This document shows positions 1-64,000 of a stretch of 64,000 nucleotides of DNA, one piece after another; within the stretch, counting starts at the first letter, position 1, and the number at the start of each line of letters is the position of its first letter. Below the pieces are notes generated by a model, which was not told the DNA's origin, ran no database searches, and was given only the letters and a program-made list of their open reading frames with translations. The stretch is taken from positions 164,501 to 228,500 of the forward strand of contig JAJDCD010000023.1 of NCBI GenBank assembly GCA_029261035.1. The letters are read 5' to 3'. The translations under genes were made by a program, and so were the position numbers. Source of the stretch: Candidatus Omnitrophota bacterium (lineage in GTDB: Bacteria; Omnitrophota; Omnitrophia; Omnitrophales; JACROU01).

Positions 1-509
1 ACCTCCACACTCAGCACAAGAATATTTGAGTTTGCATGTGCTTTTAAATACTGGTCGGCTGCCCGCAAAGCTGGAAGAGCCGCTCCGCATCCTGTCCCTG
101 TTAAATCAAGGGTAAACAAACTATCTCGAAGCCCTACCGCTTGCGCAACATAAGAAGTCAAGCCTGGACACAAATATCCGGTGCATGTGGTTACAATAAG
201 CCCATCAATGTCTTCGGTATTAATTCCAGTCGCTTCCAAACATTTATTAACAGCTTCAGCCCCAATTTGAGTCCCAACGGTCTGAAAACGCAAAATAGCT
301 TCATCCGGAGTTTCTTCATTCACAAGATTAAAATCGTCCATACCAAAATAACGTGTCTTTATGGATTGATCCGATAAAAACCGTTTATAAAAAATCATTG
401 CTTTTTTAGATATATGTTTTTTTTCAAGGATATGTTCTAAAACCTTCTCTTGATCCCCTTTTAATTTCGGGTTTGCTGTTTCAATCCCAATTATTTTACT
501 CGTATTCAT
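1..509 (-). CDS. type III polyketide synthase (chalcone/stilbene synthase family), cut by window start
   Basis: Reading left from an ATG at 509, the frame stays open to the window edge and gives about 169 residues, the N-terminal half of a type III PKS (family length about 350-390). The sequence around GTGCGAALPALR places the nucleophilic Cys at about residue 141, where bacterial type III PKSs have it. The upstream RYFGMDD segment also fits the family. Such enzymes extend acyl-CoA starters with malonyl-CoA to make alkylresorcinols, alkylpyrones or related products; the substrate cannot be read here. It is the last visible gene of a left-pointing run after a flavoprotein, an MMPL exporter and a YceI protein, 20 bp beyond the flavoprotein stop. 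The catalytic His and Asn lie outside the window. Confidence 0.88.
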   Translation of the reverse strand, partial: MNTSKIIGIETANPKLKGDQEKVLEHILEKKHISKKAMIFYKRFLSDQSIKTRYFGMDDFNLVNEETPDEAILRFQTVGTQIGAEAVNKCLEATGINTEDIDGLIVTTCTGYLCPGLTSYVAQAVGLRDSLFTLDLTGTGCGAALPALRAADQYLKAHANSNILVLSVE

Positions 510-529
510 AATGAGTTTCCTCTTTCCTA

Positions 530-1705
530 TTATAATATCGCTTCAACTTTAGTTTCATTAAACTTTTTTAACGAAACAGGCTTATGATAAAAATTAAATA
601 TTTTTTCAAGCCAATGTTGATTTCGATTTAAAAGCCATAAAATATTATTCGCTGCTATTTTTTGGTGACTTAAGTTGCCAATCAATTTAGACCAACACAC
701 TCGCTTAAAAAATCTTTTTTTCCATTCCGATTCATAACGTTCCGCCACAATCTCAAATGGCATTTGACTGGCTTCATAATTTCCCATAAGACTTGCCAAT
801 AACTGCCCACCAGAAAGAGCCAAAGAGATCCCCCCTCCAACCACAGGGTTAACAAGCCCTACCTGATCTCCTAAATAAAAGATGTTCTTTTCAGAGAAAC
901 GATGTTTTGATTTTTTAGGCAAAAACATTCCTTTCCATGGGGTCTCCTGAATTGCTCCCGAAAGTTGTTCGCGAATAACAGGATTCTCTTCTTTGAATTT
1001 TAAAAATAATTTCTCTAAATTCCCGCCTACCGATTGATGCATTTTTTTATCTGCAACATAACAAATGTTGGTAAGACCGTTTTCAAACTGATTAATACCT
1101 AAGTGTCCATTCTGAACAAAATGAAGAAAAACATTTTTATCCATGTTTGTTACATTTTTAAATAAAGCAGAAATTCCAAAGAATCCTGATGCAGCTGATC
1201 CTTTTTGCTTTGAAGCTCCATTAGCATAAATCAAATATCGGGCTGTCACTTGCTCTACGTGATTGTTCTTCCAATTTTTAACTTCAATATCAAAACCTTC
1301 TAAGCTCTCTGTCGGAACAGCGACAGACTCTTTTTTTAACTCAACACCCTCTTCCTCGCATTTGTTCCATAGCGTCCAATCGAATAATTTTCGACTTAAG
1401 GCCAACCCATGCAAAGAAGACGAATTGCTAGCAATAGGGATTCGAACTTGCGCTCCATTAGAAGCGCTGAGGCAAACACGATCTACTTTTTCAGCTCCTT
1501 GAAGCAATAGATCGTCATACACACCCATCTCTTGAAGAAGCTCTATGTTTTCTGGACCAACAAAGCCACCACAAACTTTCGTTCTAGGAAACTCCGATTT
1601 TTCAATTAAAAGCACCTTCCAAGAACATCGCGATAATTCAATAGCTGCCGTTAAACCTGCAGGGCCTGCTCCAATAATCACAGCATCGAAATGCGTCTTC
1701 ATCAT
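530..1705 (-). CDS. FAD-dependent oxidoreductase, geranylgeranyl reductase/hydroxylase-like
   Basis: 391 residues. A Rossmann FAD-binding motif GAGPAG is at residues 12-17, with an acidic end to the second strand (LLIEK). A KVCGG segment typical of the geranylgeranyl-reductase-like group follows at about 45. The second FAD contact YLGDQVGLVNP with a glycine-rich GGGI is near 275-290. The start overlaps the MMPL stop in an ATGA, which suggests translational coupling. In other bacteria type III PKS genes are accompanied by flavoprotein hydroxylases that oxidise alkylresorcinols, so a tailoring role is plausible but inferred. An isoprenoid-lipid reductase is the main alternative. The protein is probably cytoplasmic or membrane-associated; no transmembrane segment is seen. 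Confidence 0.8.
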   Translation of the reverse strand: MMKTHFDAVIIGAGPAGLTAAIELSRCSWKVLLIEKSEFPRTKVCGGFVGPENIELLQEMGVYDDLLLQGAEKVDRVCLSASNGAQVRIPIASNSSSLHGLALSRKLFDWTLWNKCEEEGVELKKESVAVPTESLEGFDIEVKNWKNNHVEQVTARYLIYANGASKQKGSAASGFFGISALFKNVTNMDKNVFLHFVQNGHLGINQFENGLTNICYVADKKMHQSVGGNLEKLFLKFKEENPVIREQLSGAIQETPWKGMFLPKKSKHRFSEKNIFYLGDQVGLVNPVVGGGISLALSGGQLLASLMGNYEASQMPFEIVAERYESEWKKRFFKRVCWSKLIGNLSHQKIAANNILWLLNRNQHWLEKIFNFYHKPVSLKKFNETKVEAIL

Positions 1706-3924
1706 TTCTTTCCCTTCATTGGCAAAATAAAAGCGGGAAGTAATATTAAATTAGCCGCCAACGCCAAAAATAAAATGAGAACCATTAAAAATCCAAAGTG
1801 TATCGTAGGCTGAACGCTCCCTAAAAGGGTTACAGAAAACCCAGCCGAAAGTATCAGAGAAGAGCTAATCAGAGGTTGAGCGCAATGCATCATAATCCGC
1901 TTAAGAACCTCTTTAGTCCGAGTCCCATTTTTAACCTTGTGATAACGATAAAGCACATGTATCGCATTGTCTACAATTAATCCCACTGCCACGCTCCCGA
2001 TCATTGCCGTTGCTGTATTTAAAGGGATGTGGAAAGCTGGCATTAATCCAAAAAGAATCGCCAGAGGAATCGTATTTACAAAAATCCCTAGAAATCCAAT
2101 AGGAATAGAACGAAGAAATAACATGATCATCATGGAAATAACTACAAAAGCAACTAAGAAGCTCATAAGTTCATTTTTTACAAGCTGTTGAGACATCCTT
2201 GCCAGCAAATATGTTTGCCCTGTCACAATCATCCGCCACCCCTTTGGTAATACGCTCTGTGATAATTGCTGGATTCTTTCTGCTAAGGAAACAACTCCTG
2301 AAGTATGTGAGTCTGTTAAAAAAGCCGTCATTCGAGTTAGTTTAAAATCTTCGGTGAAAAAATGAGATTTTTCATTAGATGATTTTATTTGTTCCAAATA
2401 TAAATTCAGTTTGTCTCCTGAAGGAATTTCATCTTTTCCCGTAAGCTTCCCATGAATGGCTCGAAGCAAATCTGTAAGATACCAACTAGAAGAAATTTCC
2501 TTAAACCGTCCAACCTTATCTTTTAGTAATTCGATTTTACTTAACGCATCCCTACTTCTTACCGCTTCAGCACTAGGTGCAATTACAATAAACTCTAAAG
2601 GATAAACCCCGCCAAGTTTTGCCTGAATAATTTCTGTGTCTATTCGAAAATTATCACTTTTTTTAAATGAAGAAAGAATATCTGTATCCATCTGGATATA
2701 AGTGCTCGCAAAAATTCCTAACACCAAAGCGCAAATACCCATAGAAATAATTCTTTTTTGATAACGCCCACTCCACAAAATTAAAAACGAAGAGACCGTT
2801 CTCCATCTGCGAGCAGTGAAACGATTAGCCCACTCCATCTGCCACTTTAAAAATATAGGAGACAATAAAAAGGTCCACAAAAAAGCCAATAAAGTTCCTA
2901 ATGCAGCACTTAATCCAAATTGACGCACTGCGGGGACAGAAGTTAATAATAAGGAACCGAATCCCACCGCTGTTGTTATTGTTGTCAGCAAACACGGAAT
3001 CCACAATTCTTTAATTATTTTTTTAAACCCAAGCGCTGCTTCTGTGGAATGCGGTATGTGTCTAATGAATGTTTGGACATGAATTGCGTCTGCCACAGAA
3101 ACAATCAATAAAACAGGAGAAACCAAAGAAGTAATCATATTTAGTTGCAGCCCTAAAACCATCATCATCGACTGAGTTGAAATCAAACTAACCAAAATTA
3201 CGGAGGCCGGATAAAAAAGAGCCCTGAAGTCTCCGTGAAGAAGGACTACCATCCCTAAAACCACTAAAAAAGTTAGCGGAACAAAAAAACGATGATCTTT
3301 TTGGATTCGATTAATAAACTGATCTTGCTCTACAGCGGTCCCTGATATGTAAGTTTTTCCATCTGGAATAGGGTTGTTTTTAATCCAATCTCTAACATCT
3401 TTAATTGTTTTATGGCGAGAAAAGTTATCCAATTCTGAATCTATTAGAATAGTGATGGCCGTCATTTTTAGATCGGCAGAAATCATTCTTTTAAATATTG
3501 CGGGCTCTTTTTTTAGCTTTATAAAAAACTGCTGCAAGCTTTCCTTTTGGTCTAAGTAATTCTGAATAAGTGGCTCAACAACTCCACCCAGTCCTTTTTT
3601 CTGAAATGTTCGAATTGTAGTTAAGCTTCGAACAGTCTCGACAGAACTCCACTCCTCCATCGTTTCTGAAAATGTCTTCACCCATAAAAGTTGCTCTGCA
3701 TTTAGAAGCTCTGACGTCTCAACACCAACGACAATGGAATCATCGCTTCCAAATGTCTCTTGAAAAAATTGATTCTCTTGATAATAACGGTCTTTTTCAA
3801 ATACAGCCTGATTTGTTGGGTCTATTTTAAGTTTTGTGGATAAGGGTAAACATAATACGAAGGTAAAGAAAACAAATGAAAAGAGAGCCCACCGATAGTT
3901 ATAAAATTGTTTCCAAAAATTCAT
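1702..3924 (-). CDS. MMPL/RND-family exporter
   Basis: 740 residues with the RND duplication. There is one N-terminal membrane helix at about 12-32, a periplasmic loop of about 180 residues, five helices (about 215-360), a seventh helix near 390, a second periplasmic loop, and five more helices (about 600-735). The helix-4 and helix-10 equivalents carry the expected acidic residue (SVADAIH and VDNAIH), presumably for proton coupling. The MMPL subgroup exports lipids and hopanoids, so with the adjacent type III PKS and flavoprotein it is a good candidate for moving the product to the outer envelope. The start codon overlaps the YceI stop by one base (TAATG) and the stop overlaps the next start, so three genes are coupled. 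Confidence 0.85.
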   Translation of the reverse strand: MNFWKQFYNYRWALFSFVFFTFVLCLPLSTKLKIDPTNQAVFEKDRYYQENQFFQETFGSDDSIVVGVETSELLNAEQLLWVKTFSETMEEWSSVETVRSLTTIRTFQKKGLGGVVEPLIQNYLDQKESLQQFFIKLKKEPAIFKRMISADLKMTAITILIDSELDNFSRHKTIKDVRDWIKNNPIPDGKTYISGTAVEQDQFINRIQKDHRFFVPLTFLVVLGMVVLLHGDFRALFYPASVILVSLISTQSMMMVLGLQLNMITSLVSPVLLIVSVADAIHVQTFIRHIPHSTEAALGFKKIIKELWIPCLLTTITTAVGFGSLLLTSVPAVRQFGLSAALGTLLAFLWTFLLSPIFLKWQMEWANRFTARRWRTVSSFLILWSGRYQKRIISMGICALVLGIFASTYIQMDTDILSSFKKSDNFRIDTEIIQAKLGGVYPLEFIVIAPSAEAVRSRDALSKIELLKDKVGRFKEISSSWYLTDLLRAIHGKLTGKDEIPSGDKLNLYLEQIKSSNEKSHFFTEDFKLTRMTAFLTDSHTSGVVSLAERIQQLSQSVLPKGWRMIVTGQTYLLARMSQQLVKNELMSFLVAFVVISMMIMLFLRSIPIGFLGIFVNTIPLAILFGLMPAFHIPLNTATAMIGSVAVGLIVDNAIHVLYRYHKVKNGTRTKEVLKRIMMHCAQPLISSSLILSAGFSVTLLGSVQPTIHFGFLMVLILFLALAANLILLPAFILPMKGKK

Positions 3925-4508
3925 TACTCCTCAACTTTCCATAGCGACTCAAAATGAACAACAATTTCTTTAGAAACACGTATCACCCCCAAAACAGAAG
4001 GTGGTTTTAATTTAAAGTCTTTGATATTAATTTTAAAAGAGCCTTGAGCGTGGATCTGGTTTCCTTTCAACTTTATACCTGTCAAAAATTGAATGGGTTG
4101 CTCGATAGAGCGGATGTTTAGTTTTCCTGTTACTTCACAAACCAAAGTCTCAAACTCTTTTTTTTCTTTTACTTTTATTGTTTCTACTTTAAAAATAATA
4201 TGAGGATAAGCTTCAGCTTGAAACATTCTACGCATTGCTTTGTCTCGCTTTTTGTTTTGCGTATCCAAAGAGCTCACTGGCACCTGAATAAGAAAAGGCA
4301 CTTCCACTTCTAAAGCTTCTACATCTACCCCTGTTGAAGCTGTCGCCTCATGGGTAAAGCCATGAAAAGCATGCAATGTTGATTTTCCATCAAAAAGGAT
4401 TTCTGTTCTCTGAGCATTAAGTTCATAGTTGTGAGACACTGCAAATACAGAAGCGTTTGTAAGCAAAACTAAAACAAATACAAAATAAAACAACCAATGT
4501 TTTCTCAT
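3924..4508 (-). CDS. YceI-family periplasmic lipid-binding-like protein
   Basis: 194 residues with a signal peptide (hydrophobic segment about 6-23, cleavage probably after SVFA). The mature part has the YceI pattern: an opening strand with FDGKSTLHAFHGFT, a central strand with ETLVCEVTGKLNIRS, and a final segment with IKDFKLKPPSVLGV. YceI proteins form a lipocalin-like barrel that holds a long isoprenoid or similar lipid in the periplasm. As first gene of the operon, before the MMPL pump, it may carry the exported lipid. A Shine-Dalgarno AAAGGGGAAG precedes the ATG. The 108-bp gap to the divergent histidine kinase gene must contain both promoters. Confidence 0.82.
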   Translation of the reverse strand: MRKHWLFYFVFVLVLLTNASVFAVSHNYELNAQRTEILFDGKSTLHAFHGFTHEATASTGVDVEALEVEVPFLIQVPVSSLDTQNKKRDKAMRRMFQAEAYPHIIFKVETIKVKEKKEFETLVCEVTGKLNIRSIEQPIQFLTGIKLKGNQIHAQGSFKINIKDFKLKPPSVLGVIRVSKEIVVHFESLWKVEE

Positions 4509-4565
4509 GAGCTTCCCCTTTACATATTTATTGTGTATTATTACGGTTTTAGAAGGTAAAACTAA

Positions 4566-4583
4566 ATCCGACTAAAGTCGGAT
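4566..4583. promoter_or_regulatory. 18-bp perfect palindrome between divergent operons, possible operator
   Basis: ATCCGACT-AA-AGTCGGAT is a perfect inverted repeat in the 108-bp gap between the left-pointing lipid/PKS operon and the right-pointing two-component genes. It has no T tract, so it does not look like a terminator. Its length and symmetry fit dimeric LuxR/NarL-type regulators, and the response regulator encoded just to the right is of that type. Binding is an inference. Confidence 0.45.
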
Positions 4584-4616
4584 GAGGTCCAAGAAAGAAT
4601 ATGTTACCCTATTGTC

Positions 4617-5543
4617 ATGAAACACTTAGAAAAAGATAAGTTCCAACCCTCTCGCCCTTGGTTAGCCCCCTTGATAGGTGCTTTTTGTGGAGTGCTCTAT
4701 GGGCTTCTCGATTTCTACTTGGATCACCCAGGAACTGGGGCTCCATCTTATATTCACCTCATTCATGAACTCTTTGATGTCTTCTTACCCATTGCCTTGG
4801 GTATTGCGGTTGGTCTCGGTATCAACCTCATTTTAAAAAATATCCGATTTAATCAGTACCTATCTATGAAAAATTCCCAACTCAGTCGCAGTGTTTTCAC
4901 TAGCACATTGATTTCATATATTATTCACGAGCTTCGAAACCCTATTCATAATCTTTCGGCTGCCCTTGAAAATAATCCTCCCGATCTAACCAAGGAACAA
5001 GAAAGTGTTGTACACAAAAATCTAAAAAGGCTGGAATCCATTACAACCCAATGGGCAAACTTAAGCGTTCTTTATGACACGATCAACCCTAAAGAAACTG
5101 TGCTTCTCAAAGAATGGTTTCAACGTTTTTTTAACGATAAGGTTTCTAACCAACTAAGAGAGATGAACATACAATATAGTCAAATTATGTGTCCAGCAGA
5201 AGTCTATATCCACCCTACACTTTTAGAACAGATTTGTGTCACTTTATTTAGCAATGCAATTCAAGAGCTTGGCCAACAAAAAACAAATCGTGTTTTAACA
5301 CTAACTATTGACCAAAATAAAGAAGCCTCTGAATTCATTGAGATTAAATTGACGAACCCAGGGTCGTTCCCTGATGAAGTTATTAAATCACAAGGGAAAC
5401 AAGTTGTTAACAGTCGTAAAGGATTGGGGCTAGGTCTCGTTATTGTACAAAAAACGCTTACACAAATAGGAGGTTCTTTGCAATTGTTTAATACCTCCGA
5501 TTCCGCAGTCGTTAAAATCTGTATCCCTGGAGCTCTCGTATGA
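4617..5543 (+). CDS. membrane-bound sensor histidine kinase
   Basis: 308 residues. Two membrane helices lie at about 16-34 and 52-73, with almost no sensor domain between them. Then comes a HisKA-type H-box IIHELRNPIHN with phospho-acceptor His104. The ATPase domain has an N-box Asn at about 213 and a G-box GLGLGL at 269-274, while the usual D-box Asp is replaced (LTNPGS at about 246-251). That substitution may weaken ATP binding or be compensated nearby. The stop overlaps the response regulator start (ATGA), so the two are a cognate pair. With no large periplasmic domain, the signal is likely sensed in the membrane. Orientation makes the divergent YceI-MMPL-PKS operon the obvious target, but that is unproven. 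Confidence 0.85.
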   Translation: MKHLEKDKFQPSRPWLAPLIGAFCGVLYGLLDFYLDHPGTGAPSYIHLIHELFDVFLPIALGIAVGLGINLILKNIRFNQYLSMKNSQLSRSVFTSTLISYIIHELRNPIHNLSAALENNPPDLTKEQESVVHKNLKRLESITTQWANLSVLYDTINPKETVLLKEWFQRFFNDKVSNQLREMNIQYSQIMCPAEVYIHPTLLEQICVTLFSNAIQELGQQKTNRVLTLTIDQNKEASEFIEIKLTNPGSFPDEVIKSQGKQVVNSRKGLGLGLVIVQKTLTQIGGSLQLFNTSDSAVVKICIPGALV

Positions 5544-6118
5544 AAATTGCATATATCGAAGACGATATAGATGCACGAGATATTTTTGCTTCGAAATTCA
5601 AACAAGACCAAATTCAATGTGATGTTTTTACTTCTGCAGAAGAGTCAGAGTCAGAAATCCACAAAGGAAATTACGATGCCCTTATTATTGACATTATGCT
5701 TCCCGGTATTACAGGAGTGCAATTTTTAAGTAAACTAAGAAAGCAAGAAATTCACATCCCCTCCATTATTATTACGGCTTTTAACAGCCAGGAACATGCA
5801 AAAGATGCTTTAAATTCAAATGCCTGTTACCTTTTGGAAAAACCATTTTCTTACCAAACCCTCCTAAAGATTGTTAAACAAACTATTCAGACTCCTTCAT
5901 CTATTCAACATTGCGTTGACCGCGGATTGACACAACTCAATCTAACCCCTAGAGAGTCAGAAATTGCTCATTATTTATTAAAAGGGCTTTCGAATGCAGA
6001 ACTCGCCAACAACTTTTCTTTATCTGAAAAAACAGTCAAACAGTACATCACGCAAATTTTCGAAAAAGCAAATGTATCTAGTCGCGCTGAATTTTTCTCT
6101 TATATCTTTCCTGTTTAG
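5540..6118 (+). CDS. two-component response regulator, NarL/FixJ type
   Basis: 192 residues. The receiver domain has the acidic pair at 8-9, phospho-acceptor Asp51 (IIDIMLPG), Thr79 and conserved Lys101 (LEKPF). A linker is followed by a LuxR-type HTH at about 133-185 (LTPRESEIAHYLLKGLSNAELA, SEKTVKQYITQIFEKANVSSRAE). The domain order is normal for the family. It is translationally coupled to the preceding histidine kinase and presumably activated by it. The likely DNA targets include the palindrome at 4566-4583. Confidence 0.9.
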   Translation: MKIAYIEDDIDARDIFASKFKQDQIQCDVFTSAEESESEIHKGNYDALIIDIMLPGITGVQFLSKLRKQEIHIPSIIITAFNSQEHAKDALNSNACYLLEKPFSYQTLLKIVKQTIQTPSSIQHCVDRGLTQLNLTPRESEIAHYLLKGLSNAELANNFSLSEKTVKQYITQIFEKANVSSRAEFFSYIFPV

Positions 6119-6213
6119 TCCGATATAAAAAAATACTTATTTATATGGTAAAGTTGATCATAAGGAAAGTCGATCTGTATTGACAGGTTTCTTAATACAA
6201 CAAAAGGGTTCTG

Positions 6214-7092
6214 ATGAAAGCAAAAGAGAAAAAATCGCGCGCCAGAAAAAGAGGTTTTAAAAAACTATTTCGCCGCTTTATGTTCCTATGCCTTTTTGCT
6301 GTTGGAATTGCATGGGGCATTCTTCATTATGCCGATGTTATGAGTGTCCTTGAACGAGGCACAACCACTCCTGTCGAAACACGAGAAGTCAACGACCTGT
6401 ACGACACGTTATCTGACTATAAAAAACAGGGGAAAAATTTAATCTTTACTCTCAACGACAAAGAAACAGACTCTCTTCGAGTCTCCATGGAAAAACTTCA
6501 AAAAATTATGGGATTAAAACGCTATTCCATTAAATTAGATTTAGATTCTCATACGAAAAAAGTGCCTCCTGGCTACATTAACGCTGTCGGAGACGACATG
6601 ACTATTTATATTTCTACTCATGTGAAAAAAAGACGAGAGAAGATCACCGTACTGATTCACGAATTAGGTCATATATACGGGTGGAATCTCCCTCAAAAAT
6701 ATTTTATGGGATTTGACCAAGAAAAGCTGGTGGATACTTCATGCATCTACTTAGGACTTGGCATCCTTTATCTCAATGGAATGACAGATGAGTTTAATAT
6801 GCATCCAGATGGAAGTTACGAAACCTCACAAAAAAACTTCGGGTACCTAAAACCAGAACAGTTTGGATATCTTTTAGCAAGGTATTGCAAAGACAAAGGA
6901 ATCTCAGGAGAAACATTAAAACCTTATCTCAACAAAACAGGTTGGAAATATTTTCAGATAGGCCACAAGTATTTAACAAAACAAAAGCAAGCCATTCACA
7001 TACCCGAGCCCATTAAAAAAGCTCAGGCCTTTATCCGAAATCTTCTCAAAAAAATAAATATAGAACCCTCCAATGTCGTCGTGATTCGATAA
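6214..7092 (+). CDS. membrane-anchored zinc metalloprotease-like protein (HELGH)
   Basis: 292 residues. A strongly basic N-terminus (1-22) is followed by one membrane helix (about 22-40) and a long soluble domain, so topology is N-in with an external catalytic domain. LIHELGHIYGW gives the zincin motif His149-Glu150-His153. An acidic downstream segment GFDQEKLVDT (about 167-175) could supply the third ligand. I cannot assign a peptidase family; the arrangement is gluzincin-like. The substrate is unknown. It stands alone after the two-component pair, with a 95-bp gap. The ATG with a GGG-containing leader is the first in frame. Confidence 0.65.
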   Translation: MKAKEKKSRARKRGFKKLFRRFMFLCLFAVGIAWGILHYADVMSVLERGTTTPVETREVNDLYDTLSDYKKQGKNLIFTLNDKETDSLRVSMEKLQKIMGLKRYSIKLDLDSHTKKVPPGYINAVGDDMTIYISTHVKKRREKITVLIHELGHIYGWNLPQKYFMGFDQEKLVDTSCIYLGLGILYLNGMTDEFNMHPDGSYETSQKNFGYLKPEQFGYLLARYCKDKGISGETLKPYLNKTGWKYFQIGHKYLTKQKQAIHIPEPIKKAQAFIRNLLKKINIEPSNVVVIR

Positions 7093-7129
7093 AAATATTT
7101 TTCTTATAAGAAAAGAATCTCTCAACCTA

Positions 7130-7242
7130 AGATCCTTCTCTTCGTTCAGGATGACACTTTGTGTCTATGTGTCAGAAGTACAAAGCTAAATTTACACCCT
7201 CTTACCCTCTGTCATTCTGAGGAGTATAACGACGAAGAATCT
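7130..7242. repeat. intergenic imperfect inverted repeat (MITE-like)
   Basis: A segment at 7130-7156 (AGATCCTTC...CAGGATGACA) and one at 7210-7242 (TGTCATTCTGAGG...GAAGAATCT) are imperfect reverse complements around a 53-bp loop. Short inverted elements with ATGACA/TGTCAT ends occur between genes in many bacteria. Other elements with TGTCA ends lie at 8121-8194 and 32832-32956 in this window. There is no coding capacity. Confidence 0.55.
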
Positions 7243-7270
7243 CAAGCGTTTAATGGCGATCATGTCTTCT

Positions 7271-7948
7271 CTAAGATAAATTGGCAATCACATTTTCTGG
7301 AGAATCATTTTGAGGGGAGTTTACTTCCGTAGAAACTGGGTAGGATTCCATTGCATCGCTCGAATAGGGACGAAGCAAAGGTAAAAGATCGTTCGATTTA
7401 TAATTGTTAGAGTCTAGCCAAAAATCATGTTTTTCTTCCGCCAAAATCACTGGCATGCGATCGTGAATAGATTGGGTTAAAGAATTCGCTTTTGTTGTGA
7501 TAATCGTACATGATTTAATTTCTGAGCCGTCCACATTAATCCAATGCGACCAAAGCCCTGCAAAAGTAAAAGGTTCCTGATCTTTCATTCTAAAATAATA
7601 AGGCTGTTTTTTTGCCCCTTCCCTTTTCCATTCATAATAACCATCTGCAACTATCAAACAACGACTGTTTCTTAACAGTCCTTTAAAACTCGGCTTTTCA
7701 GAAACGGTTTCTGCTCGCGCATTAATCATACGGCTTCCAATAGCAGGGTCCCGCGCCCAAGAAGGGACTAGCCCCCACTGAAAATAATCAAATATTTTTC
7801 GTTTGTTTGTTGAACCAAAAAGAGTAAGCACGGGCTGAGAAGGAGCTACGTTATAACGTTTTCTCCGTGGAGGGATTTTTTCCTTAGGAACTTTTAACTT
7901 CTTCGCAATTTTTTCCGTATCCGAACCATCCGTAAATCTTCCGCACAT
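7271..7948 (-). CDS. SOS-response-associated peptidase-like protein (SRAP/YedK/HMCES family)
   Basis: 225 residues starting MCGRFT. Cys2, exposed after Met removal, is the residue that in YedK/HMCES forms a thiazolidine crosslink with abasic sites in single-stranded DNA. Other family marks are NVAPSQPV (about 34-41), MINARAETVSEKPSF (about 83-97), ADGYYEWK (about 109-116) and TIITTKANS with a downstream HDRMPVIL (catalytic His). Length is normal. The gene is single, flanked by repeats and a tRNA. Its role would be protection of abasic sites during replication. Confidence 0.92.
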   Translation of the reverse strand: MCGRFTDGSDTEKIAKKLKVPKEKIPPRRKRYNVAPSQPVLTLFGSTNKRKIFDYFQWGLVPSWARDPAIGSRMINARAETVSEKPSFKGLLRNSRCLIVADGYYEWKREGAKKQPYYFRMKDQEPFTFAGLWSHWINVDGSEIKSCTIITTKANSLTQSIHDRMPVILAEEKHDFWLDSNNYKSNDLLPLLRPYSSDAMESYPVSTEVNSPQNDSPENVIANLS

Positions 7949-8021
7949 ATTAAATCCTTAGACCTTTGATTGTCTGGCCTGCCAGACGAAGCTAAGGACA
8001 CGCTAGTGCCTTAGCGTAGTC

Positions 8022-8109
8022 TGGCGGAGAGGGAGGGATTCGAACCCTCGAGACCTTGCGGCCTACTCGCTTTCCAAGCGAGCGCACTCGACCACTATGC
8101 GACCCCTCC
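8022..8109 (-). tRNA. tRNA-Ser(GGA)
   Basis: The reverse strand folds as an 88-nt serine tRNA. Acceptor GGAGGGG pairs with CCTCTCC, discriminator G is followed by encoded CCA (plus-strand TGG at 8022-8024), the anticodon loop TTGGAAA gives anticodon GGA, a long variable arm is typical of tRNA-Ser, and the T-loop GGTTCGAATCC is intact. Confidence 0.95.
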
Positions 8110-8120
8110 GACCAAAGTAT

Positions 8121-8194
8121 TGTCATCCCCGACTTGATCGGGGATCCAGGTTTTTGTCCATATGGATTCCCGACTAATGTTTTCGGGAATGACA
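8121..8194. repeat. short inverted-repeat element (MITE-like)
   Basis: The 74-bp element begins TGTCATCCCCGA and ends TCGGGAATGACA, which are reverse complements with one mismatch. Inside is a further CCCCGACTTGATCGGGG hairpin. It sits between tRNA-Ser and tadA. A related but longer element lies at 32832-32956. Confidence 0.6.
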
Positions 8195-8206
8195 AGAGAT
8201 CTTGCC

Positions 8207-8671
8207 CTATCTCTTATCTTTTCTCAAATTCTTAAAAAATTCTTGGAGAAGGGTTTTTGCTTCTTGTTCCATTAACCCTCCGTGCACCTGCACTCTATGG
8301 TTTAAACGATCATCGTTCGCAATATTATATAAGGTGCCGCAAGCACCCCCTTTAGGGTCAGTGGCTCCAAAATAAAGGTGGGAGCACCTGGCCAAAACCA
8401 GAGCTCCTGCACACATTGAGCACGGTTCCATCGTCACATACATTGTCGTCTTTTCAAGGCGGGCATTTTGCATTGCGCTTGTCGCTTGAGTAATAGCAAT
8501 CATCTCTGCGTGGGCTGTAGGATCTTTTAGCATTTCCGTTTGGTTGTGTGCCCGAGCAATAATCTCGTTTTTATGCACAATCACGCAACCCACCGGCACC
8601 TCTTCCTTATCAAAGGCTTTGATCGCTTCCTTCACCGCTTCTTTCATAAAATGTTCGTGTCTATTTTCCAT
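8207..8671 (-). CDS. tadA: tRNA(adenine34) deaminase TadA
   Basis: 154 residues of the cytidine deaminase fold. His54-Ala-Glu56 (TAHAEMIAI) and PCSMCAGAL with Cys84 and Cys87 supply the zinc ligands and proton shuttle. N-terminal EVPVGCVIV and a final AKTLLQEFFKNLR match bacterial TadA. It converts A34 to inosine in tRNA-Arg(ACG), and a tRNA-Arg with exactly that anticodon is encoded at 28249-28325. Length is normal. Its upstream region overlaps one copy of the TTGTAAGG repeat. Confidence 0.93.
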   Translation of the reverse strand: MENRHEHFMKEAVKEAIKAFDKEEVPVGCVIVHKNEIIARAHNQTEMLKDPTAHAEMIAITQATSAMQNARLEKTTMYVTMEPCSMCAGALVLARCSHLYFGATDPKGGACGTLYNIANDDRLNHRVQVHGGLMEQEAKTLLQEFFKNLRKDKR

Positions 8672-8679
8672 AGGGCCCT

Positions 8680-8725
8680 ATTGTAAGGATAATTGTAAGG
8701 GTTGATTTAATTTTTAATTGTAATG
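8680..8725. repeat. TTGTAAGG direct repeat, copy A (downstream of the HTH/ATPase gene)
   Basis: This 46-bp stretch contains TTGTAAGGATAA, TTGTAAGGGTTG and, 25 bp further, TTGTAA. It matches copy B at 9773-9817 at about 40 of 46 positions. It lies between the tadA start and the stop of the 8707-9756 gene and overlaps that stop codon. It may be an operator array for the HTH protein or a duplicated insertion boundary. Confidence 0.6.
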
Positions 8726-9756
8726 TTTTTATTAGCTCGTTTTATCATAAAACAAACCGCTTCATTTGCATTTAAAACTTTTATATTTATATCAGGATAT
8801 CTATTATTAAACACTCGGAATACTTCATCTGCAAAACTTTGTCCAATACCTTTTATTTTTGAAAAATCTAAAACAATGCGTTTGAATCTATCCAAGCCAA
8901 AAAGCATTCTTTTTGCCTCTGACCGAGATAAAAATTCCGTATTCTGCTTTGATAGCCTAACAAAAACTTTTGATTTATCAAACTCATAATCTGAATTTGA
9001 ATATTCATCAAAAAGTTTTCTCAATTCTTTTCTTGTGCTGTTCCGTATTTGAAAAGTAACTTTTGTGCCTTTAAGAACTCTCTTTCTTTCCGTTAAATAC
9101 GTTTCCTTCTCTTTTTTTCCATTAGATATTTGTAGTAAGAAACTCCCACTCTCCAAAGAAAAACTATCTGAAATTTTTGAAGTAAAAAATATTCCTTGGC
9201 CAGAATGATGTTTGGGATTTGTTGTTTGCTTTCCTTTAAGCAAAAGTTCTATAGCTTCATAATAATTCTTCAATTTAAATTTTTTTCTAATATTTTCAAA
9301 AATTCCCACTCCGAAATCACGAACTTCAAAAATGAATTGCGTTTCTGAACACTCTGCTCTCACCTCCCCTTTTTCCGATTTTGAATGATCTATGGCATTA
9401 TTTAACATTTCAGTAAAAGCATAGTTTAATATTTTAACTCCTTTTTCTGATACAGATCTTCGTAACGCCATTGTATTTTTTAATTCTTCAAAAACAATAT
9501 CTTCATCTAACTTTTTTAAAAGATACTCCTTTTTAAAATTAACGGGAAGATACTTTCGTTTAACTTTCCGCGGAGAATAAGGGATGTAATTTGAGTTACG
9601 CGTAGATCCAATTTTTGTTATTTTTTTTTCTGCAATTAATTCTCTGAAATGTTGGGCTACTGTTTGACGTGAAATGCCAATAGCCTGCACAATATCGGCT
9701 GTCTTAATCTGACCTTTTCGTTTCAGCTCTTGTAAGATAAAGTCTTTCGTTTTCAT
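8707..9756 (-). CDS. HTH-HATPase-DUF4325-like (STAS-like) regulator
   Basis: 349 residues. An N-terminal winged HTH (about 1-58, IVQAIGISRQTVAQHFREL) is followed by a GHKL/anti-sigma-type ATPase domain (about 95-230) with an N-box around Asn119-Asn120 (FTEMLNNAIDHS), DFGVG at 147-151 and HSGQGIFFTS at 184-193. The C-terminal 260-340 segment (LDRFKRIVLDFSKIKGIGQSFADEVF) resembles the STAS-like DUF4325 domain. The combination is that of a partner-switching regulator carrying its own DNA-binding domain. The gene is bracketed by two near-identical TTGTAAGG repeat arrays, consistent with autoregulation or with capture as a cassette. Targets are unknown. Confidence 0.7.
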   Translation of the reverse strand: MKTKDFILQELKRKGQIKTADIVQAIGISRQTVAQHFRELIAEKKITKIGSTRNSNYIPYSPRKVKRKYLPVNFKKEYLLKKLDEDIVFEELKNTMALRRSVSEKGVKILNYAFTEMLNNAIDHSKSEKGEVRAECSETQFIFEVRDFGVGIFENIRKKFKLKNYYEAIELLLKGKQTTNPKHHSGQGIFFTSKISDSFSLESGSFLLQISNGKKEKETYLTERKRVLKGTKVTFQIRNSTRKELRKLFDEYSNSDYEFDKSKVFVRLSKQNTEFLSRSEAKRMLFGLDRFKRIVLDFSKIKGIGQSFADEVFRVFNNRYPDINIKVLNANEAVCFMIKRANKNITIKN

Positions 9757-9772
9757 ACTTACAGAATAACAT

Positions 9773-9817
9773 ATTGTAAGGGTAATTGTAAGGGTGAAAT
9801 TAATTTTTATTTGTAAG
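9773..9817. promoter_or_regulatory. TTGTAAGG repeat array, copy B (promoter region of the HTH/ATPase gene)
   Basis: TTGTAAGGGTAA, TTGTAAGGGTGA and a further TTGTAAG lie just upstream of the 9756 start. A CTTACA at 9758-9763 forms an inverted partner to the first TTGTAAG. The 12-bp spacing of the first two units would place bound proteins on nearly the same DNA face. The array also lies upstream of the divergent permease gene at 9864, so both promoters could be affected. Confidence 0.5.
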
Positions 9818-9863
9818 CATTTCTGAAGAAAGCCCTATAGAGCTATGCTATAATTTCACCCCT

Positions 9864-10562
9864 ATGAACACTTCTATATATCAAATCGACATTCCCAACT
9901 TATTGATTGCCTTTATTCCGGCCGCTATTGTTATGCTCATCTATGCTTTCTGGTCTTTGAAGACAGGCGCTTTATTTTACGCAATCATTCGAATGGTAAG
10001 CCAACTCTTATTAATTGGACTCGCATTAAACTACATTTTTAATTCCAGCAATCCCATACTGGTTTCTATTCTTTTAACCTTTATGTTACTCGTCGCCAGC
10101 TGGATCGCATTAAGGCCTATTAAGGAACACCGTATTAAATACTATTTTATTGCCTTGTTTTCGATTGTTGTAGGAGGGTTGTTTACTTTATCTATCATCG
10201 TGTTTGGTGTGATTCAACTCAACCCTTGGTATGAACCCCGTTATTTAATTCCTTTGGCAGGGATGATTTTTTCTAGCAGCATGAATAGTGTTAGTCTCGC
10301 GGCAGAACGTTTTTTATCCGAAGAAGGTAAAGGAGATTCTTATATCGAATCAAGAAACATCGCCTTTAAAACATCTTTGCTTCCCATTGTTAATACTCTG
10401 TTTGCTGTAGGCTTGGTTGCTCTTCCTGGAATGATGACGGGGCAAATCTTAGCCGGCATATCCCCTTTCATCGCTGTTCGCTATCAAATTATGGTGATGT
10501 TTATGCTTTTAGGTTCTGCCGGCATTTCAAGCGCCCTTTATTTATCTCTCCGAAAAAAATAA
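9864..10562 (+). CDS. FetB/YbbM-like ABC permease (UPF0014 family)
   Basis: 232 residues with about seven membrane helices. The signature region IPLAGMIFSSSMNSVSLAAERF (about 130-151) and the following helices up to GMMTGQILAGISPFIAVRYQIMVMFMLLGSAGIS match the UPF0014/FetB family, whose E. coli member works with the ATPase FetA in iron export. No ATPase gene is adjacent, so the partner must lie elsewhere or be absent. It is transcribed away from the HTH/ATPase gene. Confidence 0.8.
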   Translation: MNTSIYQIDIPNLLIAFIPAAIVMLIYAFWSLKTGALFYAIIRMVSQLLLIGLALNYIFNSSNPILVSILLTFMLLVASWIALRPIKEHRIKYYFIALFSIVVGGLFTLSIIVFGVIQLNPWYEPRYLIPLAGMIFSSSMNSVSLAAERFLSEEGKGDSYIESRNIAFKTSLLPIVNTLFAVGLVALPGMMTGQILAGISPFIAVRYQIMVMFMLLGSAGISSALYLSLRKK

Positions 10563-10575
10563 AAGACGTCCATTC

Positions 10576-10878
10576 TTATTCGTTTGTGGCAGCATCATAA
10601 GCTGCAACACCAGCACCCGCAACTGCTCCAGGTCCACCACCACCAACTGCTCCAGCTACGGTATACACTGACGCATCCCTAACGGTTCTGGCAGCCTGTC
10701 GTGCCGCTTCTGCTTCTTGGGCCACGGTTTCATGAGCCCTTGTGCTGGCCTCATAGGCTCGTTGCGCCGCCCGTTGTTGTCTTTGTTGTTCCGCTTGCTG
10801 TTCCGCAGTTAACGCAAAACCTTGAGATACAGGAAAAGATATCATAAATGAAAGAACAAATAGAATTAATGTTTTCAT
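10576..10878 (-). CDS. small secreted Ala/Gln-rich protein
   Basis: 100 residues: signal peptide (about 1-22, FPVSQGFA), a charged helical stretch rich in Gln, Ala and Glu (about 25-65, probable coiled coil), then a Gly/Ala-rich tail with VGGGGPGAVAGAG. Shine-Dalgarno AGGAGG precedes the ATG. It is the last of three small secreted proteins in one direction. No family is recognised; the glycine-rich tail could insert in or coat a membrane. Confidence 0.6.
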   Translation of the reverse strand: MKTLILFVLSFMISFPVSQGFALTAEQQAEQQRQQRAAQRAYEASTRAHETVAQEAEAARQAARTVRDASVYTVAGAVGGGGPGAVAGAGVAAYDAATNE

Positions 10879-10902
10879 AATACAACCTCCTAAAAGTTCC
10901 TT

Positions 10903-11154
10903 TTAAGAATTTTTATTTTTATACCAAGTTTGATGATCATCATATCCCGCTTGGACCTCAGGGTCATTCTGAGGGTTATTTTTGTTTACCGGAGAAGGGG
11001 GTTCCTTCTTAACCGTTGGACTTGGTCCCGATGGCTTATACGACGAAATAGTCTGCCCCACAGGACTTTCCTTAGCCGCCACCGGTGCCAATCCGAATAC
11101 AAATACAACCCCTAACATCATCATTCCAAAACTTAAATTTCGTAGATAACTCAT
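10903..11154 (-). CDS. small secreted Pro/Lys/Asn-rich protein
   Basis: 83 residues: signal peptide to about residue 27 (GLAPVAA), then a polar, proline-rich mature part (SYKPSGPSPTVKKEPPSPVNK) with little predicted fold, ending DDHQTWYKNKNS. AAGGAG lies 5-6 bp before the start. It follows the 81-residue secreted protein at 11309-11554 and precedes the 100-residue one. No family is recognised. Confidence 0.55.
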   Translation of the reverse strand: MSYLRNLSFGMMMLGVVFVFGLAPVAAKESPVGQTISSYKPSGPSPTVKKEPPSPVNKNNPQNDPEVQAGYDDHQTWYKNKNS

Positions 11155-11266
11155 TATGTTCTCCTTTTTTGTAACGAATTCACTTCATTTCATATTCTTC
11201 GTGGGAAGCATAAGTAAGGCGTGCCTAAATAGGAAATGTTTCTCTAGCGAAGTACAATTTATAAAT

Positions 11267-11300
11267 GGCGTTACTAAAAAATAGTTCTATTAGTAACGCC
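11267..11300. terminator. 11-bp stem hairpin between small secreted genes
   Basis: GGCGTTACTAA at 11267-11277 pairs perfectly with TTAGTAACGCC at 11290-11300 around a 12-nt loop. It follows the stop of the left-pointing gene at 11309, so termination is likely. The tail in that direction is A/T-rich but not a clean T run. Confidence 0.5.
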
Positions 11301-11308
11301 ACTAAATC

Positions 11309-11554
11309 TTAATTACTATGGTAATCTCCATTTTCATCATAATAGCCCACAGGGCCTGAAGGGCCAACATCTGGAACATCCGTAGGATAGTCTGTCGATG
11401 CTGTATTTAAAGTTGAACCAGACCCACCATCATAATTAGAGGGATCAGCTGCAACATCTTGAGCTTGGCTGTAAGCATCTGCAAAGACATAAGAAACACT
11501 GCCAAAAACAACCAGTAATGAAAAAACTAAAACACTTAAATATTTTTTGATCAT
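11309..11554 (-). CDS. small secreted acidic Tyr/Gly-rich protein
   Basis: 81 residues: signal peptide (about 1-25, SYVFA), then an acidic low-complexity mature part with repeated Y-x-(D/G) spacing (SNYDGGSGS, TDYPTDVPDVGPSGPVGYYDENGDY). CGGAGAAAATC precedes the ATG. No family is recognised. It resembles in style, but not in sequence, the other small secreted proteins here and the disrupted one at 27671-27898. Confidence 0.55.
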   Translation of the reverse strand: MIKKYLSVLVFSLLVVFGSVSYVFADAYSQAQDVAADPSNYDGGSGSTLNTASTDYPTDVPDVGPSGPVGYYDENGDYHSN

Positions 11555-11717
11555 GATTTTCTCCGATTTCGGGCCAAGATAAGTTTCTCATTGGTCCTAT
11601 TAACAACAAGGTTATTTCCCTATTAAGAAGCAAATATTCTATAACAAAAAGAGATCTGAGAACAGCAGATCTGTATATATAAGCTCATTCCCAGATTAAA
11701 AGGATTTACCTACCTTT

Positions 11718-11951
11718 CTATTTCTTCAAAAGATGAAGCATCGCATAAGCGACCATAACATAAGCTAAGACTCGGACATAAACAAGTAACGTTTCCATGG
11801 AAGCTGCCATTCCCATCATCTCCATAACATGAGAAAATCCAAAGACACCAAAAGCAACCCCAATAAGCTTTGCATTAGAGCATTTACTCATCAATCCCAT
11901 AACTAGAATAAGTCCGCACAAAACCGTATTAATAATATTAATGATATCCAT
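11718..11951 (-). CDS. small three-helix membrane protein
   Basis: 77 residues, almost all hydrophobic: helices at about 5-22, 27-45 and 52-74. AGGAGAAAAGTA precedes the ATG. It lies just downstream of the ZIP transporter in the same direction (43-bp gap) and could be co-transcribed. Function unknown. Confidence 0.5.
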   Translation of the reverse strand: MDIINIINTVLCGLILVMGLMSKCSNAKLIGVAFGVFGFSHVMEMMGMAASMETLLVYVRVLAYVMVAYAMLHLLKK

Positions 11952-11994
11952 TACTTTTCTCCTCTCGAGACCCTTCTAATTAAATTATAACAGC

Positions 11995-12783
11995 TTAATG
12001 CCCTGCATGAGCCATGCCTAAAACGAGGCGAACAAAGGCTGTAAGCACCAAACCTGTAAGCATTAAGATAAATCCTTTTCGATCGGCACAGCGCTTAATC
12101 ATTGGGTTATGTCCTAATCCGTGCATCGTACTCATAAATAAAAAAACTCCTGCGGCTAGAGATAGAATAATTGCCTTTGCTAACACCAACCCCTCTCCCT
12201 TTAACCATTGATGCAAGTCCACTCCTACTACAATTCCTATGGGAGTTGCTAAAGCAAAACAGGCGTAGAGTAAATAAATTTGTTTTGTTGATAATTTACT
12301 TTTAACCATCATGAGTGCCAAACCAAAACCAGCAGAGCTTTTATGCGCAAGCACGGCTACAAAAATAAAGATAGCTGCTGTTGTTTGACTAATCCCCAAA
12401 GCTGTTCCTAAGAGGAAAGATGGAATTGCAATCATAACAGTCATAATAATAGGGATAATAGGAGAAGATAATTCGGAGTCAACATTTGGACCTTCCATCT
12501 TATGAGTCCATTGTTCAACGGCGAGTAAAAACAGAAAAGCAATTAAAGATACGACCGCCGCTAAAGGGTAGTGAGTTTGTGGAAGCGCTTTTTGAAATAA
12601 GTGGAATCCATTGGGAAGCATAATAAAAAGAGACAGCGCCAGAAAAACACCCACTGTAAAAGCTTCCCCTCCAGGAAAACCCTCTGAGCCTCTCGCTTTT
12701 TCTCGCTGCGTTAGAGGAATAAATCCTCCGGCAATACTCGCTGCCAATATACAGATAATTGAAACCATCTGAAATAAGTCCAT
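11995..12783 (-). CDS. ZIP-family divalent metal transporter
   Basis: I place the start at the ATG of MDLFQMVSII, giving 262 residues. An upstream in-frame ATG at 12843 would add 20 polar residues lying over the divergent promoter region. Eight membrane segments are visible. The metal-site helices appear as PNGFHLFQ in the early part and FVAVLAHKSSAGFGLALMM later (His and polar residues on one face), and STMHGLGHNP lies near the end. A His-rich loop is not evident. It probably carries Zn, Fe or Mn into the cytoplasm; the metal cannot be named. Divergent from the APC permease. Confidence 0.75.
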   Translation of the reverse strand: MDLFQMVSIICILAASIAGGFIPLTQREKARGSEGFPGGEAFTVGVFLALSLFIMLPNGFHLFQKALPQTHYPLAAVVSLIAFLFLLAVEQWTHKMEGPNVDSELSSPIIPIIMTVMIAIPSFLLGTALGISQTTAAIFIFVAVLAHKSSAGFGLALMMVKSKLSTKQIYLLYACFALATPIGIVVGVDLHQWLKGEGLVLAKAIILSLAAGVFLFMSTMHGLGHNPMIKRCADRKGFILMLTGLVLTAFVRLVLGMAHAGH

Positions 12784-12851
12784 AACCAAAGTATAACAGC
12801 TTGCCCTCTTATTATTTATGGTATGCTTAAATACAAGGAGCAATAAAATTT

Positions 12852-14423
12852 ATGGCGGAAAAACCACTTAAACGAGAAATAAATTTACTTGGGCTACTCT
12901 TTATCTGTATTGGGTCTATGATTGGATCGGGATGGTTGTTTGGCTCCCTTTATGCCGCAAAAGCTGCCGGACCCGCATCTGTTCTTGCTTGGATCATTGG
13001 AGCGTTTGCCGTTCTTGTCATAGCTTTTGTCTATGCGGAGTTGGGTGCAACATTACCTTGGCCTGGCGGATTGGCAAGATACCCCCGTCTTTCTTTTGGA
13101 TATTTTTCAGGACTTTCTTTTAGCTGGATTGCCTGGCTTTCTTATATCACTGTCGCGCCTATTGAAGCTCAAGCCGTGATGGAATACGCCGCAGATTATT
13201 ATCCTGCTTTAACGCATACGGTTAATGGCAGTATTGAATTAACTCACCTAGGAATGACTATAGCTGCTCTTCTACTTTTCTCTTTCTGCCTGATCAATTA
13301 CTTTGGCGTTAAACTCTTTGTTCGTATTAATAATGTAATTGCTTATTGGAAGCTATTCATTCCTATAGCAACCATTCTCATTTTTATGTCCGTAAAATTT
13401 GATGTTCAGAACTTTACAGCCGGCAGTGGTTTTTTTCCTCTAGGATGGAAAGGTGTTCTTACTGCAATTTCTACTTCCGGAGTCATTATGGCTTATACCG
13501 GTTTTCGTGCAGCCATTGAATTATCCGGGGAAACTAAAAATCCACAAAGAGCTCTTCCCTTTGCCATCATCGGTTCTGTCCTTATTTGTATGTTTATTTA
13601 TTTAGGATTACAAGTCGCGTTTATTGGATCACTAGAGATGTCCGATATTCAAAACGGTTGGAAGAATATCTCCTTTAAAGGCATTAGCGGACCTTTTGCC
13701 AGCCTAGCTATGGTTTTAGGTTTAGGTTGGTTTGCTAAAGTTTTGTTTTTTGATGCCCTTGTCTCTCCTTCGGGAACAGCTCTTGTTTGTACAGGAGCAA
13801 CCGCTCGACTAACGTATGCCATGGGACAAAAACAATTTTTCCCAAGTTGGTTTACAAAGCTAAATAAATATCAAGTGCCTGCTTTGGGTTTATTTATTAA
13901 TTATGCTGTAGGTCTTATTTTATTACTGCCTTTTCCGGGGTGGGCCGAACTCGTGGGCTTTATCAGTGCTGCAGGAGCTTTATCTTTTTGCTCTGGACCC
14001 TGCGTTTTGTTGGCCCTTAGATCACAGCAACCAAATTTAAAACGCCCTTTCAAGGTTCCATTTTCTATTCTTTTTACTTCCGCGGCGTTTATTATTTCCA
14101 ATCTTATCGTTTACTGGACTGGGTGGGAAACAAACTCTAAATTATTTTTGATTATAATTGGAGGAATGTTTCTGCTATTAACCTATAACCTAGTTGTGCA
14201 TGGTTCTAAACTAAAATTAAATTTACTTTCAGGGTTATGGGTTATTCTCTTAATTGCTGGACAAACCCTACTATCTTATTGCGGCTCTTTTGGTGGAGGT
14301 AAAGGCTGGATGCCTTTTGGTTGGGATTTACTTATCGTTAGTGCGTTTAGTCTCTGCGTGCTCTATACCGCATTTTCTTTTCGCCTTAAAAATAAAGAGA
14401 TGGAAGCTATTAATATTTCTTAA
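12852..14423 (+). CDS. APC-superfamily amino-acid permease
   Basis: 523 residues with about 12-13 membrane helices. The first unwound helix carries the APC signature IGSMIGSGWLF (about 17-27), followed by AYAELGATLPWPGG-like sequence (residues about 61-75), typical of amino-acid/proton symporters. Helix 6 region ISTSGVIMAYTGFRAAIELSGE fits as well. A good Shine-Dalgarno AAGGAGC lies 10 bp before the ATG. Substrate cannot be decided; aspartate-type transporters are the closest in general appearance. Confidence 0.82.
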   Translation: MAEKPLKREINLLGLLFICIGSMIGSGWLFGSLYAAKAAGPASVLAWIIGAFAVLVIAFVYAELGATLPWPGGLARYPRLSFGYFSGLSFSWIAWLSYITVAPIEAQAVMEYAADYYPALTHTVNGSIELTHLGMTIAALLLFSFCLINYFGVKLFVRINNVIAYWKLFIPIATILIFMSVKFDVQNFTAGSGFFPLGWKGVLTAISTSGVIMAYTGFRAAIELSGETKNPQRALPFAIIGSVLICMFIYLGLQVAFIGSLEMSDIQNGWKNISFKGISGPFASLAMVLGLGWFAKVLFFDALVSPSGTALVCTGATARLTYAMGQKQFFPSWFTKLNKYQVPALGLFINYAVGLILLLPFPGWAELVGFISAAGALSFCSGPCVLLALRSQQPNLKRPFKVPFSILFTSAAFIISNLIVYWTGWETNSKLFLIIIGGMFLLLTYNLVVHGSKLKLNLLSGLWVILLIAGQTLLSYCGSFGGGKGWMPFGWDLLIVSAFSLCVLYTAFSFRLKNKEMEAINIS

Positions 14424-14533
14424 CAAGCCTTCGAGACAAATAGATCCAATTCAAATATTATTTCGCAATTAGCGCCCCTATGTTAAACTAAACCTGTAAA
14501 TTTATTAGATTCAACAAGTATGAAACCAACACC

Positions 14534-15625
14534 TTGGTAGATAAATTAATCTATCTTAAAATCAAAAGATTGCTTAGTGAGGTCCTATTGTTTGATTGGT
14601 TATTTTCATTAGATAAAAAATTTATTTGGGCCGCTATCGTTATTTGCTTAATTCATTCCGGTATTTTTTCAGGATCCATTATTGGTTTTTTTGGTGTAAG
14701 CCGTCTGCGATTAGAAGTTGCGGCCGCTTCAAGAAATAAAAAAGCCATTAAAGTATTACGCCTTCGAAAGGATTCTAACTTTCTTCTAACAACTCTCATC
14801 TGGGGAAATGTTGCTGTAAATGTACTCCTCACCCTATTAACAAATAATGTATTATACGGCTTAAGTTCTTTTCTTTTTTCAACGATAGGAATTACCATTT
14901 TTGGAGAAATTGTTCCTCAGGGTTATTTTTCTCGTAACGCTCTTAAAGTGGGTGCTTTTCTTTACCCCTTTGTTCGATTTTATCAGTTCTTGCTTTACCC
15001 TGTATCAAAACCTTCCGCTCTTCTTTTAGATAAATGGCTTGGTGGTGAAAGTATGGATATGTTTAAAGAAGATGAAATGAAAATCTTACTTCAAAAACAT
15101 ATTCTCTCGGAACACTCTGATGTAGATGCAATTGAAGGGCGAGGTGCTGTAAATTTTTTAACCTTGGATGATATTCACTTGGAGCATGAAGGTGAGGTTA
15201 TCGATCCTCAAAGTATTGTCAGCTTGCCGATAGAAGGTACCTTACCTACATTTCCTAATTTTAAAGAAAAACCCAAAGATAATTTTTTGCAAGAAATCCA
15301 TCTTTCAAAAAAGAAATGGGTCATTATTACGGATGAAGCTAAAGAACCTTTGTTGGTTTTAGATGCCGATAATTTTCTTCGCAGTGCTGTCTATGAGAAA
15401 AAAGAAACCAACCCTTATTTTTACTGTCATCGTCCAATTGTAGTGCGCTCCAAAGAAACAACACTGGGTTCAGTTATACAGCAATTTAAAGTGTATGCAA
15501 AACACAAAGAAGACGACGTAATTGACCATGATTTAATCTTATATTGGACAGATAATGAAAAAAGAGTAATTACAGGAGCTGATATTTTAGGCCGATTGCT
15601 TCGAGGGATTGTTACTGTTAATTAA
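14534..15625 (+). CDS. DUF21/CNNM-like membrane protein (CorC/HlyC relatives)
   Basis: About 363 residues from a TTG at 14534; no ATG lies upstream in frame before a stop at 14489, and no clear Shine-Dalgarno is visible. An N-terminal segment with three to four membrane helices includes the DUF21-type GIFSGSIIGFFGVSRLRLE and FGEIVPQGYF (about 125-134), where CNNM proteins have EIxPK. The C-terminal half (about 185-360) resembles a degenerate CBS pair. Such proteins are implicated in Mg or Co efflux. A short ATG frame (MKPTPW, stop) runs immediately before the start at 14520; it may be chance. Confidence 0.65.
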   Translation: MVDKLIYLKIKRLLSEVLLFDWLFSLDKKFIWAAIVICLIHSGIFSGSIIGFFGVSRLRLEVAAASRNKKAIKVLRLRKDSNFLLTTLIWGNVAVNVLLTLLTNNVLYGLSSFLFSTIGITIFGEIVPQGYFSRNALKVGAFLYPFVRFYQFLLYPVSKPSALLLDKWLGGESMDMFKEDEMKILLQKHILSEHSDVDAIEGRGAVNFLTLDDIHLEHEGEVIDPQSIVSLPIEGTLPTFPNFKEKPKDNFLQEIHLSKKKWVIITDEAKEPLLVLDADNFLRSAVYEKKETNPYFYCHRPIVVRSKETTLGSVIQQFKVYAKHKEDDVIDHDLILYWTDNEKRVITGADILGRLLRGIVTVN

Positions 15626-15643
15626 AATTATGACACGATCTGT

Positions 15644-17056
15644 TTAGACGCCCATTTCCATATACGTTTTATGTATTTTTTCCAAAGATAGAGCATAACA
15701 GCTCGTTCTTAAATCGGCCATATCTTTACTTGAATGAAACCGTTCTCTTATTTGTTGATAAGTGACACGCATCGTATCATCTAGCCCAGAACGAACAAGG
15801 TCTAGCTCATCGGCGCCATAAATCAACTCTCGTTTTAAATCTTTAGAAATTTTTACATTTGTTGCTTTCTCTATAGCCTTGACGATATCTTCTCCTCTTT
15901 TTTCGTCCAAGCGTCTTTCCATACGCCCAAAACTAATGTGAGAGATGTTTTTAATCCATTCAAAATAAGAAACCACTACCCCTCCAGCATTTAAATATAT
16001 GTCCGGGATAATAATGGTTCCTTTTTTCTTTAAATAAGCATCTGCCTCAAAAGTCGTTGGTGCATTTGCCGCCTCAGCAATAATCCTAGCTTTTATTTTC
16101 GAAGCATTTTTACTCGTAATTTGCCCGCCCATCGCTGCAGGAATTAAAATATCGCACGGCTGCTCTAAAAGTGTTTCTCGATTTTTTACAGTTTCCGATT
16201 TGGGAAAACCTTCTAAAGTTTTATTTTCGCTAAGATATTGTTTTACTTTTTCAATTGGAAAGCCTTTATCCGAATAGATAGCGCTGTTATGTTCCAAAAT
16301 CCCGACAACTTTAACATCGTCTTCTTCTTGTAAAAATTTTGCGGCATGATATCCAACTTTACCCAACCCTTGAATGATCACTTTTTTTCCGCCAAGACTT
16401 CCTTTAATCCCTGCTGTTTTTAAATCCTGTTTGTGTCTGAAAAACTCTCTCAAACCATACTGAACTCCTCTTCCGGTAGATTCTTCTCGGCCAGGAATAC
16501 CGCTTTGACTTACGGGCTTACCCGTCACGCACCCAAGACCATTGACATCATGAGGATTTTGACTGCGATAAACATCCGCTATCCAAGCCATTTCACGCGC
16601 CGAGGTCCCCATGTCCGGAGCCGGTACATTCTGACTTGGATTAATAAAACCCCGCTTAATCAGTTCTTTAGCAAACCTTCTGGTGATACGTTCGACCTGA
16701 GGAGTTAAGTAGTTTTTAGGATTAATTTTTAATCCCGCTTTCGATCCACCAAAAGGAACATTCACCAAAGAACATTTAAAGGTCATCAAAGACGCCAAAG
16801 CTTCAATTTCTTCCAAGGTAACCGTTTCAGAAAATCGGATCCCTCCTTTTGAAGGAGTTCGGTGTTCGCTATGAACAGCACAAAACCCCGTAAACACATG
16901 AAATCCGTCCTCAAAACTAATAGGAAAAGATACTTGATAAACAGAATTAGTCGTTTTAATTTGTTCTATGAGCCCAGGAGGCATATTGAGAAAAGAGCAA
17001 GCATGATCGACCATCAAATTAACACTCTCTAATGCAGAAGAATCCTTCTTTGGCAT
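15644..17056 (-). CDS. gdhA: Glu/Leu/Phe/Val-type dehydrogenase, probably glutamate dehydrogenase
   Basis: I choose the ATG of MPKKDSS at 17056 because AAGGGGG lies just before it; an in-frame start 24 bp upstream has no such site. The 470 residues show the substrate domain KGGIRFSETVTLEEIEALA with LVNVPFGGSKAGL (catalytic Lys), PAPDMGTSAREMAWI, and the NAD(P) domain IQGLGKVGYHAAKFL, then LIPAAMGGQIT. It interconverts glutamate and 2-oxoglutarate plus ammonia. Single gene, convergent with the DUF21 gene. Confidence 0.9.
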   Translation of the reverse strand: MPKKDSSALESVNLMVDHACSFLNMPPGLIEQIKTTNSVYQVSFPISFEDGFHVFTGFCAVHSEHRTPSKGGIRFSETVTLEEIEALASLMTFKCSLVNVPFGGSKAGLKINPKNYLTPQVERITRRFAKELIKRGFINPSQNVPAPDMGTSAREMAWIADVYRSQNPHDVNGLGCVTGKPVSQSGIPGREESTGRGVQYGLREFFRHKQDLKTAGIKGSLGGKKVIIQGLGKVGYHAAKFLQEEDDVKVVGILEHNSAIYSDKGFPIEKVKQYLSENKTLEGFPKSETVKNRETLLEQPCDILIPAAMGGQITSKNASKIKARIIAEAANAPTTFEADAYLKKKGTIIIPDIYLNAGGVVVSYFEWIKNISHISFGRMERRLDEKRGEDIVKAIEKATNVKISKDLKRELIYGADELDLVRSGLDDTMRVTYQQIRERFHSSKDMADLRTSCYALSLEKIHKTYMEMGV

Positions 17057-17248
17057 AAAGCCCCCTTTTATATAAAGCATACTTGATAGACATCAAAAAA
17101 CCAAATAGGATGTCTCTTCTTTCATTTACGGAATAATGAGGAGCAAAGTGAAATTTTATTAATTTTCTTTTAAAACCCTGTTGGGTTATTTCAAAAAAAC
17201 AGGTATATTAAGGTTCTTGTTCCTATTTAATATGATGAGGAGATAAAA

Positions 17249-18103
17249 ATGTTTTTAGAAAAATATCAAAAGTATGTTGCTTCTTTTTTTCTTGTGACAC
17301 TTTTTATCTTTTTAAATCAATCTGTAAGTTTTTCTAATACAGAAAATGTGAAAGCAGAATTAATTTTAGAAGCATCTGCTATTAAACCCGGAGGTTCATT
17401 TTGGGTCGCTGTACGCATGAAGATGGCTCCTCAATGGCACACGTATTGGAAAAATCCAGGGGATGTGGGGTTGAGAACCAAAATTAACTGGCAGCTTCCT
17501 GCAGGCTTTGAGGCAGGCCCTGTTCAATGGCCTTATCCTCAAAAAATTAATGCGAACTTCTCCGTTTCCTATGGCTATGAAAATGAGATCCTGTTATTAA
17601 CACAAATTAAAACTTCCGCTGACATTCCGAACAACACCACTCAAACAATTAAAGCCGATGTCCAATGGCTTGAATGTAAAGAAGTCTGCATTCCAGGAAA
17701 CTCCAAACTAGAAACTCGCATCTTAACGACCGAAACAGAAAATCCTAAAAAGGAAGAACAGCAAGCGTTTGATAAAGCCAGAAACAAACTTCCCCTTTCA
17801 AGTAAGTTTTGGAACATTAAAGCTTCTCATTCTAAAAAAGAAATTCATATTGAAATCAGCTCGAATGAGCAAACATCTCCCAAATTAAAGGAGATTTACT
17901 TTTTTCCATATCGTTCTGATTTAATTTTACATCAGAAGCCGCAAACATTAAAAAAACTTCCTAATGGCTATGAGTTAACAATTCAACGCTCAACAATCAC
18001 AACAGAAATGCCCTTAAAACTTCAAGGGGTCCTCTACTCTAAAACGGGGTGGGCTCCCGACACCTCTCGAAAATCTATCGAAGTCAATACACTTGCCGCT
18101 TAA
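17249..18103 (+). CDS. stand-alone DsbD alpha-domain-like periplasmic protein
   Basis: 284 residues: signal peptide (about 10-30, SVSFS) then two beta domains. The first has the DsbD/ScsB alpha-domain pattern KMAPQWHTYWKNPGDVGLRT and a CKEVC pair in WLECKEVCIPG, the disulphide that in DsbD accepts electrons from the membrane domain. There is no membrane domain or C-terminal thioredoxin domain, which DsbD has. Its electron donor must be another protein. It ends overlapping by 4 bp the end of the convergent redoxin gene, which may be its functional partner. Confidence 0.75.
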   Translation: MFLEKYQKYVASFFLVTLFIFLNQSVSFSNTENVKAELILEASAIKPGGSFWVAVRMKMAPQWHTYWKNPGDVGLRTKINWQLPAGFEAGPVQWPYPQKINANFSVSYGYENEILLLTQIKTSADIPNNTTQTIKADVQWLECKEVCIPGNSKLETRILTTETENPKKEEQQAFDKARNKLPLSSKFWNIKASHSKKEIHIEISSNEQTSPKLKEIYFFPYRSDLILHQKPQTLKKLPNGYELTIQRSTITTEMPLKLQGVLYSKTGWAPDTSRKSIEVNTLAA

Positions 18104-18717
18104 GCGTACTTAACAGAACAACCGTAAGATTTAGTGGAACTATTCTTAACCTCTTTTCCATTCATAGCCGCATCCAAAGCTTCTTGCACATAATTTTCTG
18201 CTTGAGAAATGTCTGCAGTATTTGTGCTGTTAATACTATCAATGGCTCCTTGGTAAATTAGAATACCCTTGGGGTTAATGACAAACATATGCGGCGTTGT
18301 CCTTGCTTCATATTTTTTCCCAACCACTCCTTGAGAATCTAACAACACGGCTGTTGAATGTGCTTTTTTGTCTACAACGATTTGATTCCATTCATCAGCA
18401 GAATAATAACCCTGTTTTCCAGGCGCCGACGAAGCCACAGAAAGCCAAACGACACCTTTGTCCGTATATTTCTTTTGTAACGACTGTATATTACCACTAT
18501 CATAATGCTTTCGAACAAAAGGACAATCCGGGTTAATCCATTCCAGAACGACAAAACTTCCTCTGAAATCTGAAACCGCATGTTTTTTTCCCATCGAATC
18601 CATCAAGGTAAAATCCGGAACCTCTTGATTGACAACAGGCTGAGCTTGAAGTTGTGAAGCCATGATCGAAATGAACACACTCACTAAAATAGCTGTTAAC
18701 ATCCTAGAACCTTTCAT
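18100..18717 (-). CDS. secreted redoxin/thioredoxin-fold protein
   Basis: 205 residues: signal peptide to about residue 25 (ASQLQA), then an AhpC/TSA-Redoxin fold with VPDFTLMDSMGKKHAVSDFRG and LEWINPDCPFVRKHY. The CPFV segment has a single cysteine where thioredoxins have CxxC, as in one-Cys peroxiredoxin-like or TlpA-like proteins. A cis-Pro TPHMFVINP is present near 135-143. An extra Cys lies near the end (SYGCSVKYA). It is probably periplasmic. It converges on and overlaps the DsbD-alpha-like gene. Confidence 0.75.
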   Translation of the reverse strand: MKGSRMLTAILVSVFISIMASQLQAQPVVNQEVPDFTLMDSMGKKHAVSDFRGSFVVLEWINPDCPFVRKHYDSGNIQSLQKKYTDKGVVWLSVASSAPGKQGYYSADEWNQIVVDKKAHSTAVLLDSQGVVGKKYEARTTPHMFVINPKGILIYQGAIDSINSTNTADISQAENYVQEALDAAMNGKEVKNSSTKSYGCSVKYA

Positions 18718-18988
18718 AAAGCCTCCTTTATACCTCTAAATAGAATTAAAATAACAAACAAGACATCATTATGGCCTATATGCAACAGATAGAAAAGTGC
18801 AATATTCCAGAACTTGCTTAAAAAAGCAATAAAGCCAGAGGCTGTCTTTTCTATTCCCTTTTAACAAAACTCTTTAGGGGTATTTCTGATTACCTGATAT
18901 ATTATAAGTCCTCATCTGTGGTATTGGTTTCGTGTATTAGTTTTACCCACTTACCATTTAAAAGTTGAGAGAACCAAAGGGGTTTATT

Positions 18989-19603
18989 ATGATTCAATCG
19001 CCAGACGTTCACCTGCATTCCATCATAAAAATTGAAGATGTATTATGGACCGTTTTAAAGAAAGAAATTTCTGGAACAGGTCAAACAGGGAAAACCATTA
19101 TACTTAAACTAAGAAATTTGGAAGATTCCAGTGTTGCAGAAAAAAAATTTCGTGCCGAAGAAAAAATTGAAGATGTTGATTCAGAAACAAGAAAACTATC
19201 CTTCCTCTATAAAAAAGATGATGAGTTTGTTTTTATGGGCCAAAATAATTATGAGCAATACTTTATAGCAGAAAAATCTATTGGCGAAAAAAAAATATTT
19301 CTTGTAGAAAATCAAGAGATAGAGGGCTTATTTGTTGAAGAACAGCTGAAGTCAGTAAAATTTCCAGAAACAATAACATTAAAAGTCATAACAGCCCCTC
19401 AAGGAATCAAAGGCTCCGACAAAGAAATTGAGCTGGAATTAGGAATAAAAATAATTACCCCCCACTTCATCGAAATTGATGACGAAATTATTATCGACAC
19501 GGAAGACTTCTCTTATATTGAACGCGTTACAAAGAAAGGCTTCCTGCAAGGGGGCATCCCTGGCAGTGGCAAAAAAGACAAAGATGATGATGATTCCAAA
19601 TAA
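18989..19603 (+). CDS. divergent elongation factor P-like protein
   Basis: Start chosen at ATG 18989 with AAAGGGG before it; the in-frame TTG at 18965 lacks one. The 204 residues show the three-domain EF-P pattern: KLRNLEDSSVAEKKFRAEEKIEDV, FLYKKDDEFVFMGQNNYEQY (domain II) and a domain III ending DTEDFSYIERVTKK. The domain-I tip is SGTGQTGKT; by alignment to KLRN the position of the modified Lys of EF-P is Gln or Thr, so the usual modification is unlikely. An acidic tail (KDKDDDDSK) follows. It could be an EF-P paralogue (EfpL-like) acting on polyproline or other stalls. Confidence 0.8.
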   Translation: MIQSPDVHLHSIIKIEDVLWTVLKKEISGTGQTGKTIILKLRNLEDSSVAEKKFRAEEKIEDVDSETRKLSFLYKKDDEFVFMGQNNYEQYFIAEKSIGEKKIFLVENQEIEGLFVEEQLKSVKFPETITLKVITAPQGIKGSDKEIELELGIKIITPHFIEIDDEIIIDTEDFSYIERVTKKGFLQGGIPGSGKKDKDDDDSK

Positions 19604-19682
19604 ACCTTAGAAGCAAAATGCTAACTGTTCGCTATAAACTTTTGATTTGATTGAATTTATAGAAAGAGGTACACTTTTTATT

Positions 19683-21371
19683 ATGAAATATTTTTCAGCT
19701 GAAATGCTGCAGTTTCTCAAAAATAGACCTGGGCAAAGAAATTTAAAGCTTGTAAGCAGCTTTGTTCTAATTTTAATTAGCATGATTGCACTCTATAGCT
19801 TTTTATTTCATGTTGTAATGCAATGGGAAGGCCAAAAATATTCTTGGTTTACGGGGGTTTATTGGACCTTCACAGTAATGTCCACTTTGGGCTTTGGAGA
19901 CATTACCTTTCATACAGATATTGGAAGAGCTTTTTCTATTGTTGTTTTACTCAGCGGCATGATTTGGTTCCTCATCATGATGCCTTTTGTCTTCATCGAG
20001 TTCTTCTACCAGCCCTGGATGAAAGCCCAATTAGCTGCCAGAACTCCGCGAGCAATTCCAGAAAAAACTTCTGGTCATGTAGTCATTATCCATCCAGATT
20101 CCGTAACCCTTACTTTAATTAAACAACTAAAAGAACATAAATATGATTATGTCCTCATTGAGCCAAATACGGATCAAGCCCTGAAGCTTCATGATTCAGG
20201 CTTAAATGTTGTTGTAGGTAATATCAGCGACCCCGAAACCTATGAAAAAGTGCAGATTGAGAAAGCCGCTTTATTAGTAGCAACATCAGACGACCGCATC
20301 AATACCCACATAGCTTTTACTGTACGTGAGATGAACAAGAAAATTCCAATTGTAGCTACCGCAAAAGACTCCGAGTCTGTAGACATCTTAAAATTAGCTG
20401 GATGCTCTCATGTGCTGCAGCTAGGCAAGATGATGGGTTCTGTGTTAGCCCGCCGCATGATCGGTGGAGATGCGCTAGCCCATCTTGTCGGAAAGTTTGG
20501 AAATTTACTCATAGCAGAAGCTCTTTGTGCGGCAACACCTCTCGTTGGAAAAACGCTCAAAGAAGCTAAATTAAGAGAGAACTTAGGGGTATGTGTCGTG
20601 GGTGTTTGGGAACGTGGAGAATTCAAAAGTCCTGATTCTGGTATGACTATTACCGACAAAACGGTTTTAGTCCTTGCTGGGTCTAAAGACCAATTAAAAC
20701 GTTACGACGAACTCTTCTGCATTTATCATGTCGCAACCGACCCAGTAATCATTATTGGAGGGGGACGGGTGGGTAGAGCGACAGGCCATTCTTTAGCTAA
20801 ACGAAATATAGACTATTTAATTATCGAAGAGCTTTCTGAACGCATCCGAGATCCTAAAAAATATATCTTAGGCAATGCAAGCGATCTAGAAACGCTAAAA
20901 AAAGCAGGTATCGAGAAAACGCCTGCTGTAATTATTACACCTCGTGATGATGATACTAACGTATACCTTTCCATATACTGCCGTAGGCTTCGACCTGATA
21001 TCCAAATTATTTCACGAGCTACTTATGAAAGAAACATATCAACGCTTCATCGCGCCGGCACGGATTTCGTAATGTCTTACGCTTCTATGGGTGCCAATAT
21101 GATTTTTAATCTCTTAAAAAGAAGTGACATTCTCATGCTAGCTGAAGGGCTTATCCTTTTTGAAATTTCTGTTCCAAAATCTTTGCTTGGTAAAAACATT
21201 ATGGATGGAAACGTACGAACTAAAACCGGATGTCATCTGGTTGCCATTATCAAGGAAGAAAAAATGTCTATCAACCCAGACCCTAGCACCATTTTGAGCG
21301 AAGATATGAAAATTATTTTTATTGGGAGTGTTGAATCAGAACATTTATTTCTCAAAGAATTTGGAGCATAG
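19683..21371 (+). CDS. two-helix potassium channel with two RCK (TrkA-N/TrkA-C) modules
   Basis: About 562 residues from ATG 19683 (AGAGG lies 12 bp upstream; a TTG 36 bp earlier is possible). Two membrane helices (about 20-42 and 88-112) flank the pore loop with filter TLGFGD. Then follow RCK-N 1 (HVVIIHPDS...), RCK-C 1 (GVCVVGVWERGEF), RCK-N 2 with the nucleotide motif GGGRVGRATG, and RCK-C 2 (CHLVAIIKEEKM). A doubled RCK chain would give a complete gating ring from four subunits. RCK-C domains are known targets of c-di-AMP in several bacteria, and the c-di-AMP synthase gene is 1 kb away. Confidence 0.88.
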   Translation: MKYFSAEMLQFLKNRPGQRNLKLVSSFVLILISMIALYSFLFHVVMQWEGQKYSWFTGVYWTFTVMSTLGFGDITFHTDIGRAFSIVVLLSGMIWFLIMMPFVFIEFFYQPWMKAQLAARTPRAIPEKTSGHVVIIHPDSVTLTLIKQLKEHKYDYVLIEPNTDQALKLHDSGLNVVVGNISDPETYEKVQIEKAALLVATSDDRINTHIAFTVREMNKKIPIVATAKDSESVDILKLAGCSHVLQLGKMMGSVLARRMIGGDALAHLVGKFGNLLIAEALCAATPLVGKTLKEAKLRENLGVCVVGVWERGEFKSPDSGMTITDKTVLVLAGSKDQLKRYDELFCIYHVATDPVIIIGGGRVGRATGHSLAKRNIDYLIIEELSERIRDPKKYILGNASDLETLKKAGIEKTPAVIITPRDDDTNVYLSIYCRRLRPDIQIISRATYERNISTLHRAGTDFVMSYASMGANMIFNLLKRSDILMLAEGLILFEISVPKSLLGKNIMDGNVRTKTGCHLVAIIKEEKMSINPDPSTILSEDMKIIFIGSVESEHLFLKEFGA

Positions 21372-21398
21372 AATTGAAAAAACTGCGATTGACGAAGC

Positions 21399-21432
21399 CT
21401 TGGGGACAGTCCCCATCAAGGGAACAGTCCCT
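21399..21432. repeat. REP-like palindromes (GGGGACAGTCCCC)
   Basis: GGGGACAGTCCCC is followed by AAGGGAACAGTCCCTT. Both are palindromic and share the GGGACAGTCCC core with the terminal repeats of the RAYT element at 28380-29211. This suggests a solo REP copy mobilised by that transposase family. Confidence 0.6.
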
Positions 21433-21443
21433 TAGCTTTTAAT

Positions 21444-22031
21444 TTAAGCAGCCTTACCTCTTTTAAATGGCTCTTTAATCACTACTTTAACACCAGAGAT
21501 GGTTCCTGTTAATGTATCTCGAACCGTATTTCCCACATCGGTACTAACGTCATAGGCTGCTTTCACAGCACCTGAAGCCGCCGCTGAAGCCGCTTCTTCG
21601 GCTGTTAATCCCATATCCTTAGCACCTTCAATCGCTCCTTGAACAGCACCCTTAGCAGCTGAGCCGATGTCCCCAGCAAGATCTGACGTATTCTTCACAA
21701 TGCTGGCAGACGTCTCAAACAGCGTATCTAAGGCTTCTTTCCCCATTTCTTTTGAGCCTTTTAAGACCCCTATCACAATCCCCTTAGCAGCGGTTCCGAT
21801 ATCTCCACCTACTTGGATAACCCCTTGCAGAGTCCCCCGAACCACTTTGGATATAGCGTCGATTGCAGATAGACCAAGCTCTCCGCAACTGCTCAGAGCA
21901 TTGGAAACAGAGTGCGCTACGGTACTTACAACCGCATCAAAAATCTCGCCAACTCCTTTAATAGCGCCAACAACGCCTCCTTTAACTTCATTTATTAATT
22001 TTTCTAAAAAACCCTCTTTTTTGTTTTCCAT
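21444..22031 (-). CDS. LEA/apolipoprotein-like repetitive helical protein
   Basis: 195 residues with no signal peptide. Three related units, GGDIGTAAKGIVIGVLKGSK, AGDIGSAAKGAVQGAIEGAK and STDVGNTVRDTLTGTISGVK, are about 44 residues apart, inside a chain of 11-residue-like amphipathic helices rich in Gly, Ala, Val and Lys. Such sequences lie on membranes or protect proteins during drying. The C-terminal tail is basic (FKRGKAA). Single gene, no family assigned with certainty. Confidence 0.6.
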   Translation of the reverse strand: MENKKEGFLEKLINEVKGGVVGAIKGVGEIFDAVVSTVAHSVSNALSSCGELGLSAIDAISKVVRGTLQGVIQVGGDIGTAAKGIVIGVLKGSKEMGKEALDTLFETSASIVKNTSDLAGDIGSAAKGAVQGAIEGAKDMGLTAEEAASAAASGAVKAAYDVSTDVGNTVRDTLTGTISGVKVVIKEPFKRGKAA

Positions 22032-22443
22032 GATCGTTCTCCCTTCCGATATTAATCGGTACCATCTCTACACATCAATTATACCTGATTAAACGTCTTA
22101 TAACCTATAATCCAAGAATGCCCTCTAGAGAACTATTTCATTTTAATATTTCAAACCTACCTAATTCCACCTAATACACGAAGGTCTTTAATAAGTCATT
22201 AAAAAAAGAAAAATATTTTTTAAAATTAAACCTATCTGGTCTATTTTTGGACCTTCAACACCCCTGACTTCCTCCTACGGGAAACTACCAACATGTATCT
22301 AACTTCGATTGGTTGTCCATTTTTTTATCTTCCATACTCCATAAGGATTCTTGTCCATTTTGCCGATAGATATATATTAGGGTTTTTTTGTTTATTTAGA
22401 AATAATTCGTTTGTAGGTTATCCTTATTACTAAGGGGTGGGAT
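22032..22443. other. 411-bp non-coding gap before the CdaA gene
   Basis: No ORF, tRNA or strong hairpin is seen. The right end carries AAGGGG followed by TGGGAT and the ATG of the diadenylate cyclase gene, so promoter and leader of that operon must be here. I looked for a ydaO-type c-di-AMP riboswitch but could not support one by eye. Confidence 0.4.
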
Positions 22444-23634
22444 ATGGATTTTGTGGACTTTTTAGTATATTTAACAAGATTCAATATATTCGAAATTCTT
22501 GATGTTGTTTTTATGGCGTTGTTAATCTATTTAACACTCGTTTGGTTTAAGAAAACAAAAGCAGCTTTTGTTGTAATTGGTATTTTCTTTATTGGTGGCT
22601 TCTACCTCCTCGCCCGTGTATTCAATATGAATTTAATCACAACGGTCTTCCAAGGATTCTTCACAATTATCTTAATTGCCTCTGTTATTATTTTTCAGGA
22701 AGAAATCCGATATTTTTTTGAACGCGTTGCCGTATGGGGCCTCAAGTTAAAAATAAAGAAAAGAAAAGGATCTTTTACTACAAGGAAAGAGGTCGATGTC
22801 TTAATCAGAACTCTTTTTGATTTAGCAAAAGAAAAAATTGGCGCTCTTGTTGTCATTAGAGGAAAAGATATGATTATGCGGCATCTTGACGGCGGCATTG
22901 CTCTCAATGGGGATTTAAGTGAGCCTATACTTAAAAGTCTGTTTGATCCACACTCCATAGGTCATGATGGCGCTATTCTTGTAGAAAATAATAAAATTGT
23001 ACAATTTTCGGCTCATCTCCCCCTTTCCAAAGATTTGGAGAAGCTGGGGAAAGGTGGAACGCGACATGCTGCTGCTTTAGGCTTGGTCGAAAGATCCGAT
23101 GCAATGTGTTTGGTAGTATCCGAAGAAAGAGGCGTTGTTTCTTGCGCCCAACAAGGAGAGATCAATCCTGTTAACACTCCCGAAGAACTGCGCTCTATCG
23201 TCGATAAGTTTTTTTCTGAAATTTCCCCTACAAAAAAACTCTCTTGGGCAGATATTTTTAAAAGCAATTTCAAAGAAAAAATCCTCGCTGTCGTTCTTGC
23301 TCTTTTGTTATGGTTTGTTTTAGATTATGGTTCTACCACTATTTACAAAACATACACTGCTCCAATCAAGTTAAATAATCTCTCGAAAGAATTAGTCATA
23401 AATGAGTTAAGTCCAGACAAGGTAACAGCAACTTTTTTTGGGCAACGAAGAAATTTTTATTTGTTTCCAATTCAAAACATCCATGTTGCTGTGGATGCTT
23501 CTCGTTTTAATAGTGGAAAAAGAAAATTGCGACTTTATGGCCCTGAACTTAATTATCCCAAAGAACTCAACTTAAATCAGATGACCCCCAACGAAATTCA
23601 ACTTGAAATAGGGAAGAAAGAACCCACAAATTAA
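22444..23634 (+). CDS. cdaA: diadenylate cyclase CdaA fused to a YbbR/CdaR-like domain
   Basis: 396 residues. Three membrane helices (about 15-90) precede a DAC domain with the two catalytic motifs DGA (175-177) and GTRH (205-208); Arg227-Glu-Glu region EERG also fits. A fourth membrane helix lies at about 278-296. After it an external beta domain of about 90 residues (KVTATFFGQRRNFYLFPIQNIHVAVDASRF) resembles one YbbR repeat. It makes c-di-AMP from two ATP. In Firmicutes the YbbR protein CdaR is a separate partner that regulates CdaA; here cyclase and a single YbbR-like unit are one chain. mgtE follows after 19 bp. Confidence 0.88.
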   Translation: MDFVDFLVYLTRFNIFEILDVVFMALLIYLTLVWFKKTKAAFVVIGIFFIGGFYLLARVFNMNLITTVFQGFFTIILIASVIIFQEEIRYFFERVAVWGLKLKIKKRKGSFTTRKEVDVLIRTLFDLAKEKIGALVVIRGKDMIMRHLDGGIALNGDLSEPILKSLFDPHSIGHDGAILVENNKIVQFSAHLPLSKDLEKLGKGGTRHAAALGLVERSDAMCLVVSEERGVVSCAQQGEINPVNTPEELRSIVDKFFSEISPTKKLSWADIFKSNFKEKILAVVLALLLWFVLDYGSTTIYKTYTAPIKLNNLSKELVINELSPDKVTATFFGQRRNFYLFPIQNIHVAVDASRFNSGKRKLRLYGPELNYPKELNLNQMTPNEIQLEIGKKEPTN

Positions 23635-23653
23635 ATAAAGGCAGGTGACTCCT

Positions 23654-24964
23654 ATGGCTAGTCAAAACACATTAATGCCGCTGGTACATAAATTATTTGA
23701 AGTAAATGCACTCGCGGCAGCAAACACCCTAGAAACGATGAAAGACGAAGAAGCTGTTGGCGTTTTAAAAAAAGTTTCTCCTAAGCTTATTTCTAAAACA
23801 TTGGTTCATCTTCCAGAAAACTTTTCTGCTCGTTTATTGATCCAACTTCCCGCTGAAACATTTAGTGAGATTTTAAAAAAACTGGAACCTCAACAACGAA
23901 CAACTTTATTTCGAACGATTCCTGAAGAAAGGAAGGAAGCTTTTTTAAAACTTCTTGATGAAAAAGAAAAAAAAGAAATTCAAGAGTTGTTAACATATCC
24001 GGATGACAGTATTGGAAAAATTATGAGCACTGACTTTATTGCTTTTAATCAAGATTTGCAAATCGGTGATTCCATCCAAAAAATTAGACGCTTAGCCAGC
24101 AAAGGTTTCCCGGCATCTTATATCTATGTTGTAGATTCAGAACAGCATTTAGTGGGTGTTATAAATATGAGAGATTTAATGTTGGCCTCCTCTAGCAGTC
24201 ACCTAAAAGAAATTATGAAAAAAGACATCTTTTCTTTAGAAGGCTTTTTGGAAAAAGAAAAAGCAGCTCTTCAATTGGCTCAAAGAAAGTATTTTGCTTG
24301 CCCTGTCGTTGACTCTGAAAAAAGACTTCTAGGTGTTATAAAAGCAGAACAACTTCTCGGAGGGATTCAAGAAGCTGCATCAGAAGACATTCAAAGAATG
24401 TTTGGTGCCGGCGGTGACGAAAGGGTAACTTCTACAATATGGTTTGCTCTTAGAAAAAGACTGCCTTGGTTGCATGTTAATTTGGTAACCGCCTTTATGG
24501 CCGCTTCGGTTGTCGCGTTATTCGAAGATATCATTGCAAAAATTACCGTACTTGCCGTATTTCTTCCGGTCGTAGCGGGACAAGGTGGAAACGCAGGAGC
24601 TCAGTCTTTAGCCATTGTTATGCGCGGCTTGGTCATGCGAGAAATTCCAAAAGGAAGTGCCAAAAAATTAATTATTAAAGAAGCTGTTGTGGGCGCTTTT
24701 AATGGTGTAATTATTGGTATTGTTACAGGTCTTATCGCCTGGGTGTGGTATAAAAACTATTATTTAGGGGTAGTTATTGGCCTAGGAATGTTGGTGAACT
24801 TAGTTATCGCTGGATTAGCCGGAACAACAATTCCTCTGATCATGAAAAAGGTGGGCTTAGACCCAGCTCAATGCTCAAATATTATTTTGACCACAGTCAC
24901 GGATGTTATGGGCTTTTTTGCTTTCTTAGGATTTGCTGTACTATTCCAAAAGCACTTAATTTAA
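23654..24964 (+). CDS. mgtE: MgtE-type magnesium transporter
   Basis: 436 residues from ATG 23654, preceded by AGGTG; a GTG nine bases upstream is the alternative. An N domain of helical repeats (about 1-125) is followed by two CBS domains (about 130-250) and five membrane helices with PVVAGQGGNAGAQSLAIVMRGL, the MgtE pore signature. The CBS part senses Mg and gates the channel. It is probably in one operon with CdaA, so Mg and c-di-AMP control are linked by position. Confidence 0.93.
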   Translation: MASQNTLMPLVHKLFEVNALAAANTLETMKDEEAVGVLKKVSPKLISKTLVHLPENFSARLLIQLPAETFSEILKKLEPQQRTTLFRTIPEERKEAFLKLLDEKEKKEIQELLTYPDDSIGKIMSTDFIAFNQDLQIGDSIQKIRRLASKGFPASYIYVVDSEQHLVGVINMRDLMLASSSSHLKEIMKKDIFSLEGFLEKEKAALQLAQRKYFACPVVDSEKRLLGVIKAEQLLGGIQEAASEDIQRMFGAGGDERVTSTIWFALRKRLPWLHVNLVTAFMAASVVALFEDIIAKITVLAVFLPVVAGQGGNAGAQSLAIVMRGLVMREIPKGSAKKLIIKEAVVGAFNGVIIGIVTGLIAWVWYKNYYLGVVIGLGMLVNLVIAGLAGTTIPLIMKKVGLDPAQCSNIILTTVTDVMGFFAFLGFAVLFQKHLI

Positions 24965-25013
24965 AAAGCACTAGCGGATTATGTTAGACTGAACAATAAA
25001 TTAAAAGGAAGTT

Positions 25014-25436
25014 ATGGATAGACAAACGCTCGTCCTTGGATGGAATGAATATATTGACTTACCGGAATGGGGAATTCGTGGGATCAAAGCCAAAATTGAT
25101 ACTGGTGCTCGCTCAAGCTCTTTACATGTCGAAGATATAAAAAAATTACCTTCGAATAGGATCAGCTTTAACGTTGTTTTAAATAAAAAAACAAAAAGAA
25201 AGAAAAAAGTCATAGCTCACATTCACCGAAGGTCGAAAGTGAAATCAAGTTTAGGCTCTCATAATTCTCGAATCTTTGTTGTTACCAAAATAAAAGTGGG
25301 GCCTATCGAAAGAAAAGTAGAATTAAATCTAGTTGATCGAGGAGATCTTATTTTTAGAATGCTTCTCGGAAGAAGTGCTTTAAGCCACCATTTTATAATC
25401 GACGTAAGTCACACTTGTTTATTGGGGAAAAAATAA
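25014..25436 (+). CDS. RimB-like retropepsin-fold protein (ATP-dependent zinc protease family)
   Basis: 140 residues. IKAKIDTGARSSSLHV (about 23-38) has the DTGA aspartic-protease-like motif of the RimB/DUF785 family, and the end LLGRSALSHHFIIDVS matches the family closing motif. Known members cut glutamate-type linkages added by RimK-like ligases. It overlaps the RimK start by one base (TAATG), so the two are coupled. Length is normal for the family. Confidence 0.82.
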   Translation: MDRQTLVLGWNEYIDLPEWGIRGIKAKIDTGARSSSLHVEDIKKLPSNRISFNVVLNKKTKRKKKVIAHIHRRSKVKSSLGSHNSRIFVVTKIKVGPIERKVELNLVDRGDLIFRMLLGRSALSHHFIIDVSHTCLLGKK

Positions 25437-26620
25437 TGAAAATAGCTATTCTTTCACGCGGCGCTGACCTCTACAGCACAAAACGATTAAAAGAAGAAGC
25501 AAAGAAAAGAGACCATAACGTCAAAATTCTTAACACGCTTAAGTTTGCCATTCATGTCGAACAAGGTAAGCCAAATTTAAGTTATAAAAATAAATCTTTG
25601 TCTTCGTATGATGCCGTTATACCCCGCATTGGAGCTTCGATTACTTTTTTTGGAACGGCTGTCGTCCGCCAATTCGAACAAATGGGAGTGTTTTGCTTAA
25701 ATTCATCAAAAGCAATCGTTAATTCTCGAGATAAGCTGCATGCTATTCAGTTACTCAGTCGTCATAAAATTGGCTTTCCTCTCACCTGCTTCGTTCGCGA
25801 TAATGATGCCATTATTTCCGGCATTGAATCAGTTGGACACGGCGACCCTGTTGTTATTAAGCTACTTGAAGGAACTCAAGGGATTGGCGTAATTTTAGCT
25901 GATACAAAGAAAGTGGCAGAAGCCATTGTAGAAACACTTCAAAGCGCAAAGCAAAATGTATTAATTCAGCAATTTGTTAAAGAAAGCAGAGGAACAGATA
26001 TTAGAGCTTTTGTGGTAGGTGGAAGAGTTGTTGCAGCAATGAGAAGAAAAGCCTCTGGCGATGAATTTAGAAGTAATGTTCATCGCGGCGGAAACATTGA
26101 AGCTGTAACCTTAACTCCAGAATATGAAGAAGCCGCCCTTTACGCTGCTCAAATCATCGGACTTAATGTTGCGGGTGTGGATATGCTCGAAGGAAAAAAT
26201 GGACCTATGATTATGGAAGTAAATTCCTCTCCAGGTTTAGAGGGCATCGAAACAGCAACAAAGGCCAATGTAGCAGGTGCCATCATAGAATATATGGAGC
26301 AACAAGTTTTATTCCCAGAAATAGATATTCGACAAAGACTCACGCTTAAAAGTGGGTATGGAGTTGCAGAGCTGCCCATACATCCACAGTCTGAGTTACA
26401 AAACAAAACAGTCAAAACCTCTGGACTAAGAGAAAGAGATGTTTTGGTGCTTAGTATTACAAGAGAAAGCATTACGATCCCAAATCCAAAAGGAGAAAGA
26501 GAGATTCTTTCTGGAGATCTTCTATTGTGTTACGGAAAACTAGACACTTTAAGAAACCTTTATCCATTGATTGAAGCTAAGAAAAAAAGCAAAAAGAAAA
26601 AAGCAGGTAAGGATGAGTAA
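25436..26620 (+). CDS. RimK-type ATP-grasp ligase with C-terminal RCK_C domain
   Basis: 394 residues from the ATG at 25436 with GGGGAAAA before it. N-terminal pre-ATP-grasp domain (MKIAILSRGADLYSTKRL), ATP-grasp core with LLEGTQGIGVILAD, GTDIRAFVVGGRVVAAMRRKA, and MIMEVNSSPGLEGIE (metal-binding residues), about 95-290. RimK ligases add glutamate to proteins or small molecules. An added 310-385 segment (LPIHPQSELQNKTVKTSGL, VLVLSITRESITIPNPKGE, LSGDLLLCYGKLDTLRNL) has the RCK_C (TrkA-C) pattern, and the chain ends in a Lys-rich tail. The RCK_C could be a ligand sensor. Confidence 0.87.
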   Translation: MKIAILSRGADLYSTKRLKEEAKKRDHNVKILNTLKFAIHVEQGKPNLSYKNKSLSSYDAVIPRIGASITFFGTAVVRQFEQMGVFCLNSSKAIVNSRDKLHAIQLLSRHKIGFPLTCFVRDNDAIISGIESVGHGDPVVIKLLEGTQGIGVILADTKKVAEAIVETLQSAKQNVLIQQFVKESRGTDIRAFVVGGRVVAAMRRKASGDEFRSNVHRGGNIEAVTLTPEYEEAALYAAQIIGLNVAGVDMLEGKNGPMIMEVNSSPGLEGIETATKANVAGAIIEYMEQQVLFPEIDIRQRLTLKSGYGVAELPIHPQSELQNKTVKTSGLRERDVLVLSITRESITIPNPKGEREILSGDLLLCYGKLDTLRNLYPLIEAKKKSKKKKAGKDE

Positions 26621-27674
26621 AAAAAATTTAATTATCGGAGACCAAGCAATTGCTCCTGGAGAAACCAAAGACATTGCATTAAAAGTAAGTGAAACTTACG
26701 CCGGAACTGCTGTAAACTTACCTGTCCGAGTGATTCGCTCTAAAAAAAAGGGGCCTATCGTTTTTCTTACAGGAGCCGTACACGGCGATGAATTAAATGG
26801 AGCTGGAATCGTCCGGGAAATTATGTTTAATGCTCCCTCCCTAAACAATGGAACTTTAATTTGTATTCCCGTTGTAAATATTTTTGGGTTTGAAAATCAC
26901 ACGCGCTACCTTCCAGACAGAAGAGATTTAAATCGATGTTTTCCCGGCGATACAAGCGGAAGTTTAGCTTTTAGGCTTGCTCGCGTTCTTTATGATGAAA
27001 TTATTTCAAAAAGTGACTACGGAATCGATCTCCACACAGCCTCAGTTCACAAAACAAACTTTCCACATCTTCGAATTGACACTAAAGTTTCTGGTTTAAA
27101 AGAATTAGCTTTAGCTTTTGGTTGCGAGATTATTCTTAACAAAAAAGCACCTTTAAATTCTTTAAGAGGAATTGCCAGTCAAAATGGATGTCCGACATTG
27201 CTTTACGAAGCAGGTGAAGTTTATAAATTCGAGCCCGGCGCCATAAAATTAGGTGTTCGAGGAGTTCTGAATGTATTAAGTAAGCTAGATATGATTACTC
27301 TAAAAAGAATAAAGCCAGCCTATCAAACGATTGTCAAAAAAACAACATGGCTTCGTTCAGAAGTTGGAGGGCTTATTCATTTCCATGTTCATCCAGGAGA
27401 TATTATAAAAAAAGGAAGTAAAGTTGCTTCTTGTGAACGATTGTTTTCCCGGGAGACAGATACAATCATCTCTCCATACGATGGTATCATTTTAGGATTA
27501 ACTACCTTACCAGCAGCAAAACCAGGAGAGCCTATCTGTCACCTTGCTGTTCCTCAAAAACCTATTTCAGAAATTAAGACTGAAACAGAGGCTCAACCAA
27601 AGACTTTACACCGTAAAATCCAAGATGACCTTTCGACCAATATCAACATAAGAAAGTCTAAAAAAAGGACTTAA
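26613..27674 (+). CDS. succinylglutamate desuccinylase/aspartoacylase-family (M14-like) hydrolase
   Basis: 353 residues from ATG 26613 (AGGTAAGG just upstream), overlapping the RimK end by 8 bp. Zinc-site motif GAVHGDELNG (His and Glu), RDLNRCFPGD and GIDLHTASVHK (third ligand His) are all present, and the C-terminal beta domain (residues about 250-330) resembles biotinyl-like folds of AstE/AspA proteins. It would hydrolyse an amide of an acylated amino acid, so with RimB and RimK it forms a make-and-break operon for glutamyl- or acyl-amide links. Substrate unknown. Confidence 0.82.
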   Translation: MSKKNLIIGDQAIAPGETKDIALKVSETYAGTAVNLPVRVIRSKKKGPIVFLTGAVHGDELNGAGIVREIMFNAPSLNNGTLICIPVVNIFGFENHTRYLPDRRDLNRCFPGDTSGSLAFRLARVLYDEIISKSDYGIDLHTASVHKTNFPHLRIDTKVSGLKELALAFGCEIILNKKAPLNSLRGIASQNGCPTLLYEAGEVYKFEPGAIKLGVRGVLNVLSKLDMITLKRIKPAYQTIVKKTTWLRSEVGGLIHFHVHPGDIIKKGSKVASCERLFSRETDTIISPYDGIILGLTTLPAAKPGEPICHLAVPQKPISEIKTETEAQPKTLHRKIQDDLSTNINIRKSKKRT

Positions 27675-27898
27675 ACAACAACCGTATCCGCTAGATCGTT
27701 GTAATCCGGTTCTGGGATATCATCACTTTCGATAGGGCCTCCAGGAGCTTGACCCTCTGGCGTTTCATTCTCAAGACTTGGAGAATAAACGGTTAAATCC
27801 TCATCATTATCTCCGATAGACACCTAAGAAAAAGCTGCTGTTAAGTTCCCAAAAGAAAAAATAGAAACCAAAACAAAAAGCATTAAAAATAATCTCAT
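27671..27898 (-). pseudogene. small secreted protein with an in-frame TAG after the signal peptide
   Basis: A perfect TAAGGAGG lies before the ATG at 27898. The frame reads a 24-residue signal peptide (MRLFLMLFVLVSIFSFGN, then LTAAFS), a TAG at codon 25, then 50 acidic residues (VSIGDNDEDLTVYSPSLE onwards, ending LADTVVV) to a TAA. The frame is otherwise clean, so it is either a recent nonsense mutation, a sequencing error, or a site of readthrough. It resembles the small secreted proteins at 10.6-11.6 kb in style. Its end overlaps the aspartoacylase stop. Confidence 0.65.
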
Positions 27899-28002
27899 AA
27901 ATACCTCCTTATTTTAAACGGTCACGTTTAATAAAGTGGCGGACCCGCCCGCTTCTCGTGGCGGGCAAGACCTTGGTCTTTACTTTTCTTTATTTTCTAA
28001 TC

Positions 28003-28090
28003 TGGCGGAGGGAGTAGGATTCGAACCCACGAGAGCTTGCGCCCTAACGGTTTTCAAGACCGCCGCATTCGGCCACTCTGCCATCCCTCC
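28003..28090 (-). tRNA. tRNA-Ser(TGA)
   Basis: The reverse strand gives an 88-nt serine tRNA: acceptor GGAGGGA pairs with TCCCTCC-type 3' strand, CCA is encoded (plus-strand TGG 28003-28005), the anticodon loop CTTGAAA gives anticodon TGA, the variable arm is long, and GGTTCGAATCC is intact. Confidence 0.93.
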
Positions 28091-28100
28091 GTATATTTTA

Positions 28101-28122
28101 TGGCGCGCCCGTGAGGATTCGA
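28101..28122 (-). repeat. 3' fragment of tRNA-Arg (CCA end and part of T arm)
   Basis: These 22 bp are identical to the first 22 bp of the intact tRNA-Arg at 28249-28270, and the match stops within the T loop. The 126 bp between the two copies contain no gene. Together with the 5' half copies at 30801 and 32708 it shows repeated recombination at this tRNA. Confidence 0.75.
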
Positions 28123-28248
28123 CTACTGCAGTCAAGTCGTCGTGACTTTCCTTGCGTAGTCTCGCCTCAGATTACTGACGCTCACTATCCTGTTCGCTTT
28201 TCCTCCCGATGGGTCGGCGCAATCTTCGTATCGAATCCCAAAGGAAAG

Positions 28249-28325
28249 TGGCGCGCCCGTGAGGATTCGAACCTCAAACCTCCTGATCCGTAGTCAAGTG
28301 CTCTATCCAATTGAGCCACGGGCGC
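28249..28325 (-). tRNA. tRNA-Arg(ACG)
   Basis: 77 nt on the reverse strand: acceptor GCGCCCG pairs with CGGGCGC, CCA is encoded, D-loop is AATTGGATAGA, anticodon loop CTACGGA gives ACG (A34 a substrate of TadA), T-loop GGTTCGAATCC is intact. It is the only full copy; partial copies lie on both sides. Confidence 0.95.
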
Positions 28326-28379
28326 ATAAGGGCACATAATATACCAGATTTTATGAGATATCCCAAATGAGTTTTATAA

Positions 28380-29211
28380 GGGACAGTCCCCTAGGGGGAC
28401 AGGTCATTTTAATTTTTCTTGTTCCCCTAATACAAACATGGGTGTTCCTATATAAGGTCCTTTTTCTATATTAAGTCCTTCGGTAAGGGTTATAGTCTCT
28501 TCATAGCAAGGGGCATCATAATCAGCAATTAATTCGTCTTTTTCTCCTAAAAAATAATGTTTACTTGAGCTATACTTCCAACCCTCTGGGCTTGATACCA
28601 TTCCAGCCTTAACAGGATTCATCTCAACATAGAGACCACATGCGTATAAGTATTTCTCATTTTCGATAAGTTGACTACCAAACCGCCCCCACCAAATAGG
28701 GCCTTTATGACTATATTTATTTTGAAACCACTCTGCATATTTTTGTTTGATCTCTTTTAACCCTGAAGAAAATTCTTCTAATTTGTTTGGAGACAGAATT
28801 AAATGAAAGTGTGTATTCATTAAGCAATAATGAAATATTCTATAGCATTTCTTTCTTTTAGTGTTTAGTAAGAGCGCTTTAAAAACTTCAAAATCTTGTT
28901 CATCTTTAAAAACATTTCTTTTCTCTAATGCTCTGGAATATACATGAGTGTAACAACCATCATATAAAAAAGACCCTCTACTTCTTCTAGGCATAAAAAT
29001 ACCCTCCTTTATCTGTTTAAATATTGGAGGGTAAATCGTGTCTACTTTCTGGAATTATTTCCTCGGCAATAAGCCCACTATCCTAGCGGGTTTTTCCGAT
29101 CTTTCCGCTCGTCAACCCACGTGTAATTAAACGTAAGAAGATTTCGCAACCCAATTTTCCTTACATTCTATCACATCCTGCTATCAACCTGTCCCCCTAG
29201 GGGACTGTCCC
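28380..29211. mobile_element. RAYT element with perfect 24-bp terminal inverted repeats
   Basis: Positions 28380-28403 and 29188-29211 are exact reverse complements over 24 bp (start GGGACAGTCCCC, then TAGGGGGACAGG). The left repeat abuts the transposase stop codon at 28404. The right end leaves about 190 bp upstream of the transposase start. It lies just right of tRNA-Arg. Solo copies of the GGGACAGTCCC core occur at 21399-21432. Confidence 0.8.
28404..28994 (-). CDS. REP-associated tyrosine transposase (RAYT, IS200-like TnpA_REP)
   Basis: 196 residues. THFHLIL (about 61-67) supplies the His-hydrophobic-His metal site, CGLYVEMNPVKAGMV the catalytic Tyr region (about 128-142), and the N-terminal YTHVYSRALEKRNVFKDEQDF is typical of RAYTs. 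These enzymes nick single-stranded REP DNA. Here the flanking perfect palindromic repeats are presumably its substrates. Length and motifs look intact, so it may be active. Confidence 0.9.
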   Translation of the reverse strand: MPRRSRGSFLYDGCYTHVYSRALEKRNVFKDEQDFEVFKALLLNTKRKKCYRIFHYCLMNTHFHLILSPNKLEEFSSGLKEIKQKYAEWFQNKYSHKGPIWWGRFGSQLIENEKYLYACGLYVEMNPVKAGMVSSPEGWKYSSSKHYFLGEKDELIADYDAPCYEETITLTEGLNIEKGPYIGTPMFVLGEQEKLK

Positions 29212-29361
29212 TTGGTTTGAGATGGCAAGCGCTTTAGCCTGTTCGTGAACATTCTTAGACTTTACATTTCATTTCTCTATCAATATCAAGTAATATTACT
29301 GTGAGGCCCAGGTCAAAACACACCTGGCACTTGTGGTAACGGCACCTAATATTTTTACATA
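29188..29361. repeat. right RAYT terminal repeat and REP-like remnants
   Basis: After the right inverted repeat (29188-29211) comes a 150-bp stretch without a gene, carrying CACACCTGGCACTTGTGG and GGCACC near 29320-29345. These resemble the CCTGGCAC-type palindromes at 30900 and 39928. They are probably decayed REP units. Confidence 0.45.
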
Positions 29362-29775
29362 TCACAAATCTTCTGGAATCATAGACTTCACACCTTCCTC
29401 TAATTGAAAATAATAATCTCCAAATTCTTTCACGTTATCTAGCCCCAGTTTTGCATATTCGTAATGAACATAATGAATAACAAATATTCTAAAATTCAAT
29501 TCCTTCTTCGCCTCTCCAGCCTGCTCTTTAGCCGTTTTCAAGACTTCTTTAATGTCATAATCCTCATACGAAGGTCTACACTTTGCTGCATTAAAATAAA
29601 GGTCTTCTTTTGACATATTGGGGTTATTTCTTTTAATCTCCCGATATGATCTAAGTTGTGCGCGAGCAAACTCCTTTCCATATTTTATTGGGTCACTTAG
29701 CTTTACAAGCCTAAGCACCCACCAAACAAGAAGGCTTACAACAACCAACAGAACTATCAGAATTGTTATGCTCAT
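29362..29775 (-). CDS. hypothetical membrane-anchored protein, island cargo (unit 1)
   Basis: 137 residues: one N-terminal membrane helix (about 3-22), then a soluble alpha-helical domain rich in charged residues (KLSDPIKYGKEFARAQLRSY, MSKEDLYFNAAKCRPSYED). AGGAAGAGAAAG lies before the start. No family recognised. It is one of three left-pointing genes between the RAYT element and the second tRNA-Arg fragment. Like the 274-residue protein of unit 2, it is an N-anchored helical protein, but no clear sequence match is seen. Confidence 0.45.
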   Translation of the reverse strand: MSITILIVLLVVVSLLVWWVLRLVKLSDPIKYGKEFARAQLRSYREIKRNNPNMSKEDLYFNAAKCRPSYEDYDIKEVLKTAKEQAGEAKKELNFRIFVIHYVHYEYAKLGLDNVKEFGDYYFQLEEGVKSMIPEDL

Positions 29776-29833
29776 CTTTCTCTTCCTCCATTAATTAGGA
29801 TTATAGAGTAATCCCTAACTATACCTCTTGTTT

Positions 29834-30091
29834 TCATTTCTTTTTATTTCCAACTAAAAAAAATATTAGCCCTGAAATTATAGTAATAACAAATATTTCA
29901 ATGATTAATCTATCCATATCTATATCTAGCATTCTACCGAGATCAGAATTATCAAAAAGATTTTTCCTTCCGTCATACCTAACAGCTTTTTCATTAATAA
30001 TTATCTCAGCAGGAAGATAAAATAAGCATAAACAGGTGGCTATCGTTGTATAAATAATCATAACTAATTTCTGAATTTTATTTATAATCAT
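29834..30091 (-). CDS. hypothetical two-helix membrane protein, island cargo (unit 1)
   Basis: 85 residues: helices at about 8-27 and 60-78 with a polar loop (NEKAVRYDGRKNLFDNSDLG) between, and a KKK end. No family recognised. It lies between the 137- and 120-residue genes of the same direction, with gaps of 58 and 42 bp, so one transcript is likely. There is no counterpart in unit 2. Confidence 0.4.
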   Translation of the reverse strand: MIINKIQKLVMIIYTTIATCLCLFYLPAEIIINEKAVRYDGRKNLFDNSDLGRMLDIDMDRLIIEIFVITIISGLIFFLVGNKKK

Positions 30092-30133
30092 TGTCTCTCT
30101 CTTATATTTTTCTACATTATCCTAACATATCCT

Positions 30134-30496
30134 CTAGTTAAAACTATGTGGCGTAATCAACCATAGAAAAAAAATATTAATGCATAGTAAAATTACTAAA
30201 CTTAAAAAAAAGGCTTTTTGCTTTGAGGATAGTTGAAATACTTGAAATAAAGCAAAATTAGTTATTAGATTCGATAAAATAACGACAAGCGGAGTAAGCC
30301 AAAGAAGATGTAATTTGTTCATGCCAGAATAATGAAAAGACCATCCAATAAGAACAAAAAAGACAATTGTGCTATTAACAGTTGCTAAACTTATACCTTT
30401 TCCTTGATTATAATATGTCCAACAGCCAAACGCCCAACCAATAGCAACAAAACATAACACACCAAAGACTATCCATTCAAAGATAGAAGTAATCAT
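30134..30496 (-). CDS. four-helix membrane protein, copy 1 of duplicated island gene
   Basis: 120 residues, four membrane helices (about 6-24, 38-55, 62-82, 92-113). It differs from the copy at 32054-32416 at only 7 of 120 positions. It is the first gene of its unit and is preceded on the right by the shared spacer. Function unknown. Because the copy is kept while neighbouring cargo differs, it may be the module core, for example an immunity or maintenance gene; that is speculation. Confidence 0.55.
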   Translation of the reverse strand: MITSIFEWIVFGVLCFVAIGWAFGCWTYYNQGKGISLATVNSTIVFFVLIGWSFHYSGMNKLHLLWLTPLVVILSNLITNFALFQVFQLSSKQKAFFLSLVILLCINIFFLWLITPHSFN

Positions 30497-30800
30497 AAAA
30501 TTATATCCTTTAAGTTCTTATGTAAATTCTAACACACCTCTAAATCATCGGACTTTTATTCAAGTCTATTGATAAACATACATAATGCCGTAAAAAAATT
30601 CACGGCGCTGTGAGAGCATGTCTAGGACTCCCAACACCCCCGCCCCCACCCCCGAATCGGGGACACATTGGGGTCACTTTTAGGGTAAAACAATAGGAAG
30701 TATCATGAAACAAGATGAACTAAGAAGGAAACGTTAACTCTATGTGGTGTAATGAATTATGAATGATAGTAAGGGGTTACGAGAAATCTCTAAGACCGTT

Positions 30801-30865
30801 CCGTAGTCAAGTGCTCTATCCAGTTGAGCCACGGGCGCATAAGGGCACATAATATACCAGATTTT
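30801..30865 (-). repeat. 5' half of tRNA-Arg plus upstream flank, copy 2
   Basis: 65 bp matching 28288-28352 with one difference. The match begins at CCGTAGT (within the anticodon loop), covers D arm and 5' acceptor strand, and continues into the flank AAGGGCACATAATATACC. The 3' half of the tRNA is absent, so no functional tRNA is made. This is the shape expected when recombination at the anticodon loop displaces the original 5' half. Confidence 0.8.
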
Positions 30866-31136
30866 GTCTCTTTTCCCAATGGGTTTTGATTGGGAGTGTC
30901 TCTAAGGTGCCTGGCACCTTGGGTAATTCAGCTTCATAATCATAAATGTAGACTATAGAAGAATCAATAACACCATCCTTCTCGATAGAGTTAAAACTTC
31001 TAATCATATTTTCTTCTTTTACCCAATCTGGAATCGGAGATAAAGATAGTTTTTCATCAAATGAGAATGTACTTGTAAGTAAATCTTTATCTATATAATA
31101 ATCTGGAAGAGGAAGAACTGTATTCCACTTAGCCAT
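30816..31136 (-). CDS. hypothetical protein whose 3' end runs into the tRNA-Arg copy (probably truncated)
   Basis: 106 residues. The first 75 or so (MAKWNTVLPLPDYYIDKDLL to AELPKVPGT) look like an ordinary soluble protein. The rest is translated from a CCTGGCAC palindrome at about 30900-30914, the tRNA upstream flank and the tRNA 5' half itself (ending YVPLCARGSTG). The original 3' end has therefore been lost at the module junction. No family recognised. Confidence 0.5.
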   Translation of the reverse strand: MAKWNTVLPLPDYYIDKDLLTSTFSFDEKLSLSPIPDWVKEENMIRSFNSIEKDGVIDSSIVYIYDYEAELPKVPGTLETLPIKTHWEKRQNLVYYVPLCARGSTG

Positions 31137-31199
31137 AATTACTCCTTCATCAACAAATAGCTATATTCCCATCGTTCTTGACCGCTGTGCAAGACCAAC

Positions 31200-32024
31200 T
31201 CATATATGGCCCTCTTTTATTTTTTGACGAATAAAAGCATTCATTGTAGTTACAGATTCAACCTCTGCTTTATTCAGGTTTGCTGCAGCCTGATTAATTC
31301 GGTACTTAAGGCAATAGGGCAATAGGGCATCTTCTCCTTGATGAGGGTCTTTTTCACGGGTTTCTGACTTGTAATAATAAAATGGGAAATACTTTCGGCA
31401 TTTCGCTGCAGCTTCCTTATCCGACAACCCGTCTTCATCCATATATTTTTTAAAAGCAGCCATCTTAAACACATTATCCTCTGCTTCAAACTTCGACACA
31501 TCTTGTACTGTAATACTAGAAAACCATTCAATGTCTTCCGGTTGGATGAGCTCTTCGTCCTCAGGATGAACTTTGGTATGCTTCGAACCAGCACAATCAA
31601 CTGGATACATTGTTTCCTTTATGTGCTCCAAAAGTAGTCTTAATAATTCTATATAATTATCCGAATTTGAGTTTTCTATCTTCTCTTCAACAACTGTAGT
31701 AATTTCAATGGAAGAAGGTCCGCTTCCAGCAGTCATAGCTTTAAAAAAAATTGATTCTATTTCTGATTCTATTTGATGTTGGAGAGCTTGAGTAGAGAGA
31801 TCAGGATACACCTTTTTTACTACATCCTCATACTCTTGTATAAACTTCTCTGCTGATTCTCGTTTTATCTTTTTAGGAACATATCCACGATTTTTAACAA
31901 ATAAAAGACTACTTATTGCCATGACAATCAAAAATCCAACAACAGCTCCCCCGAGCAATCCCCACAATCCCCAAAGAAACAAACCTATCACTGCAAATAT
32001 TCCAATTAAAACATATGGCACCAT
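31200..32024 (-). CDS. hypothetical membrane-anchored helical protein, island cargo (unit 2)
   Basis: 274 residues: two close membrane helices (about 3-20 and 24-44, Gly-rich GLWGLLGGAVVG) and a soluble, mostly helical domain. AEKFIQEYEDVVKKVYPDL and KYMDEDGLSDKEAAAKCRKYF are the more ordered-looking parts. AAGGAGAATTG lies before the start. No family recognised. It is flanked by the truncated 106-residue gene and copy 2 of the 120-residue gene, all in one direction. Confidence 0.45.
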   Translation of the reverse strand: MVPYVLIGIFAVIGLFLWGLWGLLGGAVVGFLIVMAISSLLFVKNRGYVPKKIKRESAEKFIQEYEDVVKKVYPDLSTQALQHQIESEIESIFFKAMTAGSGPSSIEITTVVEEKIENSNSDNYIELLRLLLEHIKETMYPVDCAGSKHTKVHPEDEELIQPEDIEWFSSITVQDVSKFEAEDNVFKMAAFKKYMDEDGLSDKEAAAKCRKYFPFYYYKSETREKDPHQGEDALLPYCLKYRINQAAANLNKAEVESVTTMNAFIRQKIKEGHI

Positions 32025-32053
32025 TTCAATTCTCCTTCTAAAAAATATATCCT

Positions 32054-32416
32054 CTAGTTAAAACTACGTGGAGTAATTAACCAGAGTAAAAAACAATTAA
32101 TGCATAGCAAAATTAGTAAACTTAAAAAAAAGGCTTTTTGCTTTGAGGATAGTTGAAATACTTGAAATAAAACAAAATTAGTTATTAGATTTGATAAAAT
32201 AACGACAAGTGGAGTAAGCCAAAGAAGATGTAATTTGTTCATGCCAGAATAATGAAAAGACCATCCAATAAGAACAAAAAAAATAATTGTGCTATTAACA
32301 GTTGCTAAACTTATACCTTTTCCTTGGTTATAATATGTCCAACAGCCAAACACCCAACCAATAGCAACAAAACACAATACACCAAAGACTATCCATTCAA
32401 AGATAGAAGTGATCAT
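32054..32416 (-). CDS. four-helix membrane protein, copy 2 of duplicated island gene
   Basis: 120 residues, 113 identical to the 30134-30496 protein; the differences are conservative (A22V, V45I, A82V, V101L and three near the C terminus). It begins its unit 30 bp before the 274-residue gene. Selection seems to have kept the protein while its spacers diverged. Confidence 0.55.
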   Translation of the reverse strand: MITSIFEWIVFGVLCFVAIGWVFGCWTYYNQGKGISLATVNSTIIFFVLIGWSFHYSGMNKLHLLWLTPLVVILSNLITNFVLFQVFQLSSKQKAFFLSLLILLCINCFLLWLITPRSFN

Positions 32417-32707
32417 AAAATTATATCCTTTAAGTTCTTATGTAAATTCTAACACACTTCTAAATCAACAGACTTTTATTCAAGTCTGTTGATAAACATA
32501 CAGAAATTCACGGCGTTGTGAAAGCATCTCTAGCACTCTCAACACCCCACACCCACACCCGAAACGGGGACACATTGGGGTCACTTTTAAGATAAAACAA
32601 GCCGTAACAGCATGTACTAAGCGGTAACAAGAAGCAAATTGTAAATTGTTATCAATAAAGGAGTTATCAATGATAGTAAGGGGTTACGAAGAATGCCCTA
32701 GACCGTT
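32417..32707. other. duplicated spacer without gene
   Basis: Counterpart of 30497-30800. Contains a short inverted repeat CAGACTTTTATTCAAGTCTG and a GGGGACACATTGGGGTCAC motif also present in copy 1. No ORF of credible length. It may hold the promoter of the 120-residue gene. Confidence 0.4.
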
Positions 32708-32772
32708 CCGTAGTCAAGTGCTCTATCCAATTGAGCCACGGGCGCATAAGGTCCAATAATATACCAGATTTT
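32708..32772 (-). repeat. 5' half of tRNA-Arg plus upstream flank, copy 3
   Basis: 65 bp matching 28288-28352 except for a few changes in the flank (AAGGTCCAATAAT). As in copy 2 the match starts at CCGTAGT and is preceded by GACCGTT rather than the native anticodon-stem sequence. It may be the original 5' half of the tRNA locus displaced to the right end of the island. Confidence 0.78.
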
Positions 32773-32831
32773 CTCTCTTTGCCCAATGGGTTTTGTTGTG
32801 AGCGTCTCTAAGGTGCTAATGTTAAAGCATT

Positions 32832-32956
32832 TGTCTTTCCCGCGAAGGCGGGAATCTAGTAGACAGAAGAGTCTTTGTTTAAAGCGAATAGATTAAGCCT
32901 GGATCCCCCCCGCCCAACAAGCTGGCGGGCAGGCGCCAATACATTCGGGGATGACA
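32832..32956. repeat. MITE-like inverted-repeat element beside the first giant gene
   Basis: About 125 bp with ends TGTCTTTCCCGC and TCGGGGATGACA and internal CCCGCGAAGGCGGG and GCCCAACAAGCTGGCGGGC hairpins. It belongs to the same class as 8121-8194. It ends 10 bp from the stop of the giant gene, where it might also act in termination. Confidence 0.5.
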
Positions 32957-32966
32957 ATGGAAGTAA

Positions 32967-35900
32967 TTAGGCAGCTCGGCTCAGCTGTCGACCATATTCG
33001 ACACGCTTCAATAGTCCATTCAACCACATTGAGGTGGCATTATTTGAATCTTCCGAAACTCCAGTCCAAAGAACTCCATCCTTCGTTAGAAGCAGTTTCT
33101 CGGTTAAGAGATCTTCCGGATAAACGATTCTGTCTGTTACCTGTTCAATAACTGAAAGAACAGCTTCTTGGGATCCTCGCTCATCATGGCGAATTCCAAC
33201 TTCAGGAATGTCTTCGGCAGAATTTAAGCTGTCTGTATTTTTTTCTCCTAAGCTAGATGCTGTCAGCATTTCAGAAAAAAGTTGTTGCCCTCTTTCTATC
33301 TTTCGCTGAACCGTTGTTAAGGGACGTGCTTGGAGAATCACCAAAGTACCAAAAGGGTCAAAAGCCCACTCAATATCCATTGGGTAGCCATACTCTTTGA
33401 GAATGGCACGCATCGCAATCCCAATAAGTTTGATTTGCCGATCATCCAAAACCCGTTTCTTTTGCTCTGCTTCGGGTGTTTTGATTTCCTTAATAAAAGC
33501 CATTGATTTCTCTTCTAAGTCGTAACTCTCCGTTGGAAAAAGCATCAGTTTTGATTCCTTTTTTCCCGTAACTACTTCTACTATCTCAAGGTCTCTGCTT
33601 AAATCTAAGGTGATAGAATCAGGATCCACCAACCCCTCCACAGCACTCATGCCCAATCCATAAACTGCTGCAATCTGCATTTGGGACAGGTTTCCATCTG
33701 GAATATTGACACTATGAGCAACCCCCGAAGAGATCGCATTCACCATGGGCTCCACCAGGATAGCCTCGGCCCCTGAAGCCCACACTTTTGGAATCGCCCG
33801 CACCCCTTGCTCGGGCCCATGAACCGTAGGCTCTGTATGGCCTTCCCCCGCTTTAGCTTTTTCCTCGGAATCTTCTTCAAGCCCTGAACTTCGATACATA
33901 TAAACTCCCAGAGTAATCAAAGCCTGCTTCACTTCTTTAGAGACTTCATCTGTCCCACGAACAAATTCACGAAGAATTTCGCTCCAGAGTTGAGGTAATG
34001 GTTTTTCGTTAATCCCATCAAAAAACGCAAAGATTTTTTGTTTATATGCGTCTGAGGTGTTCGGATCTTTTTTCAAAAGCCCTCTCATCCATTTCACTTG
34101 CCGTTCAAATACTTTTCGGTAAGCTACCAAATGAAGTTTCTGATCTTCAGCCGACAATTGGTTGCCTTGAGATTCTTGATAGACGCGAGCCGTGATAGCA
34201 AAACCAGGAAGCGTTTTGATTTGAGGATGATTCAATGCCTCAATTACTTCATGAAATTCCGCAGAGTGAGATGCTTTCCCTCCCACAGAATGCCGGGCTA
34301 GTCGCGGAATATCTGACTTATTCATAAATTTATTAGTAGAATCCCCTGTAGCGGTTACTAGCTTTTTCGCTTTGGCCCTTGCGTCCGCCAACCGCTGTGT
34401 CAGGTCCCGCTTCGTTACTGGAGCAACATCCTCCAGTTGAACCTGTAGCAAATCACCCCATTTTAAATACTGTTTGGCCTGACGGGCCGACATTTGATCT
34501 CGTTTTGAAGAGTCCGCCTCTAGATCTTCGAATGTTCGCGTTAACCACCGCCTTCTTTCTTCCGTAACCGTCCTCATTTTTTGGTAAAGCTTCTTAAGCA
34601 TTCCTTCATAATCTGTTTCGTCAAAGTAAATCTTTTTTTCTTTCAAAAGATCTCGAATTGTCTCAATTACTCCAACTTTTTCGCGAATAACCGTTAGCGA
34701 ATAATAGATCTGCTCCATTCTCCGATTCTGTTCGATCAGCTCCGAAAACTGGTTAATCAAATCAATTAATTGGAGGGACAGGTGATGCTCTACAGTGAGA
34801 AGGTAATTGATCACGGTTGTTTTTAATCCAGAATTTGCTAATGAAGCTTGAATGATCTCTGTTTTTTGATCATCACTCAAGTTTAAAGAAAGCAATGCTT
34901 CTTGGAGTGCAAACTTTATTTGGAGCGCATCGTTCAGATGTAACACCATGGTTAGAAAAGCAACATAACCTTCATTCCGGGACGAGACAGGCCCTTTTGA
35001 CAGCGCTCTTCGCAAAGCCATGCTCAGATTTAAGATTTTTTGAATCCCCTCATTCTCAGCCGGGGCCACAGACATTAAAACTCCACGATTAGCATCCACA
35101 GTAACAACATCTCCCTCGTTGATCGTCACAAGCAGCTCTTTACCAAAATCAACTTCCGAAAAATAAATACTATCCTCCTCGGTTTCCAATTGCTGAATAG
35201 GTCTTTGCTGCGGAGTTGCGGCTTTAAACTGGAGCCTCCCCGAGGATGTAACCGTTGCTGTCTTTAGAATAAGTCCAGGTATTTGATTTTCCTGCGCCTG
35301 CGTCGCTTGATGAGACATTAGTCCTCCCGTCGTTGTTATGACTGCTAGACTCGCTTTGATTAAAGGATCATGTTTAGGAGCCGCGCTGACACCGACAAAA
35401 ATACCCCCTTCATAATCCGAGGGCTTTCTTCTGTCATTCAAGGGAATAAGACGACCCGAGACAAACCCACTTGAGGTCGGCACACCTCGTACAGCGATGA
35501 GGCTCAGCTCTTCTCTGGGATGGAGAAAAGCTCTAAGCCGTTCTTTTAAATAGCTCAAGTCTATAGAAGGCCTTTCAACTGCTTCAATTATATAACCATT
35601 AAGAGAAAAAATTTCTGCCAGATCCTTTACTGTATGCACTTGAGAATTTGCTCTCACTTTTTTTCGAGTACGATCCAGGAACGGTTGAGCAGAAGGGTTG
35701 TCACCATAGACACCATAACCTAAACAAAAACGATGCGTAATTCGATCTTGAAAAACAACGAGCCGAAAATCATCATGAGGAAACTGATACAAAAACTCTA
35801 TGACATCGTACCCTCCAGCTTGGCCTATCAACCTTGATGCATAAGCATAGCTTTGAAGGTGCTCCGTCAACTGAGCAATGTTCCAGGCTTGATTCCAGAT

Positions 35901-38900
35901 ATCACTATCCTTTTTACCTTCCTCTATTAAAAAACGAAGGAAATAGGATACGAGTGAACCCTGTTCAGACTCCCTATCCAAACCCAAACGACGCCCCCGT
36001 TCCTCTTGCTCAGCTAGGTCATCCAGATAAACTTGTCCCCAAGGGTAATCAATTAGCGGATTTATAAAGCTGGCTCGAGCCTGTTCAGAATACTGAGCTA
36101 AGATTTTTTTCTCTCCATACCTTCGAACTACCTGTTCAGTAAACCGATCCTTATATGGCTCTCCTCCCCGATAGGGAAAACCCTGCTGTAAAGTTTCAAT
36201 ACTGGGATACTGCTCGAGCAACCGCCCTAAGTGATCTTCAATTCTTGCTCGTAACTCCTCCTCGGTTTCTTCTTCTTCCCCGTCAGCATTCAAAGATGTC
36301 TTTGTCTCATCACGTTCCTTCTTCATTCGTCTTTCCAATATCCTTCGAATTAAATCTTCATCCTCCTTTACAAATGGCTGTATAATTAGATTAAACTGAG
36401 GATGGACACTCAAGGCAGGATGAAGTGTTCCCATCCGTTCATAATGATCGGCCCAAGCATTCATTAAACGATCTAAATATTCTTCTCCATTCTCTTCCTT
36501 TAAAAAAAACTTGTAGTATTTCTCAAGCCACATATCCAATTCAACCGTATTTCCTAATACATGAAGAGCTCTCTTAAGAGCTTTCCGAATTTCATACTCT
36601 GAAAAGGCCCCATGGTCCTTGTCTAACAAGGCCTCAACATGATATTTTCCTCGACGAACTGTGTGAAACCCCAAACGAACAAGGATTCGCTGAATCAAAT
36701 CAACCCGTAGTGCACTCCCCTCCCATTCTTTTCCAGAATCAGTAAACTCAATAATAGCCCGGCCTCCCTGATCAATGGGGCCCGGCCTAAAACTGGCTCG
36801 AGCCTGATGGACCCGAAATGGAATGAACAAGGTCGCCTCTCTATCTCCAGCATAAATAATTGGCTCGTTTTGAGTATCAGGTCGATAAGTATTTACATTG
36901 TGATTAGTTCCAAACGCCTCAACCAAAAACTGGACTGCCATCGGCATTGGCGATAAGGACCGGTCCTGCCTTAAATCTACGTAGCGGGGTTGAAACTTAG
37001 CTGATTGAGGAGGATGATCTGAGTGGTGTGTCACAGATAAAATTTTTACCTTACCTAAGGATTGTCTTTCGTTCGGCTTAAAGTATCTCATTTGCTCCCG
37101 AATCCCTCTTTGATGAAATATATTCAAGACCTCCTCATAGGTCAATTGTTCCACCTCTTTATTATCCATATCAATCGCCCCCAACACACCATTCCATTCA
37201 TCTGAAGGTTTACGAATCAATTCATCTACAATTAAAGTCCTCACACCTACCATACGTTCGTTAGCTGTATTCGGTAAATGAAGCTGTCCTTTTTCTCTTC
37301 TCAAGCTCGGTGAAACATAAATAATGCCCATAGAATTTCTAACTGAATGAAGGGTTTTTGAAATAGCACATCGAGCTAAACAAGCCTCTATGAGACCCGT
37401 TTGCACACTCAAATCATTGATTGGATATCCTGAGTAATGAAAATCCATACTCATGTTTTGAAGACGGTAATGCGGGCCCTCTTCATCGGGTTTTATGTAT
37501 GGGCCTGCTAAATATACTGGATTCCCTTCTTCATCATCCCTTATAATTGTTGGTTCGAACTCATCTCGAAAAAGATCAAAATAATCTACAACAAATTTTT
37601 CAAGCAGCTCCGTCACTTCCTCAAACTCTTGAAACGTCTTTTTAGGACGATGAAGAATTTGGAGGATGGTGGTGTTTAACGCTTCCCACTCCTGATATTT
37701 TTTATGATGCTCTATTTGTTTTTTGGAAGCATATGCGGCTTCTAAATCATCCACAACCGATAAGTGGTAATGGCGATCCACAATGCGAAAGCGTTCGGGC
37801 ATCTGCTCCGTTAACACTTGTGCCACCTGAGGGCTCATATTGAATCGAACCGCTTGATTTCCATCTTCTAAATTTAGCTCCTGAATATCCGTCCGCCTTT
37901 TTAGGACATCGATTAACTTTTCCGGTGGCTCCGGATAACCCGGAACACCTGAAACAACCTCTACGACTTCACGGACACTTGCATCTACCGAATGAACCAC
38001 GTTGGAAAGGCCAAATTTTTTAATAAACATATCTAACCCGTCAAGTCCAAACAGATTATAATAATAGTACAACTTCTTTTGTTCTTTCTGGACTGTTTCT
38101 CTTAATTTACGGTCTGCCGCCGCGCTCAAACCTCTTAAATAAATATCAAAAATATTTTCAGTAGAAAATTCAAGAGCTCTGTCGCCTACCCCTAAACTAG
38201 CAGCTTGAGCAGAAGACAGAGCATAGGGAACCGGTGAAAGGTTTTGCCGCAACATCAAACTTCTATAACTTTGTCTTGAGTCTCCAGACAGAGAGGGGCG
38301 AACAATACAGTAATTCCATTTAGACTGATCAAAGGTTTCCTTAAAACCTTGCGAATGGAAACCTCCGGAAATCACAATGGCTCGTTTACCATCATTGATT
38401 TCATTTTTAATCGTTCTAACGAAAGCCGTTTCTCGCAAAACAGCCAACCTATAAAAGTTGAGAGCTTCCTCTATCATAGTAACAAGGAGAGAGTCTTCTG
38501 AACTTAAAACTCGAATTCTGAGCTGCATCTTTTGAATCTGAATATATTCTTCTCTGCTTAACTCAAGCCGAACCAGTTTCCTAAGCAAGTGAAACGCTTC
38601 TACTCGCTCGACAGCTTCCTTGTCTTCTGGCTTTTTTGCGAGTTGGATCGACATAGTTTGAATCCACTCCTGGATTTCATGGAACAAATCCGGGCCATTT
38701 AATTCGGACTGGTAAATTCTGTTTTTTATCCATTGGATAAATTGGGGATAATTCAAGAAGTGAAAACCGTCATCCTTCAAGACGTCATAGAGCTGCTCCA
38801 TCAAAAACCGAGGGTTCAGGGATGAGTCCTTTTCAGAAAGAACCTCCTCAATTTTTGTGATAAGGGTTTCTGCCCCCAACCCGGAATACTGAGTACGAAT

Positions 38901-39743
38901 TGCTGAAAGCTCTTTCTTAGCTTGCTCTAAGTTCATCGACCGCTCACTATCTTTAAGGCGAAGGAGACGAACCAGATTTGGAAATTGTTTCTGTTCTTTG
39001 AATTTTCTCAAATCCCACTTTAGAGCTTTTATTGAAAGTTGATCAAGGTCTCGAACCTTTCTGTAGGCCGAATTTTTTTCTTCGTTTTGGTGGAGGTCTA
39101 TGCGGAGCAAGCTAAGTAGGTGCTTGTTATTCAACCGAGTAAAATCTTTATCCAGCTGTCTCTTAATTCTTTCCAGAGAACGTTGAACGTCTTCCTGGTG
39201 AGACATAACCTTTTTGAGAGCCTCAAAATCATCCCGATAAGCCTGAGGGTCTTCGATTCCTAAAAATTTAATTCGATTTCCATATTCGGATAGATAGACA
39301 TCACTCGCCGTAAACGCACCGGATTGAGTCAACTGCTGATGAAGTTTTTGGTTTTCTTTCGGGTCTTTTGAAAAACTCAAATACTCCGCATCCAAAGTCC
39401 CCACAGCCCCCTCAACAAACACAGTGTCAATTTTGTACTGTTTTCGAAGGTGTTCTATGAGCAAAGCTATGTTCTTTTGTGCCTCAGGATTCGAATGAGC
39501 ATCTTGAATATGGATCAGTAACGGGGTTCGCGAGTCATTAACATGGGTAAACCATTGACTCTTAACAGATTTTCCATAGGCAGCAGGAATAGAAAGGCGA
39601 GAAAATGAGTCTTTAGAGCTCATGGAAGTAGGTGCTGTATAATACGGTCCAGCTGCATAGGCTGCAGACTGAAAAGAAAAACAAACAAAGAGTACCCAAG
39701 CAAGCAAAGAAATTAGCGGAGAAAACCTCCTATCGTTTTTCAT
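32967..39743 (-). CDS. giant exported protein: TIKI/ChaN-like domain, unknown middle, rearranged PEP-synthase domains
   Basis: 2258 residues. Signal peptide with probable cleavage after SAAYA (30/31). Residues about 75-500 resemble the TIKI/ChaN/TraB fold: IHIQDAHSN (His83), VFVEGA (Glu111), RETAFVRTIK and ISGGFHSQGF (His near 462). AASLG follows at 516. The middle (520-1440) is unassigned. At 1445-1600 is a PEP-utiliser swivel domain with TTTGGLMSHQA (His1478 at the phospho-His position). Residues 1840-2140 are the ATP-grasp nucleotide domain of PEP synthase (VEPMVNAISSGVAHS, DIEWAFDPFGTLVILQARPLT). In normal PpsA the ATP domain precedes the swivel domain; here the order is reversed and the PEP-binding barrel is missing. 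ASSLG at 2164 starts a short tail ending SRAA. Confidence 0.75.
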   Translation of the reverse strand: MKNDRRFSPLISLLAWVLFVCFSFQSAAYAAGPYYTAPTSMSSKDSFSRLSIPAAYGKSVKSQWFTHVNDSRTPLLIHIQDAHSNPEAQKNIALLIEHLRKQYKIDTVFVEGAVGTLDAEYLSFSKDPKENQKLHQQLTQSGAFTASDVYLSEYGNRIKFLGIEDPQAYRDDFEALKKVMSHQEDVQRSLERIKRQLDKDFTRLNNKHLLSLLRIDLHQNEEKNSAYRKVRDLDQLSIKALKWDLRKFKEQKQFPNLVRLLRLKDSERSMNLEQAKKELSAIRTQYSGLGAETLITKIEEVLSEKDSSLNPRFLMEQLYDVLKDDGFHFLNYPQFIQWIKNRIYQSELNGPDLFHEIQEWIQTMSIQLAKKPEDKEAVERVEAFHLLRKLVRLELSREEYIQIQKMQLRIRVLSSEDSLLVTMIEEALNFYRLAVLRETAFVRTIKNEINDGKRAIVISGGFHSQGFKETFDQSKWNYCIVRPSLSGDSRQSYRSLMLRQNLSPVPYALSSAQAASLGVGDRALEFSTENIFDIYLRGLSAAADRKLRETVQKEQKKLYYYYNLFGLDGLDMFIKKFGLSNVVHSVDASVREVVEVVSGVPGYPEPPEKLIDVLKRRTDIQELNLEDGNQAVRFNMSPQVAQVLTEQMPERFRIVDRHYHLSVVDDLEAAYASKKQIEHHKKYQEWEALNTTILQILHRPKKTFQEFEEVTELLEKFVVDYFDLFRDEFEPTIIRDDEEGNPVYLAGPYIKPDEEGPHYRLQNMSMDFHYSGYPINDLSVQTGLIEACLARCAISKTLHSVRNSMGIIYVSPSLRREKGQLHLPNTANERMVGVRTLIVDELIRKPSDEWNGVLGAIDMDNKEVEQLTYEEVLNIFHQRGIREQMRYFKPNERQSLGKVKILSVTHHSDHPPQSAKFQPRYVDLRQDRSLSPMPMAVQFLVEAFGTNHNVNTYRPDTQNEPIIYAGDREATLFIPFRVHQARASFRPGPIDQGGRAIIEFTDSGKEWEGSALRVDLIQRILVRLGFHTVRRGKYHVEALLDKDHGAFSEYEIRKALKRALHVLGNTVELDMWLEKYYKFFLKEENGEEYLDRLMNAWADHYERMGTLHPALSVHPQFNLIIQPFVKEDEDLIRRILERRMKKERDETKTSLNADGEEEETEEELRARIEDHLGRLLEQYPSIETLQQGFPYRGGEPYKDRFTEQVVRRYGEKKILAQYSEQARASFINPLIDYPWGQVYLDDLAEQEERGRRLGLDRESEQGSLVSYFLRFLIEEGKKDSDIWNQAWNIAQLTEHLQSYAYASRLIGQAGGYDVIEFLYQFPHDDFRLVVFQDRITHRFCLGYGVYGDNPSAQPFLDRTRKKVRANSQVHTVKDLAEIFSLNGYIIEAVERPSIDLSYLKERLRAFLHPREELSLIAVRGVPTSSGFVSGRLIPLNDRRKPSDYEGGIFVGVSAAPKHDPLIKASLAVITTTGGLMSHQATQAQENQIPGLILKTATVTSSGRLQFKAATPQQRPIQQLETEEDSIYFSEVDFGKELLVTINEGDVVTVDANRGVLMSVAPAENEGIQKILNLSMALRRALSKGPVSSRNEGYVAFLTMVLHLNDALQIKFALQEALLSLNLSDDQKTEIIQASLANSGLKTTVINYLLTVEHHLSLQLIDLINQFSELIEQNRRMEQIYYSLTVIREKVGVIETIRDLLKEKKIYFDETDYEGMLKKLYQKMRTVTEERRRWLTRTFEDLEADSSKRDQMSARQAKQYLKWGDLLQVQLEDVAPVTKRDLTQRLADARAKAKKLVTATGDSTNKFMNKSDIPRLARHSVGGKASHSAEFHEVIEALNHPQIKTLPGFAITARVYQESQGNQLSAEDQKLHLVAYRKVFERQVKWMRGLLKKDPNTSDAYKQKIFAFFDGINEKPLPQLWSEILREFVRGTDEVSKEVKQALITLGVYMYRSSGLEEDSEEKAKAGEGHTEPTVHGPEQGVRAIPKVWASGAEAILVEPMVNAISSGVAHSVNIPDGNLSQMQIAAVYGLGMSAVEGLVDPDSITLDLSRDLEIVEVVTGKKESKLMLFPTESYDLEEKSMAFIKEIKTPEAEQKKRVLDDRQIKLIGIAMRAILKEYGYPMDIEWAFDPFGTLVILQARPLTTVQRKIERGQQLFSEMLTASSLGEKNTDSLNSAEDIPEVGIRHDERGSQEAVLSVIEQVTDRIVYPEDLLTEKLLLTKDGVLWTGVSEDSNNATSMWLNGLLKRVEYGRQLSRAA

Positions 39744-39927
39744 AAATATAGATCAACATAACCTTCCTAATTTCACGATTTTTACTAACCACAGCATTTT
39801 TTATATAAGAGTTGAATTTATCATAGGCTCCCTAAAATTTCCAGAGATTAACTGACAAATTTCCCGAGTTAAAATGACACTATTTTTTAATCGATTTATT
39901 TTCAATGGGTTATGAATGATAGTCCCT

Positions 39928-39979
39928 CAAAGTGCCAGGCCATTTGCTACATTTTTGTAGTGAATGGCCTGGCACTTTG
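39928..39979. terminator. 17-bp perfect palindrome between two giant genes
   Basis: CAAAGTGCCAGGCCATT at 39928-39944 pairs with AATGGCCTGGCACTTTG at 39963-39979. The stem can be extended by CTAC/GTAG around an ATTTTT loop. It is 14 bp past the stop of the 2044-residue protein and is likely to end its transcript. The GTGCCAGGC core also marks REP-type units such as that at 30900-30914. Confidence 0.6.
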
Positions 39980-39992
39980 GAGCATTATGGGG

Positions 39993-42900
39993 TTAGGCGG
40001 CTCGGGCTATAGCTAGATCTGCTTCGTGAGTTTGAACTAAGGCTAACAGAGCTTCCCCGACTGCGGAGAAGAATCCATCTATTTTTCTTAACCCATATTT
40101 GGTTAGGAAAGCCAGTGGGTTTTCGGATTGAGTGTAGAGCAACGCTACTCCTAAGAGGCCGTTCTCTTCATTTGGATATCTAAACTTGTTGTCTCCCACT
40201 AATGTGAAGTCCTCTGATGGATCTATGATTCTCGATAGATGGATATTGTGTTGGGCTTTGCGGATTCCTTTTGCTGCTTCCTTTTCACTTTGTGGTGTGA
40301 AATAAATATTTGGAAGATTAAGTAATGGGTGTTTATCGTATGAAGGGGCATTAGTCACCACTACTCTTAACTGCTTTGGATTTCTTGCTGCTAATTTGAA
40401 GATTTCATCCAATTGAGCTAGCGAAAAGTTTTCAATATCTTTTCCATCGATAAATACGTTTAAGGATTTTTTTAGGTAATCTAGGATAGCAACGTCTTTG
40501 GGTTGTTTTTTAGAACCTAAACTAAATCCATAGAAATCAACATTAATCTCATCATCACTTCCTACCTCTTCATCATCTCTTTCTAACTCTTTTTCAAAAG
40601 CATCCATCATTGCATAGGGATCATCATCAAAATTTTCATCAACCCTTCTATTCGCATGCATAGTTCGTTCGTGCTGGTCGTCTGATTGCAAAACAAGATT
40701 GACCGGAGACAACGTGAGACTCGTCAATGCAAAGTCTGCTTCATCCAATGGACTCAAATGGTGCGCTTGTCTGAGTTCTCTTAAGTCATAATCGAAATCC
40801 TCATATTCATCCGCTATCTGTTCTGCCGTTTCAATAAAACGATTACCCACAGGAACTGTGCGTTGACTCCCTTCAAAAGGCACAATTTCAGGAAAATCAG
40901 AAGCTAATGATTTATAATCCGAGCGCAACTTAAGAGGCCAAATCGTAACCGTGCCATCCGAGCTCATTGTTAATATATGACTTCCATCTCGACTAAAATC
41001 GGCAAAAACAAATTGTTTGGCTTCAAAATCTAAAGGCCCCACGAGAGGGACATTTTTCCTCAAATCATAAAGATAATAATTATCCTTGGTACGATCTCTC
41101 GCCAAACCAATTCGTTCAGTCCATGGGCCTTCTCTATCAAGCTGAAATGAAGCCCCATTAATATTGAATTTTGTAACATCTTCGTCCGGGTCCAACGAGT
41201 GAATTCTAAAATAGTTTATTTCGCCATCATGTGTATTTAAAATTAATTTGTTCCCTCTAGGACTTATAAAATAAGCTTCTCGTGGCCCCCTCCCCCTACT
41301 CTCATAGTAAATTCGAGCACCTTGATTAATGTGCCACACACTAATAACAGAACTATCTGGATAGTCATATTGAGACTGAATAGCAATTCTATTTCTATCT
41401 AAATCAAAAGCAAAAGAAACCAGGGGTTCTAATTGATCCTGGAAGGTGATCTTATTAGGCGGAGGAGCAGGAATAATATAACGTGTTATTTGACTCAGCT
41501 CGGGATCAAACTGAACCCGTTCCAACTGAGTTCTTGGATATTTCCGTTCGGCAACGGAACTCATATAAAAACTAGCAATGCGATCATTGACAGCGCTGAA
41601 TAATGCACTCACTCGAGGAAGAGAATTTTGGATTTCTTGAGACGTGTTCGCATCTAATTCACCTAGAAACTCATGAAGTTCTCTTCGTAATAACAAAGCT
41701 TCGCTCGGTGGAAGCTGTGTTCTGATTTCATCCAAATCTTGAGCTAAGGCATTTGCAATAGTACGGTATTCTTGCGCAATAACAATCCTTTCAATCTCAT
41801 AACTGACCTGCTCTGCTTTATCCGCATCACCCAAAGCAATCCATATCTCCAAAGCAGTTTGAAATGCTTCCAACGCATCGGATCGATAATTACTTCCTTG
41901 ATAAGAAATCCCTAAATCGGTGTAATAATCTGCCCACTCTCTCGACTCATGAGCAAGTCCACTACGCTTCAGTTCTCGTTCTCTTTTAAGCAAACTGTCT
42001 TCACTAGATTTCCCCAAACTCTTCCCCTCCACACCTGCTCGAAGCCATTCTTCTTCTTGAAGGCCTTCTTGTGGTGAGCTATCCTGAAATTGTCGTATCC
42101 ATGCCTCCTTCAATTTATCCAGCTGTGCTAGCGCTTCGTCTGGACCTATTTTCTCTGCCTTCCTCACAATATCTAACACTTCGTCCTTCCTAAATTCTCC
42201 CTCTATTTTCACCCATCCTAATTCTTCCACTTTCCTAAAACCTTCTCCTGTCTTTTCTTTCATCGTTTCTGCTATTTCAACTAAAAACTCCACGGACAGG
42301 ACTTCTTTTTTTACTGTTTCTGCCCTCACTGCTATAACCAACTTGCTTAGAGCTTCAAAGGCATGCGCAGAAGACTTTCCACTGCCTTGGGCGATTCTTT
42401 CGAAAAACTCCACGTCCAACAATTCCTCTTTCACCCTTCCCTCTCTTACTCCTCTTACCAAATGCCTTAGAGCTCCAAAGGCATGCGCAGAAGACTTTCC
42501 ACTGCCTTGGACGATTCTTTCGAAAAACTCCACGTCCAACAATTCCTCTTTCACCCTTCCCTCTCTCACTCCTCTGACGAAGTCAGTTAGAGCTTCAAAT
42601 GCCTTCCAAGAACTCTCTCCATTCGCTTCAACGATTCTTGTCAAAAACTCCACGGACAGGACTTCTTCTTTCAATTTTCCCACTCTTACTTCTGCTACCA
42701 AATATCTTAGGGTATAAAACACGTTCAAAGACTGATGTTCACTGGCTTGAACAATTCTTTTAAAGAGTTTATCTATTTCTTCTAATCGTATTTCTTTCGT
42801 GCTGCCTCCTATATAGGAGATCATTGCTTCTATTGCGTTTTCCTTCTCTTCCAATATCTTTACCAGCGTTGGGTATTTCCTTCCTAACTCTCTCCAATTT

Positions 42901-45900
42901 AGGTTTAATTCTAGAGACAACCCTGACTTTTCATACTCTTCTTTGGCTCCCAAACTACTGGCCATGACTTCATTATTGGAGGGTGGAAATTGGTAGGTGG
43001 GCTGACCTAAATATTGAGGGACTCTGAAGTTTGATTTTTTTATTAAACTAAAAGGGGTTGTTCGTTGAGCTAATTCATTTTGATGAATTTCAAAATTAAT
43101 ATTTCTTAGTAATCGTTTCAAAACATTTGAAAGAGGCCCCTCTTCTAAACCCCCATAAGGAAAATTCATAATAACGCCCCCTGGTCTTAAAATTCGATAA
43201 AGCTCCTTATACACGTCGTAAAGATAAAACATTCCACCCAACCAAGTACTTTCCATTTCAAATGGAATGGCATCAATTTCTAAACTTCCACGCGTATAAA
43301 CTAAATCAAAGGAATTATCTGGAACTGTTCTAAGATAATCCAAATAAGACTGTTCATGAAACTGAAAACGACCACTCTCTAACAATTGTTCTCTATCTTT
43401 TCTTGAAAGTTCTTTTTCAGGAAACGGTAACATTCCTAAAAAAATACTTTCACGAAACAACCCTACAGAAACAACATTTTGCACTTCCCACGCTATTAAT
43501 AATTCCTCCATAAAAAAACTAGCCCCGGGCCCTAAGGTAAGAATATCTAATTGCTTAAAAGCTTCATTATCTTTAACTTTTAATTTCCATAATAAACTTC
43601 GGAGCCGACTATAATCATCAAGGCTCATTGTTGTTACTTCACCAGCAATTTTATCTAATAAAATAATTTTTCTTAGTTGTAAAACTTGGTCCATCACATC
43701 CCGCTCAGCACCCAAACTCTTCCCCTCCACACCTGCTCTCAACCACTCATCATCTTCCTCCTGCGTTAGAGCTTCATCTTGAGACTCTCTTTCCCATTCC
43801 TCTTTCAACAGATATAATTGCATTAACACTTCGTCTCTACTTACTTCATGCTCTACTTTGCGGATAATAGATAAAATCTCTTCTATCCTAAGCCCCACTT
43901 CTTCTTTTGCTTCTCCTAACTCTGCTATTCTCATATAGGCTTCTCCTGCCATTGTTCCCATTGCTTCTGCTACCTCCGCCAAAAATTCAAATTCAAACAA
44001 CTTAGCATTCTCTCCTTGACGGCTAAATCTATCTGCTAAGTACCGCAAACCAAAAAGGGAAAATCCTGCTTTCAATCTATGTGTTTTTACAAAAATCTCA
44101 AATAGTTCTTCAACCTTTTTTATTTTTTCCTTTTCCTTTAAATTACCTGCATAGACCACGAATGTTTCTATCGCATTTATTTGTTCTCCTAGTATCTCTA
44201 CTAACTTTGGATAGTCTCCTTCTAATTCTTCCCAACTTAAATCCAATTGCTCTGGCAACTCTGATGCTTCGTACTTTTCCCTGGCCCCTAAACTCTTCGC
44301 ATCTACTTGTTCTCGCAGCCATTCTGGCTCCTCAACCTCTTCTGGTTGAGCTGTGTTTTTCTCAGCTTCTCTTTTCCATTCTGCATTCAATTGGTCCAGC
44401 TGTAGCAAGGCTTTTTCTACCCCTATATATTCAACTTTTCTGACAATTTCTAAAACCTCTTCTTTTCTAAATTCTTCTCCTGTTATGCCCAAAGAGATTA
44501 GCTTCCAAAAAGCTCTACGGCTCTCTGTTTTGAATTTTTCGGCTATTGCTATTATCATTTCTTTGTCTAAAAGTTCCTCTCTCGCAGGTTCTTCTGACAC
44601 ACTTTGCCATATGTCTCCTAAAATGACAAACACGTTGGAAGCCTCGCTTCCCACGGCTTCAGCAACTTTTGTTAACATCTCTAAATCTAAAACTTCCTTG
44701 TACATCCTTCCCTCGGATACCCCTTTTCCTATGTAGAGGAGTCCTCTTAATCCAAATATATCCTCGACATCTCCGTAGAGAGCCTCAGAATTTCTTCCTC
44801 TTGCCAGTATTTCAAACAATTCCTCAACTTCTTTTATTTGACTCTTAACCGCAAGGTTCTTGCTATAGGCAACAAACGCCTCCATGGCAAAGTTATCTTC
44901 AAACAATATCGCGAGTAACTTTGGATGTTCCCATTCAAACTCCTCCCAACTCATATTTAATTGCTTTAGCAAATCTGTTACTTCATAGAGGTCCTTTGTC
45001 CCCAAACTCTTTGCTTCTGCTCCTTCGGGTGTTGCAACTAAATAGTTTTGTTCTAAGCCGAGAATATCTTCTTGGACTTTATAGCCCGCTTGCTCTAGCA
45101 TTTCGGCAAGATCGGCGTCGGAAGGGGTAATCATAATACGAACATTGGGAGATGAAACTTGGCGAATTTGTTTGAGCACACGGAGCGTTCTTCGCTTCTC
45201 TTTTCGGATGTCTTGATCTTTCCCTAATATCCAAGGGACATATACAAAATCATAAGGTTCTCGTACGGCCAGATCACGCGAAATCTTTTCTATGTCTCCT
45301 TGGCGAAAGGTAATATTGCTTTTAAGTTCTGTAGGAAGCGTTCTGCTTTTAGCATTCTTGTCTGGGTCTGAATAATAAATTTCCATCGCTTCTTTAATTA
45401 ATTTCACCATATAGCCTGTGGTCGTAAGTGCTTTGGGCAACCTGCCTTTTGCGGAAAGTTTGGATGTTGAGTTTAAATCCGTATTAGCCATAAATGCTTC
45501 CCCAACAGAAAGCATGAGCAAATTGCTATCCACTTCTCTATGATGCCAAAATTTCTTGATTGCTTTAAGCCAAGCAATCGTGTTTGGATCTGCGTCATAA
45601 ACGGTAACAGATTTAGCTCCTTCCTCTGCTAAAATAAATCCATTAATGCTATAACCCGGGATTACGAGAACATTTTTTCCAGCTATTCCTAGATCCAATT
45701 TTTGTTCTATTTTTTCGTCGTTTTTGAAATCAGGATGTCTTGCTTGAAGCCGAGCATACAAATTGAGCTCGGAACTATAGGGTTGAATCTGCACATCACT
45801 TCCATCTGCCTTTTTAAGTCTTCCTAACGCTCCAACTTTTGCCTTGTTAATAATCTCTATCTCTTTGGAGGTTAAAGTAACAGGAGCTATTCTTCCTGTC

Positions 45901-46127
45901 GGCCGTCTTTTTGTTTCATCCTGCCTTCCTAAACTAGCCGCATCTGCATAAATTTGTTGCTTCGAAGCCCCCTTATCCTCTAACGCAGTTTCGTAGATCG
46001 ATTTGGGCCTTGCTGCATAGAGAGGTGTGGCATATTCAAAGATATTAAAAAGTGTGAAGAAAATAGACAGAAAAATAGCGACGTGTTTGTGAAATAATGA
46101 TCCTCGTGGCTTAGACTTGTTGTTCAT
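39993..46127 (-). CDS. giant exported modular protein with seven [AG]xSLG sites, methyltransferase-like and 40-residue-repeat modules
   Basis: Start taken at ATG 46127 (AAGGGG upstream), 2044 residues; an ATG 60 bp earlier is less likely. Signal segment ends TPLYA-ARP. SLG serines are at 65, 374, 612, 804, 1058, 1370 and 1869. Module 65-374 has a Rossmann-like VLVIPGYSINGF and VYDAD (methyltransferase-like). Modules 374-612, 612-804 and 1058-1370 are helical and begin YE-x-S-x-L and SWEEL and end EWLR. Module 804-1058 is a second methyltransferase-like domain (LTLGPGASFF, RILRPGGVIMNFPYGG). Module 1370-1869 has a TPR-like start (DYYTDLGISYQGSNYRSDAL) and WD40-like strands (DGTVTIWPL near 1722). 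Module 1869-2044 is the shared C-terminal domain ending ARAA. Function unknown. Confidence 0.72.
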   Translation of the reverse strand: MNNKSKPRGSLFHKHVAIFLSIFFTLFNIFEYATPLYAARPKSIYETALEDKGASKQQIYADAASLGRQDETKRRPTGRIAPVTLTSKEIEIINKAKVGALGRLKKADGSDVQIQPYSSELNLYARLQARHPDFKNDEKIEQKLDLGIAGKNVLVIPGYSINGFILAEEGAKSVTVYDADPNTIAWLKAIKKFWHHREVDSNLLMLSVGEAFMANTDLNSTSKLSAKGRLPKALTTTGYMVKLIKEAMEIYYSDPDKNAKSRTLPTELKSNITFRQGDIEKISRDLAVREPYDFVYVPWILGKDQDIRKEKRRTLRVLKQIRQVSSPNVRIMITPSDADLAEMLEQAGYKVQEDILGLEQNYLVATPEGAEAKSLGTKDLYEVTDLLKQLNMSWEEFEWEHPKLLAILFEDNFAMEAFVAYSKNLAVKSQIKEVEELFEILARGRNSEALYGDVEDIFGLRGLLYIGKGVSEGRMYKEVLDLEMLTKVAEAVGSEASNVFVILGDIWQSVSEEPAREELLDKEMIIAIAEKFKTESRRAFWKLISLGITGEEFRKEEVLEIVRKVEYIGVEKALLQLDQLNAEWKREAEKNTAQPEEVEEPEWLREQVDAKSLGAREKYEASELPEQLDLSWEELEGDYPKLVEILGEQINAIETFVVYAGNLKEKEKIKKVEELFEIFVKTHRLKAGFSLFGLRYLADRFSRQGENAKLFEFEFLAEVAEAMGTMAGEAYMRIAELGEAKEEVGLRIEEILSIIRKVEHEVSRDEVLMQLYLLKEEWERESQDEALTQEEDDEWLRAGVEGKSLGAERDVMDQVLQLRKIILLDKIAGEVTTMSLDDYSRLRSLLWKLKVKDNEAFKQLDILTLGPGASFFMEELLIAWEVQNVVSVGLFRESIFLGMLPFPEKELSRKDREQLLESGRFQFHEQSYLDYLRTVPDNSFDLVYTRGSLEIDAIPFEMESTWLGGMFYLYDVYKELYRILRPGGVIMNFPYGGLEEGPLSNVLKRLLRNINFEIHQNELAQRTTPFSLIKKSNFRVPQYLGQPTYQFPPSNNEVMASSLGAKEEYEKSGLSLELNLNWRELGRKYPTLVKILEEKENAIEAMISYIGGSTKEIRLEEIDKLFKRIVQASEHQSLNVFYTLRYLVAEVRVGKLKEEVLSVEFLTRIVEANGESSWKAFEALTDFVRGVREGRVKEELLDVEFFERIVQGSGKSSAHAFGALRHLVRGVREGRVKEELLDVEFFERIAQGSGKSSAHAFEALSKLVIAVRAETVKKEVLSVEFLVEIAETMKEKTGEGFRKVEELGWVKIEGEFRKDEVLDIVRKAEKIGPDEALAQLDKLKEAWIRQFQDSSPQEGLQEEEWLRAGVEGKSLGKSSEDSLLKRERELKRSGLAHESREWADYYTDLGISYQGSNYRSDALEAFQTALEIWIALGDADKAEQVSYEIERIVIAQEYRTIANALAQDLDEIRTQLPPSEALLLRRELHEFLGELDANTSQEIQNSLPRVSALFSAVNDRIASFYMSSVAERKYPRTQLERVQFDPELSQITRYIIPAPPPNKITFQDQLEPLVSFAFDLDRNRIAIQSQYDYPDSSVISVWHINQGARIYYESRGRGPREAYFISPRGNKLILNTHDGEINYFRIHSLDPDEDVTKFNINGASFQLDREGPWTERIGLARDRTKDNYYLYDLRKNVPLVGPLDFEAKQFVFADFSRDGSHILTMSSDGTVTIWPLKLRSDYKSLASDFPEIVPFEGSQRTVPVGNRFIETAEQIADEYEDFDYDLRELRQAHHLSPLDEADFALTSLTLSPVNLVLQSDDQHERTMHANRRVDENFDDDPYAMMDAFEKELERDDEEVGSDDEINVDFYGFSLGSKKQPKDVAILDYLKKSLNVFIDGKDIENFSLAQLDEIFKLAARNPKQLRVVVTNAPSYDKHPLLNLPNIYFTPQSEKEAAKGIRKAQHNIHLSRIIDPSEDFTLVGDNKFRYPNEENGLLGVALLYTQSENPLAFLTKYGLRKIDGFFSAVGEALLALVQTHEADLAIARAA
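42351..42590. repeat. near-identical 120-bp tandem repeat inside the giant gene
   Basis: 42351-42470 and 42471-42590 differ at only a few bases and encode two 40-residue units with core VEFFERI, GSGKSSAHAF and GVREGRVKEELLD. Less similar units continue on both sides with the same 40-residue period. The low divergence points to a recent duplication. Confidence 0.85.
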
Positions 46128-46333
46128 TGAGATACAATGCCCCTTAATTACTACAAAAAGAGTACCATATTTCAGACCTATATTCACAGTTCCAGAAAAG
46201 TCTCAGATTTATATCGTTTTTTAAATGAGAGGTAACTATTTGTTATTAAATTGGTTGGGTATTATGGTATGTAGAAATTAAGGATGTCTCTTAGTTTATT
46301 CTTTACCTAATTTATCTTATTTTCACTCCAAAC

Positions 46334-47233
46334 CTAGGGATGGTGACGCTCTGTTTCTGGGGCTCCAATATCGGACATGTCACGACTATCTACTCCTGGA
46401 ATTTCAAAGTCCCCTACAAATATTCCAGTGTCTGTACCGGTTTCTGTTAGCTGGGAAGTTTCTGTGTTATCTCCTGATTCCTCAAGATCTCCAAAACCAC
46501 CTTCTAAAATAGGTCTGCCATGACGTCCATACCTTCTCTGTATAATGAGCTCGCCATTTTCATCATATTCGTCAATGCGTTGAGTTCCATCCAGGTATCG
46601 CGTATGCACTGTCTTTGTTCCGTCCGTATTTGTGTGAGTTGTGGAGGTAGATCCATCGGGATGTTCTTCCCATTTCATTCTAGAGCCATCTCGAAACTCT
46701 GTCTCTGAAGAAATTGGATTTCCGTCCGCATCTTCTTTTAATATGGTCGTCTCTCCTGTATCGTTATGATAGGTTTCTACTGTTACTTCTCCTGTATCGG
46801 GATCCGTTGTAGTTATAGTTACATTCAAATCTGAGTCGCTTGTGTAATCATCTCCATTATCATAATGAATCCAAGTGTTGCTGTTTCCATCGGCATCTCT
46901 TTGTGTTCGCCTTGTTTGCCCTCGCTTCTCATCTCTTCTATAACTAAAAGAAGATCCATCCGCAAAGGTTGTTTCTCCAGAAATAATATTTCCATCTTCA
47001 TCTTCAACTATGGTTTGTGTTTCTCCCGTATCAGAATGTGTTGTCACTGTCGTTGTTTCTAAACCTACTTGAGAGTTTCCCGGCGTTGTCTCTTCGTTAA
47101 AGAGTTTTGTTGTTGTTGTGATGGTAGTTACATTTCCCGTATCAGGATCTGTAATCACTTCTGTTTCAGCAAAAACAACGGGCGTCCAAAAAAATAGGGT
47201 TACGATTAAAAGTAGGATAACTTGTTTTTTCAT
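46334..47233 (-). CDS. secreted repetitive Asp/Thr/Gly-rich protein with TGIF tail (paralogue A)
   Basis: 299 residues: signal peptide (about 1-22, PVVFA), then short strands with D-x-D-(G/T)-x motifs (DPDTGNVT, DEDGNIISGE, DADGNSNTW, DPDTGEVTVET) that resemble YD/MORN-2-like or Ca-binding repeats. The C-terminal tail (ETGTDTGIF, FEIPGVDSRDMSDIG, HHP) is shared with the next gene upstream (47251-48345). It follows that paralogue by 17 bp and lies between two giant genes of the same direction. Probably extracellular; function unknown. Confidence 0.6.
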   Translation of the reverse strand: MKKQVILLLIVTLFFWTPVVFAETEVITDPDTGNVTTITTTTKLFNEETTPGNSQVGLETTTVTTHSDTGETQTIVEDEDGNIISGETTFADGSSFSYRRDEKRGQTRRTQRDADGNSNTWIHYDNGDDYTSDSDLNVTITTTDPDTGEVTVETYHNDTGETTILKEDADGNPISSETEFRDGSRMKWEEHPDGSTSTTHTNTDGTKTVHTRYLDGTQRIDEYDENGELIIQRRYGRHGRPILEGGFGDLEESGDNTETSQLTETGTDTGIFVGDFEIPGVDSRDMSDIGAPETERHHP

Positions 47234-47250
47234 TATTTATGCTCTCTCTT

Positions 47251-48345
47251 TTAAGGATGATGATGTTCATCAATTTCTGGGGATCCAATATCGGACATAT
47301 CACGACTATCTACTCCAGGAATTTCAAACTCTCCTGTAAAGATCCCTGTGTCTGTACCTGTTTCAGCAATTTGGAAAATTCCGGTGCTATCTCCGGTTTC
47401 TGAAGTAAAGATCCCTGTGCTGTCTCCCGTTTCTGAGAAAATTCCAGTACTATCACCCGTTTCACGGGCTAAAGCTTTTGGTTTAGGTCTAGAGTTTTTA
47501 TGATAATGAACACCTGTAGCATTGCCATCTTTATCATAGTTAACCGATTTTACCGGATAACCATCTTCGAAAGATGTTCTAACTGAACCCCCATTACTTA
47601 AATGCATTTTAGAGTCTGTGGCGTGACCATCCTTGTCAAAGTCTGTCTCAACAAAAACGCTACCATCATCACGGTACCGTGTTATCGAATACTTTCCATC
47701 TTTTCCAAAACTCTTGGTTTGAATAATCGTCTTACCATCTTTACCCATCCAATCGATAGAGTTCGGCTCGCCTTTAGCGTCATAATCTGTTTTTGAAGTT
47801 ACTTTGCCACCCGCATAAGTTGTGCTTTCTTCTTTAATTCCTTTTTTGTCATACTTAATATCTTCTAATTTGTGCTTCCCTCCATCTTCAACTGTTGTGC
47901 TGGATGGCTTGCCATTTTTTCCAAAGTTGGTTTTGGTAACTTTATCTGCACCCATTCTCCAACTAACCCCTTTATCATCTTTCTGATAACCATATTCCTT
48001 TGTTTCTGAAGATGTAGGCTTTCCGTTTGTTCCAATTTGAGTTGTTGTCGTTGTATCCTTAACAGGAGCTCCGTCAACAAACACCTCACCATTATATTCT
48101 GTGGTACTTGTTCTAGTCTCTTTAGTTCCATCATCATTTTTCTTAACCCAATTAATCTTGCTTTCCGTTTTAGTAATATTGCCGCTATCATCTCGTGTTA
48201 TGGTCTCTGTTCCGCCGGTATATCGATAACCCTGTTCTTCTAATCCTGTTACCCGATGTGTAATAGGGTTTGTTGTGACTGTGTCCGCAAAAACTGAAGG
48301 TAAAGCACCAATCATAAGTATGAATAAAAAATGAATAATTTTCAT
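47251..48345 (-). CDS. secreted repetitive protein with ETGDSTGIF repeats (paralogue B)
   Basis: 364 residues: signal peptide (about 1-20, PSVFA), about 240 residues of repeats with pattern (Y/F)DxxGK-x-(S/T) (for example FGKNGKPSS, FGKDGKYSI, YDKDGNAT), like MORN-2/YwqK antitoxin-type or RHS-like strands. Then come three copies of ETGDSTGIF and one ETGTDTGIF, and the tail FEIPGVDSRDMSDIG ending HHHP. Its tail is very close to that of the downstream paralogue even at DNA level. No enzymatic domain is seen. Confidence 0.6.
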   Translation of the reverse strand: MKIIHFLFILMIGALPSVFADTVTTNPITHRVTGLEEQGYRYTGGTETITRDDSGNITKTESKINWVKKNDDGTKETRTSTTEYNGEVFVDGAPVKDTTTTTQIGTNGKPTSSETKEYGYQKDDKGVSWRMGADKVTKTNFGKNGKPSSTTVEDGGKHKLEDIKYDKKGIKEESTTYAGGKVTSKTDYDAKGEPNSIDWMGKDGKTIIQTKSFGKDGKYSITRYRDDGSVFVETDFDKDGHATDSKMHLSNGGSVRTSFEDGYPVKSVNYDKDGNATGVHYHKNSRPKPKALARETGDSTGIFSETGDSTGIFTSETGDSTGIFQIAETGTDTGIFTGEFEIPGVDSRDMSDIGSPEIDEHHHP

Positions 48346-48401
48346 AACAACACCTCTTTTAATTAAATTTTTTCTTTTTCAAATTTCTATTAAAACTACT
48401 A

Positions 48402-49109
48402 CTACGATGGCGTCCAACTTCCAGTGCTTCCATCCGGATTCGTCCAAGTAGCAGATGTCTCTGTGCTTGTTGATGAAGAACTAGGTGTTTGAGAAACAAC
48501 ATTCCCATCTCCATCGCTCACTGTAACGGTTCCATCATGAGAAGTTGTTGTTAAGCCCGTACCAGAGTCTGTTGAGCTCGCAAAATCATCGCCGCTTTCA
48601 AAAAGATCTTCTACGTTAGGTGCTGTAGGAGCATTTGCGTCGCCTCCTCCACCTTGATTATTCGCATTTGGATTTGCAACAGGGTTGCCTCCATTTGGCA
48701 CAGCATTTCCTGCGTTACCTGCGTTTGTGTTTCCAGCGTCAGAGCTTCCCTCATTAGTAGGTGTGGAACCACTCGCGGTTCCGTTACTATCACCTTCCGC
48801 CTGAGGTGTTCCGCCCGACCCTTCACTGCCACCCTCTGGCATTGGAGGAAATAAAACGCCGGCTAACCCCGTACCAAAACCATTCCCATAGGTACCGTCA
48901 TAGTTATCATAATCTTCGGGTTCAATACTGTCATAATCATCATGATGAAAAGGAAGACGAGAACTGCTTGAGCGATCAACGCCTTCAAGACCTCTTTCAA
49001 CCGTGCCATCAGGGCCTCTAGCTTCAATATCTCGATTCGCTAAAGCATCTTGAGAAAACCCTAATACAAAAATCATAAGAATTAATACTAAAATATGTGT
49101 CATTTTCAT
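48402..49109 (-). CDS. secreted low-complexity Gly/Asn/Ser/Thr-rich protein
   Basis: Start at ATG 49109, preceded by AAAGGAG (235 residues); an ATG 39 bp upstream lacks a site. Signal peptide to about ALA (residue 24). The mature part is disordered: an acidic DDYDSIEPEDYDNYDG patch, a long Gly/Asn/Ala/Pro stretch (NAGNAGNAVPNGGNPVANP), then Thr/Ser-rich sequence with SHDGTVTVSDGDGN, ending DGSTGSWTPS. Probably an extracellular or surface filler protein. Just downstream of the 2784-residue giant gene. Confidence 0.55.
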   Translation of the reverse strand: MKMTHILVLILMIFVLGFSQDALANRDIEARGPDGTVERGLEGVDRSSSSRLPFHHDDYDSIEPEDYDNYDGTYGNGFGTGLAGVLFPPMPEGGSEGSGGTPQAEGDSNGTASGSTPTNEGSSDAGNTNAGNAGNAVPNGGNPVANPNANNQGGGGDANAPTAPNVEDLFESGDDFASSTDSGTGLTTTSHDGTVTVSDGDGNVVSQTPSSSSTSTETSATWTNPDGSTGSWTPS

Positions 49110-49253
49110 GTCATTCTCCTTTTTTAACCTTTTACCCTTAAAAGGCATCTATAACCGTCTACGGAAGGGTACTCTATTTTAGACGGATAAAAAAGAAAAA
49201 TACTCAAAAATTAGGTAAAACAAAGAGGTTAAGGAGGTGTTTCTACTAGAACC

Positions 49254-52200
49254 CTAAGCCGCCCGAGATAGGAGCAAATCAGCTTCGTGGGATTGGACTA
49301 GGGCTAACAGGGTTTCCTGTACTGAGGAAAAGAATCCTTCTACTTTCCTTAAATTATACTTCGTTAGAAAAGACAGTGGGTTCTCAGATTGGGTGTATAG
49401 CAAAGCGACACCTAAAAGACCGTTTTCATCATTCGCATATCTAAATTTGTTCTCTCCGACTAAAGCAAAATTCTCTGCTGGATCAATCATGCGAGATAGA
49501 TGTAGATTGTGCTTGGCTTTACGAATTGCTTCTCCCGCAGCAAGCTCCGCCTGTGGCGTGAAATATATATTTGGTAGATTCAGCAAGGGGTGTTTATCAT
49601 AGCCAGCGGCATTAACAACAATAACTCGCAACTGCTTTGGATTTCTGGCGGCTAGTTTAAATATTTCATCTAATTGTTCTCGTGAAAAATTATTAATATC
49701 AAGTGCGCCAATAAATATATTCACTCGCTGTGATAAGTTATCTAAAATTGCTACGACAGCACGCTGAGACTCTTCCTCTCCCAAACTATTTCCTTTTAAA
49801 TCTTTCCGTAGCCATTCCGGTTCTTGTCCATTTAATGGAGTTTCTGTTTCCTGAGAAGCTCTTTTCCATATCTCTGTCAACAGATCTAACTGTCTCAAAA
49901 CTTCATCGGGTCCTATAGTATCTACCTTTCTAACAATCTCTAAAACCTGATCCTTTCGAAAAACTCCCTTTGCAGCTACCTGCCCTAACTTTTCTATTCT
50001 TCGAAATGCATATCTAGCGTTTTCTTTCATTTGGTCTGCCACCTCGAATAATAAACCTTTATCCAAAACTCCGACATTTATTGTTCCTCTCTTCACATCC
50101 TCTATTACACCAGTTAACAAATCGAAAACATCATATTCAAATTTTTCGGTGGTAATGGCAATTCTTTCAAATAATTCTATGTCTAAAACATCTTTACTTA
50201 ACTTCCCTGTTTTTATAATTTCTCCTACAACTCTAAGAAAATCAAATGCGGTTTGAGTATACCCTTTTGCTGCTTTGGAAATTTCTTCTAAAAATTCCAA
50301 GCGCACAAATTCTTCATCAACCTTTAATTCTTTTACCCTTTCTATTAATTTTCTAAGTTGTTCGAAAGCACGTTGTTGGTATGGGGCAGAGGTTTTTGCA
50401 ATAAGCACATAGGATTCTATGGATATTAATTTAGGGCTTAACAATCCTTGCGACACACCTTCTTCCACTTCCCTAAGTAGCTCTATAGCACTAGCAGAGC
50501 CTGATTCGCTAGCTTTAACAATTGGTATTAAAAATGTAACATCAAGAAACAATCCCATTCCCACATTTTGCTCTGTGCTTTCCGCTAAATGCCTAAGCGC
50601 TCGAAAAACAAAATAAGCCGCATCTTTGGAGGCTTTTACAATCTCCGTTAACAGCTGAACACTCATCGTCACTTGTGTTATTCTTTCTTTATTACTCACT
50701 TCACTCAAAAGTTTCAGCTCATTAAAGCTTTTTGAAAAAGGTCTCTGTTTGACTTTGCTAACTCTTTTAAACAATTCTTCAACGCTATTTAAACTTTCAC
50801 CATTATTGATATACCTCTCAAAAAGATCCATTGCATTAAATGTGGTGTTTAATATTTGAACCAAATCAGAATGTTGCGTCTTCAATTTTTCCCAGCTCAT
50901 TCCTAACTTTTCAGATAAACCCGAGTTCTCATACCTTTGCTCAATCCCTAAGCTCTTTGCCACCACTTCAGGCCATCCAGCAAAAACATCTTCATCATTT
51001 AGATTCTGAGTTAAATCTTGAATTGAGATAGAGTCTGGGTCAAAATTTAAACGGTCTTTAAGGACTGCTTTTCCTTTTTTGGTCGATAAGAGCCAATCCA
51101 TTGCTCTATCAAGACTGCGTGCGCTATGGATCACGAGCCGTCCTAATTCATCATAGAGTTGTTCTGCTGTTATATTTCCCCCAGCTTCTATTATCAGGTG
51201 ATGCACCATCTCTTGTCTTACGTTTCGTATTGTGGATTCATGAACAAGAGGTAAAGTTTTTGTTCGATCAATGATAAGAGGCTCTCCAGATTCGGACACA
51301 GCATGAATTCCTCTGTATCTACCTTGAGTAACTCTCTCCATCATATCTCTACGATTCTTGACAGCATCTGCTTCGGCTCTATTAAAGAGCCGAAATAATT
51401 GATCGCTTTTTCCTTCCAAATAAGGTTTTGAGGGGTAACGAAAGCCTGTTTGGAAGAAAGCCGTCACAGGAACAAAAACACCTACGCGATATTTAAAAGG
51501 AGCTGCCCCTTGATAATCCCAATCTACTTCTCCAATCAAAAACTTAGAGGCTGTTGAGGAAATATCCTGAAAGACGTTTCTTCCAAACTCCTGAACCAGG
51601 CGTCTCAATTTGTCTTTTCCAAACCAATGGTAATCCCCTCGAGGAATGGTTGTGATCATTTTCCAACGGGAAGATTTCAATACATCAGAATCGATTCCTT
51701 GGAGATCTAGCTCCATATCCGCATCTGCTCTTTCCTGAAGAGGGATAGAATGAAGTAAAGCTTCGTCTACTTGTCCCGTCTCTTTATATTCTTCGATCAA
51801 ACGTGTTAACTTTTCATAAACTTCCGAACGGTTAGCTCTAAAGTCTTTTAGTTGGCTTTCCATTTGACGAGATTCTTGTACCTCTAAAACTTGGTAATCG
51901 TCTAAAGGTTTCTCAAACTCGATCTCCCAAGCGTTTTTTGCCAACTCTCGTAGTTCCATGCCATTCAAAGTCAGTAACCTTGCCAAAATCTGAGGGAGTT
52001 GCTCTGCCAGAAAGTCATTTTTCGTTCGTAATCTATCAACAAAGTTTTGCGAGTCCCCTTCGATGCTTAATCCCTGATAACGTTCCCCATTATCTTTAAA
52101 AGGATATTTCTTAAACATTTCTCGAATTAATGCAGAAACTATAACTTTTCCTGCTTCATAATAAGTCTCCTCTGGCTCATTCCTTTCTGCATGATTGGCG

Positions 52201-55200
52201 ATACCATACAAAGAAGCATAAGGGTAATCACCCCACGCTAGCTGAGCAAGATACGCTGAGGTCTCGTGTTGAATACGAGTGAAGTCCTCTTTTCGCTCCA
52301 AGTAATGTCTAAATTCATGACGTAAAGTTCCTTGTTCTAATCGGTGCACGATTCTTTTCAAAACACCAAGATAGGCAACAAATTCTGGGGTTAAGTCCGC
52401 AACTAGCCTCTGCTGCTCGTACTCGATTCCATCAAACCTAGACATAAACTCCTTAAAGGTTCTCCATAACTTAGTGTCTGTAATAAGAGGAATTTCAAAC
52501 ATGTCTCCATGGATGAACAAATCCCAATCTGGATTCCAATCTAAATCTCTTTTCAATCTTTCTCGGGTAAAACCTGCAAACCGTCCTCTCTGATGATCCT
52601 TCATTGCAGGATCTTTTACGCTCATCTTCTCAAGCAATCGAAATTCTTCTGGTGTAATACCCATTTCTTCTGCAATCCGTTTATAAATGGCGCCCTCTTT
52701 AGACTCCTCTTTTAACCCATGGATCAGCTCAGGAACCAAAGCTCTTCTCACATTACGCGTTAATTCATCTCTAAGTGCATGGGAAGTATCATCACGTGGC
52801 GTGAAATATCCCACAGAACCGTCTCTGCCGAAGGCTCGGAAACTAAGGCGAGTTTTAGAAAAAATATCTACTTTGTCTTTCACTTCTCCTTGAGCATCCA
52901 CAGCGGTAAATGTTTGAACAGCATCAATGCGGAAAAGAATGTAATTGATACGGGGGTGCTTCAAATTTCTGAAAAAATCAAAAGTAAAATACAACCCATT
53001 CTTATTTAAATAAGAATCATTTAATTCCTTTTGAATCAACATCAACCTTTCATCAAAAGCCTCAAACCATTCTTTCTTCTCAGCTTCATCTGCTTCCCTT
53101 GGAAATTTGTCTAATGTTTGTGTCAACTCCGTAATTTGAGAAAGCAAAGAAATAAAACCTTCTCCCAATTGCAACCCTCCAGCTACAAGCTTTGCTTGAC
53201 CCAATCTCGAAGATGTCTTTTCTAAAAAATAGGCAAAATGTGTTTCCATAAAACTTTTCAATTGAAGCTGCGCGTAATCCCCATCAAAAGGCTTCGCAAC
53301 TCCCAAACTGTTAGCATTGGATTGGCCATCAGGCCGTTTTATGTTAGGACGCTGAGCTCTTCTTGTGGGAGCTGAAGTTTCTGGCTGTGTTTCTGGCCAT
53401 GCATCTGGAAATTGAATGACTTTTTTTCCATCTGGATGCTCCAGCCTTGTTCCATTCATTAAGAACTGCATCACTCCTTTTCTAGCTTCTGGGGAAAATT
53501 TAACGGAAGAAAGAAGCCCTTTAAAAATCTGTTCTAACCGAACATCATCGTCTGTTTTCTGTTTATTTAAAATAAAAAGAAAGGCACTCTTTAAAACAAA
53601 AACTCCTCTTCTAACTTCACTAGAATAAAAAGGACCTTCTGTTTGTAAGCTCTTATCAAACTCAATGTGGATACTTCTATAATTTAATATTTGACTTACT
53701 TTATCTTGAAATTGTTTGAGCCTTAGATTTTGCTGAGGGACTAAACTAGCAATTAAATAAAGAGCATCTTTAAAGTTGTTTATAGCATTATTGATCTGAT
53801 AACTCTCAAAACCTTCGAATCCCTTAACTCCCACTGTGACATGAACCTTTTTAATCCGGGCTTTCATAACGGCTCTCTCTTCTTGTTCTCCCAAGCTTTG
53901 AGCATCAACACCTTCCTCATCATCTTTCTCAGCCTCTGTGGCTTCTTTTTCTTTTTGCAATCGTTGTAACTCTTCTAGTTCTTTTCGAATTACTTCAAAT
54001 GGAATAACGATTTCACGAATAGCCCCTCGTTCACTAGGTCTGTCATAAATCTTGGTGGAACCACCAAAGGCTTCTACAGTCTCGGATATCCCTGACACCC
54101 CATTTCCTTGTCCTCCGAAAAACTTATACTCTTCCCCTTCCTCAAAGGCCGCTTTCCAAGCTTTCCTTTTTATAGCTCTTTTATCTATGCTCGTCTCTCC
54201 AAGGCCATTATCGATCAGCTGAATAACAAATTCTCTTCGTTCTTTATCAACAAGAATCCGTGATTGAAGTTGGTGCGCTAAAATGCGTTCTCCAAAACTG
54301 AAGTCTTCATCTTCTAAAATTTTTTCTCCATAAACACCCATTAAATAAGAGTCTATTGCATTAGAAAAGGCTTCTCCTACCATCAGCTTTAAGTCAATAA
54401 TCAAGCGCTCTCCCTCTCCATCCCACATCGTGTCTTGGATCAGTCTATATTGATTTCCAATATAGGTTTCCTTTTCTGACTTTTCCTTCATCAAATAAAC
54501 AAAAAGTGTGCTTAATATGGATAGAGCAAAACGATCGGATTGTTCTTTCATCTCCGATGTTTCTTGTGTATTTTGAACCCAGTCTAAAACGGCAGCCTGC
54601 GGCATTGAAAAAACAGTATGAGAAATCTCTACGTCCTCTTCATTTCGATTCCATGCACGTCGACTCATTCGGGCTGCTTCTTCGACAGCTAATTGCCCAG
54701 CGAAATCTGTTAAGCTTCCATGAACACTGGAAAGCACCTTTCGAAATAAACCGCTGGTAGGGCTGGTTAACTCTTTCATAACTCCACGAGTAAAACCTTC
54801 CGTAACTCTTCCACCTCCAGCAATATGACTGTTTATCACATCATTAACTGCGTTTTGAAAACCTTCTCCAATCGCATTATCGGAACTGTCAAACCAACCA
54901 TCGTGATCTAAAGAAAAGCCCTCTGGCAATTCAAGGCGATCTAAGACCTTTGGACGACGCCCATCGGAACGCTCCAAAATTTCATAGGCAAACAAACCTG
55001 GAAATTTGCCTTCAGAAAAAGCCTGTTTAATTTCTTCCAAAGACATGTGATCATTCATTATTTGAGCAAAAGCAAAAGCTCCCCCTGAGCGAAGTTGAAG
55101 CAAAGGATCAAAACCACCCATAATAATTTTTTGCGCTAACTGGGCAGTGGGGTTTGCTGTTATGGCAAGGTGGGTAAGAACCCCTGTTGTCTTGAAGATA

Positions 55201-57608
55201 AAAGCTCTTCGGCTGAGAGCTGCCATTTTCGAAATAAGGTGAACAATGTCAGCATGCTGAAGCGCTTCGAGCATTAAGCGAGCCAGTGCTTTCTCTGCAC
55301 TTTCTTGTTTTAGCTTGTCCATCGAAGAGACTTGGATTAGAAGTTGTTGTTCTTCTTTTTTGTAATGTTGATTTACAAAATACCAAGCTTCCGGAATAGC
55401 ATTTGGTGTTTTCTTTAAATAAAATATAAGCCTCTCTACAATCGCATGAGGCTCTTTTTCCTGAAGTATCCGTTGGAGATCTTCCCTATGCCTAATCTCT
55501 AACGCTTGAGGTGCCCAATCAGGAAAGTAAGGGCCAAATCCCAGCCAATTCTTGACGCGGCTTGCTGTTTTCGAAAACAGGGACTTTTCTTTACTTCCTA
55601 AGCTATTTCCCTCAACACTATTGGTAAAAGCTTGTTCAAAAATAGGGGCCATTAAATCAGACTCGTATTTAAATCGAACTGCATGAAGGCCAAACACTTC
55701 GGCTTCTTCTACATTATCAGAATTATCATCAAGGAAAAGAATCTCTTCGGGTTGAATGTCTTTAAATCTTGGGTTTTGACGCAAGCGTTCAAGAACCAAA
55801 GGATAAATGTTGTTGCTTGCTTTTGAGGTCCCAAGATCTGTTGATAGAAAATGAAGATCTTCCTGAAACAGGTCTCCGTAATTTTCTCGTACAAGTCGTA
55901 AAAAGAAAGGCTCGTCCCCTGCAAGTCGGTCCGTTAGAAAACCGATTTCCTTCGAAATAGATTTTAAGTTTTCCAAAGCTTTCTTAATTTGGGCCGTTTT
56001 TTCAGGGTCTATTTCAGCTCGGTCAAAAAAGTAAAGCTCCCACCACTCTTCTAGTGTTAGCTCTGCTTTTTTCTCTGAGCGTTGGGTAATTTTCTGATTT
56101 ACTCTTTGAATATAAGCTTCCATATCCATAGTGCCATGAAGTAACTCGTAGTACACCGTACTCTTATCTCCATCATACGCAATATCTTCTCTTAATGCTT
56201 CAAGGTCCGTCTCATCTGGAACAGAAAAACCATAACGTTTTTTTAATTCTTCAATAATCAGCTCCCACCGTTGTGCACTAGAATATCTTTTGGGAAGCAA
56301 GACCCCATCAATGTCTAAAAGAAATACTCTTGGCTCAGGATAACTCTTTCCGAGGCTTGAGGCGGAAACAATGCCCATACCCGCTTCAATTAAAACAGGC
56401 TTTGGAAACTCTCCGTTTTTAGGCGCCAGCCACATAAGGTCTAAATCAAAGCTGCCATCTAGCCTTTCTGACCATGGAATTCCAACTTTTTTAATACGCT
56501 TAAATAAATACAAAAACTCTGCTTTTAGAGTCTCGTCCACATAATCTCTAAACTCGGATAAACGAGACTCTTTCAAATAGCCTGCATCGATTAAAGGCTG
56601 AAATAAACCAAGACCCTGTATTGTCGATGCAGCCTCGCGCCGTGCTCCAATGCCTACATTTGAAAAATAAGCGGAGCTACCAATGCGCGAAAACCATCTT
56701 CCTTTTAAAAAGTCAAAATATCCTGTCTTAAGGTTTCCTAGAAACTGATGTCTTGTTTCGAAAGCTTTTCCATTTATTTTAATTGCTGATATAGCTGATT
56801 CGATCATACCTGCATCATAGCGATCTGAGGAATCTGAGATTAGTTTCCATAAACGATAAAGAATATCTAAAACATCTACTTCTTTCGGATTTAATGTTAT
56901 TTGTACTGTAAATGTTTTTATGTCTTCAACGTATCCTTTTAAACCAAGTATTTTAAAATAATTTTCTATTGGCATGATTGTTGAAATATTATCAAAAGCC
57001 ATCGTTAAGACAATTTCTGTTGGGCTTACTTTTGTAAGATGAAATATGTCTCGACCTAAAGCATCTTGGTTCGGTTTATAAATATATTTTTTAGGAAAAG
57101 CACTGTTTTCTTCTAAAATTTTTGCCATTACTATTTTAAAATCTCTGACATCTTCCGGCTGAGCAAATGGTAGTATGACGGAGTGATTTCCAGAAAGAGA
57201 TCCTTTCGGATATTCTTTTTCTTGATATAATTTTGGTTCCTCCTTAAAAGCGACAAAAAAATCAGGTTGAGCGATCGGGCCTCCTCTTAACAAGTTTCTA
57301 GTTTCATACTTCCCACTAAAAATTGAGATGAGTTGACTGTAAGTGACATTCTCAGGTGACTCTAAAGAAGGAAAAGGCGTTTCAATATCCGTTGTTTCAT
57401 GAAGTGTTCTTTTTTGTCCTAAACTGGACGCTAAAGACACCTGCTGCTTTACAGGGTTCTTTAAGGCCACCTCAAAGAAAGATTTGGGCCTTGCTGCATA
57501 GACAGGCGTCGCATATTGAAGAATACTGAAAAGAAAAAAAATAATAGACACAGAAATAGCGGTAAATTTATAAAGTCGATGGGTTTTGGATGTTTGCTGA
57601 TGTTTCAC
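49254..57608 (-). CDS. giant exported modular protein with seven [AG]xSLG sites: HAD-like, GHKL-ATPase-like, HExxH and 40-residue-repeat modules
   Basis: 2784 residues from GTG 57608 (ATAAGGT upstream). Leader ends TPVYA-ARPKSFFE. SLG serines are at 62, 418, 669, 1238, 1434, 2219 and 2608. Module 418-669 is HAD-like (LLDIDGVLLP near 427, LFLDDNSDNVEEA). Module 669-1238 holds a GHKL-type ATPase (EAFSNAID near 1079, DNGLGE near 1134, GGQGNGVSGI near 1164). Module 1434-2219 has RHEFRHYLE (His1764-Glu1765-His1768), a possible zinc site. Module 2219-2608 has five clear 40-residue helical repeats and ends EWLRKDLKGN-SLG. The last module is the shared C-terminal domain ending SRAA. Modules 62-418 and 1238-1434 are unassigned. 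Role unknown. Confidence 0.75.
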   Translation of the reverse strand: MKHQQTSKTHRLYKFTAISVSIIFFLFSILQYATPVYAARPKSFFEVALKNPVKQQVSLASSLGQKRTLHETTDIETPFPSLESPENVTYSQLISIFSGKYETRNLLRGGPIAQPDFFVAFKEEPKLYQEKEYPKGSLSGNHSVILPFAQPEDVRDFKIVMAKILEENSAFPKKYIYKPNQDALGRDIFHLTKVSPTEIVLTMAFDNISTIMPIENYFKILGLKGYVEDIKTFTVQITLNPKEVDVLDILYRLWKLISDSSDRYDAGMIESAISAIKINGKAFETRHQFLGNLKTGYFDFLKGRWFSRIGSSAYFSNVGIGARREAASTIQGLGLFQPLIDAGYLKESRLSEFRDYVDETLKAEFLYLFKRIKKVGIPWSERLDGSFDLDLMWLAPKNGEFPKPVLIEAGMGIVSASSLGKSYPEPRVFLLDIDGVLLPKRYSSAQRWELIIEELKKRYGFSVPDETDLEALREDIAYDGDKSTVYYELLHGTMDMEAYIQRVNQKITQRSEKKAELTLEEWWELYFFDRAEIDPEKTAQIKKALENLKSISKEIGFLTDRLAGDEPFFLRLVRENYGDLFQEDLHFLSTDLGTSKASNNIYPLVLERLRQNPRFKDIQPEEILFLDDNSDNVEEAEVFGLHAVRFKYESDLMAPIFEQAFTNSVEGNSLGSKEKSLFSKTASRVKNWLGFGPYFPDWAPQALEIRHREDLQRILQEKEPHAIVERLIFYLKKTPNAIPEAWYFVNQHYKKEEQQLLIQVSSMDKLKQESAEKALARLMLEALQHADIVHLISKMAALSRRAFIFKTTGVLTHLAITANPTAQLAQKIIMGGFDPLLQLRSGGAFAFAQIMNDHMSLEEIKQAFSEGKFPGLFAYEILERSDGRRPKVLDRLELPEGFSLDHDGWFDSSDNAIGEGFQNAVNDVINSHIAGGGRVTEGFTRGVMKELTSPTSGLFRKVLSSVHGSLTDFAGQLAVEEAARMSRRAWNRNEEDVEISHTVFSMPQAAVLDWVQNTQETSEMKEQSDRFALSILSTLFVYLMKEKSEKETYIGNQYRLIQDTMWDGEGERLIIDLKLMVGEAFSNAIDSYLMGVYGEKILEDEDFSFGERILAHQLQSRILVDKERREFVIQLIDNGLGETSIDKRAIKRKAWKAAFEEGEEYKFFGGQGNGVSGISETVEAFGGSTKIYDRPSERGAIREIVIPFEVIRKELEELQRLQKEKEATEAEKDDEEGVDAQSLGEQEERAVMKARIKKVHVTVGVKGFEGFESYQINNAINNFKDALYLIASLVPQQNLRLKQFQDKVSQILNYRSIHIEFDKSLQTEGPFYSSEVRRGVFVLKSAFLFILNKQKTDDDVRLEQIFKGLLSSVKFSPEARKGVMQFLMNGTRLEHPDGKKVIQFPDAWPETQPETSAPTRRAQRPNIKRPDGQSNANSLGVAKPFDGDYAQLQLKSFMETHFAYFLEKTSSRLGQAKLVAGGLQLGEGFISLLSQITELTQTLDKFPREADEAEKKEWFEAFDERLMLIQKELNDSYLNKNGLYFTFDFFRNLKHPRINYILFRIDAVQTFTAVDAQGEVKDKVDIFSKTRLSFRAFGRDGSVGYFTPRDDTSHALRDELTRNVRRALVPELIHGLKEESKEGAIYKRIAEEMGITPEEFRLLEKMSVKDPAMKDHQRGRFAGFTRERLKRDLDWNPDWDLFIHGDMFEIPLITDTKLWRTFKEFMSRFDGIEYEQQRLVADLTPEFVAYLGVLKRIVHRLEQGTLRHEFRHYLERKEDFTRIQHETSAYLAQLAWGDYPYASLYGIANHAERNEPEETYYEAGKVIVSALIREMFKKYPFKDNGERYQGLSIEGDSQNFVDRLRTKNDFLAEQLPQILARLLTLNGMELRELAKNAWEIEFEKPLDDYQVLEVQESRQMESQLKDFRANRSEVYEKLTRLIEEYKETGQVDEALLHSIPLQERADADMELDLQGIDSDVLKSSRWKMITTIPRGDYHWFGKDKLRRLVQEFGRNVFQDISSTASKFLIGEVDWDYQGAAPFKYRVGVFVPVTAFFQTGFRYPSKPYLEGKSDQLFRLFNRAEADAVKNRRDMMERVTQGRYRGIHAVSESGEPLIIDRTKTLPLVHESTIRNVRQEMVHHLIIEAGGNITAEQLYDELGRLVIHSARSLDRAMDWLLSTKKGKAVLKDRLNFDPDSISIQDLTQNLNDEDVFAGWPEVVAKSLGIEQRYENSGLSEKLGMSWEKLKTQHSDLVQILNTTFNAMDLFERYINNGESLNSVEELFKRVSKVKQRPFSKSFNELKLLSEVSNKERITQVTMSVQLLTEIVKASKDAAYFVFRALRHLAESTEQNVGMGLFLDVTFLIPIVKASESGSASAIELLREVEEGVSQGLLSPKLISIESYVLIAKTSAPYQQRAFEQLRKLIERVKELKVDEEFVRLEFLEEISKAAKGYTQTAFDFLRVVGEIIKTGKLSKDVLDIELFERIAITTEKFEYDVFDLLTGVIEDVKRGTINVGVLDKGLLFEVADQMKENARYAFRRIEKLGQVAAKGVFRKDQVLEIVRKVDTIGPDEVLRQLDLLTEIWKRASQETETPLNGQEPEWLRKDLKGNSLGEEESQRAVVAILDNLSQRVNIFIGALDINNFSREQLDEIFKLAARNPKQLRVIVVNAAGYDKHPLLNLPNIYFTPQAELAAGEAIRKAKHNLHLSRMIDPAENFALVGENKFRYANDENGLLGVALLYTQSENPLSFLTKYNLRKVEGFFSSVQETLLALVQSHEADLLLSRAA

Positions 57609-57743
57609 GGTACCTTATTTCTCCATTCATACAAAGAAATTAAGCTTACCATATATTTGCTGAATTACCATTACCTGAACAGAATTTATACACTTCCTAA
57701 CTCTTTATTTTGTAAAGGGTTATGATTTTTTTAATAAGAAATG

Positions 57744-58160
57744 CTACTTGGAAGTCTTATCACTCTCTTCTTGCGCTGTTAAAACATGTTTTTTTATAAT
57801 CTGTAAGGACAAGAAAGATTCGTAAATCAATTGTAGGGAAGCAAAAACTAAGGTTGAAACACCTATAATGGTAAACCACTTTAGTACAAACCGGGCATTT
57901 TCTTCTGAAAGTAAACTAGCTAAGAGAGTAGCTAATGAAAAAAACCCTGTGCTTAGATAAAGGCCTACTAAAGCATTTCGAAAAAGTTCGGCGCGTTTTA
58001 GTTCTTTTTTTACTTGGGATCGTTTATTTATACATTCAGCAGATGAAAATTGTCGGATGAGTTGATTTACACGATAATATCGGTTCGAAGTCGAAAGAAT
58101 CAACAATCCTACAGCAGGTAAAAACGTGAGTGGCGCAAAAAAGCTTTCCATCTGTGTCAT
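57744..58160 (-). CDS. DUF2721-like membrane protein
   Basis: 138 residues: helices at about 8-26, 60-82 and 90-112. FLPAVGLLILSTSNRYYRVNQLIRQF near the start resembles the DUF2721 opening (one helix then N-R-x-x-x-x-x-x-I-R). AAAAAGGAGAGTG precedes the ATG. It lies 13 bp after the giant 58174-63966 gene in the same direction and is almost surely co-transcribed. Function of the family is not known. Confidence 0.65.
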   Translation of the reverse strand: MTQMESFFAPLTFLPAVGLLILSTSNRYYRVNQLIRQFSSAECINKRSQVKKELKRAELFRNALVGLYLSTGFFSLATLLASLLSEENARFVLKWFTIIGVSTLVFASLQLIYESFLSLQIIKKHVLTAQEESDKTSK

Positions 58161-58173
58161 AACACTCTCCTTT

Positions 58174-61100
58174 TTAAGCCGCGATTGCGACTAAATATTG
58201 AGCTTGGTAGCTCAATACCATTTCTAATAATTGAGAACGCAAGTTTAGAACCAAGAAACCTTCTTCATCTCTTACAAAGCCATTGGTGCGGCCATCACTA
58301 TCTTGATACAAAAGAGCCATTCCTACAGTTCCTACTTCATCTCCATTATAACGCACAAAGTTAAACTTAGATTCACTTAACTGCTCTCTGGGGTCTATCC
58401 TCTTTGAGAGATGAATCATTTTGCCTTCGACGGTACGTTGTACTCTATTATAAACTTTTTCTTCATCTCCTGAATAAGCTTCTATATTTTTTGTTTTTCT
58501 AAATAAAGGTGCTAGATCACTGTTTGTATCATTATACACAAAGACTTTTACCTTATCTAAAAGAGCATAAAGAAACATCTCTTCTCTTTGTTTTTCCGTC
58601 AATAGTCTAAAGTCGTGTGCGTCTATAAGCACTGTGTGTTGTGAAGTGAGCGTATCCAGCTGTTCTTTTAGCCCTAAACTATTTCCTTCTGCTATCTTCC
58701 AGTTTTCTCCGATAGGTTGCTCACCAAAAAGCGTATGGCGCGTTGTTCTAGCTAGGTTGTGCAAGCCAGCTAAGGATGGAGTAGCCCCTTGAACTAAAAG
58801 CCAATGAAGCGGTTGTCCTAAAACTGTTCCTTCCAGAATGGCCTCCTGAATTAGAGAGCTGTTGTCTTGGATAACACGTAGAGCTCTGTCTTTTAAATTT
58901 TCGATAATTTCTTGAGAAATTAATCGTTCTGAAACAAGTATTTCTAGCGGGATAAAACCATCAATCCTTTCTTTCTGACTATCATCTTGTTCTGCCATAA
59001 CTTGAATAATTTCTACTTCTTCCCCTGAAAGACGAACGCGAAACAAAAGTCCCACATCCTCTTTCCCATAGATGGGGTGCCTATCCAAGTGTAAATGGAT
59101 CAAAATTTCGTTAGGGTTATTAGATTTAACAATATGTTGCTCCGGATGACTTACTACCATATCTAAAGCTGCTAAACGATACTCAAAAGACATCTCTACA
59201 TAAGACCAGTTCTGTCTTTTAAGTGCATTAAGTGTATTTGCTACCTTTTGTTTCAAATGATTCACTTTTTCTCCTAAAATAGTTTTCTTAATACCTAGAC
59301 TATTTCCCTGAGAAAAATCTAATAACTGAGGAGCTTTCTCTTTTGCTAATTCTACAAAAGGGGCTTTAATTTCATCTGAAATTCTATTGTTTTCTAGAAT
59401 GGCTTTTAATATATCTTCTGCTGAACTGCTAAAGTTATAGATAATCTCTAGGTTGCGACCTTTTCCACCCCCTACGGAATAAATCTGAACCCCAGGGCGC
59501 ACACCAGGCATGATTCGGAACACATCAAAACTCTCACCCGTTGTCTTAATATCTTCCATACTTAATGAAGTTGGGCGGGTTTGTTTTGGAGGCTTCTCTT
59601 TCTCAAGCTTCACTACTTTTATTGGAATTCGATGTATCTTCACACTTTTCTCTTTTGCGAGCGCTTCGAAAGCCTCTCGGATCTCACTTGGGAGGGTTCG
59701 GTCATTAATAAGTGCTAATAGAACTTCTTTTGGTTTTTTTGCCGATGGATACATAACTGTTATTTTATATTTTTTAGAAACTCTCGATTGCCTTACTGCA
59801 TCAATTTTAATTTTTGTGTCTACATTGGTTCCCATCATATTAAAAGCACCAAATTGCCTACCAACAGCTCTAATATCTTGGATTCTTAACTCTGAAACAA
59901 CTTGCTGTATCAACGGCGGCTGAGGCATCATGGCTTTTCTTCTCTTTGTTGCCTCTCTTATTCTTGCTCTTTGGATACGTCGTTGGTCGGCTTCAGTACC
60001 AATAGTCCTTTTAGGAAACCCTGAAGGAGTAACGTGAGATTCTTCTTCTTTTCCTAAGCTTCTAGCTACAACGCCCGGAACTTGATTCAATATTTCAGCA
60101 GCAATGGCAATGGAAGTATAAATTTTTGCTGTTGGTGCAATGGCTTCATTCATAAAAGCGACTGCCGCTTCGGCACCTTGAGTCATTTGCTTATAAATCC
60201 CTTTCTCATCATTAAGAACAGACACCATTTGTTGAGCTAAAGACCCTTCCTCTATGGCTTGTGCTGCTTGCGTTTTTACCAGAAGATCCTTTGCGCTTAG
60301 ATTGTAATACCAGTCATGTTTGCTTTCAAAATACAGAATAGGCACATGTTGATTTGCGGGTTCAACTATATTTCTATCTTGACCAACCAAAGCTAAGTCT
60401 GCTATCTGTGATAATTTTACCAGCTCTCCCTGAGTTCTTAAAATCACAATATCCAAGTCACGGAAGGGAACTTTATCTGCTTCCCAACTCTCATTCCTTC
60501 TTTGATCTAATAGAGTTCTCTTCTTAACTCTTAAACTGTGAAGGATCGGCGATCTCATTAACTCTCCTTCTCTGTGAAGTAAACCTAAAATAAGTATTGG
60601 TCGTTTTTCTTTATCCACTTCTCGATAAGCTTCATTGTAGGCTTTGACTATAAGTCCCGCTTCCTTTTCTGATGGAGAATAGGCAATAATTACTTTTCTT
60701 GCAGAGTTTAAAGAAGAAATATTTTTTGAGACACCCTCTTTTTTAGGTGAAAGATATTTATAAGGCATTAGCGGTAACAACTGGTCTCTAGATAAAGATA
60801 TATTTGAATTAAACGCCAAAGAAACTTCTGCTTTTGATGACCCCGCGTCATCTTCTATAGATAAAAATGGCATCTCTTCAATATCTGCTCTTTCATCAAC
60901 AGTAAAACTTACTTGTTCTGGACTTAAATTTAAAAGATCGACAACAGCTTTTGAAGCGTGGAAAAAAGCCATTCGAGCACGATAAGCAATAAATTTTAAT
61001 GTGATCTTTTTGTTACTCATAAGCGATGCGATATCTACGCTACCATCTACTTGAATATATGGGTCTAAAACACCCAAATCTCCTTTAGAGTTTCCTAACA

Positions 61101-63966
61101 GCATTAGAGCCATAAGTAAATTCATAGGATCTATTTTAAATGCTCTTCTTAAGGCGTTATGGCGTTCCTTCGTATTTGCTAAATAATTAAACCCTCTCAT
61201 TGCTGCCTCTAAATCAAACGTAGAGGTTAAAACTTCCTTAAGAAGAATGTCTCCATGAATAGAAAAAGCTTCTTGTACCGCCCCATTCCCAAAAACTGTT
61301 TTTTCACTTATTCGAGATAATGTTTCTATCATTTTTTCACTTTTAGCAGAATGCAGAATAGATCTCCACGAAGCAGAACTCATATTTTTTCTTAATAAAT
61401 TTCGAATATTTTCAACCCCTAAAAATTGGATTAAATCCTTTAAAGCATCTTTGTATTTAGTAAGAGCAAGGAAAGCTTGCCTGTAGTCATCGCGGTTCTT
61501 TTCATAAAATTCTTTCATTAAGTCTATGCCCAACGAGTCGGGTTGGATCAATTCATCAAAAAGTTTTTTCAGCAAAGCATCTTTCCTCATTGCAACAGAC
61601 ACATCTTCCTGCAGCATCCCCAAACTAGCAGCTGATGAAGGCTTTGAATTTTTAGTTACATCAAATAATATTTTGAAACGCAAACGATATTTGTTGGTAT
61701 CCCCATCTGGAAAAAGAATGCCTCTCTTATAATCTTCTACTAGAAAAGAACTTCTCCATACTTCATAAGAACCTCTTGCCTCAGAATTCAAAGATTCATA
61801 AAGCGCCGGTTGACCATAAGGATCATATAAAGCCATTTTCAACCATTCAGAATCTGACTCCAACGCTCCATAACGATCTCTAACAACCTTTTCTGCATTC
61901 GTCTTAAGCCATTTTAAGGCTAATGAATTTAGGATCTCTTCAGCAGGAATATAAGCAGAATAAATCCCTTCAGCGTCATCTAACCTCTTAATCATAGTTT
62001 GAGCTAGGGTAAAACCATTTGATTCCCTTATAAAACGAAATAAAATATTAGCTACTCCTGAGTCTCTTCCTTCTTGTTTTAATTGAAAATGAACCCAATG
62101 CTCTCCCTGAGCACCCAACACCAACGGACCAGAACCTTCTTGTCCTTGAATCAAAGATAAATTGAAATTTTCCTCTTTTCTTATACGACCTGATAAATTC
62201 CTTACCCTTCCTTCTAAATACTCAACTAGTTCTGATGTCTTTGGATTTGATTCTGGTGATATTCTCCAACGAAATAACCCTTCTTCTCCTTTGGAAATGT
62301 TTTCTCCAAAATATTTAATAGTGACCCTTTCTTCATCTTTTCTAACTTTTGTCCAAAGCCCTTTCACATTCCCGGAAATACCTTCTGCGAGTTTTTCACT
62401 GTTTAAATACCATCTTGTATTATTTTTTCTTGCTTCTAAAATTTTCTTTATTTGCTCCTTTTCTGGTTCTATAGCATCTTGTGCTAAATGGATGATCCAA
62501 TCGACGATATTCTGTGGAAGAACTTCAGTTAACGAAACAATAGCTCCATGAATTTCCATTAATGCTTTTGTTTCTCCTAAAGGCTCTGTTAATTCTATGC
62601 CTGTATCCGTTTCTTCTATTCTAAAGAACAGTCCATTTTCTCCCTTTCCTTCTTTTATCATATGGAGATGTAGCCAAAGGGAGCCATCCGGGCCAGGCCA
62701 TATATGCCCCTCTAAAGTAGTCTTTGGGTTATATTCCATCTCAAAGCCTGCTTTCACCGCTTCTGGGTTTTCATAAAAACCCTGCATATCTGAGACTACT
62801 TGCTCTTTAAGAAGACGTACAACATCTATATTCTTCTCTCCAAGACTGGCTCCAGTTATTTTTACTAGCTCTGAGATTGTTTGGAAAATCTCTGAAGAAA
62901 AAGGGTCTTCAAATCTTTTTTGTTCTTCTAACGTTAAATCTTCAAAAAAGGTTAGAATTTCTTCCCATGGAGAAAAAATAGCATAACTTATCTTTCTTGC
63001 AGTTTCTTCTTTCAAATAGTCTACCTCAAAATACCCTGTTCTTTCGTGAATATGCTCTGGCATATAAGATTCAATCTCTTCTCTCTTTTCCGCCAAATAA
63101 AAAGGAACATGCTCCTCTCTCAAAGAATGCCAGTATTTACGACTTTCCTCTTCGTTAAGAAAAGCCACTGTGGCAAATTCATAAGCAAGAGAACCTTCCC
63201 TTCTTAAACTTGCTTGATACCCAACCTCATACACCGTAGTGTCTTGAGTGCCCAACTGGTTAGATAATTGTTTTATGGAAACATCCTGAGGAGAATGATT
63301 AAAAATTTGTGGATCATGTTTAGAAAAACGAACATTTAAACCATTTTTTGATGGAACCACTTTAGAAATTAGGAAGTATTCTCCAGGACTCATTTCAGCA
63401 AAAACAAAAGTCTTCACAAGACCATAGGAAAAGCTTCCCTTTTGAACTTGAATATCTCGTACAAGCCCCTTTTCTTCATAAACCCCAACTCCAAGAGGTG
63501 TGAGTTTTTTTCTTTTCTGCTCTAAAACGTCCGGGTAAACAGAAACAAATTGTGTCTTTTTTCCTTTAGGCAAATAATTCCAAATAAGTTCTGCAATCTC
63601 TTTTGCTTTTAAAACCCCATTGTCCCGCACCAAATCTGTTAAGCGATATCCCTTTGCTAAGTAAGGATTCATAAGAAGCATTCGGTCAAAATTTTCATCA
63701 CTGTATCCTTCAATAGCACTTAAATAAACGAGAGCATGATTCATTTTTTTTTGGATATGCTCTATATCAAACTTTTCCTGCTCCCCTTTATCCCCTAAAG
63801 ACTTAGCCGTAGAGAAACTCGAAGCCTGTTCAAAAAACGATAAAGGCCTTGCTGCAAATACAGGCGTCACATAAACAAATGTATTTAAAAGTATGAAAGA
63901 AAGGGACACAAAAATAGCGATGGGTTTTCTTAATGAGTATAATTTTGGTTTAATTGGATTGCTCAC
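58174..63966 (-). CDS. giant exported modular protein with six [AG]xSLG sites and a WaaA-like module
   Basis: Start taken at GTG 63966 with AGGAG about 12 bp before it (1930 residues); an in-frame TTG at 63990 is possible. Signal segment ends TPVFA-ARPLSFFE. SLG serines are at 56, 374, 781, 1303, 1556 and 1763. Module 374-781 repeats a beta pattern (WLHLHMIKEG...GLFFRI; WVHFQLKQEG...NILFRF) that recurs in module 1556-1763 (ILIHLHLDR...GLLFRV). Module 781-1303 contains, at about 1090-1250, a glycosyltransferase-B-like segment resembling Kdo transferase WaaA (TQGELVKLSQIADLALVG, VEPANQHVPILYF). Module 1303-1556 holds a pair of related units. The final domain is shared and ends VAIAA. Confidence 0.7.
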   Translation of the reverse strand: MSNPIKPKLYSLRKPIAIFVSLSFILLNTFVYVTPVFAARPLSFFEQASSFSTAKSLGDKGEQEKFDIEHIQKKMNHALVYLSAIEGYSDENFDRMLLMNPYLAKGYRLTDLVRDNGVLKAKEIAELIWNYLPKGKKTQFVSVYPDVLEQKRKKLTPLGVGVYEEKGLVRDIQVQKGSFSYGLVKTFVFAEMSPGEYFLISKVVPSKNGLNVRFSKHDPQIFNHSPQDVSIKQLSNQLGTQDTTVYEVGYQASLRREGSLAYEFATVAFLNEEESRKYWHSLREEHVPFYLAEKREEIESYMPEHIHERTGYFEVDYLKEETARKISYAIFSPWEEILTFFEDLTLEEQKRFEDPFSSEIFQTISELVKITGASLGEKNIDVVRLLKEQVVSDMQGFYENPEAVKAGFEMEYNPKTTLEGHIWPGPDGSLWLHLHMIKEGKGENGLFFRIEETDTGIELTEPLGETKALMEIHGAIVSLTEVLPQNIVDWIIHLAQDAIEPEKEQIKKILEARKNNTRWYLNSEKLAEGISGNVKGLWTKVRKDEERVTIKYFGENISKGEEGLFRWRISPESNPKTSELVEYLEGRVRNLSGRIRKEENFNLSLIQGQEGSGPLVLGAQGEHWVHFQLKQEGRDSGVANILFRFIRESNGFTLAQTMIKRLDDAEGIYSAYIPAEEILNSLALKWLKTNAEKVVRDRYGALESDSEWLKMALYDPYGQPALYESLNSEARGSYEVWRSSFLVEDYKRGILFPDGDTNKYRLRFKILFDVTKNSKPSSAASLGMLQEDVSVAMRKDALLKKLFDELIQPDSLGIDLMKEFYEKNRDDYRQAFLALTKYKDALKDLIQFLGVENIRNLLRKNMSSASWRSILHSAKSEKMIETLSRISEKTVFGNGAVQEAFSIHGDILLKEVLTSTFDLEAAMRGFNYLANTKERHNALRRAFKIDPMNLLMALMLLGNSKGDLGVLDPYIQVDGSVDIASLMSNKKITLKFIAYRARMAFFHASKAVVDLLNLSPEQVSFTVDERADIEEMPFLSIEDDAGSSKAEVSLAFNSNISLSRDQLLPLMPYKYLSPKKEGVSKNISSLNSARKVIIAYSPSEKEAGLIVKAYNEAYREVDKEKRPILILGLLHREGELMRSPILHSLRVKKRTLLDQRRNESWEADKVPFRDLDIVILRTQGELVKLSQIADLALVGQDRNIVEPANQHVPILYFESKHDWYYNLSAKDLLVKTQAAQAIEEGSLAQQMVSVLNDEKGIYKQMTQGAEAAVAFMNEAIAPTAKIYTSIAIAAEILNQVPGVVARSLGKEEESHVTPSGFPKRTIGTEADQRRIQRARIREATKRRKAMMPQPPLIQQVVSELRIQDIRAVGRQFGAFNMMGTNVDTKIKIDAVRQSRVSKKYKITVMYPSAKKPKEVLLALINDRTLPSEIREAFEALAKEKSVKIHRIPIKVVKLEKEKPPKQTRPTSLSMEDIKTTGESFDVFRIMPGVRPGVQIYSVGGGKGRNLEIIYNFSSSAEDILKAILENNRISDEIKAPFVELAKEKAPQLLDFSQGNSLGIKKTILGEKVNHLKQKVANTLNALKRQNWSYVEMSFEYRLAALDMVVSHPEQHIVKSNNPNEILIHLHLDRHPIYGKEDVGLLFRVRLSGEEVEIIQVMAEQDDSQKERIDGFIPLEILVSERLISQEIIENLKDRALRVIQDNSSLIQEAILEGTVLGQPLHWLLVQGATPSLAGLHNLARTTRHTLFGEQPIGENWKIAEGNSLGLKEQLDTLTSQHTVLIDAHDFRLLTEKQREEMFLYALLDKVKVFVYNDTNSDLAPLFRKTKNIEAYSGDEEKVYNRVQRTVEGKMIHLSKRIDPREQLSESKFNFVRYNGDEVGTVGMALLYQDSDGRTNGFVRDEEGFLVLNLRSQLLEMVLSYQAQYLVAIAA

Positions 63967-64000
63967 TATACGGATAAATCTCCTAAACAAAATAAGGGGA

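What the first reader, a model, noticed from the sequence alone, without database searches (positions are those of the whole stretch)
32967..63966. Four giant exported proteins are punctuated by one motif, [AG]-x-S-L-G
I count 22 sites, in plus-strand coordinates of the SLG codons: 33246, 38190; 40515, 42012, 42948, 43710, 44286, 45000, 45927; 49779, 50946, 53301, 53889, 55596, 56349, 57417; 58672, 59293, 60052, 61618, 62839, 63793. In all 22 the residue two before Ser is Ala or Gly, the next residue varies (K, N, S, A, Q, R, F), and the sites fall at module boundaries. Only three other SLG triplets were noticed in these proteins (PDSLG, RQSLG, ISLG), and none has the Ala/Gly. Ala/Gly at -3 and Ser at -1 of a Ser-Leu bond satisfies the small-residue rule of signal-peptidase-like enzymes. 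This is consistent with, but does not prove, cleavage of exported polyproteins into separate units. A conserved linker or a gene-fusion scar is the alternative.
Basis: partly seen in the sequence, partly recalled or inferred. Interest (0 to 1): 0.9.

Follow-up and report, generated by a model that had tools for sequence, protein, structure and literature searches.

The report
Lineage-specific punctuation of giant exported proteins
Giant exported proteins in an uncultured bacterium (Omnitrophota) are divided by a five-letter motif that is uniform within a genome, confined to these proteins and replaced by a different motif in related lineages, which suggests a shared cutting or docking machine that turns one giant protein into many separate tools.

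Summary
In detail: all 22 [AG]xSLG sites lie at the stated coordinates (0.46 expected, at most 4 in 2000 shuffles). It extends far beyond the window. In 1.2 Mb of this Omnitrophota genome, 28 giant ORFs carry 152 motifs (4.5 expected); the other 979 proteins are near background. Changing [AG], S, L or G drops counts to background, codons vary, and the DNA pattern is in-frame (112 of 113), so selection acts on the peptide. Sites lie in linkers; none falls inside a Pfam domain. Complete giants end in Ala (mostly AA) and nearly lack Cys (0.03% vs 0.99%).

Related genomes carry homologous giants with the same N-terminal domain but another motif, nearly exclusive per lineage: [AG]ARL[AGS] (153 copies) or R[SA]E.R (138), some genomes with one preferred spelling. 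Concerted replacement of dispersed sites points to a trans-acting recogniser.

Best reading (not shown): exported polyproteins cut at these sites into separate units, many being kinase, macro, HAD, NUDIX, methyltransferase or DNA-binding domains, plausibly for delivery to prey or hosts. Signal-peptidase-like cleavage is unlikely: other dialects put Arg or Glu at the site. The protease is unidentified. A docking motif is the main rival.

The parts
32967..39743 (-). Giant exported protein A (2258 aa): signal peptide, N-terminal DAH domain, 1650-aa unit with PEP-utilizer and PPDK_N domains, short C-terminal unit ending ...SRAA
   Evidence: block homologous to G002 (A 528-2156) begins 12 aa after the first and ends 8 aa before the second motif
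39993..46187 (-). Giant exported protein B (2064 aa): 7 motifs; methyltransferase units, alpha-helical repeat units, propeller-like unit (weak), C-terminal domain ending ...IARAA
49254..57608 (-). Giant exported protein C (2784 aa): 7 motifs; HAD unit, HATPase-like unit, HExxH unit, helical repeat unit, C-terminal domain ending ...LSRAA
58174..63990 (-). Giant exported protein D (1938 aa): 6 motifs; C-terminal domain ending ...VAIAA; start near window edge
38190..38204 (-). [AG]xSLG site A1 (AASLG)
   Evidence: lies in low-pLDDT stretch of model m3ed1cc200245
33246..33260 (-). [AG]xSLG site A2 (ASSLG), 14 aa after PPDK_N ends
45927..45941 (-). [AG]xSLG site B1 (AASLG), shortly after the signal peptide
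45000..45014 (-). [AG]xSLG site B2 (AKSLG)
44286..44300 (-). [AG]xSLG site B3 (AKSLG)
43710..43724 (-). [AG]xSLG site B4 (GKSLG)
42948..42962 (-). [AG]xSLG site B5 (ASSLG)
42012..42026 (-). [AG]xSLG site B6 (GKSLG)
40515..40529 (-). [AG]xSLG site B7 (GFSLG)
57417..57431 (-). [AG]xSLG site C1 (ASSLG), shortly after the signal peptide
56349..56363 (-). [AG]xSLG site C2 (ASSLG), about 10 aa before the HAD domain
55596..55610 (-). [AG]xSLG site C3 (GNSLG), about 29 aa after the HAD domain
53889..53903 (-). [AG]xSLG site C4 (AQSLG); the G002 homologue also has a motif just after this domain, at a different distance
53301..53315 (-). [AG]xSLG site C5 (ANSLG)
50946..50960 (-). [AG]xSLG site C6 (AKSLG)
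49779..49793 (-). [AG]xSLG site C7 (GNSLG); in the lowest-confidence stretch of model m5735b5910cd1
63793..63807 (-). [AG]xSLG site D1 (AKSLG), shortly after the signal peptide
62839..62853 (-). [AG]xSLG site D2 (GASLG)
61618..61632 (-). [AG]xSLG site D3 (AASLG)
60052..60066 (-). [AG]xSLG site D4 (ARSLG)
59293..59307 (-). [AG]xSLG site D5 (GNSLG)
58672..58686 (-). [AG]xSLG site D6 (GNSLG)
38244..39638 (-). N-terminal 'DAH' domain of A: remotely ChaN/EreA-like (Tiki superfamily, weak evidence); 45 matches in this genome, found in all 39 relatives searched
55605..56357 (-). Unit C2: HAD hydrolase domain filling residues 10-222 of the 251-aa motif-bounded unit
   Evidence: PF00702, E 5e-8
53898..55604 (-). 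Unit C3: HATPase_c-like domain at its C-terminal side (below the Pfam cut-off)
50955..53309 (-). Unit C5 with a HExxH (zincin-like) segment, candidate cis metalloprotease or effector
49254..49787 (-). C-terminal domain family (7 copies in the genome), ends AA
39993..40523 (-). C-terminal domain of B, ends AA
58174..58680 (-). C-terminal domain of D, ends AA

Best explanation
The four proteins belong to a family of giant exported proteins of Omnitrophota (45 N-terminal-domain matches in this genome). They are best read as polyproteins: signal peptide, N-terminal domain, a variable string of independently folding units, and a C-terminal unit that ends in Ala-Ala, with a short recognition site in the flexible linker between units. 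SHOWN: the site is a sharply defined five-residue peptide motif, genome-uniform, confined to the giants, under peptide-level constraint, outside recognised domains, and replaced in concert by other motifs in other lineages. INFERRED: (1) a dedicated trans-acting factor reads the site and its specificity has changed between lineages; (2) that factor is a protease acting after Sec export, releasing the units; (3) because many units are normally cytoplasmic enzyme or DNA-binding domains and the chains are nearly free of cysteine, the units are exported tools or effectors, plausibly delivered to other cells by a predatory or parasitic bacterium. Which bond is cut is unknown; a conserved Leu/Met followed by a small residue in two of the three dialects makes L(M)/small a candidate.
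For: Motif 152 vs 4.5 expected in 28 giants; 27 vs 18.8 in the other 979 proteins. Every one-residue variant is near background (e.g. [AG]xTLG 2 vs 2.6, [AG]xSLA 2 vs 4.6) and x excludes I, L, G, P and Y. In-frame only: SLG 112 in frame, 1 elsewhere; ARL 153 vs 6; RSE 83 vs 2. Same peptide from nearly always different DNA (44 of 46, 46 of 48, 66 of 71). Lineage dialects: G001/G002 SLG 61, ARL 0; G039-G043 ARL 153, SLG 8 (5.8 expected); the f3/f5/f8 groups R[SA]E.R 138, SLG 3; G006 RSEMR 8 and no RSELR, G021 RSELR 15 and no RSEMR. None of 25 Pfam stretches contains a motif; Pro-enriched flanks in the ARL dialect; low pLDDT at the motif. Homologous block of A starts and ends next to motifs. B, C and D carry a site roughly 20-30 aa after the signal peptide, as a pro-peptide site would. 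Tandem sites 11-46 aa apart cannot flank a domain. 23 of 28 giants end in Ala-Ala (13 of 979 others). Cys 0.03% vs 0.49% in other exported-like proteins and 0.99% in the rest. Units: Pkinase, Macro, His_Phos, NUDIX, PPDK_N, HAD, methyltransferase, LuxR/sigma70-r4 HTH.
Against: No protease was identified and no cleavage product seen. C80 was not found, but its control genomes were also negative. S8 is absent from G000, G001, G014, G006 and G039. S26 and S41 have one ordinary copy each in the own genome. The Auribacter-labelled genome and four other genomes have such giants with none of the three motifs, so the giants do not strictly need these sites. Ser codon bias (AGY 127 of 152; background about 37%) leaves room for spread of the motif by copying of linkers.
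Confidence: 0.58

Rival explanations
1. The motif is a docking site (short linear motif): a periplasmic or secretion-system factor binds each inter-unit linker, for example to keep the giant unfolded for transport or to assemble it on the surface, without cutting it.
For: Explains sharp specificity, linker position, genome uniformity and dialects equally well. No protease found. The conserved Ala-Ala end could be a second docking element.
Against: A site roughly 20-30 aa after the signal peptide and tandem sites 11-46 aa apart fit cleavage or unit loss more simply; many units are free-acting cytoplasmic-type enzymes.
Confidence: 0.26
2. The motif is a fusion or duplication scar: units were joined by copying a linker and the motif is inherited without present function.
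For: Ser codon AGY in 127 of 152 sites, also 33 of 40 in G001, suggests common descent of many sites; repeat units share longer flanks such as EWLR...SLG.
Against: No enrichment of one-step variants, although neighbouring residues vary freely; synonymous sites vary; homologous giants use other motifs in relatives; about half the units have no detectable relative in the genome sample.
Confidence: 0.08
3. Signal-peptidase-like cleavage after A-x-S.
For: A/G at -3 and S at -1 fit the small-residue rule in this lineage.
Against: Homologous dialects place Arg or Glu there; flanks are hydrophilic (mean hydropathy -0.88 at -12 to -5); single ordinary LepB.
Confidence: 0.05
4. A DNA- or RNA-level element (recombination site, palindromic repeat insertion, recoding signal) that happens to encode the peptide.
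For: Codon bias at Ser and Leu.
Against: Found in one reading frame only (112 to 1, 153 to 6, 83 to 2); nearly every copy has different DNA; near background outside giants.
Confidence: 0.03

Closest known systems
MARTX toxins with their cysteine protease domain (C80, CPD)
   Same: Multi-effector exported chain whose units are released by cuts at Leu in unstructured segments between effectors (PMC2900308); SLG and AR[LM] sites also centre on Leu/Met in linkers.
   Different: No C80 match (its control genomes were silent, so absence is not proven). Here there are 45 N-terminal-domain matches in one genome with a genome-wide five-residue code and lineage dialects.
Viral polyproteins
   Same: One chain, repeated short protease sites between domains; site specificity co-evolves with the protease (general knowledge).
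   Different: Cellular, Sec-exported, tens of separate genes; protease unknown.
PEXEL (host-targeting) motif of Plasmodium
   Same: A five-residue motif shared by many exported proteins, cleaved by a dedicated protease before export to a host cell (PMC3567231, PMC3738491).
   Different: One site near the N terminus, versus up to 24 sites along one chain here; unrelated organism.
Giant ORFs of Omnitrophota (e.g. Velamenicoccus archaeovorus)
   Same: Same phylum; giant, few recognised domains, linked to predation or parasitism (PMC10066038); mixed enzyme and peptidase domains noted in giant proteins (PMC12419801).
   Different: The passages read mention no punctuation motif, Ala-Ala end or Cys depletion; whether our giants belong to the same families as the V. 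archaeovorus one was not tested.
ChaN/EreA/Tiki superfamily
   Same: N-terminal domain has invariant QDAH, Glu and GGxH; weak PF04187 matches (6 of 56 members, best 4e-5); EreC and ChaN appear in the fold search.
   Different: No fold match reached significance (best E 0.06); large helical insertion; enzymatic role untested.

Membership tests
Protease-processed polyprotein | Several independently folding units in one ORF | tested here: met
Protease-processed polyprotein | Recurrent specific short motif between units | tested here: met
Protease-processed polyprotein | Dedicated protease with matching specificity | tested here: inconclusive
   S26, S41 (own genome), S8 and C80 (nine genomes) searched, none a convincing candidate; HExxH units noted
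Protease-processed polyprotein | Cleavage products in vivo | not testable with these tools
   needs proteomics
MARTX (C80-processed) toxins | C80 cysteine protease domain | tested here: inconclusive
   no match in 9 genomes, but no control genome rang either
MARTX (C80-processed) toxins | RTX repeats and type I secretion | not tested
   none appeared in the Pfam scans of selected giants; chains start with Sec-type signal segments instead
Signal peptidase I substrates | Hydrophobic h-region upstream of the cut | tested here: not met
   hydrophilic flanks at the motif sites
ChaN/Tiki superfamily (N-terminal domain) | Profile or fold similarity | tested here: inconclusive
   weak PF04187 matches, fold hits not significant
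In-frame palindromic repeat insertions | Conserved DNA of the insert | tested here: not met
   nearly every copy differs in DNA; no conserved flank

The most novel reading that the evidence does not exclude
Omnitrophota run a cellular polyprotein economy: dozens of giant Sec-exported genes per genome, each a string of effector-like enzymes, cut by one dedicated protease whose recognition code has switched between lineages, with all sites in the genome re-coded in step.
Probability: 0.45. Interest if true: 0.96.

Novelty: categorically new. Interest (0 to 1): 0.88.

Why it matters
Whether the giant proteins of Omnitrophota and their relatives exist as intact chains is an open question (PMC12057145 calls their integrity unclear; PMC10066038 calls their functions difficult to assess). 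A genome-wide, lineage-specific punctuation code makes it directly testable: it predicts where each giant is divided, lets the units be annotated one by one (the HAD domain of protein C was reported only once its unit was cut out), and implies an undiscovered recogniser, perhaps a protease with an evolvable five-residue specificity.

Tried and rejected
Alignment A1 as a collection query (no conserved stretch); A2 in genome contigs (nothing); A3 worked. Protease search by family: S26 and S41 in the own genome give one ordinary hit each; C80 none, uninformative control; S8 absent in the SLG genomes tested. PDB sequence searches with the N- and C-terminal domains and four units: nothing useful except weak HAD. 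Fold search of the N-terminal domain: no significant match. AlphaFold of the C-terminal part of C: low confidence overall, used only for the position of the disordered stretch. DNA-level element rejected by frame and codon tests. Literature searches for an Omnitrophota polyprotein found none (open-licence papers only).

Full report
OBSERVATION. Only three other SLG triplets occur, none with Ala/Gly at -2. Composition predicts 0.48 motif copies; 2000 residue shuffles give a mean of 0.46 and a maximum of 4. SLG is the most over-represented tripeptide of these proteins among those with at least 8 copies.

THE MOTIF IS GENOME-WIDE AND CONFINED TO GIANT EXPORTED PROTEINS. The window lies in a 2.70-Mb draft genome. 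In three contig stretches totalling 1.2 Mb, 28 ORFs have two or more motifs and together hold 152 (4.5 expected); the other 979 proteins hold 27 (18.8 expected). The 28 were picked by the motif, so their count is inflated by selection; the informative points are the near-background rest and the tests below. Nearly all begin with a signal-peptide-like segment; two neighbours (C16:528766 and 534751) look like one gene split by a frameshift, since one lacks the usual end and the other the start. One more is cut by a contig end. The remaining giants all end in Ala, and 23 of the 28 ORFs end in Ala-Ala, against 13 of 979 others. Mature giants have 0.03% Cys, against 0.49% in other exported-like proteins and 0.99% in the rest.

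SELECTION ON THE PEPTIDE. Replacing [AG], S, L or G by any other residue gives counts at or near background, so there is no halo of decaying copies. The x position favours A, S, K, Q and N and has no I, L, G, P or Y. The DNA pattern AGY-TTR-GG in this context occurs 112 times in frame and once in the five other frames. Codons vary at third positions, but Ser is AGY in 127 of 152 sites (background about 37%), and in 33 of 40 in the sister genome G001. AGY and TCN serine cannot interconvert by one silent step, so many sites share a history; either linkers were copied with units or the Ser replaced an Arg codon (inference).

WHERE THE SITES LIE. None of 25 Pfam stretches in seven giants contains a site; a kinase domain begins 4 aa after one, and the PPDK_N domain of protein A ends 14 aa before another. 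Flanks are hydrophilic and, in the ARL dialect, Pro-enriched. In the AlphaFold model of the N-terminal part of A (mean pLDDT 89) the site falls in the poorly predicted stretch after the folded domain; in a low-confidence model of the end of C the site falls in its worst-predicted stretch. The 1630-aa block of A shared with G002 begins 12 aa after one site and ends 8 aa before the next. In C and its G002 relative an HATPase-like domain is followed by a motif at slightly different distances.

WHAT THE UNITS ARE. Most N-terminal units share a 'DAH' domain (invariant QDAH, Glu, GGxH), remotely ChaN/EreA-like (Tiki superfamily, weak). B, C and D lack it and keep only the signal peptide and a short peptide before the first site. 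Middle units include Ser/Thr kinases, Macro, His_Phos, NUDIX, PPDK_N and PEP-utilizer, HAD, methyltransferases, metallophosphoesterase, TPR and arrays of LuxR/sigma70-region-4 helix-turn-helix domains. These are normally cytoplasmic. Five giants carry plausible HExxH segments, protein C among them.

LINEAGE DIALECTS. Related loci are titled Omnitrophota, apart from a few otherwise named records. All 39 relatives searched have the DAH domain, with 45 matches in this genome and open frames up to 24,618 aa. In sampled giants the motif is lineage-specific and nearly exclusive: G001/G002 and G014/G005 use [AG]xSLG (61 vs 1.8 and 12 vs 0.8 expected); G039-G043 use [AG]ARL[AGS] (153 in total, about 1.7 expected), with [AG]ARMA in G041/G042; families f3, f5 and f8 use R[SA]E.R (138, about 4.7 expected), with one preferred spelling in some genomes (RSEMR in G006, RSELR in G021) and HAELR/RPELR in G022. 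Within each dialect almost every copy has different DNA and sits in one frame. The Auribacter-labelled genome, O. magneticus and three others show none of these motifs, although their giants were sampled thinly. A motif re-coded at many dispersed sites at once, by different DNA each time, is what a change in a shared recogniser would leave.

MECHANISM. Best supported, about 0.58: a dedicated protease reads the linker motif after export and releases the units. Steps shown: peptide-level constraint, linker position, giant-only distribution, dialects. Steps inferred: trans-acting recogniser, cleavage, effector delivery. A docking motif (0.26) explains the same sequence data. Signal-peptidase-like cleavage is unlikely because other dialects put Arg or Glu at the site and there is no h-region. 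Neutral scars fail the near-miss test.

COMPARISON. It works like MARTX autoprocessing, viral polyproteins and, as a shared pentapeptide code for exported proteins, like PEXEL. Membership in none is claimed: no matching protease was found, and the C80 search had no positive control. Published accounts of Omnitrophota giant ORFs (PMC10066038, PMC12419801, PMC12057145), in the passages read, do not mention a punctuation motif; the search covered open-licence papers only. The novelty rating rests on the observed code itself (one genome-uniform peptide punctuating dozens of giant exported proteins and swapped between lineages), which no system known to us shows, not on proven cleavage.

Noticed in passing
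Genome-wide; window 32967-63990: Giant exported proteins are almost free of cysteine (0.03% vs 0.99% in the rest), and Cys-poor in most other lineages sampled.
   Followed up: yes
C-termini of giants, e.g. window 32970, 39996, 49257, 58177: Nearly universal Ala-Ala carboxy terminus (23 of 28 ORFs), also seen in giants of lineages with other motifs; function unknown, could be a degron or docking end.
   Followed up: partly
window 52305-52319 (protein C, near residue 1764) and giants at C24:62551, C18:285802, C16:99816, C16:271465: HExxH zincin-like segments inside giants; candidates for the processing protease or for effectors.
   Followed up: no
G000:C18:285802-310035: 8077-aa giant with 24 motifs and arrays of LuxR/sigma70-region-4 helix-turn-helix domains, odd for an exported protein.
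   Followed up: no
G000:C16:19771-29967 and C24:210554-219130: Exported giants with five and two Ser/Thr protein kinase domains.
   Followed up: no
G001:C1 near 73188: Open frame of 24,618 aa with the DAH domain.
   Followed up: no
G000:C24:453301-465966 and C18:374599-387951: ORFs over 4200 aa without the motif, apparently a different kind of giant.
   Followed up: no
G000:C18:285802 and C16:64201 giants: Peptides resembling widespread bacterial palindromic-repeat products (VILSETKDL, IPSEVEGS) inside giants; identification from memory.
   Followed up: no
window 46334-49148: Three small exported-like proteins of unknown family between giants B and C.
   Followed up: no
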